Source of the DNA: Sulfurimonas sp. CG01_land_8_20_14_3_00_36_23
GTDB lineage: Bacteria > Campylobacterota > Campylobacteria > Campylobacterales > Sulfurimonadaceae
Assembly: GCA_002781365.1 (NCBI GenBank)
Contig: PETN01000016.1
Coordinates: forward strand, 1-64,000
DNA length: 64,000 nt
Direction of reading: 5' to 3'
Shown: piece by piece, positions 1 to 64,000 of the stretch
How the letters are laid out: each line of letters starts with the position of its first letter
Numbering within the stretch: position 1 is the first letter of the stretch
Position numbers and translations under genes: made by a program
Notes under the pieces: generated by a model
What the model was told of the DNA's origin: nothing
What the model saw: only the letters and a program-made list of their open reading frames with translations
Database searches by the model: none

Positions 1-1164
1 CTTACAACTGTTGCAAATGCGAACGGTATAGTTCGTATCACAATCACAGCAGATGACAGTGATAAAAACTCTACAAGAAGCTTTGATGTTACAGTACTTG
101 ATGGTACACCAGATCCAATAAGCTTCACTCCAAAAATCAATCAAGCATTAAGCAGTGTAATTGACTCTCAAAGTGTAGCTATTAGAGGTATAGCATATGC
201 TCTGCCTATCAGTATAATTAACGGTGAATATAAAATAGGAAATGGAGCTTGGCTCAGCACTGCAGGAGTCATAAACAATGATGAAAATGTAACACTTAGA
301 CAAACATCATCATCATCCTACGCAACAACTACAACTACAACTTTAACAGTTGGAGATATAAATGCGAGTTTCGATGTAACAACATTAGCAGACCCTACAC
401 CAACAGTTAGTTCAACACAACTAGTAACAAGTAGTGCAGATTCTGTAGCGACAGGAGTAACTGCAAGCTCAGGCGGTGCAGGTTCAGATGTTAGTCCTTA
501 TGAAATAACATACGATGATGGAAGTGGTACACCAAGCCGAGTTACCATAAATAATATCCCTGGTAAAACAATCACCTTCGTACCAAGTTCAGTAGCTTCA
601 GAGTATAGACTTGATAATGCTGTAGCTTCGTATAATAACAACGCAACAGTAGAACACTTGGTTACAGTAGGGACAAAAGAGACAAAAGCTATCTCAGAAC
701 TATCAAAAGCAGAGGTACAGTTTACCGCAGATGGTGGAGTAGAGACAACTCTTACAAATGGAGGTGAATCTATCGCAGTCAAAGCAAATGCAGATGGAAC
801 AGCAGAACATCTTGTCACTGTAAATGGAGTCACTACAAAAGCAACTTCAAATGTAGTCGGTGCAACAACTATGATTAAAACTAATGGTAATGTTGAAACA
901 GCAGCACCAACAACACAAGCAGATGAGATTATAGGCAGTGATACCTGGGTTCACGAAGCTTTGGTTAAAACAGATGCAAATGGGAAAACAGTAACAACAT
1001 TCCAAAAAAGAAACACAACAACGGATGAAGTTACAGATGCCAAAAATACCTTTGATCCTCAAACACCATACAATGCAGGTAGTACGGTTGTCATTGAAGA
1101 GATTAATGGCAAAACATACATTAAAACAACAGCAGAAGTTACAACTAATCTGAGTGTAGAGTAG
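1..1164 (+). CDS. C-terminal part of a large repetitive surface/adhesin-like protein (5' truncated by window edge)
   Basis: Frame 1 is open from base 1 to the TAG at 1162-1164; Thr/Ser/Asp-rich Ig/cadherin-like repeat text (SFDVTVLDGTPDPISFTP...TSSSSYATTTTTTLTVGDINASFDVTTLADPTPT). The ORF track shows only the internal ATG at 658. Confidence 0.65.
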   Translation, partial: LTTVANANGIVRITITADDSDKNSTRSFDVTVLDGTPDPISFTPKINQALSSVIDSQSVAIRGIAYALPISIINGEYKIGNGAWLSTAGVINNDENVTLRQTSSSSYATTTTTTLTVGDINASFDVTTLADPTPTVSSTQLVTSSADSVATGVTASSGGAGSDVSPYEITYDDGSGTPSRVTINNIPGKTITFVPSSVASEYRLDNAVASYNNNATVEHLVTVGTKETKAISELSKAEVQFTADGGVETTLTNGGESIAVKANADGTAEHLVTVNGVTTKATSNVVGATTMIKTNGNVETAAPTTQADEIIGSDTWVHEALVKTDANGKTVTTFQKRNTTTDEVTDAKNTFDPQTPYNAGSTVVIEEINGKTYIKTTAEVTTNLSVE

Positions 1165-1171
1165 GGAGGAG

Positions 1172-1462
1172 ATGAATATGAAAACAATTTATAAAAAGCT
1201 GATAACAACAGCAGTAATAGGGACAATCATTATAGGCTTTAGCGCCTGTAGTGATGATGGACAATTTAAAAATGCCCAAGATAAAATCTTCATAACAGAC
1301 TGTAACCAAACAGGAGTGGTCATCCCAGATGGTTATATCTCTATGTTGAGTGGTGATACTCTCGTACAAGAAGCAAACAACACAGTTGTAACAACTTACC
1401 ATGATATCAATGGAACAAAGAAAGTTTGTGCAGATAGTGGTATAGCATACCTCATAAGATAG
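1172..1462 (+). CDS. small putative lipoprotein
   Basis: N-terminal hydrophobic stretch ending in a lipobox-like IIIGFSAC; RBS-like aggagg upstream. Confidence 0.6.
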   Translation: MNMKTIYKKLITTAVIGTIIIGFSACSDDGQFKNAQDKIFITDCNQTGVVIPDGYISMLSGDTLVQEANNTVVTTYHDINGTKKVCADSGIAYLIR

Positions 1463-1476
1463 GAAAGGATTAGACT

Positions 1477-2088
1477 ATGAAAATACTCAATAAAATAACA
1501 GTTTCACTTTTAGTAGCATCCTCTCTCATACATGCTGATTTAAGTGTAGATTCGATAGGTCTTAATGCAGGCTCATCTCAGATAAATACAAAACAGACAA
1601 ACCTAGTAGGTTCAATCACACTAGCAAATGAACCAGATGCTCAATATATCCATGGTGAACTCTATGCTCTCATAGGTGGATTCTTTGAAGATAAGAGTTA
1701 CAAACCATCAGTGCATTATATGCTCTCTAAAAACAGTGAGTTTACAAACCATCTCTTTATGGCAGGTATAAACAAATACTTCCTCTTTGAAGATTATCAC
1801 CTCTACGCAGGTTTACTTGTAGGGCAGGGTATATTAAATTGGAAGTACAATCCAATCAGTGGCACAAACGATAATGATAAAAATCTACAAAGCATAGTTG
1901 GCGCACTGCAAGTTGGAGCTGAATATAAAGTAACAGAGCATTTTTCATTGGGCGTAAATGCTAAATATTATCTCCATGATTATCAAACAGTGCTAGAACC
2001 AAGCATAGGTGCTTCAGCAGATATAAATCATAATAGCTCATCTTCCATTTCACTCGGGATGAGATACTCATTTAACTTGGATAAGTAA
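1477..2088 (+). CDS. outer-membrane beta-barrel-like protein
   Basis: Signal peptide, alternating amphipathic strands, C-terminal GMRYSFNLDK. Confidence 0.6.
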   Translation: MKILNKITVSLLVASSLIHADLSVDSIGLNAGSSQINTKQTNLVGSITLANEPDAQYIHGELYALIGGFFEDKSYKPSVHYMLSKNSEFTNHLFMAGINKYFLFEDYHLYAGLLVGQGILNWKYNPISGTNDNDKNLQSIVGALQVGAEYKVTEHFSLGVNAKYYLHDYQTVLEPSIGASADINHNSSSSISLGMRYSFNLDK

Positions 2089-2184
2089 AATGGAAGAGTT
2101 GTAGAAGCGAGAGTAGTTGTTGAAGAGAACTCACAAGAGCGTGTTGTAGAACTTAGATAGTGGGATATCCCCTAAAATGAAAAT

Positions 2185-2420
2185 TTAAGATATTTCAAGA
2201 TCATATGCAGGCTCTCTTGTGTATTCATGTCGCGTGTCACTATTTTTAATCGGCGTATCTACAAACACTTCGATAAATCCATCTTCTTTGAATAAACCTT
2301 TGGCAAATTCTCTCTCTAAGGTTACCCCCCCCCATCAAGCAGATAAGTTTTATATCCTCTACTAAACAGCTCTTTTGTAACACAATGTTTTTGTAAGAAA
2401 AGATTGTCTTGTATGCCCAT
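2185..2420 (-). pseudogene. decayed adenylylsulfate kinase (cysC)-like remnant interrupted at a poly-G tract
   Basis: Minus-strand ORF MGIQDNLFLQKHCVTKELFSRGYKTYLLDGGG* stops right after G9 (C9 at 2325-2333). The next frame gives LEREFAKGLFKEDGFIEVFVDTPI..., resembling CysC segments (YLLDGDN; FIEVFVDTPL). P-loop and central region are missing. Confidence 0.5.
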
Positions 2421-2424
2421 AGAA

Positions 2425-5361
2425 CTATGACTCCCCAAGCTCTTTAGGTTCACAAAGATGATAGCCCTGAGAATAGTCTATATCGTAGGATTTTACTTTA
2501 TCATAAACGGATTGGGTGTGAACAAACTCAGCGATTGTTTTAATATGCATTCGTTTTGCAAAACTGACAATAAGTTCTACAACAACTTGTGAACTCTCAT
2601 CTATATCTATATTTTTTATCAGAGAACCATCTATTTTTATATAATCAACATTTAACTTCATAAGATACTCAAAGTTGGAGTATCCTGTTCCAAAATCATC
2701 GATTGCAACTTGACAACCAAGTGCTTTTATCTCTTTTATAAATTTGTTAACATGCTCAAAATTTTTGATACCCTCAGACTCTACTAGCTCTATAACCACC
2801 TGATGTCCAATATTATAATCTTTTATTTTTCTTTTTAGGAAGGTTACAATCTCATCATTTAGGACATCATCAATCGTGAAATTGATAGAAAATTCACTCT
2901 TTGAATCCTTAAAGTGATGAAATGATTTTTCGATAACAATCTTTGTGATTGTGCTGTAGAGTCTTGCTTTTTTTGCAATATCTAAAAAGAAGAAAGGCGA
3001 GATAACCTTTTCCCCATCTCTCATGCGCACAAGACACTCATACTTACTTTCTTCACCTTGCGTGTTGGAGTATATCGGTTGGGCGAAGATGATAATGTTG
3101 TCACTCTTGATAGCATTTTTAATCTTTACCGTCATCTCTCTATTTTCTTGATGTCTCTTTTGAACATCATCCGCACTCTCAAAAGATAGAAAAGATTGTG
3201 AGGTATCTAGAGCTTTTCTGAGTGTCATCTCTGTGTTGAAAAAGATTTGAGATGGCTCTGCTGTTGCTATGCCTATTGTTAAATCAACATTGAAGTTGTC
3301 CTCCCCAATAGCTACAGTATTATGATCAAAATATTTAATAATATTTTTCATCTTTTTTGTAAACTCTAGAATTGGCATGTTTGTAGAGTCAAGTACAGCG
3401 AACTGCTCCCCATTTATTTTGTAGATTGAGTCTGCATTTTCAACGATGATTGTTTTTAAACTGGATGTGATGTTGATAAGAAGCTGTTCTCTTGTCTCTT
3501 TACCGTAAAAGTCATCGACATCTTTGAGTCTATTGATTTGGATTATTGCCAATTTCATCATGCTCTGATTTCCCTGAGAAAGCATCTCAAGAAGTTTTTG
3601 TCTGTTTGGTAAGAGTGTGGTGCCGTCCGTTGTCTGTTTTTGTATCTGTTGCTCTTTTTGAGTTACTTCAGACATGTCAGTTCGAATGGATATGAACTCC
3701 GTAATCTCATTGTTGTCCCCTAAAAGAGGTATGATAGAGCCACTTACATAATACTTCTCACCACGCTTATTTCTGTTAGTAATCCTGCCTCTCCAAACTT
3801 TTTTTTGAAGAATCGTGCTCCACATCTCTTCAAATACCGAACTAGGAACATCTTTGTGATTTACGATGTTGTGGGATTTTCCTATTAGCTCCTCTCTCGT
3901 GAAACCTGATATTTCGCAAAATGTATCATTCGCATAGGTGATAATTCCATTTATATCTGTTTTAGAAACGATTGAGCTTGCGTCTACAGCTTTTTTATAC
4001 TCTCGCAAGAGATTTTGTGAACTAATAAGCTCTTTCTCTTTTAAAGTGATATTTTCTGCAAACTTTTGTTCCTCTTTTTCAATCGGTTTTAAGATGAAGT
4101 GTAAACAAAGATAGCTAAAAAGCAGTAAAAAGAGGATGGTTAGGATGATACTTGTTAAGAGTATAGTAATAATGGAGTTGTTGATGAGAGTAGAGAGTTC
4201 CTGCTGGCTGATTTCTACTAAAATTGCGTACTGTTTTCCTAAGATGTTGAGCGGTGCAAAGGAACTATATACTTCTATCCCTCTATAACTTTTGTCTATC
4301 CCGTGAGAACTCTCACCATTTAAGGCTCTTTTTGCACTCTCCGAGTTGATGCTTATAATCCCAATGGTTGTAGATAAGGCCTTGACTAACTCGTTGTTGA
4401 GGCTGTACTTAAAGTGGCTTTCACTTCGCATGAGAGAATCATTTCCAACCAAGTATGCTTCGCCACTCTCTCCAAGTCCAATATCTGTACTGTAATTTGT
4501 ATGTGTCATGATTGCATTGAGTCTATTTGTGGAGAGTTGCACAACGACCACAGCAACCATTTTTCCATTTTTGAAAAGAGGAGTGCTCATAAATGCTTTT
4601 GGCTTATTCAAACTAGGTTCATAAGGGGAGAAATCCTCAAAATCTACACTTTGATGTGTCGATTTCAATGCTTTCTTGTAGACAAGAGCTAAAGCAGAAT
4701 CTTCAAAAACTCCTTTTTTCAAGTTCGTCGCAAAGTCATGCTCTTTTGTTACTGTATAGATGACATCCCCATTCATATTGATTAAGTAAATGTCACTAAA
4801 GTCATAGAGCTTGAGCATTTGTAAAAAGTAGCTATGGTATTTGTAGTGGGTGTCATCATAGCTTAAGTTTGCACTTGAAGCATAAAGATTTTTTTTATCT
4901 TGTGTGCTAAAAGGATTACTCGAGATATAGAGATACTGGAGCGTTTTTGTCGTGTAGTTTTTTGAGAGGTATGCTTTTGGATCTCTTTTTGGTTTGGCAT
5001 GTGGAACAGTATAGTTTATTTTTGTAATATTGTTTTTTATCTCCTCTTTGAGCGTCTTATAAACAAGCTGTCCCTCTTCCTCATCTTCGACTAACTTAAA
5101 ACTGCGTTCAAACTCTTCAAAAGCATTTAAAGTAGTTTGGCTCTCTCCTAAGGCTAAAGCATCTTTTTTCCTCTCATCAAAATACTCTTCTATATTGGAT
5201 GAAAGGAGATGCTTCACGACGGAGAGTTTTTCAAAGTAGGATTTACTTAAAGAGCTCGTTATCTGTGTATAGGTGATATAAGAGGAGAGAGAGACTACGC
5301 TTACAATAAGCATAAGCAGTGTAATTATCTCTTTTTTGAAGCGATTAAATATAATACTCAT
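2425..5361 (-). CDS. membrane sensor protein with PAS, degenerate GGDEF and EAL domains (probable c-di-GMP phosphodiesterase)
   Basis: PAS text, NGEQF in place of GGDEF, EAL-type text ECLVR / VVIELVESEG / IDDFGTGYSNF / YIKIDGSLI. Confidence 0.85.
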   Translation of the reverse strand: MSIIFNRFKKEIITLLMLIVSVVSLSSYITYTQITSSLSKSYFEKLSVVKHLLSSNIEEYFDERKKDALALGESQTTLNAFEEFERSFKLVEDEEEGQLVYKTLKEEIKNNITKINYTVPHAKPKRDPKAYLSKNYTTKTLQYLYISSNPFSTQDKKNLYASSANLSYDDTHYKYHSYFLQMLKLYDFSDIYLINMNGDVIYTVTKEHDFATNLKKGVFEDSALALVYKKALKSTHQSVDFEDFSPYEPSLNKPKAFMSTPLFKNGKMVAVVVVQLSTNRLNAIMTHTNYSTDIGLGESGEAYLVGNDSLMRSESHFKYSLNNELVKALSTTIGIISINSESAKRALNGESSHGIDKSYRGIEVYSSFAPLNILGKQYAILVEISQQELSTLINNSIITILLTSIILTILFLLLFSYLCLHFILKPIEKEEQKFAENITLKEKELISSQNLLREYKKAVDASSIVSKTDINGIITYANDTFCEISGFTREELIGKSHNIVNHKDVPSSVFEEMWSTILQKKVWRGRITNRNKRGEKYYVSGSIIPLLGDNNEITEFISIRTDMSEVTQKEQQIQKQTTDGTTLLPNRQKLLEMLSQGNQSMMKLAIIQINRLKDVDDFYGKETREQLLINITSSLKTIIVENADSIYKINGEQFAVLDSTNMPILEFTKKMKNIIKYFDHNTVAIGEDNFNVDLTIGIATAEPSQIFFNTEMTLRKALDTSQSFLSFESADDVQKRHQENREMTVKIKNAIKSDNIIIFAQPIYSNTQGEESKYECLVRMRDGEKVISPFFFLDIAKKARLYSTITKIVIEKSFHHFKDSKSEFSINFTIDDVLNDEIVTFLKRKIKDYNIGHQVVIELVESEGIKNFEHVNKFIKEIKALGCQVAIDDFGTGYSNFEYLMKLNVDYIKIDGSLIKNIDIDESSQVVVELIVSFAKRMHIKTIAEFVHTQSVYDKVKSYDIDYSQGYHLCEPKELGES
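4996..5006. repeat. uptake-like motif copy GGCATGTGGAA
   Basis: exact core, within 2425-5361. Confidence 0.75.
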
Positions 5362-7556
5362 GTAATATTAGACTCCACCCTGTTTCTACCAGACTCTTTT
5401 GCTTTGTAGAGATAAGCGTCTGCCTCTTTGTACAACTCCTCAGCGCTGATACTCTCTTTGCTTGAGATAGTTACAAGTCCAAGTGAAATAGTTAAATATT
5501 TATCTATCTTGCTATTTTTATGTTCAATGTGCAACTCTTGAATAGTTCGTCTAATTTTATCCGCAAATTGATATGCTTTTTCTCTCTCGGAAGTCTCAAA
5601 AAAGAGAGCGAACTCTTCGCCACCAAGTCTAAAACAGATGTCACTTGCTCTTAACAAAGAGTTTTGTAGTGCATGTGCTACTTGGATAAGAGCATTGTCT
5701 CCCATTTGATGACCATATGCATCATTATAATCCTTAAAGTAGTCAATATCGATAGCTAAAAATGAAAAATAGGTATTGTTTCTTTTTGCAATGTTGATTG
5801 ATTTTGGGAGCGTCTCTTTGAAGTGTCTTCTGTTATATACACCAGTTAAACCATCAGTAATCAAAAGGTCTTCTATCTTCTTTTTATCTGTGATGTTTAC
5901 GCGTATTGCAGTGTAGCCTGTTTTCTCTCCATTTTCATCAAAAGTAGGGTATATCGTAGCATCCACCCAGTAGAAACTGCCATCTTTTGCCTTGTTTTTT
6001 ATCTCACCATGCCACGTTCTGTTGAGTGTTATAGATTCCCACATATCATCAAAAAGTTCATCGCTCATATCTTCATGTCGAATGATGGAGTGGCTTTTAC
6101 CTATGAGCTCCTCTTGTGAATAACCGCAGACAAGAGAAAAAGCTTCAGAAGCATAGGTTATTTTTCCATTAACATCTGTCATGGAGACGATAATATTTTT
6201 ATCTACAAGTTTTAAATAGTCTCTGTTCTTCTCTTCTAAGAGTTGTGACTCTTTTAGAAGTTGTGCAACTTTTTTTGTATTTGTTATATTTGCCTGTATC
6301 GCCCTGTAACCAATTTTCTCTTTCTCTTCATTAAAGATTGGATAAATACTCGACTGGAGCCAAAAATATTCTCCCTCTTTATTCCTGCTTTTTATCTCTC
6401 CTCGCCAGACTTTATCTTTTTTGATAGTTTCCCACAACTCTTTATAAGTCTCTTTATCCATATCTTCTGAGTTTACGAGTGTGTAGTGATTGTCGATGAG
6501 AAACTCTTTCGTGAAGCCAATTACTTTGCAAAAAGCATCTGAGACAGAGGTGAATTTTCCCTCTAAGTCTGAAGTTGAAGTGATAATATTTTTATCTATC
6601 AAGAAAAGGTACTCTTTTAGTTTTATATCATTTGTCTGCAATATTTTTATATCATCTTTGATATTGTCTCTCATTTTATAAAACTGCGTACTCATGTAGC
6701 CAATTTCATCATTGTAGAAGATTTTATCTTCACTTTGAGAGTCTCTTGAAGTTTGAAATTCATATATCCTTTCGGTGAGATAGAGGATAGGATTTAAAAT
6801 CTTTTTGATTAAGGTATAAAAGAAGAGAATCGAGATGAGTATAAGCAAATAGATAGCAATAATTGAAATGTTGGTGTAGCAACCAATGTCGCTTTTGATT
6901 CTTTTGATTTGTGCTGAAGTTCTTGCTTCTAAATGTTCTAAAAATTCATCAAGAGGAAGCATAATCTTCTCTTTCTCTTTGAGATACTCTGCAGAGTGAA
7001 GTAAGTCTATTGCTTTTTTCTGGTCTTTTGCAGCATAACGTGAATAGTTGTTGTTCGCATCCTTATAGAGGCCAACCATAGCATTAAAAGCCTCTACCTC
7101 TAAGTTTACTAGCTCAGTTGAATTACTCTTTGCATCTTCAAGTCGTTTGTATTCGTATGCATCATAAGGAAGGGTCTGTAGTATCTCTGATAAAGCTTGT
7201 TTCGCTCCAAGCTGATGTCTTAATGAACGGGTGGGTTCTAGCAAATCCCAATAGATATGATCATAGTTGAGCGGTCTCTCTTTCTCTCCATCTCTTATGT
7301 CCAAGATATCGTAATAGATTTTTTTATATTTTTCATCTGCTGTGACCACATAGAGACGCGCATATTTGCTTAAATCATCCGAACCATGTCTTAAAAGGTC
7401 AGAGTAGCTAATCATATTATGTCTCTCTTGGGTCAATACTTCTAATTTATCTGAATTGCCTTTGAGTTTGTAAAGTGCAAAAAGCATAAGGATAACAATT
7501 GAAAAAAAGAGCGTGCCAAGGAGTAAAAAAAACTTTTTGATATCCAGATTCATCAT
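5358..7556 (-). CDS. membrane diguanylate cyclase with two PAS domains and GGDEF
   Basis: Two PAS/PAC repeats and canonical RLGGEEF; 4-nt overlap with the downstream EAL gene. Confidence 0.88.
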   Translation of the reverse strand: MMNLDIKKFFLLLGTLFFSIVILMLFALYKLKGNSDKLEVLTQERHNMISYSDLLRHGSDDLSKYARLYVVTADEKYKKIYYDILDIRDGEKERPLNYDHIYWDLLEPTRSLRHQLGAKQALSEILQTLPYDAYEYKRLEDAKSNSTELVNLEVEAFNAMVGLYKDANNNYSRYAAKDQKKAIDLLHSAEYLKEKEKIMLPLDEFLEHLEARTSAQIKRIKSDIGCYTNISIIAIYLLILISILFFYTLIKKILNPILYLTERIYEFQTSRDSQSEDKIFYNDEIGYMSTQFYKMRDNIKDDIKILQTNDIKLKEYLFLIDKNIITSTSDLEGKFTSVSDAFCKVIGFTKEFLIDNHYTLVNSEDMDKETYKELWETIKKDKVWRGEIKSRNKEGEYFWLQSSIYPIFNEEKEKIGYRAIQANITNTKKVAQLLKESQLLEEKNRDYLKLVDKNIIVSMTDVNGKITYASEAFSLVCGYSQEELIGKSHSIIRHEDMSDELFDDMWESITLNRTWHGEIKNKAKDGSFYWVDATIYPTFDENGEKTGYTAIRVNITDKKKIEDLLITDGLTGVYNRRHFKETLPKSINIAKRNNTYFSFLAIDIDYFKDYNDAYGHQMGDNALIQVAHALQNSLLRASDICFRLGGEEFALFFETSEREKAYQFADKIRRTIQELHIEHKNSKIDKYLTISLGLVTISSKESISAEELYKEADAYLYKAKESGRNRVESNIT

Positions 7557-7624
7557 ATATAATATCCTGTATTTTAAGAGAGAAATTATACTTATTTCAT
7601 GCTTGTATATGCTTAAAAAAGCCT

Positions 7625-8875
7625 TTAAATCAGGTACTTAAGCCCTGTTTTATTGCAATACGACTCCAACATAGCATGCTCAAAATCATTGTTTGTTGCA
7701 TACTGGTACCCAAAACTCTCCCTCCACATGCCGTGTTCTTCCATGCAGAGGTAAAAAAAGAGTTTGTTGTGCCAAGGTTTAAAACTCTCATACGCATGTT
7801 TAAACATCTCCACTTTCGTAGCATGTGGATAGGAACTTTTACCACTTGCATCGGCATGTGGAATCTGCGTGATTTTAGTTCTAAACTCACGAGAGCGAAG
7901 CTGTTTGATAACAGGTTTTATAAAAGTGAGTGTACCAAAACTGACAAGAGCTACCTCTTCTGGCTTGAACTCTCGTTGGAGTCTCTCATAAACCTCTTGA
8001 TACTCCGCAAGATAGTTCTCATACTCTACAATAGGGTGGAAGTGAAAACCTACTTTGACACCTCTGTCTGCAACACTACGTGCTGCATTGATACGTTTGT
8101 CAAGAGAGGCGGCGAGGTGCTCCTCATTTTCTATAATCGTCTTTGTGTTGAGCGACCAAGTACAAAGTATGTTTTTAGGGACATCATTTTCTAAAAAGTA
8201 CTTGATGTTATCGGACTTGGTTTTAAACTCTAAAATAACATTTGGATTCTCTCTTGCAAAAAGAAAAAGTGCGTCTAAAATACCCTCACGATTTCCCCAC
8301 ATAAGAGAGTCAGAACTTTGCCCCGTTCCTATGTGATAGGTTCTGTTTTGGTCAAGTTGAAGGTTTGCAAGTTTTTCAGCAAAACTGCTGTCGAAAGTGA
8401 TGGTGTTTTGGTTGTAAAAAGATTGGATAGAACAGTAAGAACAGTCAAAACCACAGCTCTCAACTGCATCAAGTGTGAGAAGATTGCAACATCTTGTTTT
8501 TTCACTTGCAACGGGACAAAGCCCTAACCCAAACCCCTCTTTAGGCTCTGTTTTGAAAGTGTATCTCTGCTCCGTAGGAACATTTTTTAACTCAAAATTT
8601 TTATAAGAGTTAGGTGCGTTTCTTATAGCCTCATACGCCTCTCTTAAACGTCTAAAAACTACTTTTTTTTGGTCGTGGTCTGGAAAAATTTCTACAATAC
8701 TTTTCTCATTCCACATGCCAAGATCTCTGGCGATATCTATTATCTGTTTGAGCTCTTGGTGAGAAAACTTTAGCACATACGCTTTTTGCTTTATGAAGTT
8801 TTGTTGGGCATGTGGAAGTTTAGAAAAAAGAGTGTTTTCGATAGAGGTATTAAATTTTTCTGTATATGTATTCAT
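7625..8875 (-). CDS. spore photoproduct lyase family radical SAM protein
   Basis: CPVASEKTRCCNLLTLDAVESCGFDCSYCSIQSFY with CxxxCxxC-like cluster motif. Confidence 0.75.
   Translation of the reverse strand: MNTYTEKFNTSIENTLFSKLPHAQQNFIKQKAYVLKFSHQELKQIIDIARDLGMWNEKSIVEIFPDHDQKKVVFRRLREAYEAIRNAPNSYKNFELKNVPTEQRYTFKTEPKEGFGLGLCPVASEKTRCCNLLTLDAVESCGFDCSYCSIQSFYNQNTITFDSSFAEKLANLQLDQNRTYHIGTGQSSDSLMWGNREGILDALFLFARENPNVILEFKTKSDNIKYFLENDVPKNILCTWSLNTKTIIENEEHLAASLDKRINAARSVADRGVKVGFHFHPIVEYENYLAEYQEVYERLQREFKPEEVALVSFGTLTFIKPVIKQLRSREFRTKITQIPHADASGKSSYPHATKVEMFKHAYESFKPWHNKLFFYLCMEEHGMWRESFGYQYATNNDFEHAMLESYCNKTGLKYLI
7723..7732. repeat. uptake-like motif copy TCCACATGCC
   Basis: exact core, SPL-like gene. 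Confidence 0.7.
7853..7863. repeat. uptake-like motif copy GGCATGTGGAA
   Basis: exact core, SPL-like gene. Confidence 0.75.
8709..8721. repeat. uptake-like motif copy TTCCACATGCCAA
   Basis: exact 13-mer, SPL-like gene. Confidence 0.8.
8807..8817. repeat. uptake-like motif copy GGCATGTGGAA
   Basis: exact core, SPL-like gene. Confidence 0.75.
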
Positions 8876-8932
8876 GCAGGAATCTTAGCAAAAAAAATTT
8901 AATAACTTCCCTCACTCAAGTAAAACTTGAGC

Positions 8933-10396
8933 TTAGATATGGATAGGTATATCAGGGTTGGCTTCTTGAACCATTTCATCTAGGTAAAGAAAAAGCGTTT
9001 GGGAGTTCAACTCCATCTCGCGCATAGCTTGGACGACTACGTCATAGTGCACCTCAGATACGCAATCGCCTTCTTTGACACAAGACATGACAGACAAGAC
9101 ACTATTATGCACATTAGCATGAGGAGCTTCTAGCTTCGCATAAGTCGCTGTTTTGCTAAATTTCTCTTTTCCTTTTCCTTCATAGTACCATTTTCCCATT
9201 CTGCAGCCGTGGTGATCTGTGAAGGATTTGGCTAGCTCTTGATCTTCACGTATGATTGCAGAGTAGGCGTTATGTTTGAAAATGATATGGTCAATTTTAA
9301 CAAGTGTCGTATAGAGTGAATCATCAATGACACTCGACATTTTTGCTGTCTGTGTCACGGTCTCACTAAACTCACTGATAACCTCTTCAAAGTCAGAGAT
9401 ATTCTTTTGAGAATCGGTTGCAAGATCGTTCATCTCTTGCGAGTTAGTCATGATATCCGTTGCCTCTTGTTTAAGCGTTTGAAGTGTCATGGAAATCTCT
9501 GCTGTAGCCTTTTGTGTTCTCTCCGCCAGTTTTCTTACTTCATCAGCAACAACAGCAAACCCTCGGCCATGTTCACCTGCACGCGCTGCTTCTATGGCTG
9601 CATTGAGTGCTAATAAGTTGGTCTGTTCGGCAATATCTTTAATAAGTTCAGCAATAGTGCTAATCTCATTGGTTCTTTCATTTAAAGAGGAGATGGCTGT
9701 GTGTGAACCTGAAATAAGCTCGATGAGGTGTTCAATGTCATCTATAATTGTATTTACACTCTCTTTTGATCCTTCCACTTTTTGTGCTGTGGCAATTGCT
9801 GCTACATTTATCTGTTTTGTAAGGTTCGTGCTCTTAATGACATCCGTTTGTAAAACAGCCAAGCCTTTGGAAACTCCACCGCTTGTTTTCTCAAACTCTT
9901 TTACCATATCGGAACCTAATTGGTCTTTATGTGCTTGGGCAATCGCCACAACAACACTCTCAAGACTTGGACCAATCGCACTGAAGTCACCTTTGTAGCC
10001 ATCTGGAAAAATGATTCGTTTTTCATTTCCCGCGTTTGCCTCAACGACAGAAATATGAATATCTCTTAATACCTGTTCTGTTTGATCTAGCATATCATTG
10101 ATAGCGAGTGCTAAAGGACGCATAAGATGTTTTTTTTCTATTCCTGTAATCCGAGTCGATAGATTTCCTTGACCAGCATTCATAAGAACATCACGAATTT
10201 GACGTACAAGTGTATCATCAAATATATTGCTGCTAAGTGCACCTACAGGTATGAAAAGTGTGACAAAAGAGAGAACGGTAAAAATTGCCGCTGGAATGTA
10301 TAAGCCATAGAGTGCAAATGTTACTACAGCAAGAAAAGAGATGCTAAAGGAGAGGAGAACTTGCATATTGTTGAAGAGTGAGAATAAATTTGTCAT
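8933..10396 (-). CDS. methyl-accepting chemotaxis protein with C-terminal CZB zinc-binding domain (CetA-like)
   Basis: Signalling hairpin [47 protein letters not shown] text [15 protein letters not shown]...[10 protein letters not shown]. Confidence 0.85.
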
Positions 10397-10874
10397 AACT
10401 AGTTCCTTTGGCTCTTAACACTTTCTCAAGTGCTGCTTTTGATGCTTCTATCCCTTCAGAACGCTCTGCTGCAAGGAGTTGCTTATAAAGTTGAGGTATG
10501 CTCTCCATTGCTATCTTGCTTGGCTTGCGTCTCACAGATTGAAAATCACGAATATTGCCTTGCTTATCGAGTGTCGAGGTAATATTCGCAAAGCCCCAAT
10601 AGGAAGAACCATCTTTACACATGTTTTTTACATAGGCAAAAATCTCTTTTTTCTGCTGTATCCGCTCCCATAAGTATTGAAAAATGATTTTTGGCATTTC
10701 TGGATGTCTTAAGATTGAATGCGTCTGATGTAATAACTCAGATTCCCCATAGCCTGAAAGCTTGACAAAAGCTCTATTTCCATAGATTATTCTTCCCATT
10801 CTATCTGTTTTAGAAACAATAAAATCATCAGAAGTCAACTCTTTTTCCGTTTTGGTATGATTTAAGATTTGCAT
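10344..10874 (-). CDS. PAS-domain (CetB/Aer-like) sensor protein
   Basis: [26 protein letters not shown]... PAS; overlaps the downstream MCP by 53 nt. Confidence 0.75.
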
Positions 10875-10976
10875 AATAAACCTCCTTGGTTCATTTTTGT
10901 TTTATTGTACTATAGCGTATAAATTTTTAAATTTTTTTTAAGGAACTTTCTTTAAGTAAAAATTAATGTATAAAGT

Positions 10977-11033
10977 GAAATATATATTGCAAAATGAAAT
11001 ATATTTTGCAAAATGCAATATATATTTTGAATT
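10977..11033. repeat. about 19-bp tandem iteron-like AT-rich repeat
   Basis: GAAATATATATTGCAAAAT | GAAATATATTTTGCAAAAT | GCAATATATATTTTGAATT in register. Confidence 0.55.
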
Positions 11034-11072
11034 ATATTTTTTTGTACTACGATTTGATGATAAGGAAAGCAG

Positions 11073-11417
11073 ATGATTTTAGGAAAATGTCCCTATTGTG
11101 AAGATGGAAGTATAGAAGTAAGAGACAAAGTGGTAAGGGGCAAAAAAGTAAAGCTCTATGCTTGTACGAATGCTCACTGGAAAACTGAAGATGGAGAGAT
11201 GTTTGAACCAACAGAACTTTCCACATGCCAATTTAAGATATGGCAAAACGCATTAGCAAAATATGGAAAATGGCTCTCCTACAAAGAGGTAAGAGAGTTG
11301 CTAGAGGGAGAACCAGTTGAGGTAGAGCTTTTGAGTAAAAAGTATGGAAAGAAAATTTATTACGTCAAAGAGATGATTTTAAATGAGGAGTATGGAGTAA
11401 GCGTCATCTGGGACTAG
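11073..11417 (+). CDS. small zinc-ribbon-like hypothetical protein
   Basis: CPYC...C pattern at the N-terminus. Confidence 0.5.
   Translation: MILGKCPYCEDGSIEVRDKVVRGKKVKLYACTNAHWKTEDGEMFEPTELSTCQFKIWQNALAKYGKWLSYKEVRELLEGEPVEVELLSKKYGKKIYYVKEMILNEEYGVSVIWD
11219..11231. repeat. uptake-like motif copy TTCCACATGCCAA
   Basis: exact 13-mer. Confidence 0.8.
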
Positions 11418-11502
11418 ATAGATTTCTTGATACTGCATACTGCTTTTTAGCTAATTGTGTATAATGCTTTGAAATAGAACTTTTTAAACAAAAGAGGGGC
11501 AG

Positions 11503-12867
11503 ATGACACAAAACCATTACGATGTAATCATAATTGGAGGGGGCGTTTCAGGTGCAGCACTTTTTTATGAGCTCGGTAGATATACAACTACAAAAAGTAT
11601 CTGTCTTTTAGAGAAGTATGGCTCTTTGGCTTCACTCAACTCAAATGGTTCTGCAAACTCTCAGACGATACATTGCGGAGATATTGAGACGAACTACACT
11701 TTGGAAAAGGCTGCCAAGGTGAAGAGAACTGCAAAAATGGTTGAGAAGTATTGTCTCTCTCATGGCTATGAAGATAAGGTTATCTTCTCTCATCAAAAGC
11801 TAGCCCTTGGTGTTGGACATGAAGAGGTCAATTATATGCGACATAGATATGAAGAGTTTAAAACTCTCTATCCCTATCTTAAACTCTACACAAAAGAGCA
11901 ACTAGCAGAAATAGAACCTGCAGTTATCTTTGATAAAGATGGAAAAGAGCGACCAGAAGATATAGTTGGCATAGGAGCGCAAGGAGAATACACGACCGTT
12001 GACTTTAAAGCTCTCAGCGATACTTTCATAGATAACACCCTTAAGATAAAAGATAAAATCACAGATATATTTTTTAACAATGAAGTAAAACAGATTCAGA
12101 AGATTGGGTCTACTTACCATGTTCAGACGACCATGAGCCAGTTTACAGCTGACTTTGTTGTTGTGGATGCAGGCGCGCATAGCCTTTTTCTTGCTCATAA
12201 GATGGGGTATGGACTTGATTATGGTTGTCTACCGATGGCGGGGAGTTTTTATATGGGAAATCGAAAGATTCTCAATGGGAAAGTCTATATGGTTCAAAAT
12301 CCAAAGCTCCCATTTGCCGCACTTCATGGAGATCCAGATATTTTAGTAAGTGGGTTTACCCGCTTTGGTCCTACTGCGCTTATGCTTCCAAAACTAGAGC
12401 GCTTTAAGCCTGGAACCTACATGGACTTCTTCAAAACCCTAAGGCTTGATTGGACTGTTTTGAAGATATTTTATGATTTGTTCAAAGATGCTGATATACG
12501 AAACTATGTTCTAAAAAACTTTATGTTTGAAGTACCCTACATCAATAAAAAACTCTTTTTACAAGATGCAAGAAAAATTGTTCCATCCTTAAGTGAAGAG
12601 GATATCTCTTACGCAAAAGGTTTTGGTGGAGTAAGACCACAAATTCTTGATAAAAAAAATCAAAAGTTGATGCTCGGAGAGGCTTCAATCAATACAGGTG
12701 AAGGAATCATATTTAACATGACACCCTCTCCTGGTGCGACCTCTTGTTTAGGAAATGCGGTGCGAGATGTTGAGGCTATATGCAAGTATCTTGGATTAGA
12801 GTTTGATGAAAAGTTATTTAATGCTGAATTGGTAGATGAAGAGCCTACAAAAGGAGAAAACCTATGA
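11503..12867 (+). CDS. mqo: FAD-dependent malate:quinone oxidoreductase-like protein
   Basis: VIIIGGGVSGAALFYELGRY dinucleotide-binding motif; NSNGSANSQTIHCGDIETNYT text typical of MQO. Confidence 0.7.
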   Translation: MTQNHYDVIIIGGGVSGAALFYELGRYTTTKSICLLEKYGSLASLNSNGSANSQTIHCGDIETNYTLEKAAKVKRTAKMVEKYCLSHGYEDKVIFSHQKLALGVGHEEVNYMRHRYEEFKTLYPYLKLYTKEQLAEIEPAVIFDKDGKERPEDIVGIGAQGEYTTVDFKALSDTFIDNTLKIKDKITDIFFNNEVKQIQKIGSTYHVQTTMSQFTADFVVVDAGAHSLFLAHKMGYGLDYGCLPMAGSFYMGNRKILNGKVYMVQNPKLPFAALHGDPDILVSGFTRFGPTALMLPKLERFKPGTYMDFFKTLRLDWTVLKIFYDLFKDADIRNYVLKNFMFEVPYINKKLFLQDARKIVPSLSEEDISYAKGFGGVRPQILDKKNQKLMLGEASINTGEGIIFNMTPSPGATSCLGNAVRDVEAICKYLGLEFDEKLFNAELVDEEPTKGENL

Positions 12868-13994
12868 GTCAAGAGCCTAACAAAAGAAAGAGACTTCTTT
12901 ATATTACCGACCAGCAGGAGTATGCAGATAATGGAGCGATAGGTCCTCTGTTTAACGGTTACCTTAAAGAGTATTGTGATGTACATATTGTCTATTTTAC
13001 AAAGTACAAAAATAGTTTTCAGGCAAAAGAGCATGATTATATCGTTCCAAAACAGTATAAAAAAGAGATTTGTAGGTATTTAACTGCGAAAGATGTTGAC
13101 CTTTACTCTTTTGATTTTGTTTTTGTTCGCAATATGTTTGATATTTTAAGTGATGTATTAAACAATCGTGATAAGTATGGATATAAAGTAGGCTACAGAG
13201 TCTCTTTTCCAAAAACATTGCAAGCGAGCGAATCAAGAAAAGCAAACAATACAAACACTCTTTTTGGCTCGATTCGCTCCTATTTTGACATCGCTTCTAA
13301 AAAACACCTTCTTTCTCAGTGTGACCTTTTTATGCCAACATCCAAGGATATGGAGGAAAAATTTTATGCAGACAGCGGGGTAAGAAGTTTTCCTCTTCCT
13401 GCAGGCTTAGACCCTGCAAGAATTACTCCACACAAAAAGTCCGAGGGAGATGCATGTCATTTTATTTATGTCGGCACTTTAGACTCTCTTAGAAGATTTG
13501 AAGAGATTTTAGTTGCATTCCGTAAAGTTACATCTAAAAACTGGCACTTAAATATTTCCACTTTCAATCCGCAATTTGCAAGAGAAGTTATGAGCAGATA
13601 CCATACTATCGCTGATACAGTAACGATTTTAGAAGCGTTTAATCTTAATGAGTTGATGAAACAAATTGATGATTGTGATGTAGGGATAGCTCTTTTGCCT
13701 AATATCCCTATTTATAGTACTACAGTTTCCTCTAAAATTATGGACTACTACACCTGTGCTATTCCAGCCATGCTTACAGATAACCCTAAAAATCGTACAC
13801 TTTTTGATGATAATGATGCTCTCTTTTGTGACTTTAATGAAGCATCAATAGTCGCAAAAATAGAGCAAATCATAAATATGTCTGATGAAGAGATTGCAAA
13901 AATGGGAACAGCGGGACAAAATAAATTGCTTAGCCATAAAAGAAACTATAAAATAATGGCTCAAAAACTTTATGAGGAGCTAGAAAAACTTTAA
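12864..13994 (+). CDS. glycosyltransferase-like protein
   Basis: HFIYVGTLDSLRRFEEILVAF and SSKIMDYYTCAIPAMLTDNP resemble GT-B C-terminal motifs; ATGA overlap with the upstream gene. Confidence 0.6.
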   Translation: MSQEPNKRKRLLYITDQQEYADNGAIGPLFNGYLKEYCDVHIVYFTKYKNSFQAKEHDYIVPKQYKKEICRYLTAKDVDLYSFDFVFVRNMFDILSDVLNNRDKYGYKVGYRVSFPKTLQASESRKANNTNTLFGSIRSYFDIASKKHLLSQCDLFMPTSKDMEEKFYADSGVRSFPLPAGLDPARITPHKKSEGDACHFIYVGTLDSLRRFEEILVAFRKVTSKNWHLNISTFNPQFAREVMSRYHTIADTVTILEAFNLNELMKQIDDCDVGIALLPNIPIYSTTVSSKIMDYYTCAIPAMLTDNPKNRTLFDDNDALFCDFNEASIVAKIEQIINMSDEEIAKMGTAGQNKLLSHKRNYKIMAQKLYEELEKL

Positions 13995-14345
13995 AGAGTT
14001 TACTCTTCTCTCTAACTCTTTTGTTCTATGGATTGAAAATCCCCAAAATAGATAGTATTGGAAATCTTATCAATAAATTCAACACGATTAATAAATCTTT
14101 TACATTTTATTGGGTACAATCCACCTCCGCTTTGCTGTTTTAACAAAAAACGAAAGAGTATTTCTATCTTTATGTATGAGATTACAGAAGATAAAAGTAT
14201 TGGCAAGCTAAAGATTGTTTGCCTAAAAGCAGCAAAGATGAAAAACTAAGTTTCATTAAATTCTCACGTAAGCGATGGATTATAATGAGTGTATAGAACT
14301 TGAACATCTGCTCAAATTCTATGAGATTTATATTAAGGACTTTCA

Positions 14346-14459
14346 ATGAAAGTAAGAGCTTCAGTTAAGAAGATGTGTGATGATTGTAAGATCATTAAAC
14401 GAAAAGGCATTGTCAGAGTAATCTGCAAAGTTAAAAAACATAAACAGAGACAAGGATAA
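14346..14459 (+). CDS. rpmJ: 50S ribosomal protein L36
   Basis: [37 protein letters not shown], 37 aa (not in ORF track). Confidence 0.97.
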
Positions 14460-14461
14460 CC

Positions 14462-14824
14462 ATGGCTCGTATTTCCGGTGTTGATTTACCTAAAAAGAAA
14501 AGAATAGAGTATGGTCTAACATACATCTATGGTATTGGTTTACATGCTTCTCGTCTAATCTTAGATGCGACAGGTATTGACTATAACAAAAGAGTTTTCG
14601 AATTGAACGAAGAAGATGTAGCAGCTATTACAAATGAGATTCGCGCTAGCCATATGGTTGAGGGTGATTTACGTAAAAAAGTTGCTATGGATATTAAGGC
14701 ACTTATGGATTTAGGTTCATATAGAGGTCTACGTCACCGTCGTGGTCTTCCATGTCGTGGTCAAAAAACAAAGACAAATGCGCGTACTCGTAAGGGTAAA
14801 CGTAAAACTGTCGGCGCAGCGTAA
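14462..14824 (+). CDS. rpsM: 30S ribosomal protein S13
   Basis: [26 protein letters not shown]...[19 protein letters not shown]. Confidence 0.98.
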
Positions 14825-14834
14825 GGGATTATAG

Positions 14835-15227
14835 ATGGCAAAAAGAAAAGCTGTTAGAAAAAAAGTAGTAAAGAAAAATATTGCACGTGGTATCTGCCAC
14901 ATCTCTGCATCATTTAACAATACTCTTGTAACTATTACAGATGAAATGGGTAACATGATTGCTTGGAGTTCTGCTGGAAGTTTAGGCTTCAAAGGTAGTA
15001 AAAAATCTACTCCATTCGCGGCTCAAGCAGCTGTAGAAGATGCAGTAGCAAAAGCACAAGTACATGGTATAAAAGAACTTGGTATTAAAGTTCAAGGTCC
15101 TGGTTCAGGTCGTGAGACTGCAACTAAAGCAGTAGGTGGTATTGAGGGTATTCGTGTTACATTTATGAAAGATGTTACTGCATTACCACACAATGGTTGT
15201 CGCGCACCTAAGCGTCGTAGAGTTTAA
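14835..15227 (+). CDS. rpsK: 30S ribosomal protein S11
   Basis: [19 protein letters not shown]...[12 protein letters not shown]. Confidence 0.98.
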
Positions 15228-15238
15228 GGAGATTACTG

Positions 15239-15865
15239 ATGGCAAGATATAGAGGTCCAGTAGAAAAAATCGAAAGAAGATTCGGTGTAAGTCTTAACCT
15301 TAAAGGTGAGCGTCGTTTAGCAGGGAAATCTGCATTAGAAAAACGTCCGTATGGTCCAGGTCAACACGGTCAACGTCGTAAAAAAGTATCTGAGTACGGC
15401 TTACAACTAAATGAAAAGCAAAAAGCTAAATTCATGTATGGTGTTTCTGAGAAACAATTCCGCGCGTTATTCGTAGAAGCAAAAAGAAGAGATGGTAATA
15501 CAGGAACAAACCTTGTTACTCTAATCGAACAAAGATTAGACAACGTTGTTTACAGAATGGGATTTGCATCAACTCGTCGTTTTGCACGTCAATTAGTTAC
15601 TCATGGTCACTTTTTAGTAGATGGAAATAAAGTTGATATTCCTTCTTACCGTGTTAAACCAGGTCAAAAAATTGAAGTTCGTGAATCAAGCAAGAAAAAT
15701 GTACAAATTGTTCGTGCTATTGAATTAACAAATCAAACTGGTTTAGCTCCATGGGTAGACATTGATTCTGAAAAAGTTTTTGGTATCTTTACTCGTTTAC
15801 CAGAGCGTGAAGAAGTTGTTATACCTGTTGAAGAACGTTTAATCGTTGAACTTTACTCAAAATAG
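15239..15865 (+). CDS. rpsD: 30S ribosomal protein S4
   Basis: [16 protein letters not shown]...[14 protein letters not shown]. Confidence 0.98.
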
Positions 15866-15888
15866 TAATTAAAACTAAGGGCGTATGA

Positions 15889-16881
15889 ATGAAAAAAATT
15901 AAAACTACTCCACTTGCTCCACAAGCGTTCGAGGTAGAGCAAATTAGTGAGAATGAAGCTAATATTATGGCATACCCATTTGAAACTGGTTATGCTATTT
16001 CTTTGGCTCATCCACTTCGCCGTTTTTTATTAAGCAGTTCAGTTGGTTATGCTCCAATATCTATCAAAATCGAGGGTGCTAAACATGAGTTTGACTCAGT
16101 TCGTGGTATGCTTGAAGATATATCAGACTTTATCTTAAATCTTAAAGAGATTCGCTTTAAGCTTAAATATGAAGCAGTTGAAGCAGAAATAAACTACAGT
16201 TTTGCTGGTCCTTGTACAATTAAAGGCTCAGATTTAAACAAAGAAAAAGTAGAAATCGTTACTCCAGATGCGCACCTTGCAACTTTAAATGAAGATGCAA
16301 CACTTAATTTTACAATTAAGATAGCTCAGGGTATCGGTTATGTTGCTAGTGAAGATACACATGACAAACTTGAAGATGGATATATTGCACTTGATGCTTA
16401 TTTCACTCCAGTTCGTAGTGCAACATACAAAATTGAGAATGTACTTGTAGAAGACAATCCTAATTTTGAAAGAGTTATTTTAAACATTAGAACTGATGGA
16501 CAAATTTCTCCATTAGATGCGTTTAGAAACTCTTTAGAAGTTATGTATTCTCAACTTGCAGTATTTAACAGCGAAATCAGCATAAAAGCTCCTATCGCTA
16601 TTGAAAGAGTAGAAGAGAATCCAGATCTTAAAAAGTTAACAACTAACATTGATAGCTTAGGATTAAGTGCTCGTAGTTTTAACTGCCTTGACAGATCTAA
16701 CATTAAATTAATTGGTGAAATAGTACTTATGAGTACAAATGATTTAAAAAATGTTAAAAATCTAGGCAAAAAGTCATATGATGAGATCGTAGAAAAAGTG
16801 CAAGAGTTTGGTTTTGCAGTTGGTGCTGATCTTGCAGATGATGTTATTGCAGCATTAAAAAAGAAAATTGAAGCAAAATAA
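15889..16881 (+). CDS. rpoA: RNA polymerase alpha subunit
   Basis: [24 protein letters not shown]-terminal CTD. Confidence 0.97.
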
Positions 16882-16893
16882 GAGGAATTACAG

Positions 16894-17244
16894 ATGAGAC
16901 ATCGTCATGGATACCGTAAACTAGGTCGTACAAGCGCACACCGTGCAGCTTTGTTAAAAAACCTTAGTATTTCGTTAATAGAACATGGTAAAATAGAAAC
17001 TACTGTTGAAAAAGCAAAAGAACTTAGTTCTTATGTAGAGAAACTTATCACAATCGCTGGTAAGAATGATTCTAATGCGCACAGAACAGTATTCGCGGCG
17101 CTTCAAAGTAAAGAAGCAACAAAAAAATTAGTGAATGAAATAGCTCCTAAGTACGTTGAACGTGCTGGTGGTTATACAAGAATTAATAGAACTAGAATTC
17201 GTCGTGGTGATGCTACTACAATGGCGTTTATCGAACTAGTATAA
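16894..17244 (+). CDS. rplQ: 50S ribosomal protein L17
   Basis: [24 protein letters not shown]. Confidence 0.98.
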
Positions 17245-17252
17245 TTTTAATC

Positions 17253-17280
17253 TTGGCATGTGGATTATTCCACATGCCAA
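17253..17280. terminator. inverted pair of the uptake-like motif, TTGGCATGTGGA-TTAT-TCCACATGCCAA (12-bp perfect stem)
   Basis: Perfect 12-bp arms, 4-nt loop, 8 nt after the rplQ stop; each arm carries the recurrent motif. No strong U-tract. Confidence 0.7.
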
Positions 17281-17332
17281 CTCCTTCAAACCTTCCCAAT
17301 TCTAAAATACTTTAAATATTAAGAGAGACCCC

Positions 17333-18550
17333 ATGAGTAATTTCGCATTTGGAACTTATAGAATCAGCGATTTAAATCCACAACATATAGCAGCATTGAG
17401 AGAGGCTATTGATTCTGGTATAACAATGATAGATACTTCATCAAACTATATGGATGGTGGGGCTGAGAGAGCAATTGCCCTTGCTCTACGAAGTGTTGAT
17501 AACGATAAAAAAAATAGGATTAAAATTGTTAGTAAGTTTGGCTATATTCAAAATAGCAATATGCAAAAACATAAAGAAAAGCCATTTGAAGAGGTAGTGG
17601 AGTATAGCGAAGATTGTTTTCACTCTATTTCTCAACCCTTTTTACATCAACAACTGAGTGACTCTTTGGAGAGGCTAGAGATGGATTCCATAGAGTGTTA
17701 TCTGATTCATAATCCTGAGTATTACCTCCTTGACGCGATAAACAGAGGTGTCGATAAAGCAAAAAGATTAGATGAGATGTACAGAAGATTGTTTAATGCT
17801 TTTGTGGGTTTAGAGTTAGAAGTTCAAAATAAAAGAATCCAATCTTATGGAATAAGTTCAAATAGCTTCTCTAAACTATATAGTCATGAAGAATTTTTGC
17901 CTTATGAAGATCTTCTCACTTTAGCAGAAAAAGCAGCAGATAAAGTTGGAAATGAAGAACATAGTTTCACTACAATTGAGTTACCAATCAATATTCTTGA
18001 ACAAACTGGCTTGAAATGTGCTGCTTGGGCTAAGAGTAACGGATTAAGAGTTTTAGCAAATAGACCTTTAAATGCAGAACATGAGGGCTTCATGTACAGA
18101 TTGGCTGATTATGATGAGAGCGCTGAGTACTATACGCACTTCAACGAATTGATGGAAGTAAGTGATAATGATACGCTAAGACCTCTTTATAATCTTTTAG
18201 AGCAGTTAGATGTTAATAAACATAAGTTTGGCTGGTTAGGAGACTATGATTCCTTTTTATACTCTCAGATAATTCCACACATGAGAAACTCTTTAAACTC
18301 TGTTAGTGAAGAAAATCGAGAAGTTTTTTTCAATTTTATAGAGCTTTTTTTACAAGAGTATAGAAAAATGGTGGCGTATGAGTGTAGTAAAAGTACAAAA
18401 ATAAAGTTCAAGGATCTTTTTAATGAGTGTAGCGGCAGCATGCAGGAGTGCTCTTTGAGATTCCTTATGAATACTGGAAGTATTGATTATATACTCGTCG
18501 GCATGAGAAAAGAGAGTTATGTGCATGAGATACTCCCATTGCTAGGCTAA
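17333..18550 (+). CDS. aldo/keto reductase family protein
   Basis: FGTYRISDLNPQHIAALREAIDSGITMIDTSSNYMDGGAERAI; LGLEL/NRPLN motifs. Confidence 0.75.
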   Translation: MSNFAFGTYRISDLNPQHIAALREAIDSGITMIDTSSNYMDGGAERAIALALRSVDNDKKNRIKIVSKFGYIQNSNMQKHKEKPFEEVVEYSEDCFHSISQPFLHQQLSDSLERLEMDSIECYLIHNPEYYLLDAINRGVDKAKRLDEMYRRLFNAFVGLELEVQNKRIQSYGISSNSFSKLYSHEEFLPYEDLLTLAEKAADKVGNEEHSFTTIELPINILEQTGLKCAAWAKSNGLRVLANRPLNAEHEGFMYRLADYDESAEYYTHFNELMEVSDNDTLRPLYNLLEQLDVNKHKFGWLGDYDSFLYSQIIPHMRNSLNSVSEENREVFFNFIELFLQEYRKMVAYECSKSTKIKFKDLFNECSGSMQECSLRFLMNTGSIDYILVGMRKESYVHEILPLLG

Positions 18551-18644
18551 AATTCAAAAGCTAGTTATATATTTTATGACTAGTTAAGCGATATTGTCAT
18601 ATTTTATGATACTTAAATAATAGAGATACCTTTAAAGGATAGAG

Positions 18645-18920
18645 ATGATTCCATTTTCTGACGATGAGTTAGTAGTTCCAGTAAAAAATGTTATAGATAA
18701 AGTTCGCCCATCGTTAGCCTTAGATGGAGGAGATATTGATTTTATAACTGTTAAAAACTCAAAGGTCTATGTCCAGCTTAAAGGTGCATGCATAGGCTGC
18801 TCAAGTACTGGAAGTACACTTAAATATGGTGTAGAGAGACAACTTAGAATGTATATCCATCCTGAATTGTGTGTAGTAAATGTACCAATAGGTATGGAAA
18901 ACGATATTGATAATTTATAA
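18645..18920 (+). CDS. NifU C-terminal-domain Fe-S scaffold protein
   Basis: VRPSLALDGGDIDFI...LKGACIGCSSTGSTLKYGVE. Confidence 0.9.
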   Translation: MIPFSDDELVVPVKNVIDKVRPSLALDGGDIDFITVKNSKVYVQLKGACIGCSSTGSTLKYGVERQLRMYIHPELCVVNVPIGMENDIDNL

Positions 18921-18941
18921 TCTAGATGCGAGAGATTCAAT

Positions 18942-19529
18942 ATGGGAACAATAAGTAAATATCAAGTATTAACTAAAGCAAAAGATAGTTTTTCTAAATC
19001 AGAGTATAAAAATGCATTGGATCAATTTGCCACTGTTTTGCAAAACTATCCTAACTCAAAAGAGGCTTACAACGGAGTCATACTCTCTGAGATGGCTATG
19101 AGTGGAGAGGGTGGAGCTGAAGCTCTATTTGACTACTATGAAGTTTTAAAAGAAGAAGATAAAGAACAAGCAGATGATATTATGAGTGATATTTTGCAAA
19201 ACATGGATGGTAGCTTAGAAAAGCTGAGTGAAGTGTTTGCTGAACCTATCCGAAATAGACTAGAATTTGAAGATGGGATTCTCTATAAAGATTTTAAAAA
19301 TATTATCGAGAGTGGAGAAACATTTAAAGAGACTTTTGAGAACATTATGTTTTCAACACGTGTCATAATTACAAAAAAAGAAGATTTCATAGATTTTTTA
19401 GATAATTTGATAGAGCATGGTTTTGCAGAAATCGCACTTACATACTTAGAGAATGCACTGAGTGTTTATCCAAGTGATAAGTTGCTTAAAAAATTACTTA
19501 GACAATTAGCCAAAGGCAGAAAGAATTGA
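18942..19529 (+). CDS. TPR-like hypothetical protein
   Basis: Helical repeat SKSEYKNALDQFATVLQNYPNSKEAYNG. Confidence 0.55.
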   Translation: MGTISKYQVLTKAKDSFSKSEYKNALDQFATVLQNYPNSKEAYNGVILSEMAMSGEGGAEALFDYYEVLKEEDKEQADDIMSDILQNMDGSLEKLSEVFAEPIRNRLEFEDGILYKDFKNIIESGETFKETFENIMFSTRVIITKKEDFIDFLDNLIEHGFAEIALTYLENALSVYPSDKLLKKLLRQLAKGRKN

Positions 19530-20818
19530 AAATAGAGTTACCTGGTCAAGATTATTTATATGTCAGTGAAAACTCAGAAGATTGTGACAAAAACACAGCA
19601 TTTGTTTTAACAGCACAAAATGAAAAGTACCTTCAGAATGCAAAAGATAATGGGGCACACTCTATTATCAAAGCAGCAGATATAGCAGAACTCTTTGGTG
19701 TCAATCAGATAAAAATAGTTGGAATAACGGGTACAAATGGGAAAACTACAACTGCAAGTGCAATCTACTCTTTTTTGTTGGACTTAGGCTATAAAGTTGC
19801 TATGCAAGGAACGCGTGGACTTTTTATGAACGATGATGTTGTCGAAGGGAAGACTTTAACAACTCCTTCGGTATTAAATATTTACAAACACATCTATCAA
19901 GCGGTTGAGGCAGGATGTGAATTTTTCATCATGGAAGTGAGTTCTCACGCCATTGTGCAACAGAGGATTGAGGGTCTTAGTTTTGAGTTGAAAATATTAA
20001 CAAATATAACGCAAGACCATCTTGATTATCATAAAACACTCGGTGAATACACCTCTGTAAAAAATAGTTTTTTTCAAGATACAGGTAAAAAGTTAATCAA
20101 TAAAGATGAACCAAAAGCATCCTTTAATATAAAAAATACTTTTACTTACGGTATAGAAAACCCAGCGACATATAAACTCATTGCCTACTCTTTAAATGAT
20201 GCTTCAAGTGGAATTATTCAACATTTTCAGGAGATAGTTCCATTTACTGCTTCTCTTCATGGATTTTTTAATCTTTATAATCTTATGGCTGCAATAGGTG
20301 CAGTACATATCCTGACTAGCAAAAAATTAGAAGCTGTTGCCGAGGTTGTAGATAACTTTGCAGGTGTAAGCGGGAGAATGGAACAAGTTTGTGAATCTCC
20401 AAATGTTATTGTCGATTTTGCTCATACACCCGATGGAATGCAACAAGTTCTCAATGCCTTAAAAGAGAAAGAGTTACTTGTAGTCTTTGGTGCAGGCGGG
20501 GATAGAGATAGAGTCAAAAGACCATTGATGGGAAAAATCGCGGCTACGCTTGCTACAAAAATCTATATTACAAGTGACAACCCAAGAAATGAAGACCCAC
20601 AACTAATCGTGGAAGATATTTTGAGTGGAATAGAAGATAGAACAAATGTGAAAGTTGAGTTAAATAGAAAAAAAGCGATTCAGATGGCACTAGAAGATCA
20701 AAAAGAGGATGAAGTTGTTGTTATTTTAGGCAAAGGTGATGAAGCGTACCAAATTATCTATGACCAAAAGTTCCCTTTCGATGATAGAGAAGTTGTAAGA
20801 GAACTTTTAAAGATATAG
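19526..20818 (+). CDS. murE: UDP-N-acetylmuramyl-tripeptide synthetase
   Basis: VGITGTNGKTTTASAIYSFL; DFAHTPDGMQQVL; TSDNPRNEDP; TTG start overlapping the upstream stop. Confidence 0.95.
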   Translation: MKIELPGQDYLYVSENSEDCDKNTAFVLTAQNEKYLQNAKDNGAHSIIKAADIAELFGVNQIKIVGITGTNGKTTTASAIYSFLLDLGYKVAMQGTRGLFMNDDVVEGKTLTTPSVLNIYKHIYQAVEAGCEFFIMEVSSHAIVQQRIEGLSFELKILTNITQDHLDYHKTLGEYTSVKNSFFQDTGKKLINKDEPKASFNIKNTFTYGIENPATYKLIAYSLNDASSGIIQHFQEIVPFTASLHGFFNLYNLMAAIGAVHILTSKKLEAVAEVVDNFAGVSGRMEQVCESPNVIVDFAHTPDGMQQVLNALKEKELLVVFGAGGDRDRVKRPLMGKIAATLATKIYITSDNPRNEDPQLIVEDILSGIEDRTNVKVELNRKKAIQMALEDQKEDEVVVILGKGDEAYQIIYDQKFPFDDREVVRELLKI

Positions 20819-20834
20819 TCTCTTTTTTGAGGCT

Positions 20835-21461
20835 CTAAAATCTTAGGTTAAAGCCAATAAAAGCAATGTTTGTATTGGATGATAGTCTATTTTGGAGTGT
20901 GTCTGTCTTATCACTCTTCTCATAAGAGAGGGATTGAAACTCATAAGCAATTTCAATATCAAAGTGTTCATTGAGTGGAATAAAAGTCCCGAGACCAAAA
21001 TTATAAGAACTAAAGTGCAGACTATTGACGGGTTGAGGGATAGTATCTCCATTAACAACACCATGCACATCTAAAAATCCAGCTCCATATCCAAACTTAA
21101 AAAATGGAAGCATAAATAGGTCGAAATCAAAGGCTTTTACCAGTTCAACATTTAGAGCATATTTGTTTCCATCTGGTTGTGTATTAGTTGAAAATGTCGT
21201 TGACTTATTATTTATATAATCTAAAGAGAATTCAATGGCATAAGCAGTTCTTTCTCCATAGCCAATTTTAAATCTTCCCATCTCTGAGTTCGTACCATCT
21301 CCTGAAGTTGAATCAGCAAAGGATTCATTGAAATAACCAACATCAGCTCCAATATATATTTTTGCTTCCGAATATAAAGATGTAATAAGTAATAAAAACA
21401 GAATAATTATTTTAGGTAAAGCGTTCAAAGTTTGGTCGTTATTTGCTTCGTATTGTCTCAC
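20835..21461 (-). CDS. outer-membrane beta-barrel-like protein
   Basis: Signal peptide, beta-strand pattern, C-terminal FIGFNLRF. Confidence 0.65.
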   Translation of the reverse strand: MRQYEANNDQTLNALPKIIILFLLLITSLYSEAKIYIGADVGYFNESFADSTSGDGTNSEMGRFKIGYGERTAYAIEFSLDYINNKSTTFSTNTQPDGNKYALNVELVKAFDFDLFMLPFFKFGYGAGFLDVHGVVNGDTIPQPVNSLHFSSYNFGLGTFIPLNEHFDIEIAYEFQSLSYEKSDKTDTLQNRLSSNTNIAFIGFNLRF

Positions 21462-21609
21462 TTTTAGTTTCCTTGTCTCATAGTAAAATTAGTGGGAATT
21501 ATATCTAAAAAGTTAAGAAGAAGCTTAAAGCTGAGAACTTATTTACAGGAGTTAGAGTTTGTAGTTATATTTTGCTATAATTTCATTAAAAAATTCAAGG
21601 ATAATTTTT

Positions 21610-21984
21610 ATGGGAATCCCTCAACCATCGTTTTATATATTTAAGTGTGAGCAGTCATCTCCTCCTGGCATGCCAAAACCATCATGTGTAACAGCACAAA
21701 CGCAGGACCTTTTTCAATATTTAGCACAAAGTTTAATGAAAGAGGGCATCATGGGAACGGTTCAACCTATCCGTACCTCATGTATGAATCGCTGTAATGC
21801 TGGTCCAATTATACTCGTAGAGCCAGGTCACACGATGTATGTTAGGCTTACAAAAGAGAAAATTGACCGTATAATTACGGAGCATATTATCGGTGGAAAT
21901 GTTGTTGAAGAGTATGTAATTGATTCTGAGTTGTGGGATGCGCCAATAACTCCAGCTGATATGAAAAAGCAGATGGGAAGATAA
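21610..21984 (+). CDS. (2Fe-2S) ferredoxin/thioredoxin-like domain protein
   Basis: [17 protein letters not shown]...[19 protein letters not shown]. Confidence 0.8.
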
Positions 21985-21991
21985 GGAATAT

Positions 21992-22360
21992 TTGATGACA
22001 ATAGAGATGCTATATAGTAAAATTCATCGTGCTACAGTGACAGATGCCAACTTGAATTATGTTGGTTCTATCACGATTGATGAAGAGTTACTAGAAGCTG
22101 CAAAGATGATAGTTGGGCAAAAAGTTGAGATTTTAAATGTAAACAACGGTGAAAGATTCTCGACCTATATCATCTTAGGTGAACGCGGTAAAAGAGACAT
22201 CTGTCTTAATGGTGCTGCGGCTAGAAAAGTGCATAAAGGTGACAAAGTTATTATTGTTGCTTATGCGACTTATGATGAAAAAGAGCTTGAGACCTATAAG
22301 CCAAAAGTTGTCATTTTAGATGATGATAACAATATCGACTCAGTGGCTGAGAAGATCTAA
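21992..22360 (+). CDS. panD: aspartate 1-decarboxylase
   Basis: [31 protein letters not shown]; GYxxGSI-type processing site; [16 protein letters not shown]. Confidence 0.95.
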
Positions 22361-22362
22361 TC

Positions 22363-22671
22363 ATGTTCTCTAAACTTGGCGATATGAACAAAATGTTTGA
22401 GGGAATGCAAGAGAATGCAAAAAAACTTCAAGCAGAGTTAGAGTCAAAAGTTTTCAGTGTAAAAAGTGGTGGTGGTCTTCTTGAAGTAAGTATGAATGGT
22501 AAAAGCGAAGTGGTTGATTTATCTATCGATGACTCTCTTATGTCCGATAAGCAAATGCTTCAGATTCTACTTATTGGTGCGATCAATGATGTCAATAAAA
22601 TGGTTCAGCATAACCAACAAAACAGTGCCATGGGTATGCTAGGCGACATGAATCTATCAGGGATAAAATAA
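22363..22671 (+). CDS. YbaB/EbfC family nucleoid-associated protein
   Basis: MFSKLGDMNKMFEGMQENAKKLQAEL. Confidence 0.88.
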   Translation: MFSKLGDMNKMFEGMQENAKKLQAELESKVFSVKSGGGLLEVSMNGKSEVVDLSIDDSLMSDKQMLQILLIGAINDVNKMVQHNQQNSAMGMLGDMNLSGIK

Positions 22672-23655
22672 GTGTTAAGAGTACTCTTGACACTTGCTTT
22701 TGTACTCCTTACGCTTCAAGCTTCATGCAGGGGTGGATATAATTCTTGCAAACAAAAAATTATTGACTCCAACTCCATAGTAGACCAAACCCTTCAAATT
22801 CCCGTAGGTTCAAATAAAAGGCTTGTTTTTTCCCTTTCAGTTCCACATGCCAAGATACTCAAATCTGACCCCTTCTTAGGACTCTACTTGATAGAAGATA
22901 AAAAAGGTTTTAAATATCCATTTAGAATCAACAATAATCTCTCTTTAGGCAAAGCGGCTGTGGATAAAACGATGGCAATAGAAGGAAAGATTCTTAAAAA
23001 GCAGGTTGGGCTCAACAGTTTTGCTACTTTTAGTGAACCACTCAGTGTTCCTGCGCTGCTAACCAATAGTTGCTGTGCAATTGAAGGAATAGTGACAGGA
23101 AGAGGAATCATAGAAAAAGAGTATATTCAAAGATTTTTACAAACAGATGATACAAGATATGCTGATATTGGGATTCGTGTAATAGATGAAAAGAAGCGAG
23201 TTGTTGTCTCTTCTATAGACCCTTTTATGAGTAAGAACCCATTTAAAAAGGGTGATTGCATTTTAGAGCTTGATGGCAAGCGAGTGATGGGGAGTGCTGC
23301 ATTGATGAGAGAGATACTCTTTGCAAAAATCGGTTCATGTCACAAAGTAAAAATAAAACGAGGCACGCAAACTTTAACCATCACGGTAGTGAGTAAAAAA
23401 AGACATAGTGGCGGCTACAAAAGCGATACCTATCTGGAACAATACGGCTGGACGTTTGACAAAGATTTGAGAATCATAAAAATTGCAAAAGAGAGCAAAA
23501 AGTATGGGCTTAACCTTGGGGACAGATTGATTCAAGTAAATGGGGAAAAAGTAAAAAACCAAGAAGATATAGCAAAAAATATTTCAAATTTTAAAGATTA
23601 TGCCTCTTTACTCTTTGAGAGAGATCATTTTCAGTTTTTTGTGAATGTTAATTAG
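22672..23655 (+). CDS. PDZ-domain secreted/periplasmic protein
   Basis: GTG start, signal peptide, two PDZ-like stretches (KKGDCILELDGKRVMGS; YGLNLGDRLIQVNGEKV). Confidence 0.65.
   Translation: MLRVLLTLAFVLLTLQASCRGGYNSCKQKIIDSNSIVDQTLQIPVGSNKRLVFSLSVPHAKILKSDPFLGLYLIEDKKGFKYPFRINNNLSLGKAAVDKTMAIEGKILKKQVGLNSFATFSEPLSVPALLTNSCCAIEGIVTGRGIIEKEYIQRFLQTDDTRYADIGIRVIDEKKRVVVSSIDPFMSKNPFKKGDCILELDGKRVMGSAALMREILFAKIGSCHKVKIKRGTQTLTITVVSKKRHSGGYKSDTYLEQYGWTFDKDLRIIKIAKESKKYGLNLGDRLIQVNGEKVKNQEDIAKNISNFKDYASLLFERDHFQFFVNVN
22841..22853. repeat. uptake-like motif copy TTCCACATGCCAA
   Basis: exact 13-mer, PDZ gene. Confidence 0.8.
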
Positions 23656-23667
23656 ATAAAATCCCAC

Positions 23668-24531
23668 ATGCAAAACTTTGAAATTTTTTTAATAAAAAAC
23701 TTACCAATATCAAAAAGTATTCACCCTACTTATGAAGATGCACTTCAGAATATGCTTGTAGCAGGTGGGAAGAGATTTCGTCCCGCACTTTTGCTTGGTG
23801 TGGTTAATACTTATAACCCACTTTTAGAAGAGGGAGCCATGCATGCGGCATACGCAATCGAGTTACTGCATACTTATTCTCTGATTCATGATGACTTGCC
23901 AGCGATGGACAACTCTCCACTGCGCCGTGGGAACCCAACTCTTCATGTTGTTTATGACGAAGTGACGGCAATACTTGTGGGAGACGCGCTTAATACATAC
24001 GCTTTTGAAGTCTTAAGTAATGCCCCTTTTTCAGACTATACAAGAGTGCAACTTATCAAAGAATTAGCAAGTAATGGCGGGCTAAATGGTATGGTTCTTG
24101 GGCAGGCAATGGATTGTTATTTTGAGAATAAACCTCTCAATATAGAGGAAATAAAGCTACTCCATACAAACAAGACTGCAAAACTTATAGCCGCTTCCCT
24201 TAAAATGGGTGCTATTATTGTTGGTAAAGAAGATTTAGGTGAGAAACTTTATGATTTTGGCATAAAACTGGGTCTTTTATTTCAAATACAAGATGATATT
24301 TTAGATGTGACACAAAGTTCAGAGGAAGCAGGAAAACTAACAAACAATGATGAAGAGAAAAATAGTTTTGTAACTATATTAGGTTTAGAAAAAGCACTAA
24401 GCGAAGCGAATATTTTGGCAGATGCGCTTTTAGAAGAGATGAATGGCTTTGATGAGAGTTTAAAAAATGAACTCTCTAGCCTTCTTGTAAAATATATCAA
24501 CAGACACAAACTAGAAGAGACGCTTGTATAG
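23668..24531 (+). CDS. ispA: polyprenyl (farnesyl/geranylgeranyl) diphosphate synthase
   Basis: GGKRFRPALLL; LIHDDLPAMDN; LGLLFQIQDDILD. Confidence 0.9.
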   Translation: MQNFEIFLIKNLPISKSIHPTYEDALQNMLVAGGKRFRPALLLGVVNTYNPLLEEGAMHAAYAIELLHTYSLIHDDLPAMDNSPLRRGNPTLHVVYDEVTAILVGDALNTYAFEVLSNAPFSDYTRVQLIKELASNGGLNGMVLGQAMDCYFENKPLNIEEIKLLHTNKTAKLIAASLKMGAIIVGKEDLGEKLYDFGIKLGLLFQIQDDILDVTQSSEEAGKLTNNDEEKNSFVTILGLEKALSEANILADALLEEMNGFDESLKNELSSLLVKYINRHKLEETLV

Positions 24532-24568
24532 CGACTCTCTTTAGAAAACTAAAACAAGGTAAGAAAGT

Positions 24569-26488
24569 ATGAGCAATGTAATGCGTCAAAAAATGGCAAA
24601 CACAATCAGGTTTTTAGCAGCAGATATGGTGCAAGCGGCAAACTCAGGACATCCAGGTGCCCCAATGGGACTCGCAGACATCGCTGTAGTTTTAAGTGAA
24701 CATCTCAATCATAATCCGAAAAATCCATCATGGCTCAACCGTGACAGATTGGTTTTTTCAGGCGGTCACGCAACGGGACTTATCTATGCACTCTACTATC
24801 TTTGGGGGTATGGGCTAGAAGTAGAAGATTTAAAAAACTTTCGTCAACTTGATTCAAAAACTCCAGGACATCCAGAGTTTGGACACACTGCAGGGATTGA
24901 GATTACAACAGGACCACTTGGTCAGGGAATCGCAAACGCTGTTGGTTTCTCTATGGCTTCAAAATTTGTAGGTGCGCAGGTTAACTCTGAAACTGCTGAA
25001 CTTATTGACCACAATGTTTACTGTCTTTGTGGTGATGGCGATTTGGAAGAGGGTATCTCTTATGAAGCTTGCTCTATCGCTGGACACAATAAACTTGATA
25101 ACTTAATCCTCATCTATGACTCAAATCGTATAACTATAGAGGGCTCAACAGATTTAAGTATCTCTGAAAATATTCGCATGCGATTTGAGTCTCAAGCTTG
25201 GGATGTTTTAGAGTGTGACGGACATGACTTTGATGCAATTGACGCAGCACTTACAACTGCAAAAACGAACAAAAAACCAACACTTATTATTGCAAATACA
25301 GTGATAGCAAAAGGTGCAGGAAAACTTGAAGGTTCCCATCATGCACATGGTGCTCCTCTTGGTGCAGAGATAATCGCAGAGGCAAAGTTGGCATGTGGAT
25401 TTGATGCCAATAAGAGTTTTCAAGTGGATGAAGATGTGATGATTCGCTTTAGATGTGCAATTGAAAAAGGTGATTTTTTAGAGCGTGAGTGGATTCATAG
25501 ACAAAAAACAGTTCCACTTATGGAGCAAAATGAAGCGCTTATAGCTTTAGAAAACCATGACTTTTCTCGTATTGAGTATCCAACTTTTGATAAAGCAGAT
25601 GCAACAAGAAATACAAATGGAAAGATTATGAATGCAATCGCGAGAGCTGTTCCAAGCTTTTTAGGTGGTTCAGCAGATTTAAGCCCATCCAATAAAACAA
25701 ACCTAGAAAATATGGGTGTTTATCCAAAGGGAAGAAATATCTACTTTGGTATCCGTGAACATGCAATGGCTTCTATCACAAATGCTATAGCGCTTTATGG
25801 ACCACTTTTGCCTTTTAGTGCAACTTTCTTTGTATTCTCAGACTACCTAAAGCCAGCTGCTAGAATTGCCGCACTTACAGGGATTCAACAGTTTTTTATC
25901 TGGACGCATGATAGTATCGGTGTAGGTGAAGATGGACCGACACACCAACCTATTGAACATCTTTCTCAGTTCCGTTCACTTCCAAACTTTTATGTTTGGA
26001 GACCTGCAGATGGAGCAGAAAATGTTGAAGCTTGGAAAACTGCGTTGACGATGCGTAAATCACCATCCGCATTTGTATGTTCAAGACAAAATCTAGCACT
26101 ACTTCCACATGCCAAAAAAGGGAGTGCAAGCCAAGGTGGGTACTTGCTTGCAAGTGATGAGGCTGCAACTATCACTTTGATGGCTTCGGGAAGTGAAGTA
26201 GAACTTGCTCTTAAAGTGAAAGAGGCATTGAGTGCAAAAGGTGAAAAAGTAAATGTGGTTTCAGTTCCGTGTTATGACCTTTTCATTGAGCAAGAGGAGT
26301 CATATATCGACTCTATCATCAAACCTGAGACGAAAAAAGTTGCTATAGAAGCTGCGAGAGGTTTAGAGTGGTATAAACTAGCAGACAGAGTAATAGGAAT
26401 GGATAGTTTTGGAGCATCCGCACCAGCTGAGGAGCTTTTTGATAAGTTTGGTTTTACAGTAGAAAATATTTTACAAAAAATCAAATAA
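24569..26488 (+). CDS. tkt: transketolase
   Basis: MANTIRFLAADMVQAANSGHPGAPMGLADIAVVL; GDGDLEEGISYEACSIAG; FGIREHAMASITNA. Confidence 0.97.
   Translation: MSNVMRQKMANTIRFLAADMVQAANSGHPGAPMGLADIAVVLSEHLNHNPKNPSWLNRDRLVFSGGHATGLIYALYYLWGYGLEVEDLKNFRQLDSKTPGHPEFGHTAGIEITTGPLGQGIANAVGFSMASKFVGAQVNSETAELIDHNVYCLCGDGDLEEGISYEACSIAGHNKLDNLILIYDSNRITIEGSTDLSISENIRMRFESQAWDVLECDGHDFDAIDAALTTAKTNKKPTLIIANTVIAKGAGKLEGSHHAHGAPLGAEIIAEAKLACGFDANKSFQVDEDVMIRFRCAIEKGDFLEREWIHRQKTVPLMEQNEALIALENHDFSRIEYPTFDKADATRNTNGKIMNAIARAVPSFLGGSADLSPSNKTNLENMGVYPKGRNIYFGIREHAMASITNAIALYGPLLPFSATFFVFSDYLKPAARIAALTGIQQFFIWTHDSIGVGEDGPTHQPIEHLSQFRSLPNFYVWRPADGAENVEAWKTALTMRKSPSAFVCSRQNLALLPHAKKGSASQGGYLLASDEAATITLMASGSEVELALKVKEALSAKGEKVNVVSVPCYDLFIEQEESYIDSIIKPETKKVAIEAARGLEWYKLADRVIGMDSFGASAPAEELFDKFGFTVENILQKIK
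25388..25399. repeat. uptake-like motif copy TTGGCATGTGGA
   Basis: exact core, tkt. Confidence 0.75.
26103..26115. repeat. uptake-like motif copy TTCCACATGCCAA
   Basis: exact 13-mer, tkt. Confidence 0.8.
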
Positions 26489-26507
26489 CTATAAAAAAAG
26501 AGGTTAA

Positions 26508-26828
26508 ATGCAAAAAGTTGAAGAAATAGAGACTCTTATCACTACGAAGCCAGCGGTAATGCTCTATTTCTCAGCTCCGACATGTAATGTCTGCCATGCG
26601 TTAAAACCTAAACTTTTAGAAGCTATAGATGAAAATTTTCCAGCGGTTGAGATTGTGAGCATTGACACCTCAGTAGAGCAAAAGTTAGCGGCATACTTTA
26701 ATGTTTTCGCTATCCCTACAGTTTTAGTCTATCTTGATGGGAAAGAGTTTTTAAGAAAATCCCGTCACATGAGTGTCGGAGATGTAACAGAGTCGATTAG
26801 ACGACCTTATAACATGATGATGTCCTAA
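26508..26828 (+). CDS. thioredoxin family protein
   Basis: FSAPTCNVCHALKPKL; FNVFAIPTVLVYLDG. Confidence 0.85.
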   Translation: MQKVEEIETLITTKPAVMLYFSAPTCNVCHALKPKLLEAIDENFPAVEIVSIDTSVEQKLAAYFNVFAIPTVLVYLDGKEFLRKSRHMSVGDVTESIRRPYNMMMS

Positions 26829-26836
26829 GAAATTAT

Positions 26837-26912
26837 CTCCTTGTCGCTTAACAGGATAAAGCAGTCCCCTCCTAAGGGATAGCTCGAGGTTCGAGTCCTC
26901 GCAGGGAGACCA
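26837..26912 (+). tRNA. tRNA-Arg (CCT)
   Basis: CTCCTTG/CAGGGAG acceptor, loop CTCCTAA, T-arm CGAGG-TTCGAGT-CCTCG, encoded CCA. Confidence 0.93.
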
Positions 26913-26913
26913 A

Positions 26914-27822
26914 TTATAAAAAGCTAAGCACCCAAACTCCTGCAAATACAAAACCTAAAAAGAGAATAGATGAGATAAAAACCAAGCCTGTTACAACCTT
27001 TGGCAAGCAATTGTAGAGCGAAGCTATATTGACATTTGCAACAGCAAGAGGCATCATAAGTTCTATAAATATGACTCCTTTGAGCATCTTCTCAAGTTCA
27101 ATATTGTAAAGAATAAAAAATGCTATGGCTGGTAGGAGGATAAACTTTATGCTCATCACCCAGAGTGTTAACGCTTTACTTAGTTCCCTTATTTTTGAGC
27201 CATAGAGATAAATTCCAAACAAAAATAACTGCATTGTCATAGAAGCATACGCTCCCATCATGAGCATGTCTAGTATGATTTTTGATGGTTCATAATGGTT
27301 GATACTTAGAATTATTGCAAAGATTGCTGCCCATAAGATTGGGAGTTTGATTATATTTTTGAGTGAAGTTTTAACATCAAAACTTCCTCGAGAGTAGTAA
27401 AAAACTCCAAAGGTATAGACTAAAAAAACTGTTGCAAGATTGACAACTGTGGTGTAAGGTATAGACTCTTCACCAAAAATGGCAATATTTAAAGGAATTC
27501 CCAAGTTCCCAGTATTGCCAATAATAGCGGCAACCGTTGCCACAGAGTACTCTTTTTTATCGGTGAAAAGTTTCTTTGCAACGAGAGCAGAGATAAGAAG
27601 TACAATGAGAACAATTGCCAAATATATACTTGGCGTATAGAGCAGAGTCATATCAATTGGGTGAATTAAAAGTCCCCAAAATGTTAGAAAAACTTGTAAA
27701 AAATAGACATTGATTAGAGTAATGGTTCTATCATCAATCTGCTCTTTAAAACTCATTTTTGCAACGAAGCCTAGAAGAATAAAAATATAGACGCTTATCA
27801 CTGAAAAAATGATGGAAGTCAT
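26914..27822 (-). CDS. AEC-family (auxin efflux carrier-like) transporter
   Basis: About 9 TM segments; IIGNTGNLGIPLNIAIFG and LMMPLAVANVNIASLY. Confidence 0.8.
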   Translation of the reverse strand: MTSIIFSVISVYIFILLGFVAKMSFKEQIDDRTITLINVYFLQVFLTFWGLLIHPIDMTLLYTPSIYLAIVLIVLLISALVAKKLFTDKKEYSVATVAAIIGNTGNLGIPLNIAIFGEESIPYTTVVNLATVFLVYTFGVFYYSRGSFDVKTSLKNIIKLPILWAAIFAIILSINHYEPSKIILDMLMMGAYASMTMQLFLFGIYLYGSKIRELSKALTLWVMSIKFILLPAIAFFILYNIELEKMLKGVIFIELMMPLAVANVNIASLYNCLPKVVTGLVFISSILFLGFVFAGVWVLSFL

Positions 27823-27834
27823 AAGCGGAAATTC

Positions 27835-28584
27835 TTACTTTATAAAGGCTAGCAAAGAAGCAGTTACAGCCACATTTAAGGACTCAACCCCTCTATTCAT
27901 AGGTATACTTAGTGTGTCGTTACAAAGTATTTCAACCTCTGGGGAAACACCTTCACTCTCATTCCCTAGAACAAAGATTGTTTTGGCATGTGGAACTACA
28001 TCATAAATATTATGTTTGGCATGGGATGAGAGCGCATAAATTCTTGTATCACTGAGTGTTTTTAGGACTTCATCAATGGTATCACAAAAATATATAGGAA
28101 GTTTAAAGAGTGTTCCTGCACTTGCTTTTATGACAAGTGGAGAAATTTTTGCACTGTTTTTTTTAGGTAAGATAATTCCATCAACATTTCCAGCTGCGCA
28201 AGAACGAATAATCATTCCAAGGTTTTGCGGATTTTGGATACCATCGAGGGCTATGAGTTTAAAGGAGTGAAGCTTTTGGATCTCATTGGCATTTTGATAG
28301 GTTCGAGCGATGATATCTATGGCAACACCTTGGTCTTGCTTGGCATTTTTACTTATGCGACTCAGTGCATGTTTTGAGTGGTAGCTTACTTCAAGATTCC
28401 TCTTTTTTGCTAAATCTAAAATAGTTTTCACTGCACCATCTGTTTTGTTCGAGTCTGCCATGTGGATTTTATGAATACCTATCGTCTCATCTTGTAAAAC
28501 TTCTATAACTACATTTCTGCCATAGAGCGTGATGACTTTATCAAAATATGTTTTTTTATCTAAATACTCTTGTGAATCTTGCAA
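27835..28584 (-). CDS. TrmH/SpoU family rRNA methyltransferase
   Basis: LIALDGIQNPQNLGMIIRSCAAGNVDGIILP; VLGNESEGVSPEV; SIPMNRGVESLNVAVTASLLAF. Confidence 0.92.
   Translation of the reverse strand: MQDSQEYLDKKTYFDKVITLYGRNVVIEVLQDETIGIHKIHMADSNKTDGAVKTILDLAKKRNLEVSYHSKHALSRISKNAKQDQGVAIDIIARTYQNANEIQKLHSFKLIALDGIQNPQNLGMIIRSCAAGNVDGIILPKKNSAKISPLVIKASAGTLFKLPIYFCDTIDEVLKTLSDTRIYALSSHAKHNIYDVVPHAKTIFVLGNESEGVSPEVEILCNDTLSIPMNRGVESLNVAVTASLLAFIK
27983..27995. repeat. uptake-like motif copy TTGGCATGTGGAA
   Basis: exact 13-mer, rRNA methyltransferase gene. Confidence 0.8.
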
Positions 28585-28679
28585 AATAGTGCCTTTGTGT
28601 GTATAGTTGAAATACTAACACACTTTGCCATGATTTTGACATTTAATTGCATTACAATCTTGCTAAAGAAGGAGTGAAC

Positions 28680-28931
28680 ATGACAACAATTAGCATAATT
28701 AATGGAACAATTATCAAAGATGGAAAGCTTGTTGTTCCTCAGCAGTGTCAACTTGGACTGCGAGTTGAAAATGTGTTGGATTATTTTTCAAAACATAAAA
28801 TTGATTTGGATTTAACACAACATGAAGAGTGCATCTCTTTTAGTATTGAACATATCTTAGGAAAGAAAAAACTAATCAAAGCTCTGATAGATGACAAGGT
28901 TATAAAAGTGCATCAACTTATGGGTGCTTAA
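28680..28931 (+). CDS. small hypothetical protein
   Basis: ATG at 28680 preceded by AAGGAG; 83 aa. Confidence 0.5.
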   Translation: MTTISIINGTIIKDGKLVVPQQCQLGLRVENVLDYFSKHKIDLDLTQHEECISFSIEHILGKKKLIKALIDDKVIKVHQLMGA

Positions 28932-29653
28932 TCTATAGTATAAACTATCTCTCTTTTATTTTTTGTGACTAGAATTTCCTTGACGTTTAAACCCTCTATA
29001 TTAAGCGACATAAACTCATCCAAAGAGTTTATGTTATGCTTTGCTACTTCTCTTAAAACTACTCCCCGATACGCTTTTGCCCAATGGCTTACAACTTTGT
29101 CATTTTTAAGAAATTTGAGTGTTGTGTAGGGCTTTGTAATTTTATAAAATTTATCATAATATCCTGCACGAAGGTCTAGAATATCATTGTTAGCTAGAAA
29201 TAAATCGAGTTGATAAGAGAACCTCTCTTTGTAAAATTTATCTGGAACAAAGCTTCCGATGTTATTGCCCTGTTTCACTTTATAGTTAGCGATTGGGTCT
29301 CCTCCAAGGAGTGGACCATAGAGATTGGAGAAGATGATTGTATTTTGTTTTAAAAAGTCTTGTGCCTCTTTTTTTAAGCTGCCATATTTTAAATACTCAT
29401 AAGCAACACCCTGATACCTCTCTATGGCAGACATAAGTGGTGATGAAAAAATGTCATGTATGTAAGCTTCGCACTCACTATACTTTTTGAAGCCGAAAAG
29501 TTCACATATCTCTTCTTGGGTAGAGTTTTTTAAGAGATTATTGTACTCATTTAAGATTCCTTCTCTTGCTTTGTTTGAGCCAAGGAGCTCCTTTTGCTTT
29601 TCATCACCACCAACTTGTTTGCCTTCAGATGGGGAAAATAGTATTTTTAGCAT
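28928..29653 (-). CDS. yaaA: YaaA family (DUF328) peroxide-stress protein
   Basis: MLKILFSPSEGKQVGG; FSNLYGPLLGGDPIANYKVKQG; LDLRAGYYDKFYK. Confidence 0.8.
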   Translation of the reverse strand: MLKILFSPSEGKQVGGDEKQKELLGSNKAREGILNEYNNLLKNSTQEEICELFGFKKYSECEAYIHDIFSSPLMSAIERYQGVAYEYLKYGSLKKEAQDFLKQNTIIFSNLYGPLLGGDPIANYKVKQGNNIGSFVPDKFYKERFSYQLDLFLANNDILDLRAGYYDKFYKITKPYTTLKFLKNDKVVSHWAKAYRGVVLREVAKHNINSLDEFMSLNIEGLNVKEILVTKNKREIVYTID

Positions 29654-29733
29654 GTAGATACCTCGTGTAAAAATGAATAAACTTTTTATCTAATTGTATC
29701 AACATAAATGGTATAATCGACGAATATTTATAT

Positions 29734-30450
29734 GTGAGGCATAGAATGAAACAGTTTTTCTTATTTATGTTAACAGCTTTTTTTACTTTAGCTTCGGCGA
29801 GTATAAGTGTTGGCAGTGTTGAAAAAGTAAGTGGTAGTGTCAAAGTTCAGAGTGAAAATTCTATAAAAAAGAGAAATGTTTCTGTTGGTCTTGAGATACA
29901 AGAGGGCGACTTAATCACTACATCAAAAAAAGGTTCTGCTCTTATAAAATTAAGAGATGGGTCATCCGTAGTATTAGATACAAGTTCAACACTTCATTTT
30001 AAATCATCTAACTCTGCTGAGCAAACAAGTGGAAAAGTTTTTTATAAAATCACCTCTCGAGATGCGCAAAACTCTTTAAAGATTAAAACTCCATTTGCAA
30101 TTATAGGTATCAAAGGCACTACTTTTATTGTCAATACTACTGCAAATGCCTCTGTCATACTCAAGGAGGGCTCCATTGGGATACAAAGTCTCAAAGAGGA
30201 GTTTGAGTTGTATAGAAAAAAAGTTCAAGAAGAGTTCAACAATTATGTTTCACACCAGCAATCAGAGTTTGAGAAGTATAAAAATGCACAGAATAAGTAT
30301 GCTGTTGCAGAATCAACAAAAGAGTTTGATTTAGAAGCTGGAAATAGAGTCTCTTTCATTTCTAATAGAGTAAATGAAGATGCTTGGAGTCAGGAAGATG
30401 ATGCAGAGTTTGAACATTTTGAAAAATTATTGAAGGCTATGAAGCACTAA
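29734..30450 (+). CDS. FecR-domain periplasmic protein
   Basis: VGLEIQEGDLITTSKKGSALIKLRDGSSVVLDTSSTLHF; IKTPFAIIGIKGTTFIV. Confidence 0.85.
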   Translation: MRHRMKQFFLFMLTAFFTLASASISVGSVEKVSGSVKVQSENSIKKRNVSVGLEIQEGDLITTSKKGSALIKLRDGSSVVLDTSSTLHFKSSNSAEQTSGKVFYKITSRDAQNSLKIKTPFAIIGIKGTTFIVNTTANASVILKEGSIGIQSLKEEFELYRKKVQEEFNNYVSHQQSEFEKYKNAQNKYAVAESTKEFDLEAGNRVSFISNRVNEDAWSQEDDAEFEHFEKLLKAMKH

Positions 30451-30451
30451 A

Positions 30452-32497
30452 GTGAAAGAAAAACTTTTATATTTATCCCTCTTAGCAACCATATTGACAA
30501 TAGTTGTATTCTTGCAGATATATAAAGTGGAGCCTTTTGAAAGTTTTTCCCTTCGTTTTAATGATATAAATTTTGAGTTACAAAAAAAAGAGATTAATAA
30601 AGATATAGTTTTTGTCGCTGTGGATGAACCCAGTGTAAATGAGTTTGGCAGATGGCCATGGAATAGAGAAATAATAGCAAAAGGGATAGACTCTTTGGTC
30701 CAAGCGGATGTTGTCTTAATGGATATGATCTTCTCTGAGCCAACAACAAAGATGCAAGACACTGCTTTAGCTGATTCCATCTCAGGACTCAATAGTAGTG
30801 TTTGTGGTTTTTTTCTTAGACATAAATCTACACAGAAAATATCCAATGAAGAGCTTGAAATACTTACTGACTCTGCGCTCGATGTACTTCAGTCACAAAT
30901 AAAAGAGTATAAAACCCCTTTGTTCCTATCTGCTACTGATGCAGAAATCAATATTGCTCCAATACTACAAGCTTGCACTCTCTCTGGGAGTTTTTCAACA
31001 ATAGCTGCGAGTGACCATCTGTTTCGTTCCTATCCTGTATCTGTGTATTTTCAAAATATTTTATATCCATCTTTGGGCATTCAAGGATTGAGACTTAAGT
31101 TTGATAGTGATGTTAATAGAGTGGATGATTGGCATGTGGAAATAGATGGACATATAATTGGTTTAAATGATAAAGGGTTTGTGAGACTCAATTATTATAA
31201 CCCTGAACAGTACAAGATAGTATCCTTTTTAGATGTAATCACACAAAAAGTAAAGCCAGAATATTTTAAAGGGAAGATAGTCATATTTGGTATAACGGAA
31301 GTCGGTGCTGGGGATGTTGTGAGTACACCAATGGGTTCTATGTATGGACCGCTACTGCATTATACTTTTATCTCTAATCTTTTAGAAAACCATCTTATTA
31401 AAGAACCACATATCCTACCTTTATTTCTCATCACATTTATGATTTTTACTCCATTTATCTCACTACTTTTTTTGAAGAAAGTCTTGTATAGAGTTGTATT
31501 AAATTTATCACTTTATCTACTCTTTTATGTAGTTGTGAGATATATGTTTGTAATTGAGATGCTTTATATAGATCTTTTTTACCCTCTTATAGCTCTTCTT
31601 ACGAGTGCTGTTACAGTCGAAGCGATAGCGTTTACTCTCCAAGAGAGACGTAGCAGATTTATACGTAATGCTTTTTCATCTTATCTCTCAAGCGATTTGC
31701 TAGAACAGCTCATAAAAACCCCAGAGTCTCTTGTATTAGGCGGTGAAAGTAAAGAGTTGTCTATACTTTTTAGTGATATTAGAGGATTTACTACTCTCTC
31801 TGAGTCTATGGAACCAGTAGAGTTAATTAAACTTTTAAATAGATATTTTACCCCTATGACGAATGCAGTTCTAGAAAATGGTGGGATGTTAGATAAATAT
31901 ATAGGTGATGCAGTCATGGCATTTTTTAATGCGCCAATCACTGTTGAAAATCATGCAGATGCTGCGTGCTTAACAGCACTAGAGATGATTCAAAAACTCA
32001 ACGAGTTAAATACAGAGTTAAAAAAAGAGGGGACAAACCCAATTAAAATAGGGATAGGGATTAATACAGCGGAAGTAATAGTCGGTAATATGGGCTCTGA
32101 TAACAGGTTTAATTATACTGTTATAGGAGACGGCGTAAACCTAGCTTCAAGGGTTGAAGGAATAACTAAAAATTATGGAGTGAACATTTTGATTACAGAA
32201 TTTACGCTTAAAAAAATGAAAAAAGAGTTTATATATAGGAAAATTGAACCAGTTAAAGTAAAAGGCAAGGATGAAGCAGTATTATTGTATGAACTTATGC
32301 CATTTGATGAGGAATCAAAAGTTATTAAAAAATCTTATGATGAGGCATTGAAAGTTTATATAGATGGTGACTTTATTGGAGCAGAAAAAATGTTTAATAA
32401 GTTAGTCCAAGAGTATGATGATAATCCGTCAAAATATTTTTTAGAAGCAATAAAAGAGAAAAATACATGGGGTGTTCATACAATGAGCACAAAGTAA
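30452..32497 (+). CDS. CHASE2-domain class III adenylate/guanylate cyclase
   Basis: CHASE2 text (IVFVAVDEPSVNEFGRWPWNREIIAKGID), 3 TMs, ELSILFSDIRGFTTLSE, LDKYIGDAVMAFF, FNYTVIGDGVNLASR. Confidence 0.93.
   Translation: MKEKLLYLSLLATILTIVVFLQIYKVEPFESFSLRFNDINFELQKKEINKDIVFVAVDEPSVNEFGRWPWNREIIAKGIDSLVQADVVLMDMIFSEPTTKMQDTALADSISGLNSSVCGFFLRHKSTQKISNEELEILTDSALDVLQSQIKEYKTPLFLSATDAEINIAPILQACTLSGSFSTIAASDHLFRSYPVSVYFQNILYPSLGIQGLRLKFDSDVNRVDDWHVEIDGHIIGLNDKGFVRLNYYNPEQYKIVSFLDVITQKVKPEYFKGKIVIFGITEVGAGDVVSTPMGSMYGPLLHYTFISNLLENHLIKEPHILPLFLITFMIFTPFISLLFLKKVLYRVVLNLSLYLLFYVVVRYMFVIEMLYIDLFYPLIALLTSAVTVEAIAFTLQERRSRFIRNAFSSYLSSDLLEQLIKTPESLVLGGESKELSILFSDIRGFTTLSESMEPVELIKLLNRYFTPMTNAVLENGGMLDKYIGDAVMAFFNAPITVENHADAACLTALEMIQKLNELNTELKKEGTNPIKIGIGINTAEVIVGNMGSDNRFNYTVIGDGVNLASRVEGITKNYGVNILITEFTLKKMKKEFIYRKIEPVKVKGKDEAVLLYELMPFDEESKVIKKSYDEALKVYIDGDFIGAEKMFNKLVQEYDDNPSKYFLEAIKEKNTWGVHTMSTK
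31129..31141. repeat. uptake-like motif copy TTGGCATGTGGAA
   Basis: exact 13-mer, cyclase gene. Confidence 0.8.
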
Positions 32498-33633
32498 ATA
32501 GGAACACATTGATGAAGAAGCATGCAAGAAGTTTAGATGCGAATGAAATTTTACAACTTATCTTTGTCTATATGACTGAAGTCTCTTCTTTGCGAAACTA
32601 TGATGATGTTATTATAGTTTTGGCTAATATGGGGAGAGCGCTTACAAGTGCTGATAGATGTACAGTCTGGGTTGTAAGTGATGATAAAAAAAAGATATGG
32701 ACAAAGGTCGCGCATGGCATTGAATCAATTGAACTACCAATAGACTCTGGAGTTGTCGGTAAATCTATTATAAATGGCGAAAAAATAATTATAGATGATG
32801 TCTACCTCGATGATAGGTTTAATCAGGAAATTGATAGAAAAACAGGCTATTTAACAAAGAGTATGATGGTCATTCCAATGTTTGACAATGATGATGAGAT
32901 TATAGGTGCATTTCAAGTGATTAATAGTACTTCAGAAACAGGTGTTTTTGACAGAAGAGATATGGAACGCCTCATGTTATCTAGCACTTATGCAGCAGAA
33001 ACAATAGTCTCAGCAAAATTAACTCAGGAAATAGAAGAGACACAAAAAGAGGTCGTCTTTACTATGGGTGCGATAGGTGAGAGCAGAAGTAAAGAGACAG
33101 GTAACCATGTAAAAAGAGTCGCTGAGTATTCTAAAATATTAGCTTTAGCATGTGGATTACCTATGGAACAAGCCGAACTGTTAAAAGCAGCTTCCCCTAT
33201 GCATGACATAGGCAAAATAGCGATACCAGACGCAGTTTTGAACAAACCTGGGCGTTTTGATGAAGAAGAGAGAGTTATAATGGATTCTCATGCTGAACTT
33301 GGCTTTGGGATGATAAAAAATTCCAAGCGACCGCTTCTTAAAGCTGCAGCTATTGTAGCATATCAACATCATGAAAAATGGGATGGTTCAGGTTATCCAA
33401 GAGGCTTAAAAGAAGAAGAGATTCATATTTTTGGTAGAATTACAGCTTTGGCTGATGTATTTGATGCACTTGGCTCAGATAGATGCTACAAAAAAGCATG
33501 GGAAGATGAAAAGATTTTCACCCTCTTTAAAGAAGAGAGTGGGAAACATTTTGACCCAAAATTAGTAGATCTATTCTTTAATCATCTGGATAAATTCTTA
33601 GATGTTAGAGACAAATTTAAAGATGAGTTTTGA
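32467..33633 (+). CDS. GAF + HD-GYP domain phosphohydrolase (start more likely near 32512)
   Basis: GAF region; MHDIGKIAIPDAVLNKPGRF; HHEKWDGSGYPRGL. Confidence 0.9.
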   Translation: MGCSYNEHKVNRNTLMKKHARSLDANEILQLIFVYMTEVSSLRNYDDVIIVLANMGRALTSADRCTVWVVSDDKKKIWTKVAHGIESIELPIDSGVVGKSIINGEKIIIDDVYLDDRFNQEIDRKTGYLTKSMMVIPMFDNDDEIIGAFQVINSTSETGVFDRRDMERLMLSSTYAAETIVSAKLTQEIEETQKEVVFTMGAIGESRSKETGNHVKRVAEYSKILALACGLPMEQAELLKAASPMHDIGKIAIPDAVLNKPGRFDEEERVIMDSHAELGFGMIKNSKRPLLKAAAIVAYQHHEKWDGSGYPRGLKEEEIHIFGRITALADVFDALGSDRCYKKAWEDEKIFTLFKEESGKHFDPKLVDLFFNHLDKFLDVRDKFKDEF

Positions 33634-34411
33634 TATGAATGTAATTAAGGTACTTGGAGCATATGGAACAAAGGCTAAAGGTTTTGGAACAAGTGCGTTC
33701 CATTTAAATGAAAAAAACGTAATTGATGCGGGAAATTTACTTAAACCATTAGTAGAGAAGTCTGCAAAAATTGAAAACATTTGGTTGACACATACGCACT
33801 TAGATCATATATGTGATATAGCTTACATATTAGATAACTATTATGCTTTAAGAGATGTAACATTAAATATCATAGGACTACCAGAAACAATTGCAGCAAT
33901 TAAAAAACATTTTCTTAATGATTTGATTTGGCCAGATTTTTCTCTTATTCGATTACATAACTCATCTGCAATGAGTGTGAAATATATAGAAGTGGAATGT
34001 GGAAAGACATATCAAATTGGTGAAGAAGAGCATATTGAAGCATTTAAAACAGATCATACTGTACCAAGCTGTGGATATATATATACAAAAAAAAGACAAT
34101 CTATACTGATAACAGCTGATACTTATTCTTTAGCAAATGCATGTAAAATTATCGATTCAAGAACAGATATTAATTCTGTGGTTATAGAATGTTCTTTTCC
34201 ATCAAATATGGCTAGTTTAGCATTAGAGAGCAAACATTTAACACCAAAGACACTCTTTAATCAGTTGGAAACTTTAAAAAGAGAGAATTTTCAACTCTAT
34301 ATTAATCATATAAAGCCTCTTTATTTGGAACAAATAACAAAAGAAATAGCCGCATACAGTGGCAAATGGGAGCCAATAATATTAAAAGATGAAGATATTA
34401 TAAAATTTTAG
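33602..34411 (+). CDS. MBL-fold class II 3',5'-cyclic-nucleotide phosphodiesterase-like protein
   Basis: LGAYGTKAKGFGTSAFHLNEKNVIDAGNLL; THTHLDHICDIAYILDN; FKTDHTVPSCGYIY. Confidence 0.75.
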   Translation: MLETNLKMSFDMNVIKVLGAYGTKAKGFGTSAFHLNEKNVIDAGNLLKPLVEKSAKIENIWLTHTHLDHICDIAYILDNYYALRDVTLNIIGLPETIAAIKKHFLNDLIWPDFSLIRLHNSSAMSVKYIEVECGKTYQIGEEEHIEAFKTDHTVPSCGYIYTKKRQSILITADTYSLANACKIIDSRTDINSVVIECSFPSNMASLALESKHLTPKTLFNQLETLKRENFQLYINHIKPLYLEQITKEIAAYSGKWEPIILKDEDIIKF

Positions 34412-34466
34412 AAAAAATGCTTGACAATGAAAATATATTGCACTATAATTCTGGCTCAAATTCGAT

Positions 34467-34543
34467 GCCGACATAGCTCAGTTGGCTAGAGCAGCTGATT
34501 TGTAATCAGCAGGCCCGGGGTTCGAATCCTCGTGTCGGCACCA
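34467..34543 (+). tRNA. tRNA-Thr (TGT)
   Basis: GCCGACA/TGTCGGC acceptor, anticodon loop TTTGTAA, CCA encoded. Confidence 0.95.
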
Positions 34544-34599
34544 TTGAATTTTGAATATTAGAAACAGTGTTAGACCAGATAAAACAAAAATATTGTTAT

Positions 34600-34684
34600 G
34601 GTGAGATAGTCAAGTGGCCAACGACGGCGGACTGTAAATCCGCTCCCTACGGGTTCAGAGGTTCGACTCCTCTTCTCACCACCA
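34600..34684 (+). tRNA. tRNA-Tyr (GTA)
   Basis: GGTGAGA/TCTCACC acceptor, ACTGTAAAT loop, long variable arm, CCA. Confidence 0.95.
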
Positions 34685-34698
34685 TTTCAATGGCACAT

Positions 34699-34775
34699 GC
34701 GGGCGTAGCTCAGTTGGCTAGAGCGTCAGCCTTCCAAGCTGAGGGTCGAGGGTTCGAGTCCCTTCACCCGCTCCA
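34699..34775 (+). tRNA. tRNA-Gly (TCC)
   Basis: GCGGGCG/CACCCGC acceptor, anticodon loop CTTCCAA, CCA. Confidence 0.94.
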
Positions 34776-34917
34776 TTGAAAATTCTGGAAGCTGAAGTAC
34801 AATTTCTACTTACTTCATATAACTATATAATAATATATAGCCATCTGTCTACACACAATTTACTAATATTAAAAATAGAATCATGCAATTATTTTTTGTC
34901 GTAAAATAAATATAAAT

Positions 34918-34992
34918 GCTCTCGTGGCTCAGGGGTAGAGCACTTCCTTGGTAAGGAAGAGGCCGGCGGTTCAAATCCGCTCGTGAGCTCCA
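34918..34992 (+). tRNA. tRNA-Thr (GGT)
   Basis: GCTCGTG/CGTGAGC acceptor, anticodon loop TTGGTAA, CCA. Confidence 0.94.
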
Positions 34993-35092
34993 TGAAATAA
35001 TTAATATTAAAATTTATTTTTATGATTAAGAAATAATTGAATGATTTTTGGATATAATTCCATTTCAATTCAAAACAAAGTCGGAGGACACT

Positions 35093-36292
35093 ATGGCAAA
35101 AGAAAAGTTTGAACGTAACAAACCGCATGTTAATATTGGTACGATTGGTCACGTTGACCACGGTAAAACAACATTAACGGCAGCGATTACTGCAGTACTA
35201 GCGGTAACGAATGGTGCAAAAATGATGGATTACGATGCAATCGATAATGCTCCTGAAGAAAGAGAGCGTGGTATTACTATTGCTACTTCACATGTTGAGT
35301 ACGAAACAAATACTCGTCACTATGCACACGTTGACTGTCCAGGTCACGCGGATTATGTTAAAAACATGATTACTGGTGCTGCTCAAATGGATGGTGCTAT
35401 TCTGGTTGTTTCTGCAGCGGATGGCCCAATGCCACAAACTCGTGAGCATATTCTTTTATCTAAACAAATTGGTGTTCCAGCCATGGTTGTTTTTATGAAC
35501 AAAGAAGATATGGTTGATGATGAAGAACTATTAGAATTAGTTGAAATGGAAATTCGTGAACTTTTGGATATGTATGATTTCCCAGGTGATGATACTCCAA
35601 TCACTGCAGGTTCTGCAACTTTAGCTCTTGCTGAAGCTAAAACAGGTACTCTTGGACCATGGTCAGCTAAAGTTCAAAAACTAATGGATACTGTAGATGC
35701 ATTTATTCCTGAGCCAGCTCGTGAAACAGATAAAGATTTCTTAATGCCTGTTGAAGACGTATTTTCAATTTCAGGACGTGGTACAGTTGTAACTGGTCGT
35801 ATTGAACGTGGTCAAGTTAAAATTGGTGAATCAATTGAAATCGTAGGTATCCGTGATACACAAACTACAACTGTAACTGGTATCGAAATGTTCCGTAAAG
35901 AGATGACAGTTGGTGAAGCAGGTGATAACTGTGGTATCCTAGTACGTGGTATAGGTAAAGATGATGTTGAGCGTGGTCAAGTTCTTTGTAAACCAAAAAC
36001 TATTACTCCTCATACAAAATTTACAGCTGAAATCTATGTACTAAGCAAAGATGAGGGTGGTCGTCATACTCCATTCTTTACTAACTACCGTCCACAATTT
36101 TATGTTCGTACAACGGATGTAACTGGTGCTATTACTTTACCAGAAGGTACTGAAATGGTTATGCCTGGTGATAATGTAAGCATTACTGTTGACCTAATTC
36201 ACCCAATTGCTATGGAAAAAGGTACTAAGTTCGCTATCCGTGAGGGTGGAAGAACTGTTGGTGCTGGTGTTGTAGCTGAGATTCTTGCATAA
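35093..36292 (+). CDS. tuf: elongation factor Tu
   Basis: [32 protein letters not shown]; track start 35048 is upstream of the true ATG at 35093. Confidence 0.98.
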
Positions 36293-36336
36293 TTCGCTTT
36301 TGCGAATTTGCATTGATCCTCTAAAAGGTTAATATA

Positions 36337-36489
36337 ATGAGAGAAACAATACATCTAGGATGTGAGAAGTGTACTCGTCGTAACTATCACACTAGCAAAA
36401 ATAAAAAAATTCATACTGAAAAATTTTCGGTGAGAAAATATTGTAAATTTTGTCGTGAGCATACTGTTCACAAAGAGATGAAGTTATAA
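36337..36489 (+). CDS. rpmG: 50S ribosomal protein L33
   Basis: MRETIHLGCEKCTRRNYHTSKNKKIHTEKFSVRKYCKFCREHTVHKEMKL (not in ORF track). Confidence 0.97.
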   Translation: MRETIHLGCEKCTRRNYHTSKNKKIHTEKFSVRKYCKFCREHTVHKEMKL

Positions 36490-36498
36490 TATTGTTTT

Positions 36499-36522
36499 AA
36501 GCCAGTATTAACTGGCTTTTTT
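36499..36522 (+). terminator. terminator-like hairpin AAGCCAGT-ATTA-ACTGGCTT-TTTT
   Basis: 8-bp perfect stem plus T-run, ending at the base before tRNA-Trp. Confidence 0.7.
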
Positions 36523-36598
36523 AGGCGTATAGCTCCAATGGTAGAGCACCGGATTCCAAATCCGGGTGCTGGGAGTTCGAGTCTCTCTACGCCTGCCA
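36523..36598 (+). tRNA. tRNA-Trp (CCA)
   Basis: AGGCGTA/TACGCCT acceptor, loop ATTCCAAAT, CCA. Confidence 0.95.
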
Positions 36599-36662
36599 CC
36601 ATTTATTATTAGTAAGGCTTAAGGGCTTTATTTATAATAAATGTAGTTTTGGGAAAGAAATA

Positions 36663-36842
36663 ATGAATTTAAGTACACACATAAAAAATGCAAAAGCAGA
36701 ATTAGCTAAAGTAATCTTTCCTACTAAAGGGCAAGTGAAACAAGCTTATATATCAGTTGTTATAGTTGTAAGTATAATAGCTGCTTTTTTAGCGTTGGTA
36801 GATTTACTTATGTCATCAATAATGTCTGCAATTTTAGGTTAA
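36663..36842 (+). CDS. secE: preprotein translocase subunit SecE
   Basis: MNLSTHIKNAKAELAKVIFPTKGQVKQAYISVVIVVSIIAAFLALVDLLMSSIMSAILG (not in ORF track). Confidence 0.95.
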   Translation: MNLSTHIKNAKAELAKVIFPTKGQVKQAYISVVIVVSIIAAFLALVDLLMSSIMSAILG

Positions 36843-36851
36843 GGAGTAAAT

Positions 36852-37379
36852 ATGGCACATCAATGGTACTCTATACAGACCTACGGAAATGAACGAGTTG
36901 TTCGTTTAGCAATTTTAAATATGATAGAAGAGATGGGACTAGAAGACTTTATTGAAGAGGTGATTGTTCCTACTGAAGATGTTATAGAAGTAAAAGATGG
37001 CAAAAAAAAGATAACTGAGAGATCTTTATACTCTGGGTATGTGTTTGCTAAAATTGACTTAAATACAGAAGTACAACATTTAATACAATCGCTACCAAAG
37101 GTATCAGGATTCATTGGTGAAGCGAATGTTCCTACACCTTTAAGTGAGCATGATATTAATGTTATTCTCGATCGTGTGAACAACCGTGCAGCTCCAAAAC
37201 CAAAAATCTTTTTTGATAATGGTGAAACAGTTAGAATTACAGATGGTCCATTTGCAAACTTTACAGCTACGGTTGATGAGTATGATTTGGAACATGGAAC
37301 GCTTAAGCTAAATGTATCAATTTTTGGTAGAGCTACCCCTGTTGATATATCGTACACGCAAGTTGAAAAAATAATTTAA
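36852..37379 (+). CDS. nusG: transcription termination/antitermination factor NusG
   Basis: WYSIQTYGNERVVRLAI; FANFTATVDEYDLEHGTLKLNVSIFGRATPVDI. Confidence 0.97.
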   Translation: MAHQWYSIQTYGNERVVRLAILNMIEEMGLEDFIEEVIVPTEDVIEVKDGKKKITERSLYSGYVFAKIDLNTEVQHLIQSLPKVSGFIGEANVPTPLSEHDINVILDRVNNRAAPKPKIFFDNGETVRITDGPFANFTATVDEYDLEHGTLKLNVSIFGRATPVDISYTQVEKII

Positions 37380-37398
37380 TTAAACAAAGGAAATAAGA

Positions 37399-37824
37399 AT
37401 GGCAAAAAAAGTTACAGGCTATATAAAGCTACAAATTAACGCTGGTGCAGCAAATCCTGCACCTCCAGTAGGACCAGCATTAGGACAACGTGGTGTTAAC
37501 ATCATGGAGTTTTGTAAATCATTTAATGAAAAAACAAAAGATAAGATGGGATTTAAAGTTCCTGTAATTATCACAGTTTATAGTGATAAAAGTTTTTCTT
37601 TTATTACTAAGCAACCTCCAGCTTCTGCTCTTCTTATGAAAGCGGCAGGACTTAAAAAAGGTACTGATAATCCTCTTAAAAATGTTATAGGACAGATTAC
37701 ACGTGCTCAGCTTATGGAAGTTGTTAATCAGAAAATTGAAGACTTAAATACAGATGATTTAGAGATGGCGGCAAATACTATCGCTGGTTCAGCTCGTTCA
37801 ATAGGTATTAAAGTAGTAGACTAA
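37399..37824 (+). CDS. rplK: 50S ribosomal protein L11
   Basis: [34 protein letters not shown]. Confidence 0.98.
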
Positions 37825-37911
37825 TACTCCTTAGTTGAGTATTAATTTTTAAAATCATCGACCACAGTGATTTAAAATTTTGTGGCAGAATTTTATACGG
37901 AGAATTTGAAG

Positions 37912-38604
37912 ATGAGTAAAAGATATAAACAATTAATAGAAAAAATTGATGTTACAAAAGCATATTCTGTTGCAGAGGCAACATCAACAGTAAGAGAATT
38001 AAAAAGCGCAAAGTTTGACGAAACTGTTGAAATTGCTATGAATTTAAATGTAGATCCAAGACATGCAGATCAAATGGTTCGTGGTGCAGTTGTGCTTCCA
38101 CATGGTACTGGTAAGACAGTTCGTGTTGCAGTATTTGCTAAAGGTGTAAAAGCGGATGAAGCTAAGGCTGCTGGTGCTGATATCGTTGGTACAGATGATT
38201 TAGTTGCACAAATTAAAGAGGGTGTATTTAACTTTGATGTAGTTGTTGCAGCGCCAGACTGTATGGGACTTGTTGGTCAAATCGGTCGTATTCTTGGACC
38301 AAAAGGTATGATGCCTAACCCTAAAACTGGCACTGTAACTCCAGATGTTGCTACTGCTGTTAAAAATGTTAAAGGCGGTCAAGTAACATTCCGTGTTGAC
38401 AAAAAAGGTAATATCCATGCTGGTATTGGTAAAGTAAGTTTTGAAGCAGAAAAAATTGCTGAAAACTTAGCATCTTTTGTTGCTGCTATCAACAAACAAA
38501 AACCTGCAACTGCAAAAGGTCGTTACATTAAAAATGCTGCACTTTCATTAACTATGAGTCCAGCAGTTAAATTAGATGTTATGGCATTAGCTGACATCAG
38601 ATAG
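37912..38604 (+). CDS. rplA: 50S ribosomal protein L1
   Basis: [13 protein letters not shown]...[30 protein letters not shown]. Confidence 0.98.
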
Positions 38605-38609
38605 TTTTA

Positions 38610-38631
38610 TAGCTCATCATTTGATGAGCTA
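38610..38631 (+). terminator. hairpin TAGCTCATCA-TT-TGATGAGCTA followed by T-rich tract
   Basis: 10-bp perfect arms right after the rplA stop, then GTTTTTTAAGTTTTT. Confidence 0.65.
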
Positions 38632-38717
38632 TGTTTTTTAAGTTTTTATTTTGAGATAACTTTATCTTAAAGTAAAGATTTTTATTATGTAAAAATCTGA
38701 ATTATTTGGACTAAAGA

Positions 38718-38795
38718 TAGTAGGGGTATCTGCCGAGTTGGTAGTTAGCTTAATTGGCCTTTCCCTCCCCGCTTGAAGTTATGTCTAGAAAGGAG
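38718..38795 (+). promoter_or_regulatory. ribosomal protein L10 leader (probable)
   Basis: Conserved-looking structured text between rplA and rplJ (GTAGGGGTATCTGCCGAG...GGCCTTTCCCTCCCCGCTTGAAG). Confidence 0.5.
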
Positions 38796-38801
38796 AAATA
38801 T

Positions 38802-39284
38802 ATGCTTAAATCTAAAAAAGCTGAAGTAATTGAGCAATTAACTACTTCATTTGCTAATACAACAGCAGTTGTTATATGTGATTACAAAGGTTTGACTGTA
38901 AGTCAACTTGAAGAGTTACGTAAATCTGCTAAAGCAAAGGACACAAGTGTTCAGGTTGTAAAAAATACATTAGCTACTATCGCATTAAATAATGCTGGTA
39001 TGAGTGGTGTAGAGATTAAAGATACAAATATTTTTATTTGGTCTGATGATGTTATTGGTGCTGCAAAAGTAGCTGCTGATTTCGCTAAGACAAATGATAA
39101 ATTTGTACTTAAAGCTGGTTATTTAGATAAAGAACCTGCAGACGTAACTAAAATAGAAGCATTTGCTAAGCTTCCAGGTCGTGAAGAACTTCTTGGTATG
39201 CTTGCTGCTACTTGGATGGCTCCAATTACTAATATGGCTGTTGGAATCAATGCTTTACGAATAAAGTTAGAAGCAGAAGCTTAG
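38802..39284 (+). CDS. rplJ: 50S ribosomal protein L10
   Basis: MLKSKKAEVIEQLTTSFANTTAVVICDYKGLTVSQLEELRK; the track start at 38754 lies in the leader. Confidence 0.96.
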   Translation: MLKSKKAEVIEQLTTSFANTTAVVICDYKGLTVSQLEELRKSAKAKDTSVQVVKNTLATIALNNAGMSGVEIKDTNIFIWSDDVIGAAKVAADFAKTNDKFVLKAGYLDKEPADVTKIEAFAKLPGREELLGMLAATWMAPITNMAVGINALRIKLEAEA

Positions 39285-39348
39285 TCTTCACTTCTTGTAA
39301 GTGTGAATTAATTCACTAAAATATAATGATATATAAAAGGAGCTAAAA

Positions 39349-39720
39349 ATGGCTGTAACTAAAGAAGACGTATTAGAATTTATCTCAGGACTTTCTGTAT
39401 TAGAACTTTCTGAATTAGTAAAAGAGTTTGAAGAAAAATTTGGTGTATCTGCTCAACCAGTTGCAATGGCTGGTGGTGCTGTTGCTGGTGCTGCTGCTGC
39501 TGATGAACAAACTGAGTTCAATGTAATTATTACTGATGCTGGCGCTAAAAAAATTGGTGTTATTAAAGCTGTTCGTGCACTTACAGGTCTTGGCTTAAAA
39601 GAAGCAAAAGAAGCTACTGAAGCATTACCTTCTACAATTAAAGAAGGTGTTGATAAAGATACTGCTGAAGCTGCAAAGAAAGAGCTTGAAGAAGCTGGTG
39701 CAACTGTAGAAATTAAATAA
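39349..39720 (+). CDS. rplL: 50S ribosomal protein L7/L12
   Basis: [15 protein letters not shown]...[24 protein letters not shown]. Confidence 0.98.
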
Positions 39721-39737
39721 TTTTTACACCTAAAGAA

Positions 39738-39822
39738 TTACATGGAAAATAATTTTTCTATGTAATCTTTGATTTTCTGGGCGCTTTTACGATGTGATTT
39801 TGGTCACTCCGTAAAAGTGCCC
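39738..39822 (+). promoter_or_regulatory. two back-to-back stem-loops between rplL and rpoB (attenuator / processing region)
   Basis: TTACATGG...TATGTAA, then GGGCGCTTTTACG...CGTAAAAGTGCCC (13 bp with one G.T). Confidence 0.6.
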
Positions 39823-39928
39823 TTATGTCGTTTATAAGCACTTTTGAATCAATCTATCTAGAGACGTCTAGATACGATACTCTTAATCAACTATGATTAA
39901 GCCCTAACAAACAACTTATCGAGGTTAG

Positions 39929-48590
<8,662 letters not shown>

Positions 48591-48607
48591 TATCTCAATC
48601 TTTTAGC

Positions 48608-48636
48608 TTTGGCATGTGGAAATTCCACATGCCAAA
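48608..48636. terminator. inverted pair of the uptake-like motif, TTTGGCATGTGGAA-A-TTCCACATGCCAAA (14-bp perfect arms)
   Basis: 29-nt perfect inverted repeat 18 nt after the rpoC stop. Confidence 0.75.
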
Positions 48637-48792
48637 AAGTAAAATCCACAAAAATTCCCACCACAAATAATATATATTAATTAATACTTAAAATAAGCTA
48701 ACTTTAATTACAATTTTTGTATGATTTCGTGTCTATAATTCTCTAAAACAGAGGATTAAATTCTACTGGAAAAATTAAGTAAAAGGAATTGT

Positions 48793-49170
48793 ATGCCTAC
48801 AATCAATCAATTGATTCGTAATGAGCGTAAACGTGTGATTAAAAAATCTAAATCGCCAGCGCTAGTTTCGTGTCCTCAACGTCGTGGTGTTTGTACTCGT
48901 GTTTACACAACTACACCAAAAAAACCTAACTCTGCTTTAAGAAAAGTAGCAAAAGTTCGTTTAACTTCAGGTTTTGAAGTTATTTCTTATATTGGTGGTG
49001 AAGGTCACAACCTTCAAGAACACTCAATCGTTCTTGTTCGTGGCGGTCGTATTAAAGATTTACCTGGTGTTAAGTATCATATCGTTCGTGGTGCATTAGA
49101 TACTGCTGGTGTTGCTAACCGTACGGTTGCTCGTTCTAAATACGGTACTAAAAAACCAAAAGTTAAGTAA
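48793..49170 (+). CDS. rpsL: 30S ribosomal protein S12
   Basis: [24 protein letters not shown]...[16 protein letters not shown]. Confidence 0.98.
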
Positions 49171-49257
49171 TTTCTAAAAATAGAAATTTGCAGAAAATAT
49201 ATGCTCAAGCTAGCACAGGACTTTTTTAAAAGTTTTGAGTAAATTTGAAAAAATTGA

Positions 49258-49740
<483 letters not shown>

Positions 49741-49933
49741 CTACTATTTTCACACACAAAGGGAAGTAATTCCCTTTGATACGTTAACACTAGGTTTTGC
49801 TCAGCGCAAAGCTCAAGTTTGCTTGCAAACTTTTGTGTTGACATTTTTTAAAGATTTAAAACCTCTTTTATAAGTAAATACGACTTATTTATAAAAGAGG
49901 TTATCTCTCAACTCATTTAACAAGGTACTAAAA

Positions 49934-52024
49934 ATGGCAAGAAGTCACAAACTAGAAGATGTAAGAAATATCGGTATTGCTGCGCATATTGATGCGGGTA
50001 AAACTACTGCAACAGAAAGAATCCTATTCTACACAGGTGTAGAACATAAAATCGGTGAGGTTCATGATGGTGCAGCTACTATGGACTGGATGGAACAAGA
50101 ACAAGAGAGAGGTATTACAATTACTTCTGCTGCAACAACTTGTGAGTGGGCTGGAAAGCAAATAAATATTATCGACACTCCGGGTCACGTTGACTTTACA
50201 ATTGAAGTTGAGCGTTCTATGCGTGTACTTGATGGTGCTGTTTCAGTATTCTGTGCTGTTGGTGGTGTTCAACCTCAATCAGAAACTGTTTGGAGACAAA
50301 GAAACCGTTATGGCGTACCATCTATTGTTTTCGTTAACAAGATGGATAGAACAGGAGCAGATTTCTACGAAGTTGAGAGACAAATTCGTGACCGTTTAAA
50401 GGGAAATCCAGTGCCTATTCAGATTCCAATCGGTGCTGAAGATAAATTTGACGGTGTTATTGATTTGATTAAAATGAAAGCTATCGTGTGGGACAAAGAT
50501 GCTGAAATGGGTTCTAACTACCATGTAGAAGAAATCCCAGCTGACCTTCAAGATAAAGCAGATGAGTATAGAGAAAAATTACTTGAATCAATTTCAGAAG
50601 TGGATGGAAATGAATCATTTGCAGAAAAATTCCTAGAGGGTGAAGAGATTTCTGAAGAGGAAATTACTGCCGCTGTAAAACAAGCTACAATTGGCATGGC
50701 TATTGTTCCTATGACTTGTGGTACTGCTTTTAAAAATAAAGGTATTCAAACTTTACTTGATGCAGTTGTTGCTTATCTTCCAGCTCCTACAGAGTGTGCT
50801 CCTATTAAAGGGACAATGATGGATGATGAAAATGTTGAAGTAATTGTTCCATCAACTGATGATGGTAAATTTGCATCATTAGCATTTAAAATTATGACAG
50901 ATCCATTTGTTGGTACGTTAACATTTATTCGTGTTTATCGTGGTTCACTTGAAGCAGGCTCATTTGTTCATAACTCTACTAAAGACAAGAGAGAACGTAT
51001 TGGACGTATCGTGAAAATGCATGCTATCAAGCGTGAAGAAGTTAAAGAGATTTATGCTGGTGAGATTGGTGCTGTTGTTGGTCTAAAATATACAACAACT
51101 GGTGATACATTATGTGACCCTTCTGATACAGTTGTACTAGAGCGTATGGATTTCCCAGAACCAGTTATCTCTGTTGCAGTTGAGCCAAAGACGAAAGCTG
51201 ACCAAGAAAAAATGGGTATTGCTTTAAGCAAACTTGCTGCTGAAGATCCATCATTTAGAGTAAATACAGATGAAGAGACAGGTCAAACTATTATCTCAGG
51301 AATGGGTGAGTTACACCTTGAAATTCTTGTTGACCGTATGAAAAGAGAGTTTAAAGTAGAGGCTGAAGTTGGTGCTCCACAAGTTTCTTACCGTGAAACT
51401 ATTAGAGATGCAGTAAAACAAGAGTACAAATACGCAAAACAATCTGGTGGTCGTGGTGCGTTTGGTCATGTTTATCTTGAAATCAAACCGGGTGTTGCTG
51501 GTACTGGATTTGTATTCCACAATGAAATCAAAGGTGGTACAGTTCCTAAAGAGTATATTCCAGCTGTTGAAAAAGGTTGTAAAGAGTCTATGTCAAATGG
51601 TGTTCTTGCGGGTTACCCAATGGAAGATATTGATATTACACTTTATGATGGTTCTTACCATGATGTTGACTCGAATGAGATGGCGTTTAAACTTGCTGCT
51701 TCAATGGGATTTAAAGAGGGTTGTAGAAAAGCTAGACCATCTATACTTGAACCACTTATGAAAGTCGAAGTTGAAGTTCCTGAAGATTATATGGGGGATG
51801 TTATCGGTGACCTTAATCGTCGTCGTGGTCAAATCAACAACATGAGCGACCGTTCAGGTAATAAAATTGTTGATGCTTTCGTACCTCTTGCTGAAATGTT
51901 CGGTTACTCAACTGACCTTCGTTCTGCAACTCAAGGTCGTGCTACATACTCTATGGAATTCGATCACTATGAAGAAGTTCCTAAAAATGTATCTGAAGAG
52001 ATTATCAAAAAAAGAAACGGCTAG
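49934..52024 (+). CDS. fusA: elongation factor G
   Basis: [24 protein letters not shown]; full-length 696 aa. Confidence 0.98.
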
Positions 52025-52029
52025 TTATT

Positions 52030-52055
52030 TAAATACTTCTTTTTAGAAGTATTTA
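52030..52055 (+). terminator. hairpin TAAATACTTC-TTTTTA-GAAGTATTTA after fusA
   Basis: 10-bp perfect arms just after the fusA stop. Confidence 0.6.
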
Positions 52056-52116
52056 ATATCCATTCACCCCCTAAACTACTTTATCTAAATTCAAAACAAA
52101 TTTTAAATATATAGTT

Positions 52117-52371
52117 TTACGGGTTCTTTTTATTCCTGTTTTTTATATAAAAGATAAACTTTAAAAGAAGCCTGAAAACTCCTATAATTAGATAGAAAAC
52201 AAAACTCCACACAATCGGATGAAAGTAACTCCCACTCTTTTGAATTAATTCTATTCTTGTCAGAAATGAAGTGAGTAAATCTGGGTGTTGTACAATAGCT
52301 AATATTACAAAAATAGCAAAAAAATACAAAAGTTCAAATTTGAATATTCTAATCATTATAAATTGTATCAT
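52117..52371 (-). CDS. small membrane hypothetical protein
   Basis: Two hydrophobic segments. Confidence 0.45.
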   Translation of the reverse strand: MIQFIMIRIFKFELLYFFAIFVILAIVQHPDLLTSFLTRIELIQKSGSYFHPIVWSFVFYLIIGVFRLLLKFIFYIKNRNKKNP

Positions 52372-52416
52372 GATAATCTGATATAATTAAATAAAATAAA
52401 AAATATAGGTAAATTT

Positions 52417-53091
52417 ATGAAAAATCTAGTTGTTTTATTTCTAATCTCAACACTTCTAAATGCACAAAATCCTAAAGTCTATGCTGCTCTAGGAGATATT
52501 ATATATAACAACGCACCTAAGATTGAAAAATTAAAAGATCTCTCAACATTTGCATCTTCCATTGATAAAATCAATCAATATATAAATGATGTTAACACAT
52601 CAAAAGAGTACGGCTTTTTGCTAGATGCTGGGGATATGCAGAGTGATAAGCTAATCTATTTAAAAAAACTAAGAGGATTAGTAAAAACAAATGACTACTT
52701 TGTGAGAAGTGTAAAAAGCAAATTTAAGATTTCTATGGATACCCAAGACCATTTACTTTTTTCTGCAACTGTAAATAGTGGTCTTATTGATACAGAAAAA
52801 AATAAATCAGAAATAGTTAACTATTATTTAGAACACAGTGATGACATAAATGCGAGCGGAATTATTCAAGAGTTCTTAGACCAAGATGAAGCATTAAGAA
52901 AAGAGAAAGAGAAGCGCTTAAAAAATAGAGCTATAGAGAAAGATATAAAAGAGTCGCAAGAAGCAAAGATAAAAAGATTGAGAAAAAATGATAAAGAGAA
53001 ACAAGAAGTTCTCAAAAAATCTCTTGAAGAGGAAGTTCTAAAAAAGAAATCTGCTATAAGAGAGAATCTTATAAAAGAGTTGTCTAACTAA
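52417..53091 (+). CDS. secreted hypothetical protein with highly charged C-terminal coiled-coil
   Basis: Signal peptide MKNLVVLFLISTLLNA; Lys/Glu-rich C-terminus. Confidence 0.55.
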   Translation: MKNLVVLFLISTLLNAQNPKVYAALGDIIYNNAPKIEKLKDLSTFASSIDKINQYINDVNTSKEYGFLLDAGDMQSDKLIYLKKLRGLVKTNDYFVRSVKSKFKISMDTQDHLLFSATVNSGLIDTEKNKSEIVNYYLEHSDDINASGIIQEFLDQDEALRKEKEKRLKNRAIEKDIKESQEAKIKRLRKNDKEKQEVLKKSLEEEVLKKKSAIRENLIKELSN

Positions 53092-53801
53092 TTCCACTCA
53101 AAATCTTCATTTTCTGAGGGCTTTCCTTTTAAAGTCATATAAGGCTTATAGTGTGATTTATATGCTAAAGAGGGGCAATCTTCTACATAATAACCAAGAT
53201 ATATCCATTTTTTATTACTTCTTTTAGCAAATTTTATTTGATTATAAAGAGAGAGTTTACCTAAAGAGTAATCTGTATATTCAGGGTCATAATAAAAATA
53301 TATTGAAGATATACCATCTGGTAAAATATCAATTAAGTCTACACCTATCAGTCTATGTTTATCATAATATAAAACTTCATAGCCAAAGTCATTGTAACCA
53401 CTTACAAAAGAGTTATAGTAATGTTCATGTGAAGTGTCTTGGTACTCCCACCCTTTTTTCTCTTTCATAAAAAGATGGTATTTTGTAAATAAATCTAAGT
53501 GTGCTTGGGTCATGGTAGGAGTTTGAATAAAGCTGTTAATTGCAGAGGCTTTTTTCATGACTCTTCTCTGTGATTTTGAAAATTCAAAATTCACTACATC
53601 TATTTTAATACTTTGACACTCTTGGCAGGAATCGCATACAGGTCTAAAATACATTTTCCCAAAGCGTCGGAATCCTCTTTCTACTAAATTTTGGTTATAT
53701 GCGATATCACAACTATGTATCAGTTTATAGTGTGTAGTCTGCTCCTTATCATGCAAATAGGAACATTTATCGCTTAGGGAAAATTCTTTAAGTAAATTCA
53801 T
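53088..53801 (-). CDS. bpt: aspartate/glutamate leucyltransferase (Bpt/Ate family)
   Basis: RGFRRFGKMYFRPVCDSCQECQSIKIDV; YFYYDPEYTDYSLGKLSLYNQI. Confidence 0.88.
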   Translation of the reverse strand: MNLLKEFSLSDKCSYLHDKEQTTHYKLIHSCDIAYNQNLVERGFRRFGKMYFRPVCDSCQECQSIKIDVVNFEFSKSQRRVMKKASAINSFIQTPTMTQAHLDLFTKYHLFMKEKKGWEYQDTSHEHYYNSFVSGYNDFGYEVLYYDKHRLIGVDLIDILPDGISSIYFYYDPEYTDYSLGKLSLYNQIKFAKRSNKKWIYLGYYVEDCPSLAYKSHYKPYMTLKGKPSENEDFEWN

Positions 53802-53850
53802 ACTTGAAGTTTGACATAATTCATGTTAAATCTTTACTAAAAGGAAGCAC

Positions 53851-54171
53851 TTGGAATTTTTTTTAAAATACAAAACAGTGATTTTTAGAACTGTAGGTTC
53901 GCTCATGCTTCTTATAGGCTTTGTTACCTATTTTTGGGCAACTCCAAAAGAGGGTTATTCTGAATCTGACGTGGCAGCCGCAAATGTTGCTAGAATGGAA
54001 GCGAGCATCTCTGGAGGGAGTAGCACAAAGAGTGAAGCGAAGCAAAGCAGTTCTAAGTTTTTGGATGAATTAAAAAACACTCGAGAGAAGCAGATTAGGT
54101 ATCTTACAATTATGGCTATGCTCTTTGGCATAGCCTTCTTAATCTATAGTTTTGTGAAAAAAGACGAATAG
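53851..54171 (+). CDS. hypothetical membrane protein (two TM)
   Basis: N- and C-terminal hydrophobic segments. Confidence 0.5.
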   Translation: MEFFLKYKTVIFRTVGSLMLLIGFVTYFWATPKEGYSESDVAAANVARMEASISGGSSTKSEAKQSSSKFLDELKNTREKQIRYLTIMAMLFGIAFLIYSFVKKDE

Positions 54172-54182
54172 AGTGAGCTTGC

Positions 54183-54244
54183 AAAAGCGCTCTGCTTGTT
54201 TTCTGAAGAAACATTTTACTTCGTAAAAGCGCTCTGCTTGTTTT
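54183..54244. repeat. 20-bp direct repeat AAAAGCGCTCTGCTTGTTTT (54183-54202 and 54225-54244)
   Basis: Second copy encodes the prfB C-terminus (QSAFTK*); first copy lies downstream of the stop. Confidence 0.85.
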
Positions 54245-55328
54245 GGGCGATTAAGACGCCTTCTATCATCTTATCTATATCTCCATCAAGTATTGCACTA
54301 ACATTAGAGTATGCTTCGTTTGAACGTGTATCCTTGATTTGTTGATAGGGTTGCATTACATAGGAACGAATCTGATGTCCCCAACCTATCTCACTTTTAG
54401 CTACTCCATCAAGTTCTGCTTGTTTTGTTGCTAGTTCAAATTCATAGAGTCTTGATTTTAACATTTTCATTGCAGTTGCTTTATTTTTATGTTGACTTCG
54501 GTCATTTTGACATTGAACAACGATGTTTGTTTTTATGTGCGTCAAGCGAATAGCAGACTCAGTCTTATTAACATGTTGACCTCCCGCTCCGCTAGAACGG
54601 TATGTATCGACTCGAATATCCTTATCCTCTATAACAATGTTTATATCATCATCAACTTCGGGAGAGACCATTACAGAGCTAAAAGAGGTATGTCTTTTTG
54701 CATTTGAATCAAAAGGAGAAATTCTTACAAGTCTATGGATTCCATTTTCTACTTTGAGATAGCCATACGCATTCTCACCTTTGATGATGATAGAGACATC
54801 TTTTATCCCAGCTTCTTCTCCTGATTGGTAGTCAAGTACTTCAACGCTAAAGCCTCTCCTTTCAGCCCATCTTTTATACATTCTAAGGAGCATCTCCGCC
54901 CAGTCCTGAGATTCAGTTCCACCAGCACCAGGATGGATGGAGAGGATAGCATTGTTCGCATCAGTCTCACCGCTAAGAAGAACCTCTACTTCCATGTTTC
55001 TAATCAACTTCTCAAGTGCAGGTGCATCATCAAAGAGTGCTTGGATGGACTCTTCATCATTCTCTTCTTTTGCCATATCATAAAGCTCGTCTGCATCATT
55101 GACTGCATCTTTTGCTTTGGAATATTTGCTAAGTTTTCTTTGGAGTTGGGTTTTCTCTTTTTGAACTTTTGCAGCATTTGCGGCATCATTCCAAAACTCT
55201 TGGTCATTTTCTAGTTCTCCAATTTCAAGAAGCCTCTGCTTGATTTTATCTGGTTCTACAACGCCTGTGATATTGTTCATTTTGATTGTTATATTTTTTA
55301 ATAATTCTGTATATTCATAGTTGTCCAT
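54216..55328 (-). CDS. prfB: peptide chain release factor 2
   Basis: [56 protein letters not shown]. Confidence 0.97.
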
Positions 55329-55379
55329 AAATCAATTCCATTGTTGTATAATTGCGATTATATTAAATAGAGGCTTAAA

Positions 55380-56201
55380 ATGACGATTGTTGCTACCCCA
55401 CAAGAATTAAAAGATTATTTAAAAGATATAAATAAAAGTATCGGGTTTGTTCCAACAATGGGGGCTTTGCATGAGGGACATATTTCACTTATAAAAAAAG
55501 CTCGCCAAGAGAATGAAATTGTTATTGTCTCTATCTTTTTAAATCCTACACAGTTTTTAAAAGGGGAAGATTTAGAGAAGTATCCAAAAAAAGATGAGGC
55601 AGATAAGCAGATATGTAAGTTAAGCGGAGTCGATATTCTCTTTTTTCCACATGCCAAAGATATCTACTCGGAGGATGAAGTAAGTCTGCAAGCTCCCAAT
55701 GTAAGAGGCTATGTTCTCGAAGGGGCTAGCAGACCTTCACATTTTAACGGTGTCTTGACTGTAGTTATGAAGCTTTTAAATATAGTAAATCCTACAAATG
55801 CGTATTTTGGAAAAAAAGATGCACAACAGTTGCACTTAATATCTCTGATGGTAAAGCAGATGTTTATGAGTGTCAATGTTGTTGGGGTTGATACATTAAG
55901 AGAAAAAGATGGGCTTGCATTTAGCAGTAGAAATATCTATTTGAGTAAAGAGGAGAGACAAGAGGCACTTAAAATATCGGCTTCTCTCTACCAAGCTGGC
56001 AGAATGATTGGCAAAAATATTTTAGATACAAAACAAATCGTAGAGAAGATGAGAGAGATACTTGAACCATTGGAGATATCTTATGTTGAAGTGCTCAATC
56101 GTGATTTTGAATTAATTAGGCATGTGGAAATTTCAAACACGATTATTTTAGTGGAAGCGAAGGTGGGAAGTACGAGATTACTCGATAATATTTGGCTTTA
56201 A
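55380..56201 (+). CDS. panC: pantothenate synthetase
   Basis: GFVPTMGALHEGHISLI; RPSHFNGVLTVVMKL; FGKKDAQQLHLI. Confidence 0.97.
   Translation: MTIVATPQELKDYLKDINKSIGFVPTMGALHEGHISLIKKARQENEIVIVSIFLNPTQFLKGEDLEKYPKKDEADKQICKLSGVDILFFPHAKDIYSEDEVSLQAPNVRGYVLEGASRPSHFNGVLTVVMKLLNIVNPTNAYFGKKDAQQLHLISLMVKQMFMSVNVVGVDTLREKDGLAFSSRNIYLSKEERQEALKISASLYQAGRMIGKNILDTKQIVEKMREILEPLEISYVEVLNRDFELIRHVEISNTIILVEAKVGSTRLLDNIWL
55645..55657. repeat. uptake-like motif copy TTCCACATGCCAA
   Basis: exact 13-mer, panC. Confidence 0.8.
56119..56129. repeat. uptake-like motif copy GGCATGTGGAA
   Basis: exact core, panC. Confidence 0.75.
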
Positions 56202-57938
56202 ATATCCCTCTTCAATCATAATATCCACTGCTTTTTTAAAGACAGGAACAGCAGTTTGCGCAGCAAATTGGCTCTTCTCTGGCTCAATTACAACGGAACA
56301 AATTGTATAATTATTACTCTTATCATTTGCAAAACCTGCAAATGTTGTGTTATAACGATTGATATACTCTTTGTCTTCTACTATATGTGCTGTTCCAGTT
56401 TTTCCACCAACCTCTAAGCCTACTGTTTGCGCTTTGGTTCCAGTCCCTTTATCTACTGTTTTAATAAGAATAGCTTTTACTCTAGCCGCAGTAGAACTTT
56501 TTATGACTTGGATTTGCTCTTCGTTAGGAATTAAAATTTCACGTCTATATTCATCTATAAAACTACTTACTATTTTAGGCGATACGATTCTTCCGTTATT
56601 ATTAAAAGCGCTGTAAGCTCTGACTATCTGCATGAGATTGGCTTTTATACCATATCCATAGGCGGCAGTTGCTTTATAAATCTCATTTTCTAGTCTTGAA
56701 GCACTTGGAATAGAACCACCCCTTTCATAAATCAAATCTTTTGTTGATTTTGCAGAGAAACCAAATTTTTTAAGTCCTTCATAAAATTCATACCCTGAGA
56801 GTTTTTGTGCCAGTTGAGCGATACCGATATTAGAAGAGTAAACGATTACATTCTCAGCACTGAGCCAATCCATTTTATGCTCATCAGTTATCACTTTCCT
56901 TCCAATTTTAAATCTTCCATTATGTCCATTTACTAAGTCATAAGGGTTGACAAGTCCTTTATCTAATAGCAGAGAAAATGTGATTGTTTTTATGACACTC
57001 CCAGGCTCAAAACTGTATTCTGTCGCTCCACTATTAAGCGATGGATAATCACTCTTTTTTATATCTTTTGGCAGATACCTATTGGAGCTTGCGAGCGTTA
57101 AAACTTTGCCATTGTTTGAGTTCATGATGGCAATCATTACCTCTTTAGCTTCTAGCTCTTTTTTCATGTTGTCACACATTTTTTCTATTTTGAACTGTAG
57201 CGCTACAGGAATATTGAGTTTGATGTCAAACCCATTGATAGCAGGCTTTGTAAAACTCTCTTTATTTAAGATAATATAGCCATTGACATCTCGCAGACCT
57301 CTGCTTTTTGCATCTTGTCGAGCTGATAACTCTCTGTCAAATCTTTTTTCTAAACCTTTTACACCTTTTACCTGTGTATATCCATCCTCTTCAATCTTTT
57401 GAGGATACCCTATGATAGGAGTAAGTAAATTACCATAAGGGTACTCTCTGCTCTCTCCACTCTCTATTATTCTAAGACCATGAAGTGTTTTTTGACCTGT
57501 GGTTTTATTTTCTCTTTGTACAAAAACATCAAATTGTCTGAGTTCAAAAGCAAGACGCTTTAGATATTGGGCCTGTTTTTCTGCTACATCATAGCTTAGA
57601 ACAGTTACTCCACTGTTTTTATTGAGTTTTTCTGCAATCTCTTTGGCATCAATTCCTGAGTAGATACTAAAGAGCTGAATAAAAAGTTCTTTTTTTTGAG
57701 GGTCTATGTAGTAAGTGTTTACAACTGCTTTATAGAGCTTTTTTGTAGTTGCGATGTGAAAGCCATCTGCACTGATGATACTTCCTCTCTCCGCTTTTGA
57801 ACTCTCTTGCGTGTAGAGTGAAGGCATGTCACGCTGTTTTAAAACAGTAAGAAGCATGACACTAAGAAATATAAAAAAACCTAAGGCAAGAAGAGAATAG
57901 AGAAGTAATATTTTTTTACTTTTACTTTTATTTAGCAT
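56178..57938 (-). CDS. penicillin-binding protein 2/3-type transpeptidase (FtsI-like)
   Basis: EPGSVIKTITF (SxxK); YSSN (SxN); GGKTGTAHI (KTG). Confidence 0.92.
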   Translation of the reverse strand: MLNKSKSKKILLLYSLLALGFFIFLSVMLLTVLKQRDMPSLYTQESSKAERGSIISADGFHIATTKKLYKAVVNTYYIDPQKKELFIQLFSIYSGIDAKEIAEKLNKNSGVTVLSYDVAEKQAQYLKRLAFELRQFDVFVQRENKTTGQKTLHGLRIIESGESREYPYGNLLTPIIGYPQKIEEDGYTQVKGVKGLEKRFDRELSARQDAKSRGLRDVNGYIILNKESFTKPAINGFDIKLNIPVALQFKIEKMCDNMKKELEAKEVMIAIMNSNNGKVLTLASSNRYLPKDIKKSDYPSLNSGATEYSFEPGSVIKTITFSLLLDKGLVNPYDLVNGHNGRFKIGRKVITDEHKMDWLSAENVIVYSSNIGIAQLAQKLSGYEFYEGLKKFGFSAKSTKDLIYERGGSIPSASRLENEIYKATAAYGYGIKANLMQIVRAYSAFNNNGRIVSPKIVSSFIDEYRREILIPNEEQIQVIKSSTAARVKAILIKTVDKGTGTKAQTVGLEVGGKTGTAHIVEDKEYINRYNTTFAGFANDKSNNYTICSVVIEPEKSQFAAQTAVPVFKKAVDIMIEEGYLKPNIIE

Positions 57939-57948
57939 CTGATGAGGA

Positions 57949-58251
57949 TTATAGTTGTGTTCTACCTAACTCTTTGTATGCATTAAGAGCTTTGTTTCTT
58001 ATCTCAAGCATAAGTTTCATGCTAGTTTCTGCTTTATTAATAGCAAGTGCGGCTTGATGAAGGTCTTTAACCTGTCCAGTTGCCATGTCTCCTATGGCTT
58101 GTTCACTCTGAACCTGAAGCTCATTGACTTCATTCATTGCAGATTTAAGCTGTTTAGCGAATGCTTCCGCTCCACCAGCATTTTCAATCTTGCTTTTTTG
58201 TTTTAGTAAATCGGCAGTTGATGTGCCTGAAATATTGCTAATATTACTCAT
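57949..58251 (-). CDS. fliE: flagellar hook-basal body protein FliE
   Basis: FAKQLKSAMNEVNELQVQSEQAIGDMATGQVKDLHQAALAINKAETSMKLMLEIRNKALNAYKEL. Confidence 0.94.
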   Translation of the reverse strand: MSNISNISGTSTADLLKQKSKIENAGGAEAFAKQLKSAMNEVNELQVQSEQAIGDMATGQVKDLHQAALAINKAETSMKLMLEIRNKALNAYKELGRTQL

Positions 58252-58317
58252 TTGAGTCTCCTTTCAAAGAAGAGTTACCGCTTTGTGATGTGAACATTTT
58301 CTACTCTTCCTCTTTCA

Positions 58318-58812
58318 TTATTGTAACAGTGAAATAGCACTGCTTGCCATGTTTTTTGCGCTTTCAAAAGCTGCAACATTTGCCTGATAAGAGCGAGTCG
58401 CTTCAACTAAATCGGCCATTTCAATTACAGGATTAATATTTGGATACGCAACATAACCGTTAGCATCCGCATCTGGATGGGATGGGTCAAATTTCATCTT
58501 TGGTGCTCTGTCATCTCTTGAAATTTTGTCAACTATAACACTCATTATAGCAGGATTTACTTTTTTGCCAAAATCACCCTCATTTAAAGGGTCTTGGTAT
58601 TGTGCACTCTGGGTTGAACCATTAAGTGCTTTGTTGAACTCTTGGTTAAAGTCTATCGCCTTAAAAACAACTTCTTGGCGTCGGTATGGTCCACCTTCTG
58701 CAGTTCTTGTTGTTTGTGCATTCGCAATGTTGCTTGAGATTGTATTTACACGAACTCTCTGTGCAGATAAACCATAACCGCTTATATCAAAGCTATTTAA
58801 AAAGTTACTCAT
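58318..58812 (-). CDS. flgC: flagellar basal-body rod protein FlgC
   Basis: FDISGYGLSAQRVRVNTISSNIANAQTTRTAEGGPYRRQEVVF; C-terminal MADLVEATRSYQANVAAF. Confidence 0.96.
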   Translation of the reverse strand: MSNFLNSFDISGYGLSAQRVRVNTISSNIANAQTTRTAEGGPYRRQEVVFKAIDFNQEFNKALNGSTQSAQYQDPLNEGDFGKKVNPAIMSVIVDKISRDDRAPKMKFDPSHPDADANGYVAYPNINPVIEMADLVEATRSYQANVAAFESAKNMASSAISLLQ

Positions 58813-58822
58813 CTACTCTTCC

Positions 58823-59254
58823 TTATTGCGTTTTCGAAGAAGCGTCAATGACGCTTTTAAAAATCATGCTATCTTTTTTATTTGCTTGAATCAGAGCATT
58901 AAACATAACAGAGTTTTTACTCATCTCTGTTGTTTCAACATCCAAGTCAACACTGTTACCGTCATTTCTTGCCATGTGTCCATCTCTGAAAAATGTTGTA
59001 GCTTTATACGAACTTTTTTCATTTTGTAGAGGAATGTGCGAAGCGTTCGTCGTAGCAAGCTCTAGTTTTGGCTTCTCTTGAGATAAAAGCTCCGCTTTTT
59101 TTGCAGATAAGGCATCTTCAAAGCGAATATCTCTAGGTCTGTAAAAAGGAGTGTCAGCATTTGCAATGTTCGATGAAATCATATCTTGTCGTGCCGCTCT
59201 GTAATCAAGCGCATCTTTAACCAAGCCATGAACACGAGAAATTTCAATACTCAT
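58823..59254 (-). CDS. flgB: flagellar basal-body rod protein FlgB
   Basis: ALDYRAARQDMISSNIANADTPFYRPRDIRFEDAL; VDLDVETTEMSKNSVMFNALIQ. Confidence 0.95.
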   Translation of the reverse strand: MSIEISRVHGLVKDALDYRAARQDMISSNIANADTPFYRPRDIRFEDALSAKKAELLSQEKPKLELATTNASHIPLQNEKSSYKATTFFRDGHMARNDGNSVDLDVETTEMSKNSVMFNALIQANKKDSMIFKSVIDASSKTQ

Positions 59255-59401
59255 CTGAACTCCTTTTTAATTGAAAATAAATAAGCAAATATAGTTCCAA
59301 TTTTATTGTAAATCTACTTTAAGCATAGTTTTATAATATCTTGAAGATAATACTACCAAGGTTACTAGAGTAATCTATTTTTTTTATTTAAGGAGTTCTT
59401 T

Positions 59402-59824
59402 ATGAAAAGAGCTGGTTTTACTATGATCGAATTGATCTTCGTTATTGTTATTTTAGGTATTTTGGCAGCTGTTGCCATTCCAAAACTTGCTGCTACGCGT
59501 ACAGATGCTAAAGTTGCGTCAGAAGCTACAAGTATTAGTCAAGGTGTACAAAATCTTGGTGCTGAATTTACTGCAAGAGGTTCATTCCAAACTGAGACAA
59601 TTACAGCTGCTAATGCAGCAACGAAGTGTGCTACTTTTGCAAATACTTCATTAACTGATGGAAATATCACATTATCTGCAATATCAACAGGAACAACGAA
59701 TGGTGACTGCCCTCAAGATGTGTTAGATGCTGTTAAAACAAGATTAAGTGCAAATGGAATTCTGGATGCAAATAGTTCAGCTCCAAAAGTATTCCAATTT
59801 GGTGGTTCAGGTGTAGTTTACTAA
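59402..59824 (+). CDS. type II/IV pseudopilin with class III signal peptide
   Basis: MKRAGFTMIELIFVIVILGILAAVAIPKLAATRTDAK. Confidence 0.92.
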   Translation: MKRAGFTMIELIFVIVILGILAAVAIPKLAATRTDAKVASEATSISQGVQNLGAEFTARGSFQTETITAANAATKCATFANTSLTDGNITLSAISTGTTNGDCPQDVLDAVKTRLSANGILDANSSAPKVFQFGGSGVVY

Positions 59825-59839
59825 AAACATTTTTTTATT

Positions 59840-59866
59840 GCGTTCCCAAGTTCAACTTGGGAACGC
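59840..59866. repeat. REP-like palindrome GCGTTCCCAAGTT-C-AACTTGGGAACGC
   Basis: 13-bp perfect arms followed by ATAT; related to the palindrome 20 nt downstream. Confidence 0.75.
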
Positions 59867-59885
59867 ATATCAAAAAACTCTTTCT

Positions 59886-59910
59886 CGTTCCCACGTTCTA
59901 CGTGGGAATG
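59886..59910. repeat. REP-like palindrome CGTTCCCACGT-TCT-ACGTGGGAATG
   Basis: 11-bp arms with one G.T pair, followed by CATAT. Confidence 0.75.
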
Positions 59911-59998
59911 CATATAAGCTCTCAACCTTTTCCCTCTCTAACCAAAATCTTCAAATCAAAATAATCTAAATAATGCTACTATACTAACCCAATGAAAA

Positions 59999-60478
59999 AT
60001 GATTAAATTAGAGGAATTTCCAATGAAAAACAAAAAAAATGCTTTTACTATGATAGAACTTGTCTTTGTTATTGTTATTTTAGGAATTTTAGCGGCTGTT
60101 GCAATCCCAAAACTTGCGGCTACAAGAACGGATGCGACTATTGCTAAGGGGAGGGCGGACATCGCAAGTATCCGCTCTTCTATAGTTATGGAGAGACAAG
60201 CTAGGCTTGTAAGAGGTGACCCAAGTTGGATACCAAAGCTCAGCAATAGCACTACAACACTTTTTACAGGTTCAGATGTCAACAGAACTCTTTTGATGTA
60301 TGGCATTGCCTCTGGTGATTGGACGACAACTGTAGCTAACGCAGGTTTAGTTCACACGTTCACAGTTAATGGAACAGCAGTTACTTTTACCTATAGCAAT
60401 ACTACAGGCATATTTACCTGCGATACAACTGCTGGTACAACAGCTCAACAAGAGTTATGTGCAAGTTTAATAAACTAA
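59999..60478 (+). CDS. type II/IV pseudopilin, paralogue of 59402-59824 (ATG at 60023 more likely)
   Basis: MKNKKNAFTMIELVFVIVILGILAAVAIPKLAATRTDAT. Confidence 0.9.
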   Translation: MIKLEEFPMKNKKNAFTMIELVFVIVILGILAAVAIPKLAATRTDATIAKGRADIASIRSSIVMERQARLVRGDPSWIPKLSNSTTTLFTGSDVNRTLLMYGIASGDWTTTVANAGLVHTFTVNGTAVTFTYSNTTGIFTCDTTAGTTAQQELCASLIN

Positions 60479-60494
60479 TATCAAGAGGATTGCC

Positions 60495-62384
60495 ATGTAT
60501 TTTTATGAAGTTGCAATCCTCGCATCCCCTTTATCTTCCCTTACCTACCACTTTGACATAGAGATAAAAATAGGCACACTTGTAGATGTAGTTCTTAGAA
60601 ATAAAACTTCCAAAGGTGTTGTAGTTTCCACATGCCAAAAACCAGAGTTTAAAACGAATGAAATTGTAGGAGTGAGCGAATTTTTCTACTCCAAAAAACA
60701 AGTTAAATTAGCCACATTTATATCGAACTATTATTTCTCTTCTTTGGGAGAAGCGCTTGGGTTGATGACTCCTTATGATGCACAGGCGAAGGCAAGCCAT
60801 CGCTTCCAAGAGAGTAAAGCAACCGATAACAACGGCCAAGGAACTGATGGCTTGCCTTTAGCAGAGAGTAGTATCACACTCTCAAAAAAACAGAATGAAG
60901 CCTTGTCTTCTCTACAAAAACATAATGTCTCTTTACTCTTTGGCGATACAGGAAGCGGTAAAACAGAGATATATATGAAATATTTCGAGCAGATATTGGC
61001 ATGTGGAAGTCGTTCAATATTTTTAATGCCTGAAATCTCTTTGACTCCTCAGATGGAGACAAGACTCAAAGAGCACTTTGGAGATGCTGTTGTTATGTGG
61101 CACTCAAAACTGACTCCTCTTCAAAAGAGAAAAGCCTTAGAAAAAATCTACGATGGAACTGCGTATATCATCGCTGGTCCAAGGTCTGCACTCTTTTTAC
61201 CTATTGAAAATTTGGGTCTAATTGTCGTAGATGAAGAGCATGACGATAGTTATAAGTCCTCATCAAGACCACGTTACAATGCTCGTGACATAGCTATTTA
61301 TATGGGTAAACTTTATGATGTTCCCGTAGTTTTAGGAAGTGCAACACCCTCTCTGAACTCTTATGTGAAGTTTCCACATGCCAGACTTAAGGGTGGGCAC
61401 TTCTCTTCAAACAAAGAGTTTGTTTATGAGCGCTCCGTTGAAACACTCTCTCCCCTTATTCTAAGTACATTAAAAGCGAGTGTTGAAGCTAAAGAGCAAT
61501 CGATAGTTTTCCTTCCAACGCGTGCAAATTTTAAGTATCTTATTTGTCAAGATTGTGGGCATACCTATGAGTGTGTCTTTTGTAGTATTGGGATGAGTAT
61601 CCATCAACATTCACGCGCTCTGAAGTGTCACTACTGTAATGCAACGCAGGCGATACCTCAAGTCTGTAGTGAGTGCGGTAGCGGTAATCTTACAAGTTCG
61701 CGCCTTGGAACTGCCGAAGCAGTAAAGAACATTAGTGAAGAGTTTCCACATGCCAATGTTGAGCAGTTCGACAGAGATAGCATTACCACGCAAAACAAAC
61801 TTAAAAAAGCACTTAAGAGGTTTAATGACAAAGAGACAGATATTCTTGTTGGAACGCAGATGTTAAGTAAAGGGCATGATTACCATGGGGTTACTTTAGC
61901 TGTTGTGCTTGGTATGGATAACATGCTCAATATGGGTGATTACAGAGCTAGAGAAAAAGCACTCTCCTCTTTAATCCAAGTCGCAGGAAGAAGTGGTAGA
62001 AAAAAGAGCGCAAAGGTATTGGTTCAGAGTTTTAATGAAGAGTTTTTTAGTACATATATGGACAACTACGAAGCCTTTTTAGAAGAGGAAAAAACCTATA
62101 GAGAAGATTTGTACCCGCCTTACAAAAAACTTTGCAGAGTTCTCTTTAGCGATAAAAATGGACTTAAAGCAAAAGAGCAGATGCTAAAAATGCAAGAGGC
62201 TCTGAAAAGTTTTTCGCATGTGGAAATTGTTGGTTATGGAAAGTGCGGGATAGAGAGAGTTGCAAACAAATACAGATTTGAGATTTTACTTCGTAGTGAT
62301 AAAAGTACAGACATCATCAAAGCAGTTTCCACATGCCGCGTCGATTTGGCTGAGGTTGATATGGACCCTATCGAGTTTGGGTAA
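60495..62384 (+). CDS. priA: primosomal replication restart helicase PriA
   Basis: LLFGDTGSGKTEIYMKYF; VVDEEHDDSYKSSSRPRYNARDIAIY; zinc-binding CQDCGHTYECVFC...CHYCNATQAIPQVCSECGS. Confidence 0.96.
   Translation: MYFYEVAILASPLSSLTYHFDIEIKIGTLVDVVLRNKTSKGVVVSTCQKPEFKTNEIVGVSEFFYSKKQVKLATFISNYYFSSLGEALGLMTPYDAQAKASHRFQESKATDNNGQGTDGLPLAESSITLSKKQNEALSSLQKHNVSLLFGDTGSGKTEIYMKYFEQILACGSRSIFLMPEISLTPQMETRLKEHFGDAVVMWHSKLTPLQKRKALEKIYDGTAYIIAGPRSALFLPIENLGLIVVDEEHDDSYKSSSRPRYNARDIAIYMGKLYDVPVVLGSATPSLNSYVKFPHARLKGGHFSSNKEFVYERSVETLSPLILSTLKASVEAKEQSIVFLPTRANFKYLICQDCGHTYECVFCSIGMSIHQHSRALKCHYCNATQAIPQVCSECGSGNLTSSRLGTAEAVKNISEEFPHANVEQFDRDSITTQNKLKKALKRFNDKETDILVGTQMLSKGHDYHGVTLAVVLGMDNMLNMGDYRAREKALSSLIQVAGRSGRKKSAKVLVQSFNEEFFSTYMDNYEAFLEEEKTYREDLYPPYKKLCRVLFSDKNGLKAKEQMLKMQEALKSFSHVEIVGYGKCGIERVANKYRFEILLRSDKSTDIIKAVSTCRVDLAEVDMDPIEFG
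60626..60638. repeat. uptake-like motif copy TTCCACATGCCAA
   Basis: exact 13-mer, priA. Confidence 0.8.
60996..61008. repeat. uptake-like motif copy TTGGCATGTGGAA
   Basis: exact 13-mer, priA. Confidence 0.8.
61372..61383. repeat. uptake-like motif copy TTCCACATGCCA
   Basis: exact core, priA. Confidence 0.8.
61744..61756. repeat. uptake-like motif copy TTCCACATGCCAA
   Basis: exact 13-mer, priA. Confidence 0.8.
62327..62337. repeat. uptake-like motif copy TTCCACATGCC
   Basis: exact core, priA. Confidence 0.75.
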
Positions 62385-62951
62385 TTAAACAGCTCTTATG
62401 TTGTCAAAAAACCAGTAAAACGCCATAATCAAGCCTGGTGTTTTATGCTGAGTCTCATCAAACATAAACTTTTTTGCCTCCGCAAAAGGGAGATAAATGA
62501 CTTCTATATCCTCCTCTTCAAGACCACCACCATTATTTACTTGCATTGCATCGGAGACTTCTGCATAATAGAGGGTTTGAAGTGCGCCAGAAATACCAAC
62601 ATTAGTGTAGTATGAGGTCACTCTTTGTATATTTTCTACAGGAACATCATAGCCGCACTCTTCTAAAATCTCCTCTTTTGCTATCTGCACATTTTTGGCA
62701 TCTTTATCGACTAATCCCGCGCAGAGTTCATAGGTGTAGCCATTTACTTTGTTGGAGTTTAAAACAGTGATTCTTAGCTGCTTAACAAGAATAAAAGACT
62801 CTTTTTGGACATGCCAAAGAAGGATGCTCACACTATCATGACTTAGAACCGCTTCCCATGTTTTTTTGATATTTTTGAGGGTGTAGTTAATCTGAATTGG
62901 CTTCGCATATATTGGGTTTTCAAGTGCTTGAATTGAGTCTATTTTAACCAT
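62385..62951 (-). CDS. NUDIX hydrolase
   Basis: YELCAGLVDKDAKNVQIAKEEILEECGYDV Nudix box-like. Confidence 0.85.
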   Translation of the reverse strand: MVKIDSIQALENPIYAKPIQINYTLKNIKKTWEAVLSHDSVSILLWHVQKESFILVKQLRITVLNSNKVNGYTYELCAGLVDKDAKNVQIAKEEILEECGYDVPVENIQRVTSYYTNVGISGALQTLYYAEVSDAMQVNNGGGLEEEDIEVIYLPFAEAKKFMFDETQHKTPGLIMAFYWFFDNIRAV

Positions 62952-64000
62952 CTTTTTTTACCTCATGAGTAGCTCTTTCATTGTAAAAATAACAAACTTT
63001 ATAGATACTTTGCTGTTTAAGAAATTGTGTCTGATTTTCTATATGCAAGGCTATACTTTGGTTGTAGTTGTCTCGAAGCATCATAAAGGCCTCTCGTTCT
63101 TTGCCTTTTAACTTTTTGGTTGTGACTTGAACGACTCGGAGTGGATTGATGGCTTGCATGTTTTTATATAAGCCAAAGTGCAAATGTGGTCCAGTTGAGA
63201 GACCGGTGCTTCCTACATAACCGATGGTTTGACCTTTTTTAACATATTTGCCCTTTTGTATGCCTCTGCGAAAAGATTTTTGATGTGCATAGAGAGTGAG
63301 ATACCCATCGGCGTGGCGTATCTTTATAAGATTGCCGTATCCATGAGATCTTCCTGCAAAAACTACAGTTCCGCTTCCCGCAGCCACTATAGGTGTTCCT
63401 CTTCTTGCAGCATAGTCAACCCCTGCATGGGCTCTATATTTTTTCAAAACTGGATGAAATCTACGTTTTGAAAAATAGGAAGATATCCTCGCATTTTTTA
63501 CGGGTTGTGCAAGTAAAAAACCTTCAACTTCATTACCGTTTTCATCATAATATCTATCATCATCGTTGAGGTAAATGTAGTGTTGTTTATGTTTCATCTC
63601 TATCATAGCAACTTTTAACGTAGGCATAGAAAAAGGGATGCCTAAGCGATATTTTTGATCATAAATAATTGCCAAAGTATCTCCCACTCTCAAATCTCGT
63701 TTAAAATTAAGGGAGTGTTTAAAGCTTGCAACAAAGATTTGTGCCAATTTGTTAGAGCCAGTTGCTCTGATGATGTCCAAGTAAGGTGAGTGCGATATTT
63801 TAATCGTTAGAGCTTCTGTTTTTGTGCTGCTGATGATAGGTATAGCTTCAAAAGCGTAGGAGTTGTTCTGCTTATAGATATGAATCTGAAGCTCATCATT
63901 CATAGGGATGAGAACCTGTTCTATAGCACCATTAGCATCTTTGAGTATTTGGTAGTTTATACCTGCTCGTATCTCTTCTGTCTGCTTTTGATCATCTTTA
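62944..64000 (-). CDS. M23 family metallopeptidase (5' end beyond window)
   Basis: HAGVDYAARRGTPIVAAGSGTVVFAGRSHGYGNLIKIRHADGYLTLYAHQ; GSTGLSTGPHLHFGL. The frame stays open upstream of 63903 to the window edge. Confidence 0.9.
   Translation of the reverse strand, partial: KDDQKQTEEIRAGINYQILKDANGAIEQVLIPMNDELQIHIYKQNNSYAFEAIPIISSTKTEALTIKISHSPYLDIIRATGSNKLAQIFVASFKHSLNFKRDLRVGDTLAIIYDQKYRLGIPFSMPTLKVAMIEMKHKQHYIYLNDDDRYYDENGNEVEGFLLAQPVKNARISSYFSKRRFHPVLKKYRAHAGVDYAARRGTPIVAAGSGTVVFAGRSHGYGNLIKIRHADGYLTLYAHQKSFRRGIQKGKYVKKGQTIGYVGSTGLSTGPHLHFGLYKNMQAINPLRVVQVTTKKLKGKEREAFMMLRDNYNQSIALHIENQTQFLKQQSIYKVCYFYNERATHEVKKDG

Follow-up and report, generated by a model that had tools for sequence, protein, structure and literature searches.

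A frequent genome word in Sulfurimonas is probably a DNA uptake sequence with clade-specific dialects

We find that TTTCCACATGCCAA is probably the DNA uptake sequence of a Sulfurimonas species, by far the best explanation of its pattern and one to which we assign a probability of about 0.86. The window, as we call the 64-kb stretch of DNA analysed here, belongs to a draft genome of 2.43 Mb in 102 contigs (G000). The word is real, occurs throughout the genome and looks functional: its core TCCACATGCC occurs as 22 exact copies in the window, against 0.06 expected from dinucleotide shuffles (largest count in 100 shuffles: 1), and 887 times in the whole draft genome, where base composition alone predicts about 2 copies and a reversed control is found 0 and 1 times on the two strands. 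The original prediction, that this lineage carries a new uptake sequence, thus gains support from the sequence, with density, strand balance, rank, non-mobility, non-polarity and hairpin pairs all as predicted.

The 22 sites first listed for the window all proved to be real as exact 10-mers, with coordinates correct to within 0–3 nt. Nine of them lie at 4996–5005 (−), 7723–7732 (+), 7853–7862 (−), 8710–8719 (+), 8807–8816 (−), 11220–11229 (+), 22842–22851 (+), 27985–27994 (−) and 31131–31140 (−). Two more exact copies fall in the transketolase gene at 24569–26488 (25390–25399, −; 26104–26113, +) and two in panC at 55380–56201 (55646–55655, +; 56119–56128, −); the remaining copies form two inverted pairs or lie in priA, as described below. 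The longest stretch of the window free of the core runs from 31141 to 48610 (17.5 kb) and spans rpoB, rpoC and the genes before them.

In 321 kb sampled from the draft genome, TCCACATGCC was the commonest of all 10-mers (119 copies), and its 30 one-mismatch forms together reached 36 occurrences, 17 of them TCCACATGCT. Aligned copies gave the consensus AtTTCCACATGCCAA(a), outside which conservation drops sharply; T precedes the core at a frequency of 0.89, and A follows it at 0.80 and again at 0.75. The full word is non-palindromic and about 14 bp long. Strands are balanced, with 12 copies on the plus and 10 on the minus strand of the window and 463 forward and 424 reverse copies genome-wide, and the density over the genome is about 1 copy per 2.7 kb. 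These values bear out a near-even orientation (about 10 vs 12), flanks biased to TTT/AAA, a density of 1 per 2–4 kb and a top rank among words, all of which had been reported or predicted from the window. Along 224 kb of contig C1, 15 of the 89 copies were intergenic, against 4.6 expected; most others lay inside genes, where they occupied all reading frames with one frame favoured.

Copies of the core also form close tail-to-tail inverted pairs, 44 of them genome-wide against 2.4 expected. All six pairs that we folded gave strong hairpins, and four of the five pairs with mapped neighbour genes sit 3–21 nt past a stop codon, confirming the inverted pairs at gene ends that had been noted in the window. 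One such pair (17255–17278, made up of 17255, −, and 17269, +) lies downstream of rpoA, near the end of its operon, and forms a hairpin 11 nt past the stop of the open reading frame at 16894–17244 (−20.8 kcal/mol, z −7.8). The other pair in the window (48611–48633; 48611, −, and 48624, +) forms a hairpin 21 nt past the rpoC stop (−21.0 kcal/mol, z −5.3).

We counted TCCACATGCC in 228 genomes of the family, 135 of them from the genus Sulfurimonas. Only certain Sulfurimonas species had it in the hundreds; elsewhere in the family it stayed at background level. A search for enriched words in sequence from about 70 genus genomes then revealed others at similar density, and whole-genome counts confirmed three of them, so that the genus is described here by four: A (TCCACATGCC), B (TCTACATGTA, up to 515 copies per genome), C (CTGCGTTTA, up to 782) and E (TAGCATCTA, up to 615). 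Under strict thresholds, 63 of the 135 genus genomes are strong carriers of a single one of the four words, and none carries two. Minor forms were TTTCCACATGCTAA (G201), CTGCGTGAGG (G101) and TCTACATCCA (G140). Thus the comparison with related genomes that had been proposed as a check showed that Sulfurimonas relatives share the word or bear a dialect of their own. The words follow clades and switch repeatedly, with 17 changes on a tree of PriA and ComEC against 42 with shuffled labels, and the A word appears in two separated groups on this tree. Flanks are weaker for CTGCGTTT and TAGCATCT than for TCCACATGCC, which makes it less certain that they belong to the same system. These scans found no strong word in roughly half of the genus, though most of these genomes have comEC; some of these species may have undetected dialects, and others may lack specificity. 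Word lists from 20 kb of a single genome are too short to rule out weak dialects in species scored as having none. Clade-specific dialects go beyond what had been claimed from the window and are the strongest argument that the word serves in uptake or self-recognition.

Dialects replace one another at homologous sites. Homologous positions were taken from codon alignments of priA and comEC, with in-frame shifts as the null. A coincided with B at 5 of 13 positions against 0.52 expected (0 of 2000 shifts), with E at 4 against 0.46 expected, and with C at 3 against 0.53 expected. The priA gene of the window (60495–62384, +; NF004069/TIGR00595) contains five copies of the word and illustrates this pattern. 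At 60627–60636 (+), the same word stands at the homologous site in G117, G150 and G179, with the B type in G086, G088 and G095. The copy at 60998–61007 (−) is common to G133 and G147, and that at 61373–61382 (+) to G117, G133, G136, G147 and G150. The copy at 61745–61754 (+) is common to G117, G133, G136 and G150, with the C type at this site in G193 and G156. The last, at 62328–62337 (+), reads TTTCCACATGCC in G000, G117 and G133, is of the B type in G088 and G149 (TTTCTACATGTAGA in the latter), and is E-like in G200 and G217, which have a TAGATGC form. These dialect changes are point substitutions within conserved gene sequence, not insertions.

The high copy number and species-specific sequence would also suit a polar chromosome signal, such as a Chi-like recombination site or a KOPS-like segregation signal. 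Balanced strands had been held to speak against this in the window, an argument that is valid only within one replichore; tested there, along 224 kb of contig C1 where every bin shows a GC skew that is positive or close to zero, TCCACATGCC occurs 45 times on the plus and 44 times on the minus strand, and so is not replication-polar. Orientation relative to priA was 97/98 for C words and 35/46 for E words, and that of TCCACATGCC in the priA regions of other species was 30/16 (p 0.054, from a small sample in which priA itself is heavily represented). We consider a polar signal largely refuted and leave it a negligible probability. The hairpins formed by inverted pairs at gene ends raise another explanation, that the word belongs to a family of transposable or REP/MITE-like repeats or serves as a terminator. 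However, flanks 15–80 nt from the copies resemble one another no more than random sequences do (similarity 0.270 vs 0.269), so the word is not a transposed repeat; this lack of flanking homology refutes mobile spread and answers the question of whether copies are confined to one mobile family in the negative. Terminators fare no better, given that the 44 pairs account for only about 88 of the 887 copies and that most copies stand alone within genes. A repeat or terminator origin is accordingly just as hard to credit.

There are two further alternatives. The word may be a highly iterated chromosomal signal unrelated to uptake, kept by a nucleoid protein, a methylase or a repair or recombination bias, like HIP1, the very dense palindrome of cyanobacteria. 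Several relatives have words, TTACATGTAA and CTACATGTAG, that resemble HIP1 in being palindromic and very dense; TTACATGTAA is likewise a very frequent genome word. In contrast, the word of the window is non-palindromic and about 14 bp long, species-specific dialects replace one another at homologous sites, and the hairpin pairs adopt a preferred configuration, as in the uptake sequences of Haemophilus and Neisseria, which are used in pairs (PMC1852404). We regard this reading as unlikely. Alternatively, the word could be an epigenetic self-mark, a methylase site whose methyl group is read during uptake, as in Campylobacter jejuni, a member of the same phylum that discriminates DNA by methylated RAATTY (PMC10046745). 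C. jejuni also resembles Sulfurimonas in having a T2SS/T4P-like apparatus and a pilin-like competence gene before priA (Cj0683, PMC10046745). What C. jejuni reads, however, is the methylation of a common 6-mer, short and frequent enough that enrichment is unnecessary, whereas the Sulfurimonas words are 10–14 bp long and enriched several hundred-fold, and comparison of the dialects revealed no methylase-like site common to them. We give an epigenetic mark only a slim chance.

Under the preferred reading, an uptake sequence, we infer a receptor, an uptake bias and a barrier to gene flow. A minor pilin or comparable receptor on the DNA-uptake pseudopilus would bind the word on extracellular DNA; word-bearing fragments would enter through the secretin and reach ComEC as a single strand, DprA would protect them, and recombination would follow. 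Because fragments with perfect words would enter more often, recombination would spread perfect words and remove variants. If receptor specificity shifted in a lineage, old words would become the new dialect in place by point mutation, and such conversion would therefore make the word a recognition barrier between species as well. Close inverted pairs may have been co-opted as hairpins at the 3′ ends of operons, as those of Haemophilus and Neisseria have been.

Genes for uptake are present. ComEC was found in 123 of the 135 genus genomes, and in the genome of the window comEC lies at C1:67258–68025, 3 kb beyond the window, with DprA on contig C32 and a GspC-M type II secretion cluster with a secretin on contig C44. 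Ten pilin-like open reading frames were detected in this genome, two of which immediately precede priA in the window. P1 (59402–59824, +; N_methyl PF07963) is a type IV pilin-like gene with a C-terminal part that varies between species, and P2 (59999–60478, +), also a type IV pilin-like gene, is conserved and stands directly before priA. In C. jejuni, the pilin-like Cj0683, encoded just before priA, is essential for starting DNA uptake (PMC10046745), and we infer that P1 and P2 are part of the uptake machinery. Two or three pilin-like genes stand ahead of priA genus-wide. Across the genus, the N-terminus of P1 is almost fixed and its C-terminal part highly variable, a pattern that looks as if it were under diversifying selection.

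We compared P1, P2 and an orphan GspH/FimT-like pilin as candidates for the word receptor; none of the three covaries with dialect, and no receptor emerged from this comparison. After correction for PriA divergence, P1, P2 and ComEC showed no extra similarity within dialects. The orphan pilin (C92:32103–32795 in G000; HIRYTQHLAMVDDK...FDxLGRP...PETGY) is near-universal, present in about 80 other genus genomes and often at contig ends; it was not closer among TCCACATGCC species and carried no dialect signal, and a fold search with its model, of middling confidence (pLDDT 73), gave no significant match.

Some genomes appear to have lost the word. G151 and G207 retain about 140 copies, while their word-rich sister species have about 1300. 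The comEC gene of G151 is interrupted by an 8.1-kb insertion of 29% GC (C15:15229–23354), on which a GspH/FimT-like pilin gene lies together with several unrelated open reading frames. This insertion is insufficient as the cause of the low count, as the sister genome G207 has the same count and a comEC that looks intact; word loss therefore began before or without the insertion. G110 has only 71 copies despite an intact comEC, and also contains a repeated TGCTTCGTTCCTCGCAATG element, with about 6 copies in 60 kb. The viral contigs listed with the 14-mer had single copies in all but one case, mostly chance-like, in a scan that is not a measure of depletion.

The best explanation of the sequence comparisons is that Sulfurimonas would be a third lineage with an uptake sequence and species dialects, beside Neisseriaceae and Pasteurellaceae. 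These two are the only groups named for sequence-specific uptake in a review (PMC5031613) and a 2025 paper (PMC12616744), and both known families of uptake words belong to Proteobacteria (PMC12616744). Like the Sulfurimonas word, the DUS of Neisseriaceae (GCCGTCTGAA and its known dialects) is short, present in hundreds to thousands of copies on both strands, arranged in terminator-like hairpin pairs and divided into clade-specific dialects (PMC3630211). The putative Sulfurimonas uptake word differs from the DUS, whose receptor is ComP, in its unrelated sequence, in its occurrence in another phylum and in that the words of some relatives are palindromic; no ComP homologue was identified for it. 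The USS of Pasteurellaceae (AAGTGCGGT) shares with it a core and flanking A/T tract, perfect copies that far outnumber near-matches and a biased configuration of hairpin pairs. It differs in that the sequence and machinery lineage of Sulfurimonas are unrelated and that one genus has a larger number of dialects, at least four besides the minor forms. The receptor of the Pasteurellaceae USS is not established, with ComN and PpdA as predicted candidates.

In the open literature, we found no paper joining Sulfurimonas with the term uptake sequence, no Campylobacterota uptake word among the matches listed, and no report of natural transformation or uptake for any Sulfurimonas. A search for the words themselves returned only unrelated primer and reporter sequences among the matches listed. 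On this coverage of open-access papers, the putative Sulfurimonas uptake word is likely, though not proven, to be new. If the reading is true, this would be a third and apparently independent case, in another phylum and with many dialects in one genus. Some dialect bearers are cultured, harmless chemolithotrophs, which would make it possible to test directly how uptake words originate, switch and keep species apart. The hunt for the receptor would gain built-in comparative power, and the word would offer a practical route to transform Sulfurimonas, which are ecologically major bacteria.

Related words extend beyond the genus. In one genus of family f10, most of the species sampled have 1000–1500 sites of the palindromic relative TTACATGTAA per genome; several genera of the window's own family have hundreds, and a control word occurs 1–9 times in the TTACATGTAA-dense genomes. 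Genomes of f10 genus g39 with dense TTACATGTAA include G278, G330, G343, G417, G445, G457 and G472. In families with Campylobacter- or Helicobacter-sized genomes, TTACATGTAA has 0–9 sites, with a few exceptions (78 in G515 and 1059 in G526, genus g74 of f3). In G022, a genome of 55% GC, 40 kb hold 50 copies of the AT-rich TTACATGTA, where 0.09 would be expected. The uptake word may descend from the TTACATGTAA palindrome. We lean towards a broader account at the level of the phylum, in which DNA self-recognition in Campylobacterota would go back to an old palindromic CTTACATGTAAG-type word, today at 1000–1500 sites per genome in f10 and hundreds in other genera of the window's family, that gave rise to at least four mutually exclusive Sulfurimonas dialects, converted in place and acting as gene-flow barriers between species.

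Other over-represented words were seen in single genomes. A CTCATCGATG-type word is over-represented in G024 (genus g10), where TCATCGATG occurs 12 times in 40 kb against 0.7, and is possibly another genome word. G153 has 12 copies each of GTACTTTAGT and GCACTAAAGT in 17 kb, against 0.06 expected, probably a local repeat array.
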